Shown piece after piece: positions 1 through 64,000 of a stretch of DNA of 64,000 nt. The notes under the pieces are model-generated. The model saw only the letters and a program-made list of their open reading frames with translations. It ran no database searches and had not been told where the DNA came from. Source of the stretch: Muricea muricata (lineage: Eukaryota; Cnidaria; Anthozoa; Malacalcyonacea; Plexauridae); NCBI GenBank assembly GCA_963855995.1, contig OY979716.1, positions 37,907,624 through 37,971,623 of the forward strand, given 5' to 3'. The stretch's first letter is position 1; each line of letters starts with the position of its first letter. The translations under genes and the position numbers were made by a program.

Positions 1-696
1 GACGAGGAAGGTCAAGTTGAAACAGAACACCGAGATGCGGATGTCGAATCCATAGACACTCGGGTAACTAAACTGGTCGAGAACCAGAGCAAACCTAATC
101 CAAACCCAGACATCTTGACAAACATCGCACAAGAGTTCGCGATTAAAGAGAACACGGGTGAGGAAGTAAACAAGAGCTTAGCAGACATTGTTTCCAGCTT
201 GGTTAAAACCCGTCTTAGCGAGGATAAGTTGAAAGGAAAACTACAGAAATATCCTCGGCCGGCAAATATCGCAGGGCTTATAACCCCACGGATCAATCCG
301 CTTATTTGGGGTCAAATATCCTCCAATACTCAGCAAAGTGATGCAAAATCACAGAAAGCTCAGCATACTTTGATTGGCGTCGCGAGCGCCATTGTAAAAT
401 CTGTCGATCATGTTTTGAAAACTGACAGCAGCAACAAGGAGCTGGTCTCTATGCTCACTGACGCATTGGCATTCGTTTTGCAATGCAACCATGACACAAA
501 TCATTTGAGACGTCTGGCTCTCAAGAAAGATTTGCACAAAGATTTCGCAGCACTGTGTAATGTGAATACCCCGGCAGGGGAGTATCTTTTTGGCGATTTG
601 TCAAAGCTGACAAAGGAAATATCGGAGGCAAATAAGTTAGCCAAGAAAGTTCGACCCCCCGCAAGCACCAGTCGTTATAAGAAGCTGGTAGATTGA
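1..696 (+). CDS. DIRS gag-like protein, C-terminal part
   Basis: The frame is already open at base 1 and runs to TGA at 694-696, giving about 231 residues of a longer protein. It is charged and helical-looking, with an acidic N-terminal part and no zinc knuckle. I assign it as gag-like only from its position directly upstream of a DIRS reverse transcriptase; the sequence has no motif that proves it. The next frame overlaps its 3' end (open from 681), so the RT is probably reached by -1 frameshifting or reinitiation. The start codon is outside the window. Confidence 0.6.
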   Translation, partial: DEEGQVETEHRDADVESIDTRVTKLVENQSKPNPNPDILTNIAQEFAIKENTGEEVNKSLADIVSSLVKTRLSEDKLKGKLQKYPRPANIAGLITPRINPLIWGQISSNTQQSDAKSQKAQHTLIGVASAIVKSVDHVLKTDSSNKELVSMLTDALAFVLQCNHDTNHLRRLALKKDLHKDFAALCNVNTPAGEYLFGDLSKLTKEISEANKLAKKVRPPASTSRYKKLVD

Positions 697-2705
697 GACA
701 GCATTTGCCTGCATGGCAAGAGCTGACATGTGATCACACCATATTACAATGTGTCACAGGTGTGAAAATTGAATTTAAAAACAATTCCCCTCCCACTTGG
801 GAGAATATTTATCCTAAGCAGTCATGCATTAATTCTGCAAAGATAAGTGCTGTTAGAGCCGAAATACAAAACCTTGTGCACAAAGGGGTGATAAAGCCCT
901 CAACTCACGAAGAAGGTGAAATTATATCCCCTATTTTTGTACGCCCTAAAAAGGATGGCACGTACAGACTCATTTTAAATTTGAAACAACTTAATGAATA
1001 TGTTGAGTATCACTATTTTAAAATGGACACACTAGAAGCTGCCATCAAATTAATGAAACCGGGCTGTTACATGGCCTCGATAGACTTAAAAGATGCTTAC
1101 TATACAGTAGCAGTTCATTTTGACCACCAAAAATACCTAAAGTTCATATTTGAGGGGACCCTGTATCAGTACACATGCCTTCCAAATGGTTTATCCAGTG
1201 CACCTCGCTTATTTACAAAGCTTCTTAAACCAGTTTATGCCACTTTGCGTAGCATGGGCCACTTAAATTCTGGTTACATTGATGATTCTTATTTGCAAGG
1301 GGACACATTCAATGAATGTTCTAGCAATGTCACAGCTACTGCTGATATGATGACTAGTAGGGGGTTTACCTTACACCCTGACAAGTCAGTTTTTATCCCA
1401 ACTCAAGTTTTAATATTCTTGGGGTTTATACTGAACTCTATTGATATGTCTGTGTCCCCTACACCAGAAAAAATTTCTAAAACTATCGACTCTTGTAACA
1501 GACTTCTGCAAACTTGTGAGCCGTCTATAAAGTTTGTCTCAGAAGTGATTGGTATTTTAGTTTCTAACCTACCTGGTGTAGAGTATGGCCAACGACACTA
1601 TCGTTCACTAGAAATTGACAAAATTCAGGCTTTGAAATCTAAGCAGGGAAATTACAATGCCAATATGACGTTATTGTCTCAGGCAACTCAAGACCTTATA
1701 TGGTGGGTTGCAAATATGGCTAAGGCATACAAGCCCATTTCCCGACCAAACCCATCCAAAGTTATCCAATCAGATGCATCTAAACTTGGATGGGGTGCTG
1801 TTTGTGGCACTCAAAAGTCAGGTGTTAGGTGGGCGCCTGGTGAATGTGAGGCACATATAAACTATTTGGAATTATTTGCGGCCTTCCTAGCATTAAAAAC
1901 TTTTTGCACCAGAGATAATAACACCCATATACAACTACAACTGGATAACACAACTGCTATTGCCTATCTGAACAATATGGGTGGTACAAAATCTATTGAA
2001 CTTAATAGCTTGTCCATAACAATATGGGAATGGTGCATTCAAAGATCCCTGTGGGTGTCTGCAGTTCACATTGCAGGAAAATTGAACGGGGATGCCGATA
2101 ATAAATCCCGTGTTTTTAATGATAAACATGAATACATGCTTAATAGGGAAGTGTTTCTATCGATATTACACCAGTACCCAGACCTTAATCTGGATCTGTT
2201 AGCAAGCAGATTAAATAAACAATTAGATAATTATGTTTCTTGGAATCTAGACCCTGAATGCAAATTTGTTGATGCTTTTTCAATAAATTGGAAGCCTTAC
2301 AAATTTTATGCCTTCCCACCATTTAGCCTTGTACCCAGATGTTTGCAGAAGATTCAACGGAACCAAGCCACAGGCATATTGATTGTACCACTGTGGCCGA
2401 CACAAGCGTGGTTTCCTATGTTACTACAAATGTTGTACAATCAGCCCTGGATTCTACTTCCTCAAGAAACATTATTGCAAGATCCAGCAACAAATCAGCA
2501 ACCACACCCACTTCACAAGAAACTCCACCTAATGGTATGTCCTATCTCAGGAAATCATTTGATCGCTTCAACCTTTCTACAGAAGTTGCCGATTTCATCA
2601 CGGAGTCTTGGCGCAAAGGAACTAAGAAACAATACAGCACATACATCAACCAATGGGTGGAATTTTGTAGTCAAAGGCAGATCTCTTACGATTCACCAGA
2701 GATGA
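681..2705 (+). CDS. DIRS reverse transcriptase / RNase H / methylase-like polyprotein
   Basis: This protein makes and processes element cDNA. The RT palm has the catalytic motif GYIDD about residue 195 counted from base 693. RNase H follows with QSDASKLGWGA, an E in NYLELFA, QLDNTTA and NGDAD. The C-terminal block contains DLLAS, VDAFSINW and FPPF (about residue 541), which matches the methyltransferase-like domain of DIRS/PAT elements. The frame opens after TAA at 678-680, and the stretch from 681 (EAGRL) looks like genuine protein. There is no ATG before the RT palm, so the start at 693 is TTG and translation most likely comes from a -1 shift out of gag in the 16-nt overlap 681-696. Its end overlaps the recombinase frame by 367 nt. 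Confidence 0.88.
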   Translation, partial: EAGRLRQHLPAWQELTCDHTILQCVTGVKIEFKNNSPPTWENIYPKQSCINSAKISAVRAEIQNLVHKGVIKPSTHEEGEIISPIFVRPKKDGTYRLILNLKQLNEYVEYHYFKMDTLEAAIKLMKPGCYMASIDLKDAYYTVAVHFDHQKYLKFIFEGTLYQYTCLPNGLSSAPRLFTKLLKPVYATLRSMGHLNSGYIDDSYLQGDTFNECSSNVTATADMMTSRGFTLHPDKSVFIPTQVLIFLGFILNSIDMSVSPTPEKISKTIDSCNRLLQTCEPSIKFVSEVIGILVSNLPGVEYGQRHYRSLEIDKIQALKSKQGNYNANMTLLSQATQDLIWWVANMAKAYKPISRPNPSKVIQSDASKLGWGAVCGTQKSGVRWAPGECEAHINYLELFAAFLALKTFCTRDNNTHIQLQLDNTTAIAYLNNMGGTKSIELNSLSITIWEWCIQRSLWVSAVHIAGKLNGDADNKSRVFNDKHEYMLNREVFLSILHQYPDLNLDLLASRLNKQLDNYVSWNLDPECKFVDAFSINWKPYKFYAFPPFSLVPRCLQKIQRNQATGILIVPLWPTQAWFPMLLQMLYNQPWILLPQETLLQDPATNQQPHPLHKKLHLMVCPISGNHLIASTFLQKLPISSRSLGAKELRNNTAHTSTNGWNFVVKGRSLTIHQR

Positions 2706-3520
2706 AGGACACTCTTCAGTTCCTCATGATGTTGGTCAACAAAGGTCTAAGTTATTCAACAGTAAACACTGCGAGATCTGCATTGTCAAATATTATTACA
2801 GAAGGTGAATGTGTGAAATTTGGGACTCATCATGTGGTAACTAGATTTATGAAAGCTGTTTTTGAAACAAAGAATCCTGCCCGAAAGTGTACTACGACAT
2901 GGGATGTATCTAAAGTATTGAAGTACCTTGCTACATTGTACCCAAACAATGGGATAGCTCTCAAGTGCCTGAGAATCAAACTTGTTTTACTGATGTTATT
3001 GTTGTCAGGACAAAGGGGGCAAACTATTCATCTACTAAACCTGGCTGGTTTAAATATTATAGATGACACTTGCATATTTCAACTTTTGGAGCATATCAAG
3101 ACAAGTAAACCTGGTGGTAGGGCAACCGTTTTGTCTTTTAAAAAGTATACAGAGAATCATGCTGTTTGCCCAGTCCTAACTTTCAAAGAATACTTGCTAC
3201 GCACAAAGTCACTCCGAAAAGAAGAAAAGCAACTGTTTATTAGTTACCAAAAGCCACACAAAGCGATTTCAAGAGACACTATTTCACGCTGGGTCAAGAT
3301 GGGGTTATCTGCTGCTGGCATCGACACTGCAGTATTTACACCACATAGCACTAGGGCAGCATCGACTTCAAAAGCCAAGGCTCAGTCTGTTTCAATGGAT
3401 ATTATTATGTCTTTAGCAGGGTGGTCCAATGCAACAACATTTCAGCGCTTCTACAATAAAGAGATAGTAGACACTGACAATGCCAATGATATGGCAAATG
3501 CACTGTTGTCATCTGTATGA
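2339..3520 (+). CDS. DIRS tyrosine recombinase (integrase)
   Basis: This 393-residue tyrosine recombinase catalyses integration of the circular DNA intermediate of the element. The first catalytic Arg is in LLSGQRGQT (about residue 225), the His-x-x-Arg pair is in PHSTRAAS (about 336-339), and the nucleophile Tyr is in RFYNK (about 372). An N-terminal SAM-like core-binding region (TESWRKGTKKQYSTYINQW) precedes them. The ATG at 2339 lies inside the RT frame. The first 120 residues therefore overlap the RT C-terminus in another frame, a normal DIRS arrangement; translation could also start further down. The frame is intact. A diverged relative lies on the opposite strand at 63258-63999. Confidence 0.92.
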   Translation: MFAEDSTEPSHRHIDCTTVADTSVVSYVTTNVVQSALDSTSSRNIIARSSNKSATTPTSQETPPNGMSYLRKSFDRFNLSTEVADFITESWRKGTKKQYSTYINQWVEFCSQRQISYDSPEMKDTLQFLMMLVNKGLSYSTVNTARSALSNIITEGECVKFGTHHVVTRFMKAVFETKNPARKCTTTWDVSKVLKYLATLYPNNGIALKCLRIKLVLLMLLLSGQRGQTIHLLNLAGLNIIDDTCIFQLLEHIKTSKPGGRATVLSFKKYTENHAVCPVLTFKEYLLRTKSLRKEEKQLFISYQKPHKAISRDTISRWVKMGLSAAGIDTAVFTPHSTRAASTSKAKAQSVSMDIIMSLAGWSNATTFQRFYNKEIVDTDNANDMANALLSSV

Positions 3521-3660
3521 ACATACTCTGGTTTGAGTTTATATTTGGTGTTATGTAATTTGCATATAACATGCATAAAATTTTGCAGATATTCAATAAA
3601 GCATGTGGGCTCCAGTCTCTCTTATGCTTGAATAAATAGGTACATCTGCTTTACAGTCTC

Positions 3661-4053
3661 ATGGGATCTCCTGCCTCGGTCATGTGATAGAATTTAAAAA
3701 TTAAACGAAACTTACCTTAAGTTGAAGTTTGGTTGTAATTCTATCACATGACCATAGAGGCAGGAGATAACATGCCCACCCAGAGGATACATGAAGTTGT
3801 CATCCCTGCCCTTTACTGGTTACCAGTTCATCTTACTATTTCTTTTGTTCTGCATCCTTGCATACAAAAGATGTCTACACAGAAGTCATCATTGGGTTAT
3901 GATGTGCTTATGTGATGGATGTACCTATTTCGTCTTTAAAGAATGATTCCACGCAGACGCAGTGCTTCTCATGTTATCTCCTGCCTCTATGGTCATGTGA
4001 TAGAATTACAACCAAACTTCAACTTAAGGTAAGTTTCGTTTAATTTTTAAATT
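3661..4053. repeat. DIRS 3' palindromic region with splice-donor-like core
   Basis: Arms 3691-3774 and 3970-4053 are perfect 84-bp reverse complements around a 195-bp spacer. A further partial copy of the inner arm, in the orientation of the right arm, lies at 3661-3690. The right arm contains CTTAAGGTAAGTTTCG, which includes a consensus-like 5' splice site (AG/GTAAGT). DIRS elements have inverted termini and an internal complementary region, so this is probably the right terminal complex. The same architecture recurs at 62850-63163. Confidence 0.85.
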
Positions 4054-6339
4054 TTAGCTGAAAAGTGGTAACTTTTTCCTCGCGTAATACAAATGTATAC
4101 AAATTTGCAAACTTTGCGACGCCATATTTTCCATGCTTTACAACATTTCGCCACCAAACTTGGCAATTCTACTAATTTTAGGATGCTCTTTTTAACTGTG
4201 GTAAAAGATTTTGTTCGTCTTGGCTAGACTGAAAGTTAGTCTAACATGCAAATTGTCCATTTAAATGTAGGCCTAACTAACTTGTGATGGTGCCAACTTG
4301 ACTCATGTCCTGATGTGTTGTCGTCTTAATGCACACAGGTTGGCCAAATAAAACTGTTAACAGGCCAGAGTGCATGCTGCACTTGGCATCTTGTTAGAAA
4401 ATCCCTCAGTTACAAGGCTATAATTTAGGCCTACAAAATTTTGTGTGCGAACATGTGTGGGAAAAAATTGTCCTGTTGCGCATGCAGAAAATAAGATTCA
4501 TGCTTGTATACGTATTTGCGTTCCTTACATAATAAAATCACAGGCATGTATAAACTGCATTGACATTCTGTATAACAGAGGTAAAAAGTAATTGCTATGC
4601 CTATAGCTTATGTTTAAATATTTCTTAAAGTCTTAATGGAGCAAGTTGCTTTAATCAAATTGCACAAAACTTTGAGCTTTGCTTGCATTGAATGAGTTTA
4701 TTCATGAAGCACTAAAATAAAGAGTGATTCAAAACTATAATAATCACAATTATCAATATGTAAATTATTTTTGGATGAGCCACGTTTTTAGAAAAAAGTC
4801 TAAGTACTGAAACTGCAATTTCAAACCACTAAACCTACTGTAATTTGAACAATCTGAATTTGAGGCAATTTGTGATACATGCAATGTTGCAATTTTGAAG
4901 TGCAAATTTTTAGTTTCTCCTCGACAACGACTGTGGAATCATAATCAATTGGCAAGTTTTAAAGTTTGATGCGTTATAAAAATCTATTTGCTGCTCAGAT
5001 GCCTTTTTGCCAAAAAATGGATTACAGATTGATAAAAATAATTCGCTTACAATTGCAATAATTATGTTATTATTATTTTAAAAATTGCAATTTATTATTT
5101 TAGTGCTATCATTAGCCACTCACCCCTTCGAGTGCTATCATTTTATATACAATGCGCACACAGAATTTATAAATAGCAATGGCCTATTAGCTGTATCTGG
5201 AAAAAGCCCTAGCCGACAAAATGGTAAATTGTACAGCCACGATAATACAAATGTTAATAATATGAATCTGAAATGAGCATGATCAGTATCGCATGGTATC
5301 ACGCGTGGCACACATCAGCTAAAGTGGTGTCGTGATAATTCGTGACTCATGGTTTTAATTTATATAAAGACAACTTGGCATAACATCTATGTATATTTTG
5401 TGAATAATGCAGACAAACATCAAACTAAATGAACAGTTAAATACTTCACTGATCTTTTGCTGTTTTTTTCCAGTAAGTTGGATAGTTTCATGCATAGATT
5501 TTGATACATGTCTTGCTGGTTGCTTGTGACAATTTACTCTGACACAATGCTGTAGACAGCACTGTATTTTTTACTTGTTTCTTTTTGTTTAAATACAATG
5601 CAAGTTGTAAAGTTAGACCCTATATTGTCAGTCTATCGTGTATGTAAAGAATGTTTCTGTTTGCTTCTAATAATTTTGAATAAATGTGAGGATGCACTAG
5701 CAGTCAAGGCACATTATATGCTATACACAATGTCTTAAATCCTTGCCGTTAGTGCCATCTGCCCATATCAAAGAACAAGCTAAAACTGGCTATTTTATAT
5801 GACAAAACAAGCTAAAATTGTATCATATAAATTCTCTGTATTTTTAAAAAAACAGCTCTGTGAGAAATGAAGTAAATTAAATTTGTACTATTTCATGGTA
5901 CAAATATGGGTTAATATGGTGTCGTTAACATCCCTTCTCCAGTGTGAACTCCATGTGCATGATATTTCATTAAATATATACGGTTATACCAATATTTGAT
6001 AAAAATACTAAATTGTATAATAATTGCCCAGCCACACCTGACCCCTAAATTAATTAACCCGTATGGGGTGTCCTCCAAAAATATTTGCCTGCTAAACATT
6101 AGGGAATATTTATTTCACCCATGGCATAGGCTACAAACTATTATCACCCAGTACGAGTTAATACTCATATTTTCTAAGGGGCAAATGTTCTGGACATATT
6201 GAAACTACACTTCAAAGGCCCCATTACTTGGCCAAGCCAATGGTATTTACAGAGCTAAGGTCAAAATTCTCACTAGACTTGATTCATTTTCAAAATTTGC
6301 ATGCCAGATAAAACTAAAATTCTAGTATAACATATTTTA
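4054..6339. other. AT-rich non-coding stretch
   Basis: No credible coding sequence, RNA gene or terminal repeat is seen. Open frames here (for example 5085-5276 and 5996-6202) are short, AT-driven and show no recognisable motif. Confidence 0.6.
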
Positions 6340-7227
6340 TACAGTAGGTGCCAAAAGTATGAGTCCATTTGATATTAAATTGCTATTATAGCCAATTTAT
6401 ACGAGATTACCGCTCCGCATCACAACACAAATATTTTTTTCTGCTGAAATCAAGTAATTTAAATAATAAACTATATAATTTTAAGAAACATTTCCTTTTG
6501 AAATAGCTTGTACTCTTTTGCATTCATTTCACTGCAGATGTAGCATTGTCAACGTCAAATATCACTCTATAACAAGAAAAACTACATCCTATAGCTTGTC
6601 TTGGCTCCTGGCTACCCACTTGATTTTTTCTATAAAATGTACCTACGAGTGTGGAATTAGATAAACTTCTGGAGATTGACGAAGAAATACCATGAGCACT
6701 AAATTATCTTGGTTTTCGCATCTTCTTTAAGTTCAGATTACACAGGTCAAAATATTCTTTTCAAACCATCTTTCACATAGCCTTTTCCTAGACGTTATAG
6801 CACGCCTTTGTAGAATCTGATGATATTTATGTTTTCTATGAATACTATTTATCATACAGATATCCCGAGCACCATTGAAAACTGCAATAAACATAGGATG
6901 TTTCTGAACTCTGTATCAGGGTCCATTCGACAGTGTGATCTCTCAGGATGTCTCCGTCTAATATATTCTGCTTGTTTCCACAACAATCAATTATGCCTAT
7001 TTTGAAGAAGCATAATGGTTTAGCAACTACAACTCAACGTAACCATTTGTGCTCTAACTTGATATAGATCTTCAGTTATCCTTTATTCTCACGTTTGTAC
7101 AAGACTAAACTCACTAATGCTGCAAATAAGTGTGGTAAAAATGTTAAAGCAAGAATGTCGGAAGCAATCGTAGACCATAATGTACGTGTTCGAGTACTTA
7201 ATATACATATTTTACGACCAAATGTCC

Positions 7228-7256
7228 ATTATTATTATTATTTATTATTATTATTT
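7228..7256. repeat. (ATT)n microsatellite at LINE 3' end
   Basis: Short ATT-rich run with one interruption. Its position just beyond the LINE 3' untranslated region suggests it is the element tail. Confidence 0.7.
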
Positions 7257-7480
7257 ACGAATCTTTACAGAGGATAGACGTTTCAGTATAAATTACTGTT
7301 ATCAACACGTGTCCTCTGTTTGATTATAACTATAATAAGTTACTCCTATTGGTACAATCACTAATGATCTAAAAACTATCGTTGAAATTAAGTAATGTAT
7401 AAAGTTTAAAGTTTAAATCACTAATATTCAAAAACTAAAAACATTAGAATTATCTAAAAACTGTATCAAAGACAGTTATT

Positions 7481-9274
7481 CTATATAAAATTACTATCTA
7501 ACATGTCCCTGAAGATTTTACTGTCTTTTTCCACCCTTATTTGCATTGGAAGTTCATTATAAATCTTTGCAGCGGAAAAATGAAAAGCTTGCCTAGCAAA
7601 CTCCAGTTTTACTTTCGGACATTTTAGCATAATACCATTATTTCTTGTGCCACAGTTATGTTCATTTATTTTGAAATATTCTTGAAAGTTATTGCATATT
7701 TCCTTATCCAGACATTTTCTCACCATCACACATGCCTTCTTCTTTATAAGTTTGTCCAAATGCGGAATGTATACATCATTACCAATAATTTCTCGTGCAC
7801 GTCTTTCAATAGAATCGAGTTTTCGAAGCTGTATCTTTGTCAATAACAACTTAACCATTCCACTATATGTTATTATAGGCACGATCATCATTTGAAATAT
7901 CCTAGTTGCAGCAGTAGATGTCAAATGTTCGCGTAACTTTGACAACAGCTTTCTTATACGCAGTATCAAAATTATCACGAAATGTCAAACTCGGGTCAAG
8001 CTTGTATCCAAGATATGTATAAGACTTTGTTATGTTTATATCCTGACTTTTATATTTGACTTTAATCTCATGAGATTGGGTAGATAATCTTTTCCTAGTA
8101 CCAAATAACATCACTTCAGTTTTCCCTTCCTTTAAATTCATTACCAGTTCGTTCTGATCAAAATACTTAGCGATTAGTTCCATGTCCTGCGATAGCGTAT
8201 TCTCTATAGTTTCTGTATCTTTCCCCGAACAATAGACAACAGTGTCATCAGCATATTTTATAACACGTGAGGCAATTTCTATGTCAACCAAATCATTGTA
8301 GAATACTAAGAATAGTAAAGGACCCAATATTGAGCCTTGGGGAACTCCGCTAAATATAGGTTGATTTGTCCATTTATTGACGCCTAACTGTATGTACTGC
8401 TCACGGCCAAACAAATAATCAGTGAACCAGGCCAATTCCTTATTTTGAACACCATTGGCTTGGAGCTTGTTCAGAAGGGCGCCATGGCTTATAGTGTCAA
8501 AAGCCTTGCTTAGGTCTATAAAAATAGCCCCAACAAGATTTCCCTGGTCAACTTCCTTCCTTATATCATCCGTGAATTGAATCGTTGCTAAACCAGTGGA
8601 GTGCCCTGATCGATAGCCATATTGACAATCAGTTAGCAGCTTTTCTTCCTCCAAAAAAGCTAAACATTGCTTATGAACCACCTTCTCCAGCAATTTTGAT
8701 AGGATTGGTAACACCGATATTGGTCGAAAATTTGTTGGTCATATGATCCTGCTTTATGCACTGGTATGATTTTTGCACATTTCCATGTAATCGGTACGGT
8801 AGCAGTTGTTACAGACAAATTCAATACATAGCACAACAGGTATGATATGTACTCTCGAACATCTTTTAACATGCCCGAAGGCAGTTCATCAGCTCCTGTA
8901 GCTTTGTTTCTTTTAAATTGCTTCAACTCATTAACAATAAAAGCATGAGATATTACTGTGATTTTAAAAACCTTATCCGTTCGTGATAACAATGCAACAG
9001 GTTGTCTCCATACAAAATCGACCAAAGGAATTGCTTTATTTTTGAGCATTCGGACCACACTTGCGAAGTATGTGCTAAACATAGTAGGTCGATTCGGATC
9101 GTTAGCTCTATATAAGTTTGTTGTCATTTGCTTAGGTTTAGTAGGAAAAACGTTCTTAATTGTATTCCAAAACCGCCTGGGATTTGTTGTATTCTCCTCC
9201 AAAGTCTCTTTATGAAATGAACTTTTTGCATACTTCATTTTGTTGTTACACTGATTTCTCAACTTCTTGTACAA
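7481..9274 (-). pseudogene. LINE ORF2 reverse transcriptase, frameshifted
   Basis: Three minus-strand segments in different frames (8660-9274, 7902-8714, 7481-7978) are consecutive parts of one RT. Seen are FKRNKATGADELPSGMLK, YGYRSGHSTGLA, FIDLSKAFDTISH, GVPQGSILGPLLF and the catalytic KYADDTVVY. A C-terminal thumb region follows, with PIITYSGMV and RRAREII. The frames change near 8710 and 7950. The order of motifs and absence of RNase H fit the CR1/Jockey group; the exact clade cannot be fixed by eye. It is inactive as it stands. Confidence 0.85.
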
Positions 9275-10338
9275 ATTCCAGTGTTCTTCGTTCTACGAGC
9301 CTTTCTTAACATTCGATCCCGTGATGTCATCATTTTCCTTATGTCCGAATTCATCCAAGGGCAAGGTTTTCCTTTCACTTTCTTGACAATCTGCAGTGCA
9401 TGACGATCAAAAATGGCTTTCATTGTGCGATTAAAACATGTTAAGGCTTCATTTACATCATTCGTGTAATACACTTGCTCCCAATTTACATCTCTAAAGT
9501 CCTCTTTCATCTCCTCTGGCTCATATTTAGAATAATTTCGACACGTAATGACCTTAGCGGCAAACTTTGCTTGGTGTAATTTTCTTATGCAGCCAACCAT
9601 TTCATGGTTGCTTAGACTGTTCATAAAAACACCGCTCTTGCCTATTGCTGTTGGATTATTTGACAATATAATATCAATTAATGTCGACGTGTCCTTAAAA
9701 ATGTGGGTGGCTTGCTTGATCAGCTGGGTAAATCCGTAAAGGCGAAATAAGGCCTTAAAATCCTTGTTTTCGTTTCCCTTCAAATAATTGACATTAAAGT
9801 CTCCCAAAATAATGACTTCCTTAGACTCCTGTACACATTTATAGAGCGCTTCCCTAATGCTTTCATTAAAATTTGCTGATAGATAAATCGAGCCCTCAGG
9901 AGGCCTGTAATACACGGCTACTAGAATGCTCTTCGAATTTTTAATATGCACTTCAATCCAAATACATTCAAGATTTTCATGCTCCATATCATGTCCCCTT
10001 TTCCACTCAACACCGTCCTTGATAAACATACCGACTCCCCCACCTTTACCTTTACCATTCTTCCGATTTCTCTTTATAAACTGATATCCTGGGATTTTAA
10101 ATAAACTATCGTTATCATCGTATTGCCCATCGATTATATGCGTCTCCGTGAGTGCGAGTATGTTGATACTGCTATGGCGGTCAAACAGCTCTTCCAAACA
10201 TTCAAATTTCCCAAACAGACCATGGATATTTTGATGAAAAATCTTCATAACTTTACCTTTCATAAAATCGTCCATATTTTGAAATGGTCCAGGGCACGAC
10301 TCTATATCTCCACATATCAACAGCAGAAGCACACACAT
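9259..10338 (-). pseudogene. LINE ORF2 N-terminus: 2A-like motif plus AP endonuclease
   Basis: The frame starts with a short hydrophobic run and GDIESCPGP, followed by an exonuclease-endonuclease-phosphatase fold. Endonuclease motifs visible are FHQNIHGL, ALTETHI (catalytic Glu), VAVYYRPP, ILGDFNVNY (catalytic Asp and Asn), IDIILSN and SNHEMVG (catalytic His). The enzyme nicks target DNA to prime reverse transcription. GDIE-x-x-PGP at this position matches the 2A-like oligopeptides known at the N-terminus of some APE-type LINEs, but Cys replaces the conserved Asn before PGP. ATG at 10338 follows an in-frame stop a short way upstream. The frame is lost near 9265 where the RT part continues in another frame. 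Confidence 0.82.
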
Positions 10339-10410
10339 TGTCCTACATTTTGGCTGGTAGACGAAGCTGCTATTGCACTGTTTAAAGCACCAAATTCAGT
10401 AGCGGCGCCA

Positions 10411-10530
10411 GCGTGATAAGTGAGGGGGACATATTCATATATTCGTGTTCTATTTTGAAGTCGATTCGATTTCAAAAGAAATTAATTGTGCAGAACACGA
10501 ATATATGAATATGCCCCCCTCACTTATCGC
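10411..10530. repeat. Hairpin-forming inverted repeat (MITE-like)
   Basis: Arms of about 40 bp, 10411-10450 and 10491-10530, are near-perfect reverse complements around a loop of about 40 bp. It sits directly at the 5' edge of the LINE. It could be a tiny foldback element that the LINE inserted into, or a product of LINE 5' end joining. Confidence 0.7.
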
Positions 10531-10740
10531 TGACCAAATTGCTGAAAACGCATACATTTCTTTCGTTCTACCAATATCTTCTTCCAGCTGGGTTATACTA
10601 ATACCATCTGGTTGAATGAACTCCTTCTTACGTATACATAAACTTAAGAACACAATCAACATTATATGAAGCATCACCGCCATGTTGTTCGCTATATCAA
10701 TGACACGGGTAAAGATATATATAGAGATATATAGACAGAT

Positions 10741-10852
10741 ACATGTTGGTACTTAAACATGTTTAGGTACTAAACTTGTTTGTTTAGATGTTGGTACTTA
10801 AAGATGTTGGTACTTAAACATGTTTAGGTACTACATGTTTAGGTACTTAAAA
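10741..10852. repeat. Short tandem/interspersed repeat of ATGTTGGTACTTAAA and CATGTTTAGGTACT
   Basis: The motifs ATGTTGGTACTTAAA (three copies, with ACATG or AGATG between) and CATGTTTAGGTACT (three copies, one altered) alternate over about 110 bp. No coding or known regulatory role is seen. Confidence 0.7.
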
Positions 10853-10968
10853 ACTCCGGGTATAATATTATCTTTAGTTTCTTCAAAAAAATTGAACTAG
10901 ACTCATACTTTTGGCACCTACTGTATACAACTGAATTACCATGTGTTCCTTCCCTTATTTAGGGCCTA

Positions 10969-11216
10969 CAATCCCGGACAAAACATCTGCGACACTTTGC
11001 AAGTTTTCAAAATTTGTATACCTTTCGGAATATTTTCCCCCTCGCCCCCTCCTTTCAATGTTGCTGAGATGCCTCAAACGATGGTTAACTAATCTGAAAA
11101 CTTTCAACACTGTTTCGGGGGGAAGGGGGGGGGGTGACTTTGTAAACTTTTCCAGCTCATTTTATATAATTTTGCCTACATTGAGTGAGTGTCGCTAATG
11201 GTTTTGTCCGGGATTG
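10969..11216. repeat. Left terminal repeat of Rep element
   Basis: 248 bp, starting CAATCCCGGACAAAAC and ending with the reverse complement GTTTTGTCCGGGATTG. Inside, a C-rich run (CCCCCTCGCCCCCTCC) faces a G-rich run (six G, AA, ten G) across about 80 bp, so the whole unit can fold as an imperfect hairpin. Outside is TA; inside is TCTGA. Confidence 0.92.
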
Positions 11217-11447
11217 TCTGATATCACGCGTAATTAAGCACAATCTACTTCGAAATATATTTTGTTTCTTTGGGAATAGAGGTTGACCAAATTCATTGAC
11301 AGGCACTAATAAGTGCATTATTAAGTATGATTATTAATGAATTATTTGTGCAGAGCCATAAATACAAAAATATTAAAAACGCACATAACCTAAAAGCAGA
11401 AATGTTCATGCCGTATAGAATTACAAGTCACACAATATCAGACATTA

Positions 11448-11681
11448 ACGGTGTACCAAAAAAGTAATCTTGTTTTGCTAATATTTTGTCATTGTAGCGA
11501 CGTGCGCAAAAGATTTACAATTGATTCAAAAGTGAATTTGCTTGGTAATACTTTTATGTTCTCAGTTAATCCTAAACGCGTTTAATGAAAGAAATTTCCA
11601 CGGTGTACCATTTCGCGACATAAGAATAATACTATAATAATTAATTATTTAAGTGAGAACGGTGTACCGTTGGTACACCGT
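11448..11681. promoter_or_regulatory. ACGGTGTACC iterons, candidate Rep-binding sites
   Basis: Perfect ACGGTGTACC occurs at 11448-11457, 11600-11609 and 11659-11668, with its reverse complement at 11672-11681. The last two form a hairpin with a 3-nt loop. They lie 220-450 bp downstream of the Rep stop. Iterons near an origin are what HUH initiators usually bind; this role is inferred from position and repetition only. The array units have a different iterated motif at the equivalent place. Confidence 0.55.
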
Positions 11682-11900
11682 TAATTTGGCCAACTATTGC
11701 CATAACAACAGCTATTTTGACAAGTTTGTAATTGAAACATAACACGTGTAGTGAAAACATATATCGTATCAGCTATTATTCTTCAAAATAATTACATTGT
11801 AACAGTTACCTATTCAGCGTATACCGCGTGTGTCTGCAGTTTAGGCAAAAGTAAATTTCAAAATAGCTATGTTCATATCTATGCTTGCGGCTTTGACTTT

Positions 11901-13234
11901 TTACATGCGTCCGTGATATATGAGATGAGCAAAGCAACGACTGCAAGGTGTAATGTCTGTCTGTTCCTCCTGCGGTATCTGTTTACTGAGGCTAAATACA
12001 TTCCATCGAACTGACGTCATTTCAGTTTCACGCGCATCAATACACCCGCCTTTGACGTAGGCTAATTTATATTTGCTTGTAGCAAATACAGGAATGTCAC
12101 TTTCTAACAAAATGTCCTCTGCGAAGTGGGTTTTCGGCGCAGGAAAGTGGACAGGTTCGCCTTCAAGCAATAACAAAAGATCGTGCCACTGAATAATTTT
12201 TTCATTCTAACGAAAATCATTTAGGAATATACACTCTGCATTTTCAACTCCAACCCACGCAAAAGTACAAGTTGCTGGGTTTTTAAAGGTGTGATATATG
12301 GAGTTAAGGGGTTTCAGTAAAAACGTTTTTCCACAATTTGCCGGGCCAGTAAGCATAACATTGCGATATTTCCCACGACCCTTGTCTAAGAGGTTGTAAA
12401 CGGCCGTGGCAAATTCAGTTAATTCAATGCCATTCGTTGTCGGGACTTCTTCAGCCAAACGGAGCCAGTTGCCTTCACAGCCATCAACACACTCACCTTC
12501 AGCAGCCTCGGTTAACAATTCCAAGCGTGTTTTTCTGCTCCTGTCTAATTTCGCCTGAGCATTGAACATATCCCACGTAGTTTTTAATAGTTGGGCAATG
12601 ATTTTAGGCTGTCGGTTCATTATAAATTCTGCAAGGTCTGTCTTACCCTCATTCTTTTGTTGCTGGGCTAAGGCAAGCAGCTCAGTACGCGTTTTAATGG
12701 ACTTTTGTTGAATAATTTCAGATACTTGTAACGATGTTAGTCTCTTTTTCATACGCTTTCGAGGTCTTTGCCCTGATGCATTATCGCTGTCACTGTTTGA
12801 ATCGTCTCTCATCAGGATTGTGGAAATGCTGGCAGAATCAGTCTTTGGTGGTTCGGCATTGCTCAAATCCGGATGATCATCGCTTTGCAAATAGTTAGGG
12901 TCAGACTTTGTAACATACTGCCATGCACTGAAATAGTTGTAGTGAACAGACGAAAAATGTACTGAGATGCCAAAACGCTCCAACAAGAATCTCTTAACTT
13001 TCAGCCATCGTTGTTTTTTTTTTCAAGCTTGATGGCCATATGATAATGTTTCCCCCCATCTTCATGATCTTCGAGGCAGCAACACCACTGCATAACATTA
13101 TTTCCGTTGCTAAAAGCAAGAACCAACGCTTCGGCAAACTCCTCTCTCGAACTGAATTTGTTTAAATTGGCTTGACTGTATGTAATAAGGTACACTAACC
13201 GGTTATCTCGTGCGCGAATACTTTCATTCCCCAC
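11901..13234 (-). pseudogene. Rep-like protein: HUH rolling-circle endonuclease plus SF3 helicase, broken
   Basis: About 444 codons. Endonuclease motifs: YLITYSQ (motif I), GKHYHMAI (HUH, metal-binding His pair) and QYVTK (motif III, catalytic Tyr with Lys). A nuclear-signal-like basic patch RPRKRMKKR follows. The helicase has Walker A GPANCGKT, Walker B IFLNDF and motif C VFATSK. A CxxC-containing tail (TPCSRCF) ends at 11901. The enzyme would nick one strand at an origin, stay bound through Tyr, and unwind. Two lesions are visible: a 10-T run at 13014-13023 where the frame shifts, and an in-frame TAG at 12207-12209 just after Walker B. ATG at 13234 is chosen because motif I follows soon after. 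The family is related to CRESS/parvovirus-type Reps by motif; a closer relation cannot be judged by eye. Confidence 0.85.
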
Positions 13235-13274
13235 TGCACTTTAAGCAAGAATGCAATTCAATGCGCACGCCTTG

Positions 13275-13296
13275 CCACCCACGTGTGCGTGGGTGG
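13275..13296. promoter_or_regulatory. Perfect stem-loop upstream of Rep
   Basis: CCACCCACG, loop TGTG, CGTGGGTGG: a 9-bp perfect stem about 40 bp upstream of the Rep start and inside the Rep element. Stem-loops near Rep genes often mark the nick site; that role is a guess here because no known nonanucleotide is present. Confidence 0.4.
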
Positions 13297-13465
13297 AAAT
13301 TTCAACGTTATATTTGAAAAATCTTCACATTCGAAAAATAAACAGGAAATGTAAGCATCAAAAATTATTGATGATACATGTTGAAAGTGATAAACGATCT
13401 AAATCATGGTCATGATAAACTATTTTAGCCCTATAGATCAGATAACAGTACATCTCTTCCTCAGA

Positions 13466-13710
13466 CAATCCCGGACAAAACATCTGCGACACTTTGCAAG
13501 TTTTCAAAATTTGTATACCTTTCGGAATATTTTCCCCCTCGCCCCCTCCTTTCAATGTTGCTGAGATGCCTCAAACGATGGTTAACTAATCTGAAAACTT
13601 TCAACACTGTTTCGGGGGGAAGGGGGGGGGACTTTGTAAACTTTTCCAGCTCATTTTATATAATTTTGCCTACATTGAGTGAGTGTCGCTAATGGTTTTG
13701 TCCGGGATTG
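13466..13710. repeat. Right terminal repeat of Rep element
   Basis: 245 bp, same orientation as the left copy and identical to it except for one G fewer in the G-run and loss of the TG after it. It is preceded by TCAGA on the body side and followed by TA. It lies about 230 bp upstream of the Rep start, so it could carry the promoter or origin. Confidence 0.92.
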
Positions 13711-13712
13711 TA

Positions 13713-14235
13713 GCTTCTATTGTGTTACCTAATAAGCGTCCACTCTCTATTTAACCCCCTTCCAATGAGCCCACAAATATGGTAGTTTTTTATTAATTCA
13801 CAAGTATGTCAAATGTGTGAAAATGAACAAACAAGTGGACAATTTAAAACTTTTTTGCTTTTCATTATGAATTATCATCATATACATGTACTTCAATAAA
13901 TACCCACAAATATTTGCATTTCAGGTGGAAATATCAGTGGGACTAGAAAACTTAATATGTTAACATGAATGAGATTGGTACTCAAAACTTAATATGTTAA
14001 CATGAATGAGTTTGACTTGTACCTTGCTGGGGATGTTAACTCATACTCGACAGGTCGGCCATTTTATTACACTTGCCTGCATCACCCCGGTCGAATATAA
14101 AATCACATTTATTCGCGATTATTTACATCTAATTACTACAAATCGATTCCTCATTCGATAGGCTTTTTATTGAGCTTTTATTTGCCGCCTAAGTATGTAG
14201 ATTAATTCAAAATCAAAGCTTAAGACATTGAAAAA
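13713..14235. other. Non-coding stretch
   Basis: No gene seen. It contains the short direct repeat listed at 13947-14010. Confidence 0.5.
13947..14010. repeat. 27-bp direct repeat
   Basis: AAAACTTAATATGTTAACAT... occurs at 13947-13973 and again at 13984-14010, separated by 10 bp. A local tandem duplication with no evident function. Confidence 0.8.
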
Positions 14236-14287
14236 ATCTAATAAAAATTGAAATTTTCTTTTATCAAATTTGATTTCAGTCAGACAT
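14236..14287. repeat. 52-bp direct repeat, copy 1
   Basis: Identical to 15616-15667 apart from flanks. The sequence contains AAATTGAAATTTTC and ATCAAATTTGATTT, so it is partly self-complementary. The pair bounds about 1.33 kb of sequence without genes; it may be the edges of a short element or a dispersed repeat. Confidence 0.75.
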
Positions 14288-14319
14288 ATGTACATGATGA
14301 ACTCATTGGCCAATATCTC

Positions 14320-14634
14320 CTAATGTATTTGACAGTTTCCTTCCAAAAGAGGATCAAAATCTTCCTTATGCTGGGTGTTATAATTCTTACAAGTTTGGTT
14401 GTAATTCGAGCATTTTTTTATCTGTGGCGGTCGTTTACGTGAGTCTCTTTGGATTTTCCCGTGCTTTCCAGCACATGTGCTAACCTTCGAGAGCCGACGA
14501 TCTAGCAATTGCATTGGGGTAAATTCATGGGGAAAAATGCCATATAGTAAACTTTGACCTGTAGAATCGATTTCCATTCTCGTTGGTTGTCTAGGTAACA
14601 TGCTTTCTTCAAGATAAAGCATCAAACATCTCAC
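14320..14634 (-). CDS. Open frame of unknown function behind an ETS-like site
   Basis: A 104-codon minus-strand frame with ATG at 14634. It has no recognised domain; the middle is basic (KHGKIQRDSRKRPPQIKK) with scattered Cys. Immediately upstream is ACCGGAAGTG, a consensus ETS-factor site often found at transcription starts. It could be a host first exon or chance. I see no clear donor site or second exon. Confidence 0.2.
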   Translation of the reverse strand: MRCLMLYLEESMLPRQPTRMEIDSTGQSLLYGIFPHEFTPMQLLDRRLSKVSTCAGKHGKIQRDSRKRPPQIKKCSNYNQTCKNYNTQHKEDFDPLLEGNCQIH

Positions 14635-16912
14635 TTCCGGTTTGGAATGTTTTGTTGTCGGATTATGCGGCTGCTTAGAATTATATTTTTTTATAACTTT
14701 CTTGTCTTTCTCTGTATTGAGCTAAAACTTGGTGACTAAACAGTATTTTCAAAGGGCTATACAGTGGTGTAAAGATAAAAAATAGCCGAGAAGCGAAGGC
14801 AATATTACGAGCCGTAAAACTTGGAGGCATATAAGATTTCAGACAGACGTTATAATATATTCATACACAATTCTCACTTCCAGACAAGAATTTGCTTCAA
14901 ATACCACAAAAATGTTTTCAAAATGCAAGTAAATATACACTAAGTAAACAAACTTAATGCTGTGGATCTAATGGTGGTATTTTTCATCAAAAAATCTCAA
15001 CCACAAGTGAAGATATATGAATTTGAAAGTCGGGGTCTTTATCCACCCCGGTAATCTGGATCTAAGCTTTGTGAAGAATTCCTGTGTCTTCCCAACTTTT
15101 CCCATATGTGCCACTAGCATCCTTAAGAAGGTACAAATTACACAATAGTAATTAGATTAATATGTAGAAAATTAATGTTAATTGCTAGCTAATATTTCTA
15201 AACTTTACTAAGTACCATATTTCCTCTACTTTGGTGCCCAACCTTCAGGAAAATAAACCCCACTGTCTATTAATTTAGCACCCTCTTGTTTGTCTACACT
15301 TAGAGGAATGTGTTACTAACATAACCAACTTTGGATGAAAATTTAAGGCCTATCTACATTTTGCCCCTCATCTAATCAACTGCTACCCAGAACCTTAAAT
15401 AACGGTTGGTGATTTTCCTACCACAATCAAGTTTTTCCAACCAAATGCCAATTGATCGGACATTTTGTCCTAACAATTTTCCATTACTTAGAAACTAATT
15501 AAAAGTGCAATTATCCAAGGTATTTCTAAATGGTTTCATTGTTGCCAGGCGAGTCAATTAAAAATCATCCTTCATGGGATTTAACCAACAGGGGGATAAA
15601 ACTGGAGCCAAGAACATCTAATAAAAATTGAAATTTTCTTTTATCAAATTTGATTTCAGTCAGACATGTGTTTCAGACAAATTTTAAAATTATTTCAGGC
15701 TCTGGTAGGTTACCTATGCAAGGCCAAAAGGTAGCAAAATGTAACATTAAGACCTGCAATATTACACTCTACACCAACATTAATGTATAATTAAACTTAA
15801 TTTGTTATAAATTGCTCTAATTTCAGGAGTAGAGCAATGATGTGGTCTTCGGTTTTGCAGTTCTTGGCATACTGGAATTCTATTATTGTGAAATCACCCA
15901 TTTTGAATTGTTCTTATTAGCTGAAAAGGTACATATGTTATTATTTTTATGTGAAAAATATTTTTGTTACCCACCCAGGGTCTAATTTCTAAGATTATAT
16001 CAGTGTATCTACTAGCATAATATTTACTGCAATCCTCATGCTTATATTCCATGCTTATATTCCATGCTTATTAGGCAGCATTATCAAACCATGGTATATG
16101 AATACTTAGAAAAACATATATCACTATCCATTTGGCAGGTCTCAACTGCCACATGTTCTTGGCTGGTTACTCTCATACTGGTAACTCTGGTTTTCTCATT
16201 ATGTGATTGTGGTAGCCAACACTAAATAGGTTATCATACTGCTATAAATAAATCAGGTAGCTAATTCCCTAACTTCAAATGTTGGTAAACCATTACTGCA
16301 TGCTTATGTTGACTTTAACGCTGCAAAAATCATTTAAAAATGTTCACCTTAACGGTATTACTGCTTACATTGGGTTTTAATAGACATGTGCAGGCTTTAT
16401 ATATCATTAACAGTATACTCCTCACATTTTAACCATTACTACAACTTTGCTGTACAGGCTGACTTAGATTTTTAGCATAAAAAAAGATTCAGTTGGTCTA
16501 AAATTATTTCTTTCAATTTGATATCTCAACATTTGTTGTAATGAACACCAATAAAAAACCCAAAAAGACATACACTTTGATGAAAAATGCAAAATTTTTG
16601 CCGTGCAATCAGGACACTGTAGTTTTCAGGACAAATTTAACCTATTCTAGCAAAAAGGGTACATCAAAGCATTTAAAACAGTATAATACCTTTGACTGTG
16701 TGAGATATTGGTGTTTTTTCTCCAACTCTGGACATCCAGGACAATTTAAAAAAAACCCCTGCTACTAACCAGGTGAGAGTACTTCCTCCAACTCTGACCG
16801 TGACAAATGGCAGTTGGCAGCAGGGGTGAATCTAGGGGTAGTCAAGTAAGTCACGCGACTAACGTAAAAATTGCAAGAGTTAATTAATATTCTTTACTTA
16901 CTCCGAATATAG
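14635..16912. other. AT-rich non-coding stretch
   Basis: No gene is supported. An open frame at 16541-16768 has no motif and low-complexity Lys/Asn-rich composition. TCCATGCTTATAT is repeated in tandem near 16043-16070. Confidence 0.5.
15616..15667. repeat. 52-bp direct repeat, copy 2
   Basis: Second copy of the sequence at 14236-14287, same orientation. Confidence 0.75.
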
Positions 16913-17000
16913 GCGCACTTCAGTTTATAATAATTCGTACAGCGTCAAAGATGATTTTAATCATCTTTGCGCTGTACGAATTATTATAAACTGGAGTGCG
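16913..17000. repeat. Near-perfect 88-bp hairpin
   Basis: Arms of about 42 bp pair over almost their full length (CGCACTTCAGTTTATAATAA on the left, its near-exact complement on the right) with only a few bases at the apex. This is either a minimal foldback MITE or a hairpin-RNA-like structure. No transcript signal is seen. Confidence 0.75.
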
Positions 17001-17015
17001 TCTCTGCATGAAGTT

Positions 17016-17346
17016 TTGCAACTGGGCTATTTAGGAATAAAAAATCAGTTATGGGTTCAAGGCATGATTAGAACACAGAACACACACCACACAGCAGTCC
17101 AAGCTGTTTTGGATGGTTCAACTGATATGTCTCATTATAGTGTAGATGAAGATGAGCCAGTTCCTATTCCTGATGCACAACAGTATGTTGTAGAAGTTCC
17201 TCCCTCACCTGTACATCTAATGATGAACAGTTGCACATTGTTATATCTGTTATAAATACTTTGAAGGATTTTGATGACAATGGTATTGAAGCATATGCAG
17301 CTGCTAAAAGTATTGTTATGGGCATCCTGCAACCTGAAAGGCAGTG
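17016..17346 (+). pseudogene. Possible coding remnant of unknown family
   Basis: A frame from 17016 contains an acidic, proline-rich stretch (DEDEPVPIPDAQQYVVEVPP). After a frame change near 17218 it continues in a protein-like way (VISVINTLKDFDDNGIEAY) to TGA at 17346. The composition is unlike the surrounding AT-rich sequence, suggesting a decayed exon or transposon gene. I do not recognise it. Confidence 0.25.
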
Positions 17347-18434
17347 AGTAGTGTTAGAGGTAAATTGCAGACAGTCTGCTCACTCAGTGACTAATGCTAA
17401 TCAGTATAAGAAATTTTACATACTTTTCAAACTACTTCAAAACAATAGGCTAAGAATATGCAGACACAATAATTTAACAAGATATTTACTGATCTGTTTC
17501 TGCATAATGATCAAATAGGCCGTATTCTGTGACTTCAAAAGTCATTTAGAAAATGATTTTCGTTGCCCCAGTTTCCCAACTACTTTTTTTCGATATGATT
17601 CTATGCACTTTTATGTGCTGAATTTGAATTTTAATGTTGTCACTTCCAAAAACCTGCAGTTTTTTGTAATTTACGATCAAAAATCAATCCTTTTTTTCCC
17701 CACGAAACTTCATGTTATTTACAATTATTGTACTAGTCCAAGTCTCTTAGCAAGGGGGTTTCTCGTGGATACAGGCATTTTTGTATTGTTTTGATCACGA
17801 AGTTCATGAAATCATACTTTTCCAACGAAAAATACGTATAAAATGTTGGCTTGATGATTCCATATTTATGTATTCTTATTTATGTTGTTTATTTATGCGA
17901 GAGAATTGTGGACATTGGCCAAATGGTCTGCTATGCAATTTTTATTACCCTATTTTGTATATATGCTGTCAGTCATATTAATATCACTTTTGATATATAC
18001 AATTATATTATATTAATTTCAGTTTTTGTTAATAGTGTGAAGTGTGAGTAGTGTTAAAGGTGTAAAAAGTACTAAACATTGCATATTAGGCACAGACTAC
18101 TGTAGTGCATTTTTATCTTATACTTGAATGTTAACAAATGATAAGATATCACCATTGAGAAATGTTTCAGTACAAGTGTATCTGGGTTATAGTAGGTTTT
18201 ACATTCCAGGTAAAAGTTCTACTAAACGTGGATGGCACTATGCACATGATAGTTTTTTAAACTTTCTGAAATTGTTTAGTTAATGGTAAAACTCAAACTA
18301 AGATCATTAAATTCTATAGTATTTACAAACCATGTAAAGTTGATTTTTTTATTAAGCTGCTAGTTTTCTAGATTGGCAATGATCACTGATGTGGTTCGAA
18401 GCATTACAGTTATATTACATAGCAAGGAATAACA

Positions 18435-18573
18435 GGTTGTTGAAAACAGGATCACTGTTCCTGGTTGTCAACAATATTGTTGAGCCTGAGTTAGCCTGCA
18501 ATAACAAGACTGAACAATAAATATTGCTGACAACATTGCCCCCAAAACATTGTTGCATACTGTTTTCAACAGC
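18435..18573. repeat. Small inverted repeat inside foldback centre
   Basis: GTTGTTGAAAACAG (ending at 18449) and CTGTTTTCAACAGC (18560-18573) are inverted with one mismatch, and CAACAATATTGTTG lies between them. Probably a small decayed MITE. Confidence 0.45.
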
Positions 18574-19890
18574 TTCTGATTTTTGGCTGTGTAAGATCTC
18601 TGAGAGCTACAAATATGGCATCATTACATGGTGTTAAAGTGTGCAGATGTATCTCCAGGCGTTACTTTATAGTATAACTTTTACATTTGCTTTTCAGCTG
18701 AGAAATTTATTGTATTAACACTACACACTCTGCAGTTGAAATTTCCAGTATGATACTGTAATGGTATGCTACAGTCTTCTACAAAGCCTCTAACTCAGCT
18801 GCTATAATAACTAACTCAGCCCCCAGTAGCCTGACCATTTAGTCTTGCTATGCAAATTTCAAGTGATTATCATTATTCGTTCCTTACGAATGGACTCTTT
18901 TTACAGTCAATGAATATAAAAATATTTGCATTGCAGGACTTAAATCTTCAGGCTGGCTACTCTACTGCAAGCTTCTACATTTATTTCTGGGAATCTATAA
19001 GGGAATTTCATTTTTATTGTCATTGTTGATTTCAACTGTGTTGTAGCTTCTATACTATGTAATCTTAAAAACTAAGATATGAAGATATGTGTTTCAACCA
19101 AGCCAGCTTGCATACACAGCTCTGTTGCTACAGGATCGGGAGGAAGACTACTTCTGAATATACTTTTAAATGTCACTTAAATCAATTAATCCATTAAACT
19201 TCAGAACTGTTCCACTGACAATTTAAATTGTTTGGCATTAAAAAATTTAGAAAAATAAGCAGGGCACACTTATTAAGCTAGGGTCTTAAGAAGCCAATGA
19301 TGCCCCTTAATACATGTATCAAATACTAGAATCTATTATTTTAAAACTAAAAAATTTTCCAAGGTCTGTGCAAGAGAATTTAGAGATCAATCTTATGATA
19401 AGTCAACTATTATATGTGAGGTATCAATAAAACTCCATTAATACTAAACTACCAAAAAAATCCCAGTTTTATTGAGAATTGTTGTATACCATTCGTGCTG
19501 GATGTGCAAAAGCATGACTCAGATCAATAACTAAGCAATAGCCTCATTGAAACAAATATTTAAATAGCACCATTAAATTAAAAAGATGCTGCTGAGAAAA
19601 ATTATGACTTACAACACTGACGAGAAAAATAAGGTCGTATGAATTTGCATAGCAGAATGTTCGGCCAATGTCCACAATTATCTTACATAAAATACAAAAC
19701 AACATACCTTTAAGTTAGTAAACAGGCTAAACGGGCCTAAGGCCGCTAAAAGTAACTGCAGAATCTTTGCAAATACAAATGATAATTCTTTAAAAGCTAA
19801 TGTTTCCCGTATGTTCATAACTATTTTTTTTTAAATTGTATGAACTCAATGATCAAAATAATACAAAAATGCCTGTATCCGCGAGAACCC

Positions 19891-20545
19891 AACACCGCGG
19901 AAAAACGTCTGCGCATTTTAAGGTAAATTTAAGGTAAGTGAAAAGCGCAAGAAAAATTTGGTGAACGGCTAGGACAGATATCAATGTTAAGGCCTCTAAT
20001 GTTCAAAATGAGTAAAGAAACTCATATAAGGCCAAAAACATTGGTTTTCAGCACCCATGCATCGAGAACTTCATACTATATTAACAGTTCGTGAACTTCA
20101 CAATTAAAATATAAGCAAATTATCAAAAATATAAGGATTTAATGTTGCTAAATATTTCGAATAAATACCAAAGTTTACTAAGGCTCAACGCAAAAATTAT
20201 TGATGCTACACAAAAAAGTTGTTGGCAAAAATGTGGATAATATTAGCCTATGGAAAATTTCCTTGCATGTTGATTCGGTCGCTAGCTTTCGTAAACAATA
20301 AATTTTTCATTACTCACCTTTGACCTGCATCTAAAATACTATTCTTTTCTAGGCATGTAAACTACAATTATTTCTTGTTTTTAAGTTCATACGTTCGTTG
20401 GTTTGCTAACAATTTTACTCCAAAGGCACATATGTGAGGTACTTCTTTTCGCCGCCATATTGCAAAATAAACAAGCTCGAAACACCGATTCATCAAGCCA
20501 ATCTCAGTAAAACTGAGGCATGCGCAGACGTTTTTCCACGGTGTT
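19891..20545. mobile_element. 655-bp MITE nested in the foldback right arm
   Basis: Ends AACACCGCGGAAAAACGTCT and its near-exact complement (one C/T mismatch over about 25 bp). Flanks are CGAGAACCC (19882-19890) and CGAGAAACC (20546-20554), an 8-9 bp target duplication with one mismatch. Removing it restores continuity of the foldback arm. An 8-bp duplication suggests the hAT or P groups. No coding sequence. Confidence 0.8.
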
Positions 20546-20769
20546 CGAGAAACCCCCTGCTAAGAGGCTTGAACTAGTACAATAATTGTAAATAACAGGA
20601 AGTTTTCAGGGGAAAAAAAGATCGATTTATGATCGTAAATTACAAAAAAACTGCAGGTTTTTGGAAGTGACAACATTAAAATTCTAATTCAGCACATAAA
20701 AATCGATAGAATCATATCGAGAAAAAGTAGTTGGGAAAGTGAATGAAAATCGGGCACAGATTACAGCCT

Positions 20770-21568
20770 AAAATAATTTAGAGTAATATCATAATCTCAA
20801 TTTTTATTGTTCTCAAAGGGAATGTAAAACTTCTCTTAGTTTTCCTCTGCAATCATAATATTACAACATGATAACATGACTTGTTGAGAAATTAGCAATT
20901 AAATTGCCCTTTGCTGAGGGAAGATTTGTGAAAATCTGGTGGCGGGCAATTTAATCACTGTCCCGACAAGTCGTGTTATTACTTATAATAGGCCTTAGGC
21001 ATAATGACGTCACAATGGGTGATGTGTGCATGAAATTCTAGGCTTAATAGTCACTGCTGAAAACTTTCAAAACAAATATTTCCTGCTGTGATTACTAAGA
21101 CTAGAACTCCCTGCAAGCATCACCCCTTGTGACATAATTTTGCGTAAGGTTTATTGTATCATCCCAACAAGTTGACTTTCATTCATCACCATCATTGTCA
21201 CCTGCATTGATGTAATTTAAGAGGCATTGACTGAGAAAGTGTGCCAGGTCATGGAAATGGGGGTCAACGGATTTTCTTAAAACCTGGTGTGGAAGTTAGT
21301 CTTGATGAGATATTATGATAGCCAATTTGGTTTCGTTTTCTGTGGTTTTGTTCAAAAGTTACAGGGGGGGGTCCCCTTTCAGTGCCCAAAAATCACCTAC
21401 TCAGTATGGTACTTTTGAGGACTCATAAATCTTAACACAGAAAGGCAGTAGAATTCTGAATAGCATTTATTGTTAGCACTACTAACATTGTTTCAAACCA
21501 TATGCAAGACTATGGTATAGAGAGTATTGGCTGAGAGGAGACTGGTACTAGATTTGGCTAAAATTAAA
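20770..21568. other. Non-coding stretch
   Basis: No gene or clear repeat seen. A local self-complementary segment involves AACATGACTTGTTGAG and CCCGACAAGTCGTGTT (20872-20977). Confidence 0.45.
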
Positions 21569-21570
21569 TA

Positions 21571-21784
21571 CTTATCTGAGGATTATATTTTAAGATTATA
21601 CAACTACAGGTAAGCGGCGTTATCTTCTATTCGAGTATCACTCCAATGCCTTTAACATAATTGTTGTTTGAAAGCACTTTTGGACCTTTTTGGACGTGAT
21701 ACTGCCAATGAAATCAATAGACATTGGTCCGCCATTTTGAAATGTCAAGAGGAACTGGGTTACTAGTCTCCAGTCTCCAAGACG
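21571..21784 (+). repeat. Left TIR of DNA transposon
   Basis: Inverted copy of 26687-26900. It includes CTACAGGTAAGCGG, a good 5' splice-site match (CAG/GTAAG) pointing inwards. Confidence 0.88.
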
Positions 21785-22489
21785 TCTGCTTTCTGTGTTG
21801 TGAACCTTTTTTGCTGCAGTTTTATTTTGTGTGTGATCTTAAACTAGCCATAACAAATTGAAAGTAAAGTGTTGGGAGTTAAACGTATAGGTTATGTGGG
21901 ATGATCATTTCGAACAACATACTGTAAACAACAACAGAGCAACAACTTGCTGTATTATAAATTTGTACAATGACAATTACAATATGAAGAAATACGAAAA
22001 ATACGAAATTTGTATGTGCCATATAAACTGAACTAGCGAAAACTTATGTCGTTAGACATATTAGTAGATGGTTAACAAATACAATTCTAAGAATCATTTT
22101 AAACAAACCGGAAAATTATAAGGTGTGGATGTTAAATTTAGAAAGTTGTACTGGAAAAGTATCATATTTCTGTTTTAAAAACTGCTGTACCTAGTTTTAT
22201 TATTCAATATGCTTTAATTTCATTATGTGTCATTATTTATCATTTCGATAATCACCCTCTCTTAAAAAACTTGTTTTTCTAAACATTCATAAACGTTAAT
22301 TTTTAATTCCGTTTTAAATCTGTTTCTCTATAGCAAACATGCTGAACCCTCTAAAAGCAAAGGTCAGAAGATCATAATAAAAGCAAACACCTATTGAAAT
22401 GTAGATCCGCCTACATACAAAACAAGTTGAACACACGCAAAGTATGAACTTTTTGTTTACAGTCTCAAGACTTTGAATGAAATGGAAAT

Positions 22490-25400
22490 TTAAGCTTCAT
22501 TCTGACACGTGCACGTTTTTGTCAACTCGAGAAGTGGTTTGACAAATGTTGCCTTTCTTGATGCCGATCCATGAGGCTCCATGTCAAAGAAATTACAGAT
22601 GGTTTTTAAGTCAGATAGTTTTAATTTTCTTAGTCTTTGTTCAAGTTTTCCTTTGCCTAATAATTTGCAATGATTAGTATCATTGTACACCAAAGGGTGA
22701 TGAAGACCAATTTCAGTATCGACGCACGCTTCCAGCTCTTGTAAGAAGGCTTCTTTTTCTAATGCATTTTCTTCCAAGTCACTGTCTTCTTCTTCATCAT
22801 CATCTGTTTCTTCAATCTCTTTTCCTTTTTGACGAGCTGCTAAACAGGAAAAAAGCTTTTGATGGTCTTACTTTCAAGCCATTCGTTTTTTTGAAATTTC
22901 TTCTTTGAATCCTCAGCTACTCGTGCTGGGTTTGCTTTTGGATGACCATCTTTAGTGCCTTCATTAAAGACTTTGGTTAAATATTCTTTCACAGCTGGTG
23001 ATATCTTCACGCCACACCTCTTGGTCTTCAAAGCCCAGCCCTTCCTTGTTCCCTTTACTGATGTTGCTTATGCAGCCCATTGTCGTCGGATATTATCATA
23101 GACATTTTCTTTCTCTGGCATCATGTGTTGTCCAGCGTTCATGTGATCATCAGCATCTTGTGCACTATCAAAGGTCATGACACATGATGGTTCTAAGCAG
23201 CTGAATTTATTGGTCATGACGATATCGGTCATTGCAGATGTTTTGCCTTTTGTAGTTTTCACTTGCATCTTTTTCAAACAAGAGGGTTCTTGAGACCAGA
23301 GGTTTCTTTCATCCCTGAGATCTCTTGAACATGGTTGAAAGTATTGATTTTCAAACCTTTCCTGATCCCATAAGCTTGCCAGACTGAAATTCCTTCTTTT
23401 TCAAATGTGAAGTTGTTATACTTTGTGATGTTGGGAATATTGTTTTTTGAAACATTTTTTGACATCTTCGACGTGTCAATTTGACCAACGGCTACTTGAG
23501 TACCGCATATACCAGGTGGTGATTCAAGACCTTTCTTGACATCTTCAGCTTTTTCAATATTATTGTTCTCTGACACAAAGTTTTGTAGCCATTGCTTACA
23601 TGGGGCAATCCGCCTATCATATAAATCTTTCCCAGCCTGTGGGTCAGAGAAGTCGTACCGAGTTCCTTCTATGCCGATGCATTTACTTATTGCATTGATA
23701 GTAGACAGCAGAGGTGCATTATGATAACAACCAGCATTGTCACTTTGCAGATGAGCTTTTGTTACTGATGGATGGGACTTTTTGAAAGCTTCAAGGACCT
23801 CTTCAACTATACAGCACACAGAAAACCAGTCTTGCTCACAGCTATCAAATACCACTATGAAGATGTGAATGTGGTACTCGTTTGAGTCAACTGGCTTACA
23901 ATCAGGATGATCAGATAAGTGAATTACAGCTGCAAAGTGCCAACTTAAGCCATGCTTCCCAAACCACTGTGACTGGGTTTCTCTAAATCTCATGGGTACC
24001 AGTTTCATCACCCAGTCATCAATCATTAGTATAGTGTTGTCATCAAGATGACGAAGACTGTCTTGCCTTGCGAGGTCTTGCTGATATGATCTAACCAAGT
24101 GCGCTTTCCATGATTCAATGTCCGATATTGTGTAATCAAGATCCCATGCAATTTTGTCTTTTTGTTCCTGAGTAAGATCTAGATCTTTGTCTTCAATCTT
24201 TCTTCTTATTTCTCCAAGAACATCTCTAATGTTTTTACAGTCAAGACATGTGAGATTGTGCTCCTGTTTACATGCTTCAGAAAATTCCTTCTCAGGATCA
24301 GGCAAAGAATAGACAGTGCAGTGGTTTGCACACATTTCATTGGAACCTAAATGGCATTTGTATTCCCCCTTCAGGTACTGCTTCCCAGCTTTAAGTTTTT
24401 GAACTGTTTCTTGTACCCAAGCAGCTTCTGCTCCATGCTTTGCCAAATTATCTACAAGTGATTCTAAGCTTTCAAATGCCTTCACCCCTTCTGTTGACGT
24501 ATTGTTCAGTCCTTGAAGAAATTTTTGCTTTGAAGCGGCACACACCTCAAGGATTCGGTAACAAGTGTGTTCAATTAGCGGTAGTTTTCCTTCCTGTTTA
24601 CATTCTTGGTATAAATATACTTGAAGTTCCGATACACTATATTTGTTACATATATGAGCGAGAGAATTTGTATTTTCGTCGATTTGTTTTCACATTCTTT
24701 GTACGCTTGCAAGATTGCTTCTAGCCCAACATCAAAGGTACAGCGAACTGGATCACGACGTGAGAGTTCCGATTGTAAGAGGGACTGCCAAATAGCGTCT
24801 TCTTGTGATGGTGCAACGGTGCCTAAAACAAGCATAACTGCGTTTTTTACATTCTTAATGTGATTTTCTTTAGCTTGTTTTGAAAGTTCATCCCATGAAA
24901 GATCAATGTAATTTGGAAATGCAGAAAATGTTCCATCTGAGATTGAGATTGACTTCATTCAAGTTCACGTTCACCCTCTGGCAAGTAAATGCTTCTTTGT
25001 TGTTCATATGAAGAACAGCTGCTACCGGAAATTGCTGAGGCAAATGATACTCGTTTGGTTATTGAAGTCTTTCTTGTTAAGCGTAACTGTCGAGGGATAT
25101 TATCGATCCAGCTTCCCTCATTGGGGTTTTGTCACTTTTATGGGCGGAAGTTGGTGCACATCCTTGAAGTATTCATAGACACTTCTGGCAAATAACTAAA
25201 AACAAAAAAAATATTATTTTAATGTTGTACCAATTTTTGAAATATTCACTTTTTTTAAATCTTCTTTCATTATCAATGCTTGCAATTTTGATGACCGTCA
25301 AAAATAAAACACTACAAGACCATAAATGGCCTTAGGATAGTACATATTATACAGTTATATAGCGATAGAAAAGCCGAAACTAATACTTGTATGAAAGTGC

Positions 25401-25640
25401 TCACTTGCCCAGAGATTTCAATTTTATCAGCACTAAATTTAAAAAATATCAGTTCTGAAAAAATAAGCATAATACCTGATCCAATGGCAGGTATAACACC
25501 AGTCTGTTCATAGATAGAGTTGGCCACACTTTTATTGATACGACGTGGATTTTTTACCAATGTAGACATTCTTTTTTTAATTTTCGACGAGCCAGTGTTT
25601 TCTACATATCCAGGGAAACAGCAACTATTCTAAAAAAGTT
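22490..25640 (-). pseudogene. Zinc-finger, DDE-like transposase of unassigned family, broken
   Basis: Consecutive minus-strand segments, in protein order: 25449-25640 (CCFPGYVEN..., ending at a GTATTA donor-like site), 24962-25195, 24575-24958, 23274-24560, 23068-23277, 22840-23031 and 22490-22777. The central part has Cys-rich pairs (CHLGSNEMCANHC, CLDC), then MIDDWVMKLVP, LQSDNAGCYHN and DPQAGKDLYDRR, which look like the Asp motifs of an RNase H-fold transposase. A C2H2 finger follows (C-x4-C ... H-x5-H around 23160). Frame changes near 24960, 24680, 24560 and 23275 show decay, although some boundaries may be introns. It lies inside matching TIRs, which supports a transposase. I do not know the family name. 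Confidence 0.62.
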
Positions 25641-25699
25641 GGTAAAAAAAGAGAAAAAAGCAGTTGCAAGTAGAGTATGGACACTAAGCCCGTGAACGA

Positions 25700-26686
25700 T
25701 AATAAGTAATAAGTATCAATTAGCACTATTTTATACTCTACCCTTTGTTTTCAATTGTAAGACTGTTACGTTGAATAAGTGACGCCACCTAAATTGGGTG
25801 ACTATTTTTCTTTTTAGATGACGTCTTCTAAATTCCAAAATCATAAGGGAAACGATGTTTAGATCTACTTTTTTCCCATTTTTTTTTTGTTAAGATTAGT
25901 ATGACTGTAATTTGGTGCGTTTTTACTATTTTAGGTGATGCCATCAATTGAAAACAACTTTACTAAATTTATTTACGTTTTCAATAATGAATATTAAATG
26001 AATGATTAATACATGTCTTTTTAGCGAATGAAGAGAGAAATTTTAAAGAATGATAAAATAGAAGAGGTTTTCAATGAAGAATAAGAAATACGTGAAAAGG
26101 GGAGGGGGGGAATAAAAAATTTTTTATCATGCTACAGAAGATATATGCATTACGAGCTGACATTATAGTTTATAATAACTTGACTTTATAAAGAGTTGTC
26201 AGTTTAAATCGATGTTTTGGACAGATAATCAATTTGCCTGTTTCTTCATCATCATAGACAACACATGCACGGTTTAAAATCAATTACCATTCTAGAACAA
26301 GGTCTGCAAAAGGAAACATTCCATTTTAACTGATCAACTACAAAACGAGCTAATCATATAATAAAATGTATCATATATGTTAAAAAAACAGACGACTGCT
26401 AAAATTAAAGGGAAGCCATCAAAAGTCAATCAATCAAAACATAACTTTAGTATTGTTTGATTCTCCTGGGCACCCTCTTGATCCTGATGCACCTGATCTT
26501 TTTAATTTTTTTTTAGCCACTGAGTCATATCAATTTTGCAAGATAACACATGAATAATTAATTTATCTTGTGGTGCCCAATCCACTGCACCACAAAGGTC
26601 ACTATCTCCACCAAATGGGCAGAAAGTCATAATAAAAATAATACAAACATCATATACAAGTTCTGATTCCTTCTATTTGTTTTGCC
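25700..26686. other. AT-rich, gene-free part of the DNA transposon
   Basis: Lies between the first coding segment and the right TIR. No coding sequence is seen; one G-run occurs near 26100. Confidence 0.5.
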
Positions 26687-26900
26687 ACGTCTTGGAGACT
26701 GGAGACTAGTGGCCCAGTTCCTCTCAACATTTCAAAACGGCAGATCAATGTCAATGATTTCATCAGCAGTGTCACGTCCAAAAGGGTCCAAAAGTGCTTT
26801 AAAACAACAATTATGTTAAAAGCATTGGAGTGATACTCGAATAGAAGATAACGCCGCTTACCTGTAGCTGTATAATCTTAAAATATAATCCTCAGATAAG
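26687..26900 (-). repeat. Right TIR of DNA transposon
   Basis: Inverted copy of 21571-21784 with scattered substitutions, so the element is not newly inserted. It keeps the inward-facing CTGTAG/CAGGTAAG-like segment. Confidence 0.88.
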
Positions 26901-26902
26901 TA

Positions 26903-27632
26903 GTTTGTTGCGAATATACGATATCCAGTTTAATGTCTTGAATGTCAATGTTCAGACAGTATACCCTCATAACGAACCTAGGCATGCAACTAGAACTTTA
27001 AAATAATGCCTAGATACCATAAATGTATTGTCTTTTAGTATTTTAGTATTGACAAGCAGATTGACGACATATATTTTGTGTTAATTTCTAAAATCGTGCA
27101 GTTTTCATTGCAGCTAACAAAGTAAACGTCATCCTTTGATGGGTAAATGAAGTTAGAATCATGGTTTCTGTCAAACTATCAACTTTTGTACATTGATTAC
27201 TTTATATTAAGAAGAAATAAATCAAACATGGGGATTACAACTTTGTCTGAACTCATTATTATTGCAAAAATGGGTAATTATTTTTTCTACATTTTAACAA
27301 AACTATGCCCCAAAATAGCTCTTAAATAATACAAAAATATAAATGGATCAAATTTTTCTCGATTGATTCTCAAAGTACTTATGATGGTCAATCTCCTGGT
27401 GGGAATAGCTTTTTTGAATAGGGAGGCAGGTAAGATGTATGATTTTTGAAATTTGGCTATTTTCTTGAAGAATTTCTTATAATAATTTAGTAATTATATA
27501 TAATAATTTTAATAAGAATAATAATTCAATGCGATTAAAATAACGATCCAAAGTACACTCAACTCAAATACTGAGATCCCAGTAAGTTAATACTCTTTGG
27601 GGTAAGTTTTATATTTATTTAATAAACTATAC
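26903..27632. other. Non-coding stretch
   Basis: AT-rich sequence between the transposon end and the last recognised HECT exon. I looked here for the HECT C-lobe with its catalytic Cys and did not find it. Confidence 0.4.
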
Positions 27633-30551
27633 CTTCATCTAATTTTCTAAACCAAGCCAGGACTTGCGCTTGTTTTTCTGTCGAATCACTACCAGACTGG
27701 ATAAATTGAAAAAATTCAGCAGCTGTGATGACATGCTCACTGGTTTCCTTTCAGTAGATTTAAAAGACAAACTTCCTGGATCCCTTGTTTAAGCTCATCA
27801 ATTTGTTCTCTTCTTGAATGAAACACCTGATGAAGCAGGGCACATTGAATTGCTTTTTCTTTCGTTTGAGGTGTCAGTGATTCGTTCGCAAAACCTGCAT
27901 GGTACAGCGGCATTGAAATATCATCACGCATACTGAAGGTCAGCAAATTTTCAGGATCATCCAATCCTTGTAACTAGAAAGGATATGTACCAGCACTAAA
28001 AGTAAGTGGTAGATTTATAGGGGGGTAGTACACCCCTGTAGGCTTGGGGTGCAAGAGAGGTCCAAAAAGATCAAATTTATCTTGCTTTTAATTTTTATCA
28101 CTGTACTAAACTGTAACCAATACAGTGCTAGGTGTATGTTTCTGCTAGCATGTCGCTGAACAGTGCTAGATTTCCCAGTTTTATGCACTTGGCACTCATC
28201 CAGCACCTAAAAATAGCACTTGACTTCAAAGGGTAGTCTTTTTTTAGACACACAGTAGTTACCTTGCGGAGAATTTCTTGGACACCATAATCTGGAACAT
28301 CAGTGATTGAGAGATAGCACATTGCTTTAAATACATCGTCAGTTGCAAGAAAAACCGACAAGGCTCTAGACATACCAGTCATTCCGAACCCAGCATGCAA
28401 CACAGACATGCCGATGAGCAGCCCAACATATTTCTAGTACCCACTCTGATGATATTCTTCACTAATGACAGGCAATAAATGGTCTTCAGAACCTTCAAAT
28501 ATGATGTAACCTCCTGTTCCACATTTGAGTGAGTTCATCACGATAGAGAAGAATTCTTTTTAGTTAGCCCTTCTGCATCCATTCCTTCCTCACCAATGAA
28601 AGTCATGTCCGGTTTTTTCTTTGGCGCAATTTCCTTTCGTTTTTTAAAAAAATCTTTGATTGAATCGGAATTTCTATTAATATATAGCTCCTGCATAACA
28701 GATGAATCCAAAACATTTCTCTTATGGGTAATGAATGCAGTTCTAGGATTCATTGCTGAGATACTATATGGGTAGCTCTCTAATACAGTTATATCATCAT
28801 CATCAATACTATCGACATGTTCTGCAATAAATTAAATGCAATATAATATCTACAAACTTCATTTAGGTAATTAATTTTGCTTTAGCCTTTGTGTGATCCC
28901 AACAGTTTGCTGCCTTAGTGGCTACCTGGCAATGTTGATTTAGTCACTGTTGTTACAATAGTGGGTTAAAACTCCTTCGTCTCGGCATGCTTTTGGCTTA
29001 GTTTAACGCTATTCATTTGATTGCTGATATCTCCAGAAATATTCACGATATCGCGACAGGACAAAAACACCATTCGATTGCTAATGAATTTCTCTTTCTA
29101 ATGCGCATAATTGTTTTCGGTTTGATATTATGTATGCAAAATAATTAACATTAATCTGCATAAATTATCTCAAAAATGTAACAATTATATCTGAAAAAAC
29201 GTGGATTGCAACAAAGGACTCATAAATGGAAAAGCAAGATGGGAAGAATAATGTAGCTTATGGTGCAAAGAATGACTACACAAAATTTCAACTCTTCAGG
29301 GCAAACAGAAATACTTTTATTGTCAATTGAAAAGCAAGTGCCAAATTTTGCAAACAAGGTTTCGCACTCTGTGTACGCTCACAAACAATATAAAACACAG
29401 TCAACATCACAAAAATGGAAAATCTATGCGATGCTATTTACATTATTTCAACTATTTACAATATAGCTGTACATAAAAGCAATAATCACAACAATTGTTA
29501 TTAGGTAAGTTGTAAAAGAACTACAGTCAATAAATCTTATCATTGTCATCACTTTGACTTTGCCATTATTTAGACTGTCTAATGATGCCTCCTATTCTGT
29601 ATTGATTGTGTTCAGTGGTTATTTAGCAATGCAAAGAACAACAATCAGTTATGACCACATATCTCTGGTCGTTTGGAATTCATTTCAGTCTGTTCCAAAA
29701 ATGAGATCATTATTTACATGGTGAATGAGGCACCACTGCAATCTAAAGTGTTTCTACACAGTAAACTACATTTCAAGTATTTTCATCTTTTTTCTTTTCA
29801 GAATACAACATATCATGCCTGTATATTTGGATTTTTTGCAGGTAGCCAAAAAAAATTGCAGTTAGCCCAGTGTGGTTCAAACAACACAACACTTGTTAGT
29901 TGAAACCAAGGATCTCAGTTAGCTTCAGGCACTTGCAGGTAGTGCGGCTACCTAGGATCCCAACAAAAAATACTGCAATATGACTTTTATATACATAAAT
30001 GTACAAACAAAACCTGCCTTGAACTTTCAATTTGCCAATCTGACAGGCCCCCACCACTATCCACTTCACTAAGCAATGCGTCTTCACTATATACATATAA
30101 TATACAAGTATAAAAAAACCACATTAGTTTCAGAGCAAACTACATATGGTGGAATTTTATAGTGACATTACAGGACACATACACACCCAATATTTATACT
30201 TTGGAAATCATTCAAAAAACTTTTCTTCTATTCAACACAAAAGTGAACATTGCCAGAACATTCAACTAATAAGTAAGCTATAATTTTGACTTCTTTGAGT
30301 CATAATTTACAGCAATATTATATAGTCCAAAGGAGACAAGACAACAAAGCGTGTGTTGTTATGTAAATTTAGCTAAATGCTGTATTAGCGTAATGAAATA
30401 CAAACAAAACTTACCTCGAACTTCCTTCTAAACCAAGCAGTTGTCGATCAAGGAGCTTTTCTTCACTTGATGACATTCCTCCTGCATCACTATCAACCCA
30501 ATCGTCTATAGCTGCGACAACTTTGTCAACTGTATACTCTCGCAACGCCAT
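27633..30551 (-). pseudogene. HECT-domain E3 ubiquitin ligase-like gene (G2/M-specific type), broken
   Basis: Minus-strand exons: 30415-30551 (ATG at 30551, acidic leader, GTAAGT donor), about 30019-30085, 28263-28821 (TTGCAG acceptor, GTAACT donor) and 27633-27973 (TTTCTAG acceptor, GTATAG donor). The third exon begins acidic, then has the HECT start block FIGEEGMDAEGLT, GTGGYIIFEGSEDHL and GLLIGMSVLHAGFGM, typical of HECT N-lobes. HECT ligases take ubiquitin from an E2 onto a Cys in the C-lobe, which is not found here. Damage: a frame change in an A-run near 28556, a TAG near 28436 and a frame change near 27750. Such genes are often multi-copy in cnidarians and fish. A decayed copy is likely. 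Confidence 0.72.
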
Positions 30552-31952
30552 GGCGTATCAATTTATGTCAATTTATCAGATCGTGTGTGTGCAGTGCCAA
30601 TATAGTTTGTAAAATATGGCATAAAATGCAAGCATTGCTGCATAAACCAATGAAAAATTGCCATATAAACAATTACATCATGGGGAATCGATTGCCAATG
30701 TTTTTGAGCCAAAAAATAACCAAAAAATAGCACCGAAAGTTTACCGAACGTGCATTGACAAGGCGACAAACACTGACATTCACGAATCTTGCCGTAAAAT
30801 GCCATCAGTTTGTCATACAACAATAAATTACAGAGCTTTTGAAAGCTGAAGAAAAGCGTGTTCGAATGGTGGTATTTTCAAGACTATACCATTTATTCCG
30901 AAAGAATTATGAGGCATGGAATACGCAATAAGTTGTGAACATATGCAGACATTCAATTCGTTAACAAACCGAAATTCAGAGTATGTGATAGTACATAAAT
31001 CGGTCGTATCGCTTTGTAAACAAACGATATTGGCTTCATTGAATAGGTAATTACATGACAATTTGAATGGTAGTTTTTATGCCGAAGTTTGATGACTACA
31101 AATGGAGTTATAGGAGGTGAGAAAGTCATCATCCATCTCATTCCATATGGAACGGTATTATGACATGCCGACGCCAAAAAGTTCACATACCTGTTACACT
31201 GGAAGTTGTTCTTGTGGCAGGATGTAAAAATGTACAAACTGGCAGACTCTTCATTATCTGAAATGCCAGAAATCCAAAGTATTTTCACTATTTTAATCAC
31301 CTGTGCTAAACGAAAATGAAGTATGTAGTGAATGCAAAATAGAACAGAAACAATGAGTTGCTGTCAACTTGCCACTAGATGTCTACCAACTGCCAAGAAA
31401 GCATTTTTCCATTTTAAACCATGCTCACTACATGTGTAATACTCATAATTAATTACCATGCATGTGTTTATTGTAATTAATACGCATGTATAAAAGTGTG
31501 ACTGTACATTTTTATCAAATACAATATATTTGTCTTATCTACAAGTACAAGTTGTGGTCATAACAATGTGCTTTATAGGCTCTAATTTTATGAATTCATA
31601 GCTGTAAGCCCAGGTTTGCTATGTTCAGGTATTCAGGAATCCTAATTTTTTAACTGCATACTTAGAGTGCAATGATATTGTTCAAGGTTATAATTATACA
31701 GTTTACCCATTTACAGTACTTGTTAAATCCACTGAATTGCAGCAATTGCTGCCTATCACTTTTATATGTAGAAATATATTTGTTTTGTAGCTATGTATTT
31801 CTGAAATAGAACTACCAACCAATAAAGTTATACAATCGATTTTTTGTACGTGCTGTTTGTGTCCCCGCTTATTCTTTCCACCCCAGCTGACATGGTAAAA
31901 TTGCTTTAGTTGGAAGGTAATTAGTAATTACTAATTAATTATATAAATCAAC
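30552..31952. other. Non-coding stretch upstream of HECT pseudogene
   Basis: Would hold the HECT promoter. Open frames at 30658-30849 (plus) and 30953-31300 (minus) have no recognised domain and are not called. Confidence 0.4.
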
Positions 31953-32111
31953 CTTTTTCTTCTGTTGTATTCTCAAGTAAGATATTAACTGCTTCATGCA
32001 CATCGACTGACTTTTCAATAGCACTTTTTATAGCTTCAGCACTGAGCATTGGAAATATTTTCTCAAGCTGCTCTATCTGTTGCACTTGGAAACAATTACT
32101 GGTACTTGTTG
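31953..32111 (-). pseudogene. Isolated exon with CUE-type ubiquitin-binding domain
   Basis: A 53-codon open exon bounded by TTTTCAG acceptor and GTTGAT donor-like sites. It reads LEKIFPMLSAEAIKSAIEKS then HEAVNILLE, matching the CUE pattern (FP near the first helix, LL near the third) that binds ubiquitin. It is upstream of the HECT gene on the same strand, so it may be an upstream exon of that gene or of another ligase-related gene. It is listed as a pseudogene because no complete gene is visible; the exon itself is intact. Confidence 0.5.
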
Positions 32112-32337
32112 CTGAAAAGTACAATGTTAAATTTTTAAACGAACATTATAGACACAAAAAAGCCTAACACTTTGAGATATTGGGGGGGGGGGGGGGCAGT
32201 GTTTGCCACAGCTTGAGATTATGGCTTTGGTTGGATTTCACAAAAGTACATGCACAGCCACAATCTGAGAGACACAATGAAAAATAAAAGTTTTTGCATT
32301 TACATTCTTCGGTTCAAAGATCTTAAAATGACAGCAT

Positions 32338-32428
32338 TGTAATATATTCATATAGGATAATTTATGTATACGATTTGTATATAAGGAAGCTACTTATGTA
32401 TTGGATTATTAAATTATATAACACGACA
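32338..32428 (+). repeat. 5' LTR of gypsy element
   Basis: 91 bp, matches 62551-62641 with four substitutions. It contains TATATAAGG, a TATA-like box. Confidence 0.9.
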
Positions 32429-32440
32429 TGGTGTATAACC
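32429..32440 (+). promoter_or_regulatory. Probable primer-binding site
   Basis: TGGTGTATAACC directly follows the 5' LTR. TGG at this place pairs with the CCA end of a tRNA primer. The tRNA is not identified. Confidence 0.45.
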
Positions 32441-32461
32441 ATATAACACGACACGACTAGA

Positions 32462-33190
32462 ATGGCCTCTAAACCGGTTGGTATAAGCGAGCTTGATTTC
32501 GAGAATGGGAATATCCCAGAGAATTGGAAGAGATGGAAACAAATTATGCGTTTAATGCTTCAGGGCCCACTATCGGAAAAAGACGAAAAACAGCAATGCG
32601 GCTATTTTCTTCTGTATGTAGGACAGAACGGGAGAGATATCTATAACACTTGGACATTAACGTTGGAACAGACAGATAAAATCGATGTGTTATTTGAGAA
32701 ATACGAAGCATATTGCAATCCTAAACAGAACGTAACTGTTATACGGTATAAATTTAACACGAGAAATCAGAGTGATGGCAAAACTGTTGATCAGTATGTA
32801 ACAGAACTCAAACGGCTTGCTAAAGACTGTGCGTACGGGGAGTTAACAAGCGAAATGATTCGGGACAGAATCGTGTGCGGAACAAATAACCCTCAAGTAA
32901 AAGAAAAACTTTTACAAGCAGACGCGCTTGACCTAACTAAAGCCTTAACTATTGCGCGGGGAATTGAGATATCGAACACTCAGATGAAAGATTTAACGGA
33001 GCAGAACAAAGCTGTACACGGGATGTATAAAGACAAGCGTGAAAAGAAACAGACAAGATTGGAACAAACTCATGATGGTAAGACAAGGGTGAATGTAGAT
33101 ATTGTGGTAACATGCCAAGCAAGAATGCCCTGCACGCGGAAAGGTATGTTTTAAGTGTAAAAAACAATCATTATGCAAGAATGTGTAGGA
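32462..33190 (+). pseudogene. Gypsy gag, damaged in the zinc-knuckle region
   Basis: ATG at 32462 starts a 230-codon capsid-like Gag (DFENGNIPENWKRWKQ at the N-terminus and VIRYKFNTRNQSDGKTVDQY in the middle), the structural protein that forms the particle. The first zinc-knuckle cysteines appear around 33087-33098 in a neighbouring frame and the second knuckle (KCKK ... H ... C) around 33150-33190. Frame changes within this short region show that the C-terminus is broken. Typical of gypsy Gag in size and order. Confidence 0.8.
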
Positions 33191-33481
33191 GTAAAAGCGT
33201 GCATGATGTGCAGCAAAGTTAATGAACCTGAACTTGAGGACAATGACTTTTTTATTGGAACAAGTGATCATGAGGGCGGAGACGAATTATTAGTTGATCT
33301 TGTAATTCAAGATTCACACACCGTGACAGTAAAATTGGACACAGGGGCACAAGTGAATGTAATGCCCTTAACGGTATACAAAGCACTTGGAAAAGACCCT
33401 AAAAAACTTAAGCCTACCAATACAAATTTCTCGGTTGTTGTAATCTCAAGCCCAGGTATAAGGATAGAGTTCGCGTACTAA
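33191..33481 (+). pseudogene. Gypsy aspartic protease
   Basis: The active-site block VKLDTGAQVNVMP identifies the retroviral-type aspartic protease that matures the polyprotein. The frame stops at 33479-33481, and the RT resumes in another frame from about 33523, so the link to RT is broken. Confidence 0.8.
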
Positions 33482-33522
33482 AGTTCTATGTGGTTAATTG
33501 ATGTGCACCGTGTGCCCTAAGT

Positions 33523-34614
33523 TTGAAAGAATGTCAGGACTTGGCGCTAATCAAAGTGGTGTTAGCAGTGAATACAAAGAGCAAAAGTCAAACTGACAAA
33601 TTGTTACATGAGTTTAACGATGTGTTTATTGGACAAGGCTGTGTATCAGAGGAGTATTCTATACAGTTAAATCTGCAAGTACAGCCAGTAGTGCATGCAG
33701 CAAGAAAGATACCTGTAGCTCTAAGAGAAAAAGTAAAGGCAGAGTTAGACAGAATGGAAAGGTTAAACGTAATAAGCAAAGTAGATCAGCCAACACAATG
33801 GGTAAACTCAATGGTGGTGGTACCCAAACCAAACGGGACTGTGAGAATTTGTTTAGACCCAAGGGATCTGAATAAGGCAATAAAGCGGGAACACTATAAA
33901 ATGCCAACCCTTGAGGAAGTGACAAGTCAGTTGTCAGGGGCTCAATACTTCAGAGTACTTGATGCGACATCGGGTTATTGGGCCATACCCCTATCCAAAG
34001 AATCGTCGATTTTAACTACGTTCCAAACTCCGTATGGTCGGTATCGTTATTTGCGAATGCCATTTGGAATTTGTTCCGCTCAGGAGGTATTCCAGAAGAG
34101 AATGGATAGAATTTTCGAGGGGCTTCCGGGTGTACACATTACCGTTGACGACATCTTAGTTGCAGGGTCAACAGTTGAACAGCATGATGAGAGGCTACGA
34201 GCAACCCTTGTTACAGCCAGAAAGAACGGAATTAAGTTTAGCCCAAAGAAGATACAAAGATGCTCTACAGAGGTGAAATTCTTTGGTGAAATGTTGACAA
34301 AAGATGGGATAAAGCCTGATCCAGAGAAGATAGCAGCAGTAGAGAAGATGAGTTCCCCGAAGAGCAAGAAAGCGCTCGAATGTCAGCAGGGGATGTTGAC
34401 GTATCTGTCACAGTATTCACCTTATCTTTCTCAGAAGACTGCTAGTCTAAGAGAGCTATGTAAAGAAGATCGAGAATGGATATGGTGCCCGGAGCATGAA
34501 GAAGCATTTACAGAGATAAAAAAGATGACCACTGAAGTTCCTGGTCCCGTACTGCAGTATTATGATCCATCCAAGCCAATGAGAGTACAAGTAGATGCTT
34601 CACAGTCAGGCCTA
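33523..34614 (+). pseudogene. Gypsy reverse transcriptase and start of RNase H, cut by array
   Basis: RT motifs in order: MVVVPKPNGTVRICLDPRDL, FRVLDATSGYWAI, LRMPFGICSAQEVFQ, ITVDDILVAG (catalytic Asp pair) and VKFFGEMLT. The connection domain and the first RNase H Asp (VQVDASQS) follow. The array begins at 34615, within the RNase H start. The frame and motif continue at 60660 when the array and one TA are discounted. Confidence 0.9.
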
Positions 34615-34805
34615 CAATCAAGTGCAAAAATTGTTGAGACAACAATATAATTTTCCCCCTCCCCCCTATTTCAATGTTGCTGTTATCGTACGAAGGCGAA
34701 AAACAATTAAAAATTTCCTCCAACATTGCCCAGGGGGGAAGGGGGTGATTTGTTTTAAAATAACAAGTAAAATGGGAGAAGTCTCATAATTTTTGCACCT
34801 GATTG
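34615..34805. repeat. Array terminal repeat TR1
   Basis: 191 bp, ends CAATCAAGTGCAAAAATT and AATTTTTGCACCTGATTG (inverted, one mismatch). A C-run (CCCCCTCCCCCC followed by TATTTCAATGTTGC) faces a G-run (GGGGGGAAGGGGG). The C-run plus TTTCAATGTTGCTG is shared with the TR of the 10969-13710 element although the rest has diverged. All nine copies look identical. Confidence 0.92.
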
Positions 34806-35360
34806 TCTGGTAAGTCATTTGATCACATAGTGCGTCCCAAATTTAAAATTTTATCAAATTACAGCTACAAACTTTACATAAGAATAAAGTATTTTTTTCG
34901 TGTTTTCAGGAAATTATTTTTTACGATGAAATATTTTCTATAGGTAGAAACTATACAAGGACGAGCGCGGTTAAATTCTAGTAACCTGGGTTCTAGTATA
35001 ATTGGCGGGGAATTCGAATTTCATTACGTAATGTGTTTATGTATTGCTGTATGAAGTACAAAATACAGAAGCAAGTGGAACAATTTCTTTTGATAGCGTT
35101 TTAATAGCAGAACATAACAAGAAAAAGGTTGGAAAGGTTAGTCCAAACAATTTTAATCTATTGTTTAACATTTAAAATCACATATGTATACATAATTAAT
35201 GCCATTATATCTACAATTTCATTAACGTTAATACATTGAAATTTCAATCTATGAGAACAAAAATAAAAACCTAAGGCTAAGATTAAAGTATGAGTTATTT
35301 AACTGTTATAAATCAAATAACTTGGAATAACGCTAATTGTGTCTCTTTCGCAGAAAATGA

Positions 35361-35673
35361 ATCAGTCTGAAGATCGACGACGACTTTAAGATTGAGCTTA
35401 AGACCAGTCAGGCACGAAGAACATATCTTGTCATCTACAGTCAAGCAGATTTAAGCAAATTTCCGGCAAGACAGAGGTTTGGGGAGCAAGTTGTCGGGTA
35501 TTTCAATGCTGGTTCGGGGAAAGTCGAAGTTGAACACTGGGCATGTTGTCAGGAATCCCACGATACCACGGCCGGGGTACGTATGTATGTATGTACCAGA
35601 AGAAGAGCAAAAGGATGTTTCGCCATGCCCATGCTGTTTCACAGAATTGGTTCTTCTAGATGAAGATTTTTAA
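35361..35673 (+). pseudogene. Rep remnant, N- and C-terminal ends joined (unit 1)
   Basis: From 35361 the frame gives a short charged leader, then TYLVIYSQADLSKF, the counterpart of motif I of the Rep at 13234 (YLITYSQANLNKF). The similarity continues through WACCQESHD, opposite WCCCLEDHE. It stops about 35570, just before the HUH site. The next 100 bases, in another frame, encode PEEEQKDVSPCPCCFTELVL, the counterpart of the C-terminal tail PQEEQTDITPCSRCF. HUH, catalytic Tyr and the whole helicase are missing, so about 1 kb was deleted internally. Equivalent copies begin at 38649, 41937, 45225, 48513, 51801, 55089 and 58151. It cannot encode a working Rep. Confidence 0.78.
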
Positions 35674-35782
35674 CTGCCTGTCTACTTTTTCCACATTTTT
35701 AAATGCTTTAAAGCGATATGTTTGTCCGTGCTAGTCCGTGCTATAATCCATGTACACAGTGTGTTCACCATGCTTACATTAC

Positions 35783-36035
35783 GCACACGTTACAGCACGT
35801 AACACAACACGTTACACTACACGTTACAGTAAATTTGTAGAGAAATATTAAGAAATATATACTAAATATCACACGTTACACACGTTACACTTCATTTTTA
35901 TTAAAAAGTATAATTTAATTTTCTTTTAAAAACATTGAGTGTAACGTGTGTAACGTGTGCAATTTACTCTCTAATTCTTATAATATTAGGTGTAACCTGT
36001 GGTGTGACGTGTGGTGTAACGTGGTGTAACGTGTT
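35783..36035. promoter_or_regulatory. CACGTTACAC iterons in a large imperfect palindrome (unit 1)
   Basis: ACGTTAC or its complement GTAACGT occurs about ten times over 253 bp. Left-half copies mostly read ACGTTACAC and right-half copies read GTGTAACGT, so the block is an imperfect palindrome centred near 35915 (perfect near 35869-35891 with 35937-35960). It lies about 110 bp downstream of the Rep remnant stop, the same place as the ACGGTGTACC iterons of the other element. Candidate Rep-binding or origin region; it could also be an independent foldback insert. Confidence 0.6.
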
Positions 36036-36250
36036 GGATTGTCAATTGAAGAAAAGAGAAACTGACATAAACATGTAAGAGAAATAAAGAGACACGAGCG
36101 TTGAGTTATGGTTACAATATACATTAATATATGGTGTTTTAAAACACATAATATTGTAAAGATATTGCAGAATGGAATGCTTCAGCAGTTACTGGTTATT
36201 GATCTGGTTACATTGGTAAGACAACGTTTGGGAGCAAGTGTATTATTTAA

Positions 36251-37313
36251 TCAATACTTCAACCTTTGTCCTCGGTTTTCGATGATCGTTACGACGCGTT
36301 TTTTCATCGATTCAATGATTTTGTCTATAGTATTTTTAGGAAAGTTCATAATCGTATATCTTTAACTCTCTTTGAGAACTGACCAAAGTCCTCATATTTT
36401 ATTTCCATTTCGAGCGCATCCTTCTCAAGCTGTTTTGACACTAAGTGAAACAGATTTTCAATCAGGTTAAGGTCTGGGCTACGAGGTGGTATGGAGAACA
36501 CCAATGCTGCAACGTCTTTGAATCGGCTCGCTTAGCGAGGGCGCTGTTTTGTACAGGGTCACCATCCTGAAGGAAGCGCATTACTATGGAATTAGCGCTT
36601 TTGGCAAATATCTGCGGGAAGTTCAGCCGAACGTATTCGGAAAAGGACTCTCCATTCATACGCTGAAAGTATTGGTCGCATGCTATTACCCCTTAATTTA
36701 TTATAAGCGATGGACACAAAAAAGTGAGCCGTTCTACCTTCCACACCAGCTTTTTTCCCTTTGCTTGTACAAGGTAGTGCAAGACCTTCTCCTCTTTTTC
36801 TCCACGCCAACAAATGACATCCCATCTATATAGAAGCTGATCCCAGATTTCCAGAAATCATCCGGCAACAGTCTCCTAATCTTTCGTGCAAATTGATGCC
36901 TGCGCGACATATCTTTTCGGGTCAGAAGGCCTTTCTTACGAGAATGTAAATAGTGATAGCCTTGCCTCTTTAATGCTCTTCTGATCGTCCACAAGGAAAC
37001 ATCAGGACTTATGCCTGCCGCAGCTCGAAGTCTTGAAGCTGAAAACGACCCAATCGTTGCCCTATACATTTGCGAAACTCTCTCACAAGATTTCGTTCAT
37101 CTCGAACAGTTAACTTTCTCGGACGACCTTCATTCTGTCTACATTGTCAAAATTATCCTCTTCGTCAATTGATAATTTTGCGTGGCGGTAAATGGTAGCT
37201 TTACTATAGTTCAGAAATGCTTCTAACAGCTTCCTTCCTCTAACATGATTTTTCTGATACATAAACCTCATATAAATGGAGGTTTCCTTCGGGACAAACT
37301 TCCTTGTCTTCAT
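36251..37313 (-). pseudogene. Tc1-like DDE transposase, frameshifted (unit 1)
   Basis: Minus-strand segments in changing frames, in protein order: a first helix-turn-helix (KATIYRHAKLS), GRPRKLTVRDE (the GRPR-type hinge), a second helix-turn-helix (DVSLWTIRRALKRQGYHY), ISFYIDGMSF (first Asp), RFLQDGDPVQNS (second Asp) and IPPRSPDLNLIENLF (third acidic residue, Glu). The C-terminus ends RGQRLKY at 36251. The second and third acidic residues are about 35 apart, normal for Tc1. Frame changes near 37110, 36820, 36530 and 36360 inactivate it identically in every unit. Counterparts: 39539-40601, 42827-43889, 46115-47177, 49403-50465, 52691-53753, and shortened 55979-56816 and 59041-59878. Confidence 0.8.
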
Positions 37314-37732
37314 TACCTGAGGTTATTATATTTAATTAGCGAATAATTTTGAACGCATGATATATGAAGTCGGTTAATTGGGAAATAATTGTATGAAATG
37401 ATTATGCAAACAGTAAGTGCATACTGATAACAGCTTAACTGTTATTATATGAAATCGAATATACTCCAAAGACTATTGTGCAATTATAACGAAATTATTG
37501 GACTCGCAAAACCACACGTGTTTCCGAATATTATTCTGAGGAAAACAAAATGTTATACTATTTTGAAAAATTATGTAAATTTATAAAAATACATTAAGCT
37601 TTAAATTTTTCCAAGTGCGCGTTTACTAGCTCTAAATCTTATAATCATATTTTACACGACGAAAACTTAGATATTTACCTGTAAGATCACACCAGTGATT
37701 GTACTCATAATGACGTAATAATAACCCTACGA

Positions 37733-37790
37733 TGACGTCATCAATCAATGTAAAGGATATATTTAGATTCATATTCTAAATATACTGGAC
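37733..37790 (+). promoter_or_regulatory. Candidate promoter before TR (CRE-like site and TATA-like boxes)
   Basis: TGACGTCA (37733-37740), a perfect CRE/ATF palindrome, is preceded by TGACGTAA at 37711 and followed by ATATATTTAG and CTAAATATAC. Transcription rightward from here would cross the next TR, meet a GTAAGT donor-like site just after it, and reach the next Rep remnant. Inferred from motifs only; repeated in every unit. Confidence 0.35.
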
Positions 37791-37902
37791 ATGTTTACAA
37801 ATACCAATAGACAGGATACTACGGTTTACACAGCTGGAAGTAGACAAACAAACTCGATAATTTAATGAATTTTATTACAGAAAAGCTGAAAATGCATAGA
37901 GA

Positions 37903-40900
37903 CAATCAAGTGCAAAAATTGTTGAGACAACAATATAATTTTCCCCCTCCCCCCTATTTCAATGTTGCTGTTATCGTACGAAGGCGAAAAACAATTAAAA
38001 ATTTCCTCCAACATTGCCCAGGGGGGAAGGGGGTGATTTGTTTTAAAATAACAAGTAAAATGGGAGAAGTCTCATAATTTTTGCACCTGATTGTCTGGTA
38101 AGTCATTTGATCACATAGTGCGTCCCAAATTTAAAATTTTATCAAATTACAGCTACAAACTTTACATAAGAATAAAGTATTTTTTTCGTGTTTTCAGGAA
38201 ATTATTTTTTACGATGAAATATTTTCTATAGGTAGAAACTATACAAGGACGAGCGCGGTTAAATTCTAGTAACCTGGGTTCTAGTATAATTGGCGGGGAA
38301 TTCGAATTTCATTACGTAATGTGTTTATGTATTGCTGTATGAAGTACAAAATACAGAAGCAAGTGGAACAATTTCTTTTGATAGCGTTTTAATAGCAGAA
38401 CATAACAAGAAAAAGGTTGGAAAGGTTAGTCCAAACAATTTTAATCTATTGTTTAACATTTAAAATCACATATGTATACATAATTAATGCCATTATATCT
38501 ACAATTTCATTAACGTTAATACATTGAAATTTCAATCTATGAGAACAAAAATAAAAACCTAAGGCTAAGATTAAAGTATGAGTTATTTAACTGTTATAAA
38601 TCAAATAACTTGGAATAACGCTAATTGTGTCTCTTTCGCAGAAAATGAATCAGTCTGAAGATCGACGACGACTTTAAGATTGAGCTTAAGACCAGTCAGG
38701 CACGAAGAACATATCTTGTCATCTACAGTCAAGCAGATTTAAGCAAATTTCCGGCAAGACAGAGGTTTGGGGAGCAAGTTGTCGGGTATTTCAATGCTGG
38801 TTCGGGGAAAGTCGAAGTTGAACACTGGGCATGTTGTCAGGAATCCCACGATACCACGGCCGGGGTACGTATGTATGTATGTACCAGAAGAAGAGCAAAA
38901 GGATGTTTCGCCATGCCCATGCTGTTTCACAGAATTGGTTCTTCTAGATGAAGATTTTTAACTGCCTGTCTACTTTTTCCACATTTTTAAATGCTTTAAA
39001 GCGATATGTTTGTCCGTGCTAGTCCGTGCTATAATCCATGTACACAGTGTGTTCACCATGCTTACATTACGCACACGTTACAGCACGTAACACAACACGT
39101 TACACTACACGTTACAGTAAATTTGTAGAGAAATATTAAGAAATATATACTAAATATCACACGTTACACACGTTACACTTCATTTTTATTAAAAAGTATA
39201 ATTTAATTTTCTTTTAAAAACATTGAGTGTAACGTGTGTAACGTGTGCAATTTACTCTCTAATTCTTATAATATTAGGTGTAACCTGTGGTGTGACGTGT
39301 GGTGTAACGTGGTGTAACGTGTTGGATTGTCAATTGAAGAAAAGAGAAACTGACATAAACATGTAAGAGAAATAAAGAGACACGAGCGTTGAGTTATGGT
39401 TACAATATACATTAATATATGGTGTTTTAAAACACATAATATTGTAAAGATATTGCAGAATGGAATGCTTCAGCAGTTACTGGTTATTGATCTGGTTACA
39501 TTGGTAAGACAACGTTTGGGAGCAAGTGTATTATTTAATCAATACTTCAACCTTTGTCCTCGGTTTTCGATGATCGTTACGACGCGTTTTTTCATCGATT
39601 CAATGATTTTGTCTATAGTATTTTTAGGAAAGTTCATAATCGTATATCTTTAACTCTCTTTGAGAACTGACCAAAGTCCTCATATTTTATTTCCATTTCG
39701 AGCGCATCCTTCTCAAGCTGTTTTGACACTAAGTGAAACAGATTTTCAATCAGGTTAAGGTCTGGGCTACGAGGTGGTATGGAGAACACCAATGCTGCAA
39801 CGTCTTTGAATCGGCTCGCTTAGCGAGGGCGCTGTTTTGTACAGGGTCACCATCCTGAAGGAAGCGCATTACTATGGAATTAGCGCTTTTGGCAAATATC
39901 TGCGGGAAGTTCAGCCGAACGTATTCGGAAAAGGACTCTCCATTCATACGCTGAAAGTATTGGTCGCATGCTATTACCCCTTAATTTATTATAAGCGATG
40001 GACACAAAAAAGTGAGCCGTTCTACCTTCCACACCAGCTTTTTTCCCTTTGCTTGTACAAGGTAGTGCAAGACCTTCTCCTCTTTTTCTCCACGCCAACA
40101 AATGACATCCCATCTATATAGAAGCTGATCCCAGATTTCCAGAAATCATCCGGCAACAGTCTCCTAATCTTTCGTGCAAATTGATGCCTGCGCGACATAT
40201 CTTTTCGGGTCAGAAGGCCTTTCTTACGAGAATGTAAATAGTGATAGCCTTGCCTCTTTAATGCTCTTCTGATCGTCCACAAGGAAACATCAGGACTTAT
40301 GCCTGCCGCAGCTCGAAGTCTTGAAGCTGAAAACGACCCAATCGTTGCCCTATACATTTGCGAAACTCTCTCACAAGATTTCGTTCATCTCGAACAGTTA
40401 ACTTTCTCGGACGACCTTCATTCTGTCTACATTGTCAAAATTATCCTCTTCGTCAATTGATAATTTTGCGTGGCGGTAAATGGTAGCTTTACTATAGTTC
40501 GGAAATGCTTCTAACAGCTTCCTTCCTCTAACATGATTTTTCTGATACATAAACCTCATATAAATGGAGGTTTCCTTCGGGACAAACTTCCTTGTCTTCA
40601 TTACCTGAGGTTATTATATTTAATTAGCGAATAATTTTGAACGCATGATATATGAAGTCGGTTAATTGGGAAATAATTGTATGAAATGATTACGCAAACA
40701 GTAAGTGCATACTGATAACAGCTTAACTGTTATTATATGAAATCGAATATACTCCAAAGACTATTGTGCAATTATAACGAAATTATTGGACTCGCAAAAC
40801 CACACGTGTTTCCGAATATTATTCTGAGGAAAACAAAATGTTATACTATTTTGAAAAATTATGTAAATTTATAAAAATACATTAAGCTTTAAATTTTTCC

Positions 40901-41190
40901 AAGTGCGCGTTTACTAGCTCTAAATCTTATAATCATATTTTACACGACGAAAACTTAGATATTTACCTGTAAGATCACACCAGTGATTGTACTCATAATG
41001 ACGTAATAATAACCCTACGATGACGTCATCAATCAATGTAAAGGATATATTTAGATTCATATTCTAAATATACTGGACATGTTTACAAATACCAATAGAC
41101 AGGATACTACGGTTTACACAGCTGGAAGTAGACAAACAAACTCGATAATTTAATGAATTTTATTACAGAAAAGCTGAAAATGCATAGAGA
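37903..41190 (+). mobile_element. Array unit 2 (3288 bp)
   Basis: TR 37903-38093, Rep remnant 38649-38961, iterons 39071-39323, Tc1 remnant 39539-40601. It matches the consensus at all sites noted. Confidence 0.92.
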
Positions 41191-44100
41191 CAATCAAGTG
41201 CAAAAATTGTTGAGACAACAATATAATTTTCCCCCTCCCCCCTATTTCAATGTTGCTGTTATCGTACGAAGGCGAAAAACAATTAAAAATTTCCTCCAAC
41301 ATTGCCCAGGGGGGAAGGGGGTGATTTGTTTTAAAATAACAAGTAAAATGGGAGAAGTCTCATAATTTTTGCACCTGATTGTCTGGTAAGTCATTTGATC
41401 ACATAGTGCGTCCCAAATTTAAAATTTTATCAAATTACAGCTACAAACTTTACATAAGAATAAAGTATTTTTTTCGTGTTTTCAGGAAATTATTTTTTAC
41501 GATGAAATATTTTCTATAGGTAGAAACTATACAAGGACGAGCACGGTTAAATTCTAGTAACCTGGGTTCTAGTATAATTGGCGGGGAATTCGAATTTCAT
41601 TACGTAATGTGTTTATGTATTGCTGTATGAAGTACAAAATACAGAAGCAAGTGGAACAATTTCTTTTGATAGCGTTTTAATAGCAGAACATAACAAGAAA
41701 AAGGTTGGAAAGGTTAGTCCAAACAATTTTAATCTATTGTTTAACATTTAAAATCACATATGTATACATAATTAATGCCATTATATCTACAATTTCATTA
41801 ACGTTAATACATTGAAATTTCAATCTATGAGAACAAAAATAAAAACCTAAGGCTAAGATTAAAGTATGAGTTATTTAACTGTTATAAATCAAATAACTTG
41901 GAATAACGCTAATTGTGTCTCTTTCGCAGAAAATGAATCAGTCTGAAGATCGACGACGACTTTAAGATTGAGCTTAAGACCAGTCAGGCACGAAGAACAT
42001 ATCTTGTCATCTACAGTCAAGCAGATTTAAGCAAATTTCCGGCAAGACAGAGGTTTGGGGAGCAAGTTGTCGGGTATTTCAATGCTGGTTCGGGGAAAGT
42101 CGAAGTTGAACACTGGGCATGTTGTCAGGAATCCCACGATACCACGGCCGGGGTACGTATGTATGTATGTACCAGAAGAAGAGCAAAAGGATGTTTCGCC
42201 ATGCCCATGCTGTTTCACAGAATTGGTTCTTCTAGATGAAGATTTTTAACTGCCTGTCTACTTTTTCCACATTTTTAAATGCTTTAAAGCGATATGTTTG
42301 TCCGTGCTAGTCCGTGCTATAATCCATGTACACAGTGTGTTCACCATGCTTACATTACGCACACGTTACAGCACGTAACACAACACGTTACACTACACGT
42401 TACAGTAAATTTGTAGAGAAATATTAAGAAATATATACTAAATATCACACGTTACACACGTTACACTTCATTTTTATTAAAAAGTATAATTTAATTTTCT
42501 TTTAAAAACATTGAGTGTAACGTGTGTAACGTGTGCAATTTACTCTCTAATTCTTATAATATTAGGTGTAACCTGTGGTGTGACGTGTGGTGTAACGTGG
42601 TGTAACGTGTTGGATTGTCAATTGAAGAAAAGAGAAACTGACATAAACATGTAAGAGAAATAAAGAGACACGAGCGTTGAGTTATGGTTACAATATACAT
42701 TAATATATGGTGTTTTAAAACACATAATATTGTAAAGATATTGCAGAATGGAATGCTTCAGCAGTTACTGGTTATTGATCTGGTTACATTGGTAAGACAA
42801 CGTTTGGGAGCAAGTGTATTATTTAATCAATACTTCAACCTTTGTCCTCGGTTTTCGATGATCGTTACGACGCGTTTTTTCATCGATTCAATGATTTTGT
42901 CTATAGTATTTTTAGGAAAGTTCATAATCGTATATCTTTAACTCTCTTTGAGAACTGACCAAAGTCCTCATATTTTATTTCCATTTCGAGCGCATCCTTC
43001 TCAAGCTGTTTTGACACTAAGTGAAACAGATTTTCAATCAGGTTAAGGTCTGGGCTACGAGGTGGTATGGAGAACACCAATGCTGCAACGTCTTTGAATC
43101 GGCTCGCTTAGCGAGGGCGCTGTTTTGTACAGGGTCACCATCCTGAAGGAAGCGCATTACTATGGAATTAGCGCTTTTGGCAAATATCTGCGGGAAGTTC
43201 AGCCGAACGTATTCGGAAAAGGACTCTCCATTCATACGCTGAAAGTATTGGTCGCATGCTATTACCCCTTAATTTATTATAAGCGATGGACACAAAAAAG
43301 TGAGCCGTTCTACCTTCCACACCAGCTTTTTTCCCTTTGCTTGTACAAGGTAGTGCAAGACCTTCTCCTCTTTTTCTCCACGCCAACAAATGACATCCCA
43401 TCTATATAGAAGCTGATCCCAGATTTCCAGAAATCATCCGGCAACAGTCTCCTAATCTTTCGTGCAAATTGATGCCTGCGCGACATATCTTTTCGGGTCA
43501 GAAGGCCTTTCTTACGAGAATGTAAATAGTGATAGCCTTGCCTCTTTAATGCTCTTCTGATCGTCCACAAGGAAACATCAGGACTTATGCCTGCCGCAGC
43601 TCGAAGTCTTGAAGCTGAAAACGACCCAATCGTTGCCCTATACATTTGCGAAACTCTCTCACAAGATTTCGTTCATCTCGAACAGTTAACTTTCTCGGAC
43701 GACCTTCATTCTGTCTACATTGTCAAAATTATCCTCTTCGTCAATTGATAATTTTGCGTGGCGGTAAATGGTAGCTTTACTATAGTTCGGAAATGCTTCT
43801 AACAGCTTCCTTCCTCTAACATGATTTTTCTGATACATAAACCTCATATAAATGGAGGTTTCCTTCGGGACAAACTTCCTTGTCTTCATTACCTGAGGTT
43901 ATTATATTTAATTAGCGAATAATTTTGAACGCATGATATATGAAGTCGGTTAATTGGGAAATAATTGTATGAAATGATTACGCAAACAGTAAGTGCATAC
44001 TGATAACAGCTTAACTGTTATTATATGAAATCGAATATACTCCAAAGACTATTGTGCAATTATAACGAAATTATTGGACTCGCAAAACCACACGTGTTTC

Positions 44101-44478
44101 CGAATATTATTCTGAGGAAAACAAAATGTTATACTATTTTGAAAAATTATGTAAATTTATAAAAATACATTAAGCTTTAAATTTTTCCAAGTGCGCGTTT
44201 ACTAGCTCTAAATCTTATAATCATATTTTACACGACGAAAACTTAGATATTTACCTGTAAGATCACACCAGTGATTGTACTCATAATGACGTAATAATAA
44301 CCCTACGATGACGTCATCAATCAATGTAAAGGATATATTTAGATTCATATTCTAAATATACTGGACATGTTTACAAATACCAATAGACAGGATACTACGG
44401 TTTACACAGCTGGAAGTAGACAAACAAACTCGATAATTTAATGAATTTTATTACAGAAAAGCTGAAAATGCATAGAGA
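41191..44478 (+). mobile_element. Array unit 3 (3288 bp)
   Basis: TR 41191-41381, Rep remnant 41937-42249, iterons 42359-42611, Tc1 remnant 42827-43889. Private variant GAGCACGG instead of GAGCGCGG near 41542. Confidence 0.92.
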
Positions 44479-47400
44479 CAATCAAGTGCAAAAATTGTTG
44501 AGACAACAATATAATTTTCCCCCTCCCCCCTATTTCAATGTTGCTGTTATCGTACGAAGGCGAAAAACAATTAAAAATTTCCTCCAACATTGCCCAGGGG
44601 GGAAGGGGGTGATTTGTTTTAAAATAACAAGTAAAATGGGAGAAGTCTCATAATTTTTGCACCTGATTGTCTGGTAAGTCATTTGATCACATAGTGCGTC
44701 CCAAATTTAAAATTTTATCAAATTACAGCTACAAACTTTACATAAGAATAAAGTATTTTTTTCGTGTTTTCAGGAAATTATTTTTTACGATGAAATATTT
44801 TCTATAGGTAGAAACTATACAAGGACGAGCGCGGTTAAATTCTAGTAACCTGGGTTCTAGTATAATTGGCGGGGAATTCGAATTTCATTACGTAATGTGT
44901 TTATGTATTGCTGTATGAAGTACAAAATACAGAAGCAAGTGGAACAATTTCTTTTGATAGCGTTTTAATAGCAGAACATAACAAGAAAAAGGTTGGAAAG
45001 GTTAGTCCAAACAATTTTAATCTATTGTTTAACATTTAAAATCACATATGTATACATAATTAATGCCATTATATCTACAATTTCATTAACGTTAATACAT
45101 TGAAATTTCAATCTATGAGAACAAAAATAAAAACCTAAGGCTAAGATTAAAGTATGAGTTATTTAACTGTTATAAATCAAATAACTTGGAATAACGCTAA
45201 TTGTGTCTCTTTCGCAGAAAATGAATCAGTCTGAAGATCGACGACGACTTTAAGATTGAGCTTAAGACCAGTCAGGCACGAAGAACATATCTTGTCATCT
45301 ACAGTCAAGCAGATTTAAGCAAATTTCCGGCAAGACAGAGGTTTGGGGAGCAAGTTGTCGGGTATTTCAATGCTGGTTCGGGGAAAGTCGAAGTTGAACA
45401 CTGGGCATGTTGTCAGGAATCCCACGATACCACGGCCGGGGTACGTATGTATGTATGTACCAGAAGAAGAGCAAAAGGATGTTTCGCCATGCCCATGCTG
45501 TTTCACAGAATTGGTTCTTCTAGATGAAGATTTTTAACTGCCTGTCTACTTTTTCCACATTTTTAAATGCTTTAAAGCGATATGTTTGTCCGTGCTAGTC
45601 CGTGCTATAATCCATGTACACAGTGTGTTCACCATGCTTACATTACGCACACGTTACAGCACGTAACACAACACGTTACACTACACGTTACAGTAAATTT
45701 GTAGAGAAATATTAAGAAATATATACTAAATATCACACGTTACACACGTTACACTTCATTTTTATTAAAAAGTATAATTTAATTTTCTTTTAAAAACATT
45801 GAGTGTAACGTGTGTAACGTGTGCAATTTACTCTCTAATTCTTATAATATTAGGTGTAACCTGTGGTGTGACGTGTGGTGTAACGTGGTGTAACGTGTTG
45901 GATTGTCAATTGAAGAAAAGAGAAACTGACATAAACATGTAAGAGAAATAAAGAGACACGAGCGTTGAGTTATGGTTACAATATACATTAATATATGGTG
46001 TTTTAAAACACATAATATTGTAAAGATATTGCAGAATGGAATGCTTCAGCAGTTACTGGTTATTGATCTGGTTACATTGGTAAGACAACGTTTGGGAGCA
46101 AGTGTATTATTTAATCAATACTTCAACCTTTGTCCTCGGTTTTCGATGATCGTTACGACGCGTTTTTTCATCGATTCAATGATTTTGTCTATAGTATTTT
46201 TAGGAAAGTTCATAATCGTATATCTTTAACTCTCTTTGAGAACTGACCAAAGTCCTCATATTTTATTTCCATTTCGAGCGCATCCTTCTCAAGCTGTTTT
46301 GACACTAAGTGAAACAGATTTTCAATCAGGTTAAGGTCTGGGCTACGAGGTGGTATGGAGAACACCAATGCTGCAACGTCTTTGAATCGGCTCGCTTAGC
46401 GAGGGCGCTGTTTTGTACAGGGTCACCATCCTGAAGGAAGCGCATTACTATGGAATTAGCGCTTTTGGCAAATATCTGCGGGAAGTTCAGCCGAACGTAT
46501 TCGGAAAAGGACTCTCCATTCATACGCTGAAAGTATTGGTCGCATGCTATTACCCCTTAATTTATTATAAGCGATGGACACAAAAAAGTGAGCCGTTCTA
46601 CCTTCCACACCAGCTTTTTTCCCTTTGCTTGTACAAGGTAGTGCAAGACCTTCTCCTCTTTTTCTCCACGCCAACAAATGACATCCCATCTATATAGAAG
46701 CTGATCCCAGATTTCCAGAAATCATCCGGCAACAGTCTCCTAATCTTTCGTGCAAATTGATGCCTGCGCGACATATCTTTTCGGGTCAGAAGGCCTTTCT
46801 TACGAGAATGTAAATAGTGAAAGCCTTGCCTCTTTAATGCTCTTCTGATCGTCCACAAGGAAACATCAGGACTTATGCCTGCCGCAGCTCGAAGTCTTGA
46901 AGCTGAAAACGACCCAATCGTTGCCCTATACATTTGCGAAACTCTCTCACAAGATTTCGTTCATCTCGAACAGTTAACTTTCTCGGACGACCTTCATTCT
47001 GTCTACATTGTCAAAATTATCCTCTTCGTCAATTGATAATTTTGCGTGGCGGTAAATGGTAGCTTTACTATAGTTCGGAAATGCTTCTAACAGCTTCCTT
47101 CCTCTAACATGATTTTTCTGATACATAAACCTCATATAAATGGAGGTTTCCTTCGGGACAAACTTCCTTGTCTTCATTACCTGAGGTTATTATATTTAAT
47201 TAGCGAATAATTTTGAACGCATGATATATGAAGTCGGTTAATTGGGAAATAATTGTATGAAATGATTACGCAAACAGTAAGTGCATACTGATAACAGCTT
47301 AACTGTTATTATATGAAATCGAATATACTCCAAAGACTATTGTGCAATTATAACGAAATTATTGGACTCGCAAAACCACACGTGTTTCCGAATATTATTC

Positions 47401-47766
47401 TGAGGAAAACAAAATGTTATACTATTTTGAAAAATTATGTAAATTTATAAAAATACATTAAGCTTTAAATTTTTCCAAGTGCGCGTTTACTAGCTCTAAA
47501 TCTTATAATCATATTTTACACGACGAAAACTTAGATATTTACCTGTAAGATCACACCAGTGATTGTACTCATAATGACGTAATAATAACCCTACGATGAC
47601 GTCATCAATCAATGTAAAGGATATATTTAGATTCATATTCTAAATATACTGGACATGTTTACAAATACCAATAGACAGGATACTACGGTTTACACAGCTG
47701 GAAGTAGACAAACAAACTCGATAATTTAATGAATTTTATTACAGAAAAGCTGAAAATGCATAGAGA
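44479..47766 (+). mobile_element. Array unit 4 (3288 bp)
   Basis: TR 44479-44669, Rep remnant 45225-45537, iterons 45647-45899, Tc1 remnant 46115-47177. Private variant GTGAAAGCC instead of GTGATAGCC near 46821 (Tyr to Phe in the transposase remnant). Confidence 0.92.
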
Positions 47767-50700
47767 CAATCAAGTGCAAAAATTGTTGAGACAACAATAT
47801 AATTTTCCCCCTCCCCCCTATTTCAATGTTGCTGTTATCGTACGAAGGCGAAAAACAATTAAAAATTTCCTCCAACATTGCCCAGGGGGGAAGGGGGTGA
47901 TTTGTTTTAAAATAACAAGTAAAATGGGAGAAGTCTCATAATTTTTGCACCTGATTGTCTGGTAAGTCATTTGATCACATAGTGCGTCCCAAATTTAAAA
48001 TTTTATCAAATTACAGCTACAAACTTTACATAAGAATAAAGTATTTTTTTCGTGTTTTCAGGAAATTATTTTTTACGATGAAATATTTTCTATAGGTAGA
48101 AACTATACAAGGACGAGCGCGGTTAAATTCTAGTAACCTGGGTTCTAGTATAATTGGCGGGGAATTCGAATTTCATTACGTAATGTGTTTATGTATTGCT
48201 GTATGAAGTACAAAATACAGAAGCAAGTGGAACAATTTCTTTTGATAGCGTTTTAATAGCAGAACATAACAAGAAAAAGGTTGGAAAGGTTAGTCCAAAC
48301 AATTTTAATCTATTGTTTAACATTTAAAATCACATATGTATACATAATTAATGCCATTATATCTACAATTTCATTAACGTTAATACATTGAAATTTCAAT
48401 CTATGAGAACAAAAATAAAAACCTAAGGCTAAGATTAAAGTATGAGTTATTTAACTGTTATAAATCAAATAACTTGGAATAACGCTAATTGTGTCTCTTT
48501 CGCAGAAAATGAATCAGTCTGAAGATCGACGACGACTTTAAGATTGAGCTTAAGACCAGTCAGGCACGAAGAACATATCTTGTCATCTACAGTCAAGCAG
48601 ATTTAAGCAAATTTCCGGCAAGACAGAGGTTTGGGGAGCAAGTTGTCGGGTATTTCAATGCTGGTTCGGGGAAAGTCGAAGTTGAACACTGGGCATGTTG
48701 TCAGGAATCCCACGATACCACGGCCGGGGTACGTATGTATGTATGTACCAGAAGAAGAGCAAAAGGATGTTTCGCCATGCCCATGCTGTTTCACAGAATT
48801 GGTTCTTCTAGATGAAGATTTTTAACTGCCTGTCTACTTTTTCCACATTTTTAAATGCTTTAAAGCGATATGTTTGTCCGTGCTAGTCCGTGCTATAATC
48901 CATGTACACAGTGTGTTCACCATGCTTACATTACGCACACGTTACAGCACGTAACACAACACGTTACACTACACGTTACAGTAAATTTGTAGAGAAATAT
49001 TAAGAAATATATACTAAATATCACACGTTACACACGTTACACTTCATTTTTATTAAAAAGTATAATTTAATTTTCTTTTAAAAACATTGAGTGTAACGTG
49101 TGTAACGTGTGCAATTTACTCTCTAATTCTTATAATATTAGGTGTAACCTGTGGTGTGACGTGTGGTGTAACGTGGTGTAACGTGTTGGATTGTCAATTG
49201 AAGAAAAGAGAAACTGACATAAACATGTAAGAGAAATAAAGAGACACGAGCGTTGAGTTATGGTTACAATATACATTAATATATGGTGTTTTAAAACACA
49301 TAATATTGTAAAGATATTGCAGAATGGAATGCTTCAGCAGTTACTGGTTATTGATCTGGTTACATTGGTAAGACAACGTTTGGGAGCAAGTGTATTATTT
49401 AATCAATACTTCAACCTTTGTCCTCGGTTTTCGATGATCGTTACGACGCGTTTTTTCATCGATTCAATGATTTTGTCTATAGTATTTTTAGGAAAGTTCA
49501 TAATCGTATATCTTTAACTCTCTTTGAGAACTGACCAAAGTCCTCATATTTTATTTCCATTTCGAGCGCATCCTTCTCAAGCTGTTTTGACACTAAGTGA
49601 AACAGATTTTCAATCAGGTTAAGGTCTGGGCTACGAGGTGGTATGGAGAACACCAATGCTGCAACGTCTTTGAATCGGCTCGCTTAGCGAGGGCGCTGTT
49701 TTGTACAGGGTCACCATCCTGAAGGAAGCGCATTACTATGGAATTAGCGCTTTTGGCAAATATCTGCGGGAAGTTCAGCCGAACGTATTCGGAAAAGGAC
49801 TCTCCATTCATACGCTGAAAGTATTGGTCGCATGCTATTACCCCTTAATTTATTATAAGCGATGGACACAAAAAAGTGAGCCGTTCTACCTTCCACACCA
49901 GCTTTTTTCCCTTTGCTTGTACAAGGTAGTGCAAGACCTTCTCCTCTTTTTCTCCACGCCAACAAATGACATCCCATCTATATAGAAGCTGATCCCAGAT
50001 TTCCAGAAATCATCCGGCAACAGTCTCCTAATCTTTCGTGCAAATTGATGCCTGCGCGACATATCTTTTCGGGTCAGAAGGCCTTTCTTACGAGAATGTA
50101 AATAGTGATAGCCTTGCCTCTTTAATGCTCTTCTGATCGTCCACAAGGAAACATCAGGACTTATGCCTGCCGCAGCTCGAAGTCTTGAAGCTGAAAACGA
50201 CCCAATCGTTGCCCTATACATTTGCGAAACTCTCTCACAAGATTTCGTTCATCTCGAACAGTTAACTTTCTCGGACGACCTTCATTCTGTCTACATTGTC
50301 AAAATTATCCTCTTCGTCAATTGATAATTTTGCGTGGCGGTAAATGGTAGCTTTACTATAGTTCGGAAATGCTTCTAACAGCTTCCTTCCTCTAACATGA
50401 TTTTTCTGATACATAAACCTCATATAAATGGAGGTTTCCTTCGGGACAAACTTCCTTGTCTTCATTACCTGAGGTTATTATATTTAATTAGCGAATAATT
50501 TTGAACGCATGATATATGAAGTCGGTTAATTGGGAAATAATTGTATGAAATGATTACGCAAACAGTAAGTGCATACTGATAACAGCTTAACTGTTATTAT
50601 ATGAAATCGAATATACTCCAAAGACTATTGTGCAATTATAACGAAATTATTGGACTCGCAAAACCACACGTGTTTCCGAATATTATTCTGAGGAAAACAA

Positions 50701-51054
50701 AATGTTATACTATTTTGAAAAATTATGTAAATTTATAAAAATACATTAAGCTTTAAATTTTTCCAAGTGCGCGTTTACTAGCTCTAAATCTTATAATCAT
50801 ATTTTACACGACGAAAACTTAGATATTTACCTGTAAGATCACACCAGTGATTGTACTCATAATGACGTAATAATAACCCTACGATGACGTCATCAATCAA
50901 TGTAAAGGATATATTTAGATTCATATTCTAAATATACTGGACATGTTTACAAATACCAATAGACAGGATACTACGGTTTACACAGCTGGAAGTAGACAAA
51001 CAAACTCGATAATTTAATGAATTTTATTACAGAAAAGCTGAAAATGCATAGAGA
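47767..51054 (+). mobile_element. Array unit 5 (3288 bp)
   Basis: TR 47767-47957, Rep remnant 48513-48825, iterons 48935-49187, Tc1 remnant 49403-50465. No private variant noticed. Confidence 0.92.
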
Positions 51055-54000
51055 CAATCAAGTGCAAAAATTGTTGAGACAACAATATAATTTTCCCCCT
51101 CCCCCCTATTTCAATGTTGCTGTTATCGTACGAAGGCGAAAAACAATTAAAAATTTCCTCCAACATTGCCCAGGGGGGAAGGGGGTGATTTGTTTTAAAA
51201 TAACAAGTAAAATGGGAGAAGTCTCATAATTTTTGCACCTGATTGTCTGGTAAGTCATTTGATCACATAGTGCGTCCCAAATTTAAAATTTTATCAAATT
51301 ACAGCTACAAACTTTACATAAGAATAAAGTATTTTTTTCGTGTTTTCAGGAAATTATTTTTTACGATGAAATATTTTCTATAGGTAGAAACTATACAAGG
51401 ACGAGCGCGGTTAAATTCTAGTAACCTGGGTTCTAGTATAATTGGCGGGGAATTCGAATTTCATTACGTAATGTGTTTATGTATTGCTGTATGAAGTACA
51501 AAATACAGAAGCAAGTGGAACAATTTCTTTTGATAGCGTTTTAATAGCAGAACATAACAAGAAAAAGGTTGGAAAGGTTAGTCCAAACAATTTTAATCTA
51601 TTGTTTAACATTTAAAATCACATATGTATACATAATTAATGCCATTATATCTACAATTTCATTAACGTTAATACATTGAAATTTCAATCTATGAGAACAA
51701 AAATAAAAACCTAAGGCTAAGATTAAAGTATGAGTTATTTAACTGTTATAAATCAAATAACTTGGAATAACGCTAATTGTGTCTCTTTCGCAGAAAATGA
51801 ATCAGTCTGAAGATCGACGACGACTTTAAGATTGAGCTTAAGACCAGTCAGGCACGAAGAACATATCTTGTCATCTACAGTCAAGCAGATTTAAGCAAAT
51901 TTCCGGCAAGACAGAGGTTTGGGGAGCAAGTTGTCGGGTATTTCAATGCTGGTTCGGGGAAAGTCGAAGTTGAACACTGGGCATGTTGTCAGGAATCCCA
52001 CGATACCACGGCCGGGGTACGTATGTATGTATGTACCAGAAGAAGAGCAAAAGGATGTTTCGCCATGCCCATGCTGTTTCACAGAATTGGTTCTTCTAGA
52101 TGAAGATTTTTAACTGCCTGTCTACTTTTTCCACATTTTTAAATGCTTTAAAGCGATATGTTTGTCCGTGCTAGTCCGTGCTATAATCCATGTACACAGT
52201 GTGTTCACCATGCTTACATTACGCACACGTTACAGCACGTAACACAACACGTTACACTACACGTTACAGTAAATTTGTAGAGAAATATTAAGAAATATAT
52301 ACTAAATATCACACGTTACACACGTTACACTTCATTTTTATTAAAAAGTATAATTTAATTTTCTTTTAAAAACATTGAGTGTAACGTGTGTAACGTGTGC
52401 AATTTACTCTCTAATTCTTATAATATTAGGTGTAACCTGTGGTGTGACGTGTGGTGTAACGTGGTGTAACGTGTTGGATTGTCAATTGAAGAAAAGAGAA
52501 ACTGACATAAACATGTAAGAGAAATAAAGAGACACGAGCGTTGAGTTATGGTTACAATATACATTAATATATGGTGTTTTAAAACACATAATATTGTAAA
52601 GATATTGCAGAATGGAATGCTTCAGCAGTTACTGGTTATTGATCTGGTTACATTGGTAAGACAACGTTTGGGAGCAAGTGTATTATTTAATCAATACTTC
52701 AACCTTTGTCCTCGGTTTTCGATGATCGTTACGACGCGTTTTTTCATCGATTCAATGATTTTGTCTATAGTATTTTTAGGAAAGTTCATAATCGTATATC
52801 TTTAACTCTCTTTGAGAACTGACCAAAGTCCTCATATTTTATTTCCATTTCGAGCGCATCCTTCTCAAGCTGTTTTGACACTAAGTGAAACAGATTTTCA
52901 ATCAGGTTAAGGTCTGGGCTACGAGGTGGTATGGAGAACACCAATGCTGCAACGTCTTTGAATCGGCTCGCTTAGCGAGGGCGCTGTTTTGTACAGGGTC
53001 ACCATCCTGAAGGAAGCGCATTACTATGGAATTAGCGCTTTTGGCAAATATCTGCGGGAAGTTCAGCCGAACGTATTCGGAAAAGGACTCTCCATTCATA
53101 CGCTGAAAGTATTGGTCGCATGCTATTACCCCTTAATTTATTATAAGCGATGGACACAAAAAAGTGAGCCGTTCTACCTTCCACACCAGCTTTTTTCCCT
53201 TTGCTTGTACAAGGTAGTGCAAGACCTTCTCCTCTTTTTCTCCACGCCAACAAATGACATCCCATCTATATAGAAGCTGATCCCAGATTTCCAGAAATCA
53301 TCCGGCAACAGTCTCCTAATCTTTCGTGCAAATTGATGCCTGCGCGACATATCTTTTCGGGTCAGAAGGCCTTTCTTACGAGAATGTAAATAGTGATAGC
53401 CTTGCCTCTTTAATGCTCTTCTGATCGTCCACAAGGAAACATCAGGACTTATGCCTGCCGCAGCTCGAAGTCTTGAAGCTGAAAACGACCCAATCGTTGC
53501 CCTATACATTTGCGAAACTCTCTCACAAGATTTCGTTCATCTCGAACAGTTAACTTTCTCGGACGACCTTCATTCTGTCTACATTGTCAAAATTATCCTC
53601 TTCGTCAATTGATAATTTTGCGTGGCGGTAAATGGTAGCTTTACTATAGTTCGGAAATGCTTCTAACAGCTTCCTTCCTCTAACATGATTTTTCTGATAC
53701 ATAAACCTCATATAAATGGAGGTTTCCTTCGGGACAAACTTCCTTGTCTTCATTACCTGAGGTTATTATATTTAATTAGCGAATAATTTTGAACGCATGA
53801 TATATGAAGTCGGTTAATTGGGAAATAATTGTATGAAATGATTACGCAAACAGTAAGTGCATACTGATAACAGCTTAACTGTTATTATATGAAATCGAAT
53901 ATACTCCAAAGACTATTGTGCAATTATAACGAAATTATTGGACTCGCAAAACCACACGTGTTTCCGAATATTATTCTGAGGAAAACAAAATGTTATACTA

Positions 54001-54342
54001 TTTTGAAAAATTATGTAAATTTATAAAAATACATTAAGCTTTAAATTTTTCCAAGTGCGCGTTTACTAGCTCTAAATCTTATAATCATATTTTACACGAC
54101 GAAAACTTAGATATTTACCTGTAAGATCACACCAGTGATTGTACTCATAATGACGTAATAATAACCCTACGATGACGTCATCAATCAATGTAAAGGATAT
54201 ATTTAGATTCATATTCTAAATATACTGGACATGTTTACAAATACCAATAGACAGGATACTACGGTTTACACAGCTGGAAGTAGACAAACAAACTCGATAA
54301 TTTAATGAATTTTATTACAGAAAAGCTGAAAATGCATAGAGA
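51055..54342 (+). mobile_element. Array unit 6 (3288 bp)
   Basis: TR 51055-51245, Rep remnant 51801-52113, iterons 52223-52475, Tc1 remnant 52691-53753. No private variant noticed. Confidence 0.92.
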
Positions 54343-57300
54343 CAATCAAGTGCAAAAATTGTTGAGACAACAATATAATTTTCCCCCTCCCCCCTATTTC
54401 AATGTTGCTGTTATCGTACGAAGGCGAAAAACAATTAAAAATTTCCTCCAACATTGCCCAGGGGGGAAGGGGGTGATTTGTTTTAAAATAACAAGTAAAA
54501 TGGGAGAAGTCTCATAATTTTTGCACCTGATTGTCTGGTAAGTCATTTGATCACATAGTGCGTCCCAAATTTAAAATTTTATCAAATTACAGCTACAAAC
54601 TTTACATAAGAATAAAGTATTTTTTTCGTGTTTTCAGGAAATTATTTTTTACGATGAAATATTTTCTATAGGTAGAAACTATACAAGGACGAGCGCGGTT
54701 AAATTCTAGTAACCTGGGTTCTAGTATAATTGGCGGGGAATTCGAATTTCATTACGTAATGTGTTTATGTATTGCTGTATGAAGTACAAAATACAGAAGC
54801 AAGTGGAACAATTTCTTTTGATAGCGTTTTAATAGCAGAACATAACAAGAAAAAGGTTGGAAAGGTTAGTCCAAACAATTTTAATCTATTGTTTAACATT
54901 TAAAATCACATATGTATACATAATTAATGCCATTATATCTACAATTTCATTAACGTTAATACATTGAAATTTCAATCTATGAGAACAAAAATAAAAACCT
55001 AAGGCTAAGATTAAAGTATGAGTTATTTAACTGTTATAAATCAAATAACTTGGAATAACGCTAATTGTGTCTCTTTCGCAGAAAATGAATCAGTCTGAAG
55101 ATCGACGACGACTTTAAGATTGAGCTTAAGACCAGTCAGGCACGAAGAACATATCTTGTCATCTACAGTCAAGCAGATTTAAGCAAATTTCCGGCAAGAC
55201 AGAGGTTTGGGGAGCAAGTTGTCGGGTATTTCAATGCTGGTTCGGGGAAAGTCGAAGTTGAACACTGGGCATGTTGTCAGGAATCCCACGATACCACGGC
55301 CGGGGTACGTATGTATGTATGTACCAGAAGAAGAGCAAAAGGATGTTTCGCCATGCCCATGCTGTTTCACAGAATTGGTTCTTCTAGATGAAGATTTTTA
55401 ACTGCCTGTCTACTTTTTCCACATTTTTAAATGCTTTAAAGCGATATGTTTGTCCGTGCTAGTCCGTGCTATAATCCATGTACACAGTGTGTTCACCATG
55501 CTTACATTACGCACACGTTACAGCACGTAACACAACACGTTACACTACACGTTACAGTAAATTTGTAGAGAAATATTAAGAAATATATACTAAATATCAC
55601 ACGTTACACACGTTACACTTCATTTTTATTAAAAAGTATAATTTAATTTTCTTTTAAAAACATTGAGTGTAACGTGTGTAACGTGTGCAATTTACTCTCT
55701 AATTCTTATAATATTAGGTGTAACCTGTGGTGTGACGTGTGGTGTAACGTGGTGTAACGTGTTGGATTGTCAATTGAAGAAAAGAGAAACTGACATAAAC
55801 ATGTAAGAGAAATAAAGAGACACGAGCGTTGAGTTATGGTTACAATATACATTAATATATGGTGTTTTAAAACACATAATATTGTAAAGATATTGCAGAA
55901 TGGAATGCTTCAGCAGTTACTGGTTATTGATCTGGTTACATTGGTAAGACAACGTTTGGGAGCAAGTGTATTATTTAATCAATACTTCAACCTTTGTCCT
56001 CGGTTTTCGATGATCGTTACGACGCGTTTTTTCATCGATTCAATGATTTTGTCTATAGTATTTTTAGGAAAGTTCATAATCGTATATCTTTAACTCTCTT
56101 TGAGAACTGACCAAAGTCCTCATATTTTATTTCCATTTCGAGCGCATCCTTCTCAAGCTGTTTTGACACTAAGTGAAACAGATTTTCAATCAGGTTAAGG
56201 TCTGGGCTACGAGGTGGTATGGAGAACACCAATGCTGCAACGTCTTTGAATCGGCTCGCTTAGCGAGGGCGCTGTTTTGTACAGGGTCACCATCCTGAAG
56301 GAAGCGCATTACTATGGAATTAGCGCTTTTGGCAAATATCTGCGGGAAGTTCAGCCGAAATCATCCGGCAACAGTCTCCTAATCTTTCGTGCAAATTGAT
56401 GCCTGCGCGACATATCTTTTCGGGTCAGAAGGCCTTTCTTACGAGAATGTAAATAGTGATAGCCTTGCCTCTTTAATGCTCTTCTGATCGTCCACAAGGA
56501 AACATCAGGACTTATGCCTGCCGCAGTTCGAAGTCTTGAAGCTGAAAACGACCCAATCGTTGCCCTATACATTTGCGAAACTCTCTCACAAGATTTCGTT
56601 CATCTCGAACAGTTAACTTTCTCGGACGACCTTCATTCTGTCTACATTGTCAAAATTATCCTCTTCGTCAATTGATAATTTTGCGTGGCGGTAAATGGTA
56701 GCTTTACTATAGTTCGGAAATGCTTCTAACAGCTTCCTTCCTCTAACATGATTTTTCTGATACATAAACCTCATATAAATGGAGGTTTCCTTCGGGACAA
56801 ACTTCCTTGTCTTCATTACCTGAGGTTATTATATTTAATTAGCGAATAATTTTGAACGCATGATATATGAAGTCGGTTAATTGGGAAATATTGTATGAAA
56901 TGATTACGCAAACAGTAAGTGCATACTGATAACAGCTTAACTGTTATTATATGAAATCGAATATACTCCAAAGACTATTGTGCAATTATAACGAAATTAT
57001 TGGACTCGCAAAACCACACGTGTTTCCGAATATTATTCTGAGGAAAACAAAATGTTATACTATTTTGAAAAATTATGTAAATTTATAAAAATACATTAAG
57101 CTTTAAATTTTTCCAAGTGCGCGTTTACTAGCTCTAAATCTTATAATCATATTTTACACAACGAAAACTTAGATATTTACCTGTAAGATCACACCAGTGA
57201 TTGTACTCATAATGACGTAATAATAACCCTACGATGACGTCATCAATCAATGTAAAGGATATATTTAGATTCATATTCTAAATATACTGGACATGTTTAC

Positions 57301-57404
57301 AAATACCAATAGACAGGATACTACGGTTTACACAGCTGGAAGTAGACAAACAAACTCGATAATTTAATGAATTTTATTACAGAAAAGCTGAAAATGCATA
57401 GAGA
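54343..57404 (+). mobile_element. Array unit 7 (3062 bp, deletion variant)
   Basis: TR 54343-54533, Rep remnant 55089-55401, iterons 55511-55763, Tc1 remnant 55979-56816. A 225-bp deletion at about 56359 removes the first catalytic Asp region of the transposase; GAA microhomology is at the join. Also C to T at 56527, a 1-bp deletion near 56889 and G to A at 57160, all shared with unit 8. Confidence 0.92.
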
Positions 57405-60400
57405 CAATCAAGTGCAAAAATTGTTGAGACAACAATATAATTTTCCCCCTCCCCCCTATTTCAATGTTGCTGTTATCGTACGAAGGCGAAAAACAATTAA
57501 AAATTTCCTCCAACATTGCCCAGGGGGGAAGGGGGTGATTTGTTTTAAAATAACAAGTAAAATGGGAGAAGTCTCATAATTTTTGCACCTGATTGTCTGG
57601 TAAGTCATTTGATCACATAGTGCGTCCCAAATTTAAAATTTTATCAAATTACAGCTACAAACTTTACATAAGAATAAAGTATTTTTTTCGTGTTTTCAGG
57701 AAATTATTTTTTACGATGAAATATTTTCTATAGGTAGAAACTATACAAGGACGAGCGCGGTTAAATTCTAGTAACCTGGGTTCTAGTATAATTGGCGGGG
57801 AATTCGAATTTCATTACGTAATGTGTTTATGTATTGCTGTATGAAGTACAAAATACAGAAGCAAGTGGAACAATTTCTTTTGATAGCGTTTTAATAGCAG
57901 AACATAACAAGAAAAAGGTTGGAAAGGTTAGTCCAAACAATTTTAATCTATTGTTTAACATTTAAAATCACATATGTATACATAATTAATGCCATTATAT
58001 CTACAATTTCATTAACGTTAATACATTGAAATTTCAATCTATGAGAACAAAAATAAAAACCTAAGGCTAAGATTAAAGTATGAGTTATTTAACTGTTATA
58101 AATCAAATAACTTGGAATAACGCTAATTGTGTCTCTTTCGCAGAAAATGAATCAGTCTGAAGATCGACGACGACTTTAAGATTGAGCTTAAGACCAGTCA
58201 GGCACGAAGAACATATCTTGTCATCTACAGTCAAGCAGATTTAAGCAAATTTCCGGCAAGACAGAGGTTTGGGGAGCAAGTTGTCGGGTATTTCAATGCT
58301 GGTTCGGGGAAAGTCGAAGTTGAACACTGGGCATGTTGTCAGGAATCCCACGATACCACGGCCGGGGTACGTATGTATGTATGTACCAGAAGAAGAGCAA
58401 AAGGATGTTTCGCCATGCCCATGCTGTTTCACAGAATTGGTTCTTCTAGATGAAGATTTTTAACTGCCTGTCTACTTTTTCCACATTTTTAAATGCTTTA
58501 AAGCGATATGTTTGTCCGTGCTAGTCCGTGCTATAATCCATGTACACAGTGTGTTCACCATGCTTACATTACGCACACGTTACAGCACGTAACACAACAC
58601 GTTACACTACACGTTACAGTAAATTTGTAGAGAAATATTAAGAAATATATACTAAATATCACACGTTACACACGTTACACTTCATTTTTATTAAAAAGTA
58701 TAATTTAATTTTCTTTTAAAAACATTGAGTGTAACGTGTGTAACGTGTGCAATTTACTCTCTAATTCTTATAATATTAGGTGTAACCTGTGGTGTGACGT
58801 GTGGTGTAACGTGGTGTAACGTGTTGGATTGTCAATTGAAGAAAAGAGAAACTGACATAAACATGTAAGAGAAATAAAGAGACACGAGCGTTGAGTTATG
58901 GTTACAATATACATTAATATATGGTGTTTTAAAACACATAATATTGTAAAGATATTGCAGAATGGAATGCTTCAGCAGTTACTGGTTATTGATCTGGTTA
59001 CATTGGTAAGACAACGTTTGGGAGCAAGTGTATTATTTAATCAATACTTCAACCTTTGTCCTCGGTTTTCGATGATCGTTACGACGCGTTTTTTCATCGA
59101 TTCAATGATTTTGTCTATAGTATTTTTAGGAAAGTTCATAATCGTATATCTTTAACTCTCTTTGAGAACTGACCAAAGTCCTCATATTTTATTTCCATTT
59201 CGAGCGCATCCTTCTCAAGCTGTTTTGACACTAAGTGAAACAGATTTTCAATCAGGTTAAGGTCTGGGCTACGAGGTGGTATGGAGAACACCAATGCTGC
59301 AACGTCTTTGAATCGGCTCGCTTAGCGAGGGCGCTGTTTTGTACAGGGTCACCATCCTGAAGGAAGCGCATTACTATGGAATTAGCGCTTTTGGCAAATA
59401 TCTGCGGGAAGTTCAGCCGAAATCATCCGGCAACAGTCTCCTAATCTTTCGTGCAAATTGATGCCTGCGCGACATATCTTTTCGGGTCAGAAGGCCTTTC
59501 TTACGAGAATGTAAATAGTGATAGCCTTGCCTCTTTAATGCTCTTCTGATCGTCCACAAGGAAACATCAGGACTTATGCCTGCCGCAGTTCGAAGTCTTG
59601 AAGCTGAAAACGACCCAATCGTTGCCCTATACATTTGCGAAACTCTCTCACAAGATTTCGTTCATCTCGAACAGTTAACTTTCTCGGACGACCTTCATTC
59701 TGTCTACATTGTCAAAATTATCCTCTTCGTCAATTGATAATTTTGCGTGGCGGTAAATGGTAGCTTTACTATAGTTCGGAAATGCTTCTAACAGCTTCCT
59801 TCCTCTAACATGATTTTTCTGATACATAAACCTCATATAAATGGAGGTTTCCTTCGGGACAAACTTCCTTGTCTTCATTACCTGAGGTTATTATATTTAA
59901 TTAGCGAATAATTTTGAACGCATGATATATGAAGTCGGTTAATTGGGAAATATTGTATGAAATGATTACGCAAACAGTAAGTGCATACTGATAACAGCTT
60001 AACTGTTATTATATGAAATCGAATATACTCCAAAGACTATTGTGCAATTATAACGAAATTATTGGACTCGCAAAACCACACGTGTTTCCGAATATTATTC
60101 TGAGGAAAACAAAATGTTATACTATTTTGAAAAATTATGTAAATTTATAAAAATACATTAAGCTTTAAATTTTTCCAAGTGCGCGTTTACTAGCTCTAAA
60201 TCTTATAATCATATTTTACACAACGAAAACTTAGATATTTACCTGTAAGATCACACCAGTGATTGTACTCATAATGACGTAATAATAACCCTACGATGAC
60301 GTCATCAATCAATGTAAAGGATATATTTAGATTCATATTCTAAATATACTGGACATGTTTACAAATACCAATAGACAGGATACTACGGTTTACACAGCTG

Positions 60401-60466
60401 GAAGTAGACAAACAAACTCGATAATTTAATGAATTTTATTACAGAAAAGCTGAAAATGCATAGAGA
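57405..60466 (+). mobile_element. Array unit 8 (3062 bp, deletion variant)
   Basis: TR 57405-57595, Rep remnant 58151-58463, iterons 58573-58825, Tc1 remnant 59041-59878. Carries the same 225-bp deletion (about 59421) and the same three small variants as unit 7. Confidence 0.92.
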
Positions 60467-60657
60467 CAATCAAGTGCAAAAATTGTTGAGACAACAATAT
60501 AATTTTCCCCCTCCCCCCTATTTCAATGTTGCTGTTATCGTACGAAGGCGAAAAACAATTAAAAATTTCCTCCAACATTGCCCAGGGGGGAAGGGGGTGA
60601 TTTGTTTTAAAATAACAAGTAAAATGGGAGAAGTCTCATAATTTTTGCACCTGATTG
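60467..60657. repeat. Closing terminal repeat TR9
   Basis: A ninth complete 191-bp TR with no body after it. It is followed by TA (60658-60659), then by the gypsy RNase H sequence. Its presence makes the array n bodies with n+1 repeats. Confidence 0.93.
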
Positions 60658-60659
60658 TA

Positions 60660-60911
60660 GGTGCAGTGGTTATGCAGAATGGGCAGCCAATAGCATACGT
60701 CTTGAAATCGTTAACAACTGCTCAACAAGCATATGCGCAGATCGAAAAGGAAGCCTTGGCTCTTGTGTTTGGTTGTGAAAAGTTTCACCATTACTTGTAC
60801 GTAAGAGATTTTATAGCTGAAACAGATCACAAACCGCTGGAGATTATAATGAAGAAACCTCTGCATCTGGTCCCAATGAGACTGCAGAGATTGAGAATAC
60901 GTTTGCGGTAA
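60660..60911 (+). pseudogene. Gypsy RNase H, remainder
   Basis: Continues the RNase H broken at 34614: AVVMQNGQPIAYVLKSL, the Glu in YAQIEKEALAL and the Asp in ETDHKPLEII. The frame ends at TAA 60909-60911, and the following linker to integrase is in other frames (60912-60969). Confidence 0.85.
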
Positions 60912-60969
60912 AACGTTATAACGTTACAGTCCAGTACGTAAGAGGAAGAGTATTCCAGTTGCTGATACC

Positions 60970-62370
60970 TTGTCCAGAAATGGTGCTTGTGACGGTAACG
61001 TTTCTGATGAAATTGGTCTTGATGCGTATGTTGATGCCATTTTGAAGCAAATGCCAGTGTCCGATGAAAAGTTGGAAGAAATTCGTAAGACAACTAAAGA
61101 CAACAATGAATTGCAAGAGCTTCAAAAGTATGTTCAACGAGGATGGCCAAATACACCGAAAGATTTGCCAGTAATGATTTGTCCATATTGGAACTATCGA
61201 GATGAGATCACCGTAATTGACGGTATTGTGTTTAAGTCGCGGAAAATAATAATTTCGAAAGCCTTGCGAAGCAAAATGTTTGGAAGGATCCACACTGGAC
61301 ACATGGGTGTACATAAATGTAAGAAGCGTGCTCGTGATGTGTTGTTCTGGCCCGGAATGTGCAAAGAAATTGAGAATATGGTGAAGCAATGTACAACGTG
61401 CCAAGAATATCGTACTGCTCAGCAGAAAGAGCCTCTTCTTCCTCACGACATACCAGAGCGTCCATGGCAAATGGTTGCCACTGATTTATTTGTCTGAAAT
61501 AATGTCAACTACGTACTTGTGGTGGATTATTACAGCAACTATTTTGAGATTGCACAACTTGCAAATACGAAAAGCTCAACGGTGATTCAACATATCAAGT
61601 CAATATTTGCAAGACATGGGATACCCGAAGTGGTAATCTCTGATAATGGTCCCCAGTACTTTTCGGAAGAGTTTCAGCGATTTTCCACAACTTGGGGATT
61701 TGTACATAAAACATCGTCACCTACATACCCGCAATCAAACGGTTTCGCAGAACGCACTGTTCAAACCGTGAAAAATTTACTAACGAAGGCTAAAGCGACC
61801 AATCAGGATCTATACTTAAGTGTACTAAGTTACAGGAACACGCCTTTTCAACAGATCGGTTCTCCAGCTCAACGATTGATGAATCAAAGATTGAGAACAG
61901 ACTTACCAATTCATCATAAAGAGCTATTTCCAAAGCTTGCTGATTTTAAAGCAACGAGAAAAGCCTTGGAAGAAGGGAAGTTAGAACAAAAACGATATTA
62001 TGATCGTTCAGCAAAAGCATTACAACCTCTATATCCAAATGATTCAGTGCGAATGTGTCAGAAAGGGAAATGGGAGCCAGCCATTGTAATTGATGTGAAT
62101 GAAACACCAAGATCGCATCATGTTCGCACTCCCGATGGTAGTACCTTTAGACGGAATTGAAAACATCTTCTTCAGGTTCCGAAATCTGAAGAAAATGAAC
62201 AGATAGCGACTGCAGGAACAAAGACGATCAGTGGGGAAAGATTGCACGACTCGCCTCGGAAAGACATGCATGAAGGAAACATTGAACAGCATCCTACCAC
62301 TGGATATGTGACAAACAGATCTGGGAGAGTTGTGAAGAAACCGAAGAGATTCGGTGATTATGAACAGTAA
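60970..62370 (+). pseudogene. Gypsy integrase, interrupted by two stops
   Basis: The N-terminal HHCC zinc domain (HTGHMGVHKCKK ... CTTCQ) is followed by an in-frame TGA at 61495-61497. The DDE core is then seen: VVDYYSNYF (Asp), VISDNGPQYF (Asp) and GFAERTVQTVK (Glu). A second in-frame TGA at 62158-62160 precedes a basic tail ending at TAA 62368-62370. Integrase would insert element cDNA. Both stops differ by one transition from sense codons. Confidence 0.88.
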
Positions 62371-62541
62371 TGGGCGATATGATAGATGATTGGTGACAAT
62401 GAACATAATGAATGATAGAAGTAGAATTTAGAGTAATTATATAGTTTAAGAACATTTAGTTATTTACTTAGATATATTTTTTATTGAATATTAGGCATTC
62501 TGAACAGTTTAAAAAAAAATATAGCGTATTGTATATTAAAT

Positions 62542-62550
62542 CAGGGGAGG
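62542..62550 (+). promoter_or_regulatory. Polypurine tract
   Basis: CAGGGGAGG lies immediately 5' of the 3' LTR, the expected primer for plus-strand synthesis. Confidence 0.8.
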
Positions 62551-62641
62551 TGTAATATATTCATATAGGATAATTTATGTATACTATTTGTATATAAGGA
62601 AGCTAGTTATGTATTGGATAATTAAATTATATAACACAACA
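62551..62641 (+). repeat. 3' LTR of gypsy element
   Basis: 91 bp, four substitutions relative to the 5' LTR, followed by the target duplication AGCAT. Confidence 0.9.
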
Positions 62642-62849
62642 AGCATTATACAACACCTACTTGTGCATACAATATCTAAATTTCATATCTAGAGCTTACT
62701 TCTTCATCTTTGTCTAAATTCTTATATAAACAGGACCACACCCTGTCACATGTCCCCAAACCTTGCTATCAAGATCCTGTCCTTGACACAATGTTATTAG
62801 AACTGAAGTTCCAATTGCTACAATTACTTGTCATCATATTATGGTAAAT
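62642..62849. other. Short spacer between elements
   Basis: Nothing recognisable between the gypsy 3' LTR and the second DIRS palindrome. Confidence 0.5.
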
Positions 62850-63163
62850 AATTGGAAAATTAAACGAGACTTACCTGTAAGTTGAAGTTTGATGTAGATT
62901 TTACTGACTTGTTATGCAGGAACAAGGTGATCACATGAGATTGCGTAGCATGCCCAGAATTCAGTATTTAAATACTCAAAACACAATGGGATGGGTAAGA
63001 CAGGGTTTGCCCTGTGAATTTTAGGGTGGGATGTGATCACCTTGTTCCTGCATAACAAGTCAGTAAAATCTACATCAAACTTCAACTTACAGGTAAGTCT
63101 CGTTTAATTTTCCAATTTTACTTCCTTGTTATGCTACGTCACAAGGAGATCACATGAGATTTT
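62850..63163. repeat. DIRS 3' palindromic region, second element
   Basis: Arms 62850-62936 and 63031-63117 are perfect 87-bp reverse complements around a 94-bp spacer. A partial extra copy of the inner arm (CTTGTTATGC ... GATCACATGAGAT) follows at 63121-63163. The core CTTACAGGTAAGTCTCGTTT matches the first element and contains CAG/GTAAGT. Confidence 0.88.
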
Positions 63164-63257
63164 AAAGTAATGTGTTTTGGACACAACAAATACAAGCTTG
63201 GGGAAAACCCCAATTGACTTTACTGGAAACTTCAATATAAACATCTAACAATCCTGA

Positions 63258-63999
63258 TTAATTAGGTCCCTGTACGACAGCATCAAGTACTGTGTTAGCA
63301 AATAATCCTTGTTCAGTTATGTTCTTGTTATAGAACTGATCAAAAGTTCTAGTATTGGACCATCCCGCTGCAGACAGAATAGTATCCATAGGAATACCTG
63401 CTTGGTTTGCTGCAGATACTGCTGCTGATCTTGTACTGTGTGATTTAAATTTAGCTGTGTCAATGCCAGCATTCTTCATTACACATTTGAGCCAGCGACT
63501 TATCGTGTCTCTCGAAACACGCTTGTATGGTTTCCGATAGCTAAGTAAAAGTTGTGTTTCATTGTTACGAACACCCTTTGTTTTCTCAAGGTATAGTCCT
63601 AATACAGAGACAGTGCACAGTTTTCGGTCATTTGGATATGCATTGATCACTATTGGTTTTTGATGCGATCCAGGTCTTGTATCCTTTAACAGCTCAGGAA
63701 TAGTGAAGGAACATTTTTCACTTGTCAATACCATAAAGTCAGTGCTCAGCTTGGCAAGAGTCTGTGTCCTCTGACCACTAAGCAAAGCTAAGAGCATAGT
63801 AAGTTTCTTTGTTAGGTTTTCCATTGTAAGTTCAGGTGTTGGCGCCATGTTACTCAGATATTTGATAACAACACCAACATTCCATGTCTCTGTATAGCGG
63901 GGTAATGCAGGGCGTAACTGGAAAACACCCTTCATAAATCTTGTGACTGATGGATGTTTACCGACTGATACATCCACTGCTAATGTAACAACCGTAAAG
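63258..63999 (-). CDS. DIRS tyrosine recombinase, C-terminal part
   Basis: The frame is open to the window edge (upstream start outside) and ends at 63258. It has the catalytic Arg in LLSGQRTQT, His-x-x-Arg in SHSTRSAA and Tyr in FYNKNI. About half its residues match the recombinase at 2339-3520 (for example SYRKPYKRVSRDTISRWLK against SYQKPHKAISRDTISRWVK). No break is seen in the visible part. Confidence 0.9.
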   Translation of the reverse strand, partial: FTVVTLAVDVSVGKHPSVTRFMKGVFQLRPALPRYTETWNVGVVIKYLSNMAPTPELTMENLTKKLTMLLALLSGQRTQTLAKLSTDFMVLTSEKCSFTIPELLKDTRPGSHQKPIVINAYPNDRKLCTVSVLGLYLEKTKGVRNNETQLLLSYRKPYKRVSRDTISRWLKCVMKNAGIDTAKFKSHSTRSAAVSAANQAGIPMDTILSAAGWSNTRTFDQFYNKNITEQGLFANTVLDAVVQGPN

Positions 64000-64000
64000 A

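Follow-up and report, generated by a model that had tools for sequence, protein, structure and literature searches.

A cut-and-paste DNA transposon does not directly make copies of itself. An ordinary Tc1/mariner element consists of a transposase gene flanked by one pair of inverted repeats, and the excision scar of Sleeping Beauty is CAG/CTG. A composite architecture is already known from KolobokP, which has long terminal direct repeats (LTDRs) with inverted ends of their own, solo repeats, and multimers (Kojima & Bao 2022, PMC9587614). The multimers have the form (LTDR-INT)n-LTDR with one target duplication, and the repeats can excise alone to leave INT-INT junctions. KolobokP encodes a transposase and, on the other strand, a DNA-cutting enzyme, a His-Me finger nuclease (PMC9587614). 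Helitron insertion falls between A and T and creates no duplication; Helitrons have no terminal inverted repeats (TIRs), and Replitrons have direct repeats of 5-11 bp and no TIRs (PMC10741241).

The window analyzed here is a 64,000-nucleotide stretch of the 453-Mb genome of the coral Muricea muricata. It contains a 26-kb array of nine 193-bp terminal repeats (TRs), all identical and in one orientation, with eight bodies head-to-tail between them, as identified by self-BLAST and a repeat search (Table 1). With a probability of about 0.8, the array arose from a non-autonomous member of a composite-like TR-Rep-transposase-TR family that was inserted once by transposase and then grew into a multimer stepwise by exchange between TRs.

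Table 1. Positions of the array, its parts, its host frame, and a single-copy relative, counted from the first letter of the window.
Feature	Position	Strand	Details
Single-copy relative	10968..13711	-	TR (13711-13465), broken Rep, TR (11217-10968); flanks AAGC-TA / TA-GGCC; transposase gone
Rep gene, single-copy relative	11904..13240	-	Three open pieces, 13240-13004, 13022-12210, 12206-11904; HUH/SF3-type
Host gypsy RT/RNase H frame, broken by array	33523..34650	+	Continues at 60659
TA, left edge	34613..34614	.	One copy of TA target duplication; context GGCC-TA
Outer left TR	34614..34806	+	193 bp counting shared A..T; element tips C at 34615, G at 34805
TR starts	34614, 37902, 41190, 44478, 47766, 51054, 54342, 57404, 60466	+	Self-BLAST, repeat search
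TR core	34672..34728	+	CAATGTTG (34672-34679) ... CAACATTG (34721-34728); C-runs before, G-runs after
Body, unit 1 (non-autonomous)	34807..37901	+	Self-BLAST, repeat search
Rep N-terminal remnant, unit 1	35376..35600	+	~Residues 7-83 of intact relative; tblastn to C3-element Rep, 55% identity; 6 homologues
Rep C-terminal remnant, unit 1	35593..35670	+	Adjoins N-terminal piece; 73% identity to residues 436-461 of C3-element Rep
Inverted repeat of ACACGTTAC-type motifs	35785..36034	.	One per unit, in body; repeat analysis
Broken Tc1/mariner-type transposase gene, unit 1	36254..37134	-	Convergent to Rep; Pfam pieces and tblastn
Units 2-7 (TR-body)	37902..57403	+	Unit 7 = 54342-57403, short type; repeat search
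Unit 8, short type	57404..60465	+	Repeat search and comparison with outside copies
Outer right TR	60466..60658	+	Repeat search
TA, right edge	60658..60659	.	Context TA-GGTG

The units (TR plus body) are of two types. Units 1-6 are 3,288 bp long. Units 7 and 8, which lie side by side and are identical in sequence, are 3,062 bp long and have in common a 225-bp deletion, a 1-bp deletion, and one substitution. Compared with four copies outside the array, three derived changes are common to units 7 and 8 and another is common to units 1-6. The long block also contains four private substitutions, each a singleton, and units 1, 3, and 4 are marked by private variants. The gene content of the array unit is limited to Rep scraps and a broken transposase. 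Judging from the two adjoining remnants, the unit's Rep is deleted in its middle. The transposase pieces of unit 1 were recognized as HTH_Tnp_Tc3_2 (2.4e-7) and DDE_3 (4.9e-5), each under Pfam's own cut-offs, and the best match to open relatives had an E of 3.5e-79 (tblastn).

Inner TRs read AGA-CAATC...GATTG-TCT, and contact with TA is limited to the outer two TRs. When the short flanks were joined with exactly one TA, the gypsy RNase H frame was restored (DASQSGLGAVVMQNGQPIAYV...); zero or two TAs gave a frameshift. An earlier note on this DNA had already described the nine TRs and eight head-to-tail bodies, the TA contacts of the outermost TRs with AGA/TCT at the inner ones, the need of the gypsy frame for exactly one TA, and a related single-copy element with a rolling-circle-type initiator. 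All of these were borne out, the initiator being the HUH/SF3-type Rep in three open pieces. The note's count of eight element copies was also correct, but the copies are not equal.

The plan of the family is TR, Rep (HUH endonuclease and SF3 helicase), convergent Tc1/mariner-type DD34E transposase, and TR, in ~4 kb. An element at C2:13.82 Mb (L068) possesses an open Rep and an open transposase with identical TRs on either side. The same open pair was found in an array at C1:9.79 Mb (L062), and in L040 Rep is open and the transposase is open over 306 codons. A convergent transposase match was present in the flank of nine of the 12 Rep loci for which DNA was obtained (L058-L060 are near copies, and the match at L055 covers only 49 residues) and absent from the flank examined at the other three. 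A 3.9-kb relative at C2:39.13 Mb (L050) has retained a transposase. Since open relatives carry the transposase at the same place and in the same orientation, its chance insertion into the array body was ruled out. Among the best matches listed for Rep (n=119, those given with a contig size) and transposase (n=120), seven exact contig sizes were in common, a number that 17 of 20,000 jittered sets reached, an identical size not being proof of the same contig. The contig sizes of these listed matches peak at 3.5-4.33 kb (23/119 for Rep and 31/120 for transposase). This peak was considered as a sign of free circles, but it fits unit-length circles and collapsed repeats equally and was not counted as evidence.

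DDE_3 was above the cut-off in both open transposases (1.7e-13 and 2.3e-11 for the two proteins), whose HTH_Tnp_Tc3_2 matches passed the cut-off in L062 and fell short of it in L068. There are 34 residues between D258 and E293, both invariant in four aligned proteins. Sleeping Beauty was the sole match in a PDB sequence search at E 0.01 (2.9e-8 and 1.2e-5). Rep has HUH and SF3 motifs together with the corresponding predicted fold; its Pfam matches are weak (best E 3.3e-5, P0001). Among Foldseek's best candidates, to which the comparison was restricted so that a family's absence carries no meaning, the predicted HUH domain is nearest to vientovirus and geminivirus Reps and the SF3 domain to AAV Rep40, at 11-22% identity.

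Inner TRs, too, have an A in front of CAATC and a T behind GATTG, so the array ends alone are no proof of a TA duplication. The proof is supplied by excision scars. Seven TR-less junctions were read, four of which had been forecast from unit spacing before their sequence was examined. CTG remains at four, CAG at one, and TG at one, and the last (L073) is a deletion without a clear scar. The scars lie between TA and the inner AGA/TCT. Three TR-TR fusions were also identified, GATTGAATC, GATTCAATC, and GATTGCAATC. The TR tips are C...G, and double-strand cuts are made there, as a Tc1/mariner transposase would cut. The target was C-TA-G at all 22 two-sided sites listed (21 plus L047, with seven old or duplicate places kept apart), against a background of 2.1% of the window's TAs when the array is left aside. 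Together, the scars and target sites indicate transposase cut-and-paste with TA duplication, not HUH insertion. The earlier note had TA duplicated once, and it is these scars that bear it out. A duplication-free HUH insertion between T and A is allowed by the ends alone; it was ruled out by the six scarred junctions and the three fusions.

Exceptions to C-TA-G were also observed. An old solo insertion has five occurrences, and the left TA is gone in four of these. A TR-TR at C1:11.78 Mb is flanked by TG on both sides, a pattern that resembles a duplication of 2 bases and leaves the C tip with no preceding A. In C34, a TR tip is located at GTAC within an element body.

Every TR has its own inverted tips, CAATC...GATTG, around a conserved hairpin core, and thus contains both ends of a transposon. 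The core is present in all six TRs compared, from five clearly separate families, in which TRs range from 193 to 277 bp. Both core 8-mers are exact in five of the six, and the single-copy family has one mismatch in the first. The outer left TR folds into one long hairpin (z -6.6; 0/200 shuffles equally stable), and strong hairpins are present in both TRs folded. When the two families in the window were compared relative to Rep, their TR cores aligned with a score of 133 when inverted and 80 when direct (500 shuffles: mean 28, highest 58).

Multimers elsewhere in the genome had been set beforehand as a test, and they are not confined to this locus. Five further arrays of 5 to 30 copies were found, with same-direction blocks as long as 22 units, in addition to solo TRs and TR-TR fusions. 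Only one of the arrays seen, on C2, is of the array's own family (40 of 45 candidates scored). It is ~97.6% identical, does not contain short units, and has one variant common to two adjacent TRs.

For the array in the window, we infer a single insertion followed by growth in place. Transposase supplied in trans would have made one insertion of the element, at a CTAG within a gypsy copy, with the outermost TR tips serving as ends and TA being duplicated. A long and a short unit type would have diverged first, and each would then have multiplied in place through TR-TR exchange. Stepwise growth is supported by the derived changes common to the units of each block and by the variant common to two adjacent TRs in the C2 array. 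The earlier note had offered such expansion as its alternative, and it fits better than a concatemer inserted in one step. A point against stepwise growth is that each private substitution of the long block is a singleton, which is also compatible with one fast burst.

Rep could possibly contribute to the growth, either through nicks in the TR hairpin or through replication of TR-body circles, which would then re-enter TRs by recombination. This leads to a tentative proposal, at somewhat less than even odds, of a two-engine transposon. Transposase would cut the element out and paste it at CTAG, and Rep would either copy the TR-body circle after excision, starting at the TR hairpin, or nick TRs in place, thereby building and feeding the arrays. 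The point against a role for Rep is that it could be cargo. That Rep is a captured viral-type protein with no copying role, and that arrays grow by ordinary unequal crossing-over, is rather unlikely. Tandem units with long direct repeats are able to expand unaided, and co-divergence of Rep and transposase was not found, their distances being uncorrelated (Mantel r 0.13; 1,056/5,000 permutations as high), so that the pair may have been reshuffled over time. However, Rep and transposase occur together even where the Reps of the copies share no more than 42-61% identity, many Rep copies have open frames, and the hairpin core has been retained in every TR compared.

It is also improbable that the array was already a multimer when transposase inserted it, either excised from another array or assembled from two types of circle, with no growth at the site. 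Any two TR tips could presumably act as ends, the five other arrays prove that multimers exist, and C-TA-G is found at both ends of this one. Against this, the only other array of the family seen is the C2 array described above, ~97.6% identical and without short units, and a Tc1/mariner excision of 26 kb would be a long one.

Integration of a rolling-circle concatemer, preferred in the earlier note, would have Rep make all eight units and insert them together at T^A. In its favor are the HUH and SF3 domains of Rep, the strong hairpins in the two TRs folded, the head-to-tail units, and the singleton variants of the long block. It is nevertheless very improbable. Both the CAG/CTG/TG scars and the TR fusions, which join tip to tip, are marks of double-strand cuts at the C...G tips, and the family encodes its own Tc1/mariner-type transposase. 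Furthermore, two unit types in sorted blocks, each with derived change(s) of its own, cannot be yielded by a single rolling-circle template in one step. Parvovirus-like rolling-hairpin replication was rejected as well, because it would give TR flip/flop and inverted dimers and the nine TRs and eight units share one orientation. An assembly artefact is hardly credible given the private variants in units 1, 3, and 4, the deletion in units 7 and 8, the location inside a 124-Mb contig, and similar arrays at five other places, although near-identical units mean that the exact unit count could be off.

Like ordinary Tc1/mariner elements such as Sleeping Beauty, the coral family has a transposase with DDE_3, an HTH_Tc3-type domain, and DD34E spacing, duplicates TA, and leaves a short CAG/CTG scar. 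It differs in that a whole inverted-repeat unit stands at each end, the two in direct orientation, in place of a single inverted-repeat pair, and in that a Rep gene is carried. Because its ends are direct repeats with inverted tips of their own, the family is placed as a Tc1/mariner variant, not as an ordinary member. Helitrons and Replitrons are likewise eukaryotic transposons with HUH enzymes; inverted tips and TA duplication separate the coral family from Helitrons, and TRs of this length with TIRs separate it from Replitrons. The HUH and SF3 fold and the palindromic TR hairpin resemble those of parvovirus NS1, AAV Rep68, and CRESS-DNA virus Rep. In contrast to those viruses, the TRs are all direct, there is no flip/flop within the array, and the element is chromosomal with a TA duplication. 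No capsid-sized frame was seen between the L068 TRs, where the frames of at least 150 codons are Rep, transposase, and a third that runs antisense to Rep, leaving room for a shorter or very divergent capsid. A virus origin was set aside, with no relatives seen in IMG/VR (pattern-based scans) or among phages, none confirmed in prokaryote genome contigs (pattern-based scan; 142 stretches), and none of the array unit among plasmids (DNA-level search only).

The earlier note knew of no animal element with this combination. For the architecture this is wrong, since KolobokP has it: an LTDR-INT-LTDR-type plan, solo repeats, multimers, and a transposase with an opposite-strand gene for a DNA-cutting enzyme are found in both (PMC9587614). 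The enzyme pair is different, with a Kolobok transposase and a His-Me finger nuclease there and a Tc1/mariner-type (DDE_3) transposase and an HUH/SF3 Rep here. The target here is C-TA-G with TA duplication, the repeats are shorter than the ~450 or 660 bp given for KolobokP, and blocks reach 22 units in one direction. No description of a Tc1/mariner and Rep pairing was found in the literature searched, most subscription papers lying beyond its reach.

KolobokP's composite direct-repeat plan seems to have arisen a second time in the coral family, again with a DNA-cutting helper enzyme, and this points to a general route for making tandem arrays. If true, the two-engine reading would link DNA transposons with parvo/CRESS-type replicons, in parallel to the transposase and homing-type endonuclease of KolobokP. 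Such an element would be a cellular setting where Rep-encoding replicons and transposons swap parts. Named homologues of Rep and transposase are present in the corals Porites, Paramuricea, and Dendronephthya, which makes the question open to testing in further genomes. An element with a replication initiator beside its transposase would bear on how cut-and-paste transposons multiply.

Self-comparison of the window revealed nine identical 193-bp terminal repeats (TRs) in one orientation, which alternate with eight bodies across 34614-60658. The outer TRs adjoin the host T and A, and the inner TRs are flanked by AGA and TCT, as the earlier note had described. A gypsy RNase H frame hosts the array. 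Its flanks (180 and 240 bases) give an open, typical RNase H stretch with exactly one TA, and the frame is broken with two TAs or none, which confirms that the site needs a single TA. The single-copy element follows the plan of the array, with a broken Rep encoded in its body.

The units (U1-U8) are spaced at 3,288 bp (six) and 3,062 bp (two). U7 and U8 are identical and have a 225-bp deletion, a 1-bp deletion, and one substitution in common; another substitution is common to U1-U6. When polarised against four outside copies (C1:95, C1:67, C2:50171, and the C2 array, on host contigs C1 and C2), these three changes prove to be derived in U7-U8, whereas at position 2411 it is U1-U6 that carry the derived state. 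Private substitutions occur in U1 (two), U3 (one), and U4 (one), and U2, U5, and U6 do not differ among themselves. Derived changes are thus sorted between the two types, which must therefore have predated the multiplication of each. The proposal that all eight units came from one rolling-circle template was not borne out, because a single circle copied eight times cannot yield two unit types. Exchange between TRs at the array site can produce the block pattern, and growth of the array in place is likely.

Multimers were also found at other loci, with five arrays present besides the one in the window (see table). Those on C1, C9, C3, and C34 together hold 58 of the 95 scored matches. Block-wise variants are present there too; each of the 12 lowest C34 copies has one stop and the remaining 18 have none. 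Monomers, solo TRs, and TR-TR fusions also occur in the host genome. Passages on multimers in Kojima & Bao (PMC9587614) model those of KolobokP by unequal crossing-over or circles, and the mix of forms seen here is the picture described there.

Features of the window, arrays in the host genome, and junctions without a TR
Feature	Location	Content	Spacing or strand
DIRS-like reverse transcriptase and tyrosine recombinase frames	693-3520 and 63258-63977 (window ends)	Pfam RVT_1, Phage_integrase	
LINE-type endonuclease and reverse transcriptase frames	7481-10338		(-)
Single-copy element	10968-13711		(-)
423-codon frame	23274-24545	no Pfam match at 0.001	(-)
Array	C2	six units	
Array	C1:9.79 Mb	six Rep copies	4,049
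Array	C9	five Rep copies	4,028
Array	C3	17 Rep copies	mostly 4,023
Array	C34	30 Rep copies, in two blocks (22 and 8) of opposite orientation	mostly 4,023
TR-less junction	C2 array	AGA-CAG-TCT	
TR-less junction	C1:949	CTA-CTG-TCT	
TR-less junction	C2:50171	AGA-CTG-TAG	

Contig C34 (125 kb) is largely array, and its orientation switches near 92-93.4 kb (L069, C34:91800-93600). The switch point has the appearance of a self-insertion: the tip of a TR abuts a TA (context GTAC) within the body of an element. The C3 array lies near the contig end, with repeats of about 150 bp on both sides (L066 and L067; C3:60.576 and 60.645 Mb). The 5.4-kb C3 element (L040) seems to carry an insertion; between its left TR and Rep is a frame resembling, by eye, a LINE reverse transcriptase (reverse complement 1787-2953).

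There is good support for the identity of the element and for its integration by the transposase. C-TA-G was found on both sides at all 21 listed two-sided sites and at a further locus (L047), 22 in all, although C2:50171 and the C2 array have one right flank in common and may not be independent. Within the window, with the array set aside, CTAG accounts for 2.1% of TAs. The count covers two-sided sites, with seven such places kept out. C16:4631, likewise C-TA-G, was kept out, its flanks being nearly those of C16:4873. Also outside the count is an old solo TR insertion in five copies (L032, L035, L037, L038, and L039) with near-identical flanks, the left TA being lost in four. It represents a duplicated segment that may be subtelomeric; for four of the copies a contig end is about 27 to 67 kb away or less. 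Likewise uncounted is a TR-TR fusion in the single-copy family (C1:11782915-11783377), bordered by TG on both outer sides; it may record a rare case of insertion at TG that duplicated 2 bases.

Loss of a TR has usually left a short scar. Four further TR-less places were predicted from shortened spacing (3,771, 3,772, 3,772, and 3,762 vs 4,023) and fetched afterwards. Two have CTG, one has TG, and in the last a deletion reaches into the body and no clear scar is seen. Such scars are what a two-base staggered cut of both strands at the C...G tips would leave, given an A-A mismatch. Sleeping Beauty forms its scars in much the same way. The TR-TR fusions GATTGAATC and GATTCAATC are as predicted by the same cuts with a G-G mismatch; one fusion reads GATTGCAATC. 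The transposase would cut both TR strands at these tips, leaving short scars where TRs depart. An HUH enzyme would not be expected to leave such scars.

The tips of each TR are inverted, reading CAATC...GATTG or nearly so. Each of the two TRs that were folded forms a single hairpin (z -6.6 and -5.6; 0 of 200 shuffles as stable). The six TRs compared fall into five clearly distinct families, TR64 and TR68 being 92% alike, and all have the core CAATGTTG...CAACATTG. Five carry it exactly, and the TR of the single-copy family differs by one mismatch. Runs of at least four Cs precede the core in five of six, and G-runs follow it in all six. Relative to Rep, the cores of the TRs from the window's two families (10968-11217 and 34614-34806) align better inverted than direct (133 vs 80), and TRs may flip over long times.

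That Rep may play a part is suggested by the occurrence of the gene, by the frames that stay open, and by the conservation of the TR hairpin. At eight loci in the host genome, no correlation was found between Rep and transposase distances. Beyond this genome, named matches were Porites and Paramuricea for Rep, and Paramuricea and Dendronephthya for the transposase. The Rep list (best 120 matches, 119 with a size) and the transposase list (best 120 of 1,524, from 8,000 candidates scored) have seven exactly equal contig sizes in common, a number reached by 17 of 20,000 sets with sizes varied by up to 5%; equal size does not prove one contig. Both lists peak at 3.5-4.33 kb (Rep 23 of 119, transposase 31 of 120). 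From these common sizes and the common peak, Rep and transposase therefore seem to travel together in other genomes.
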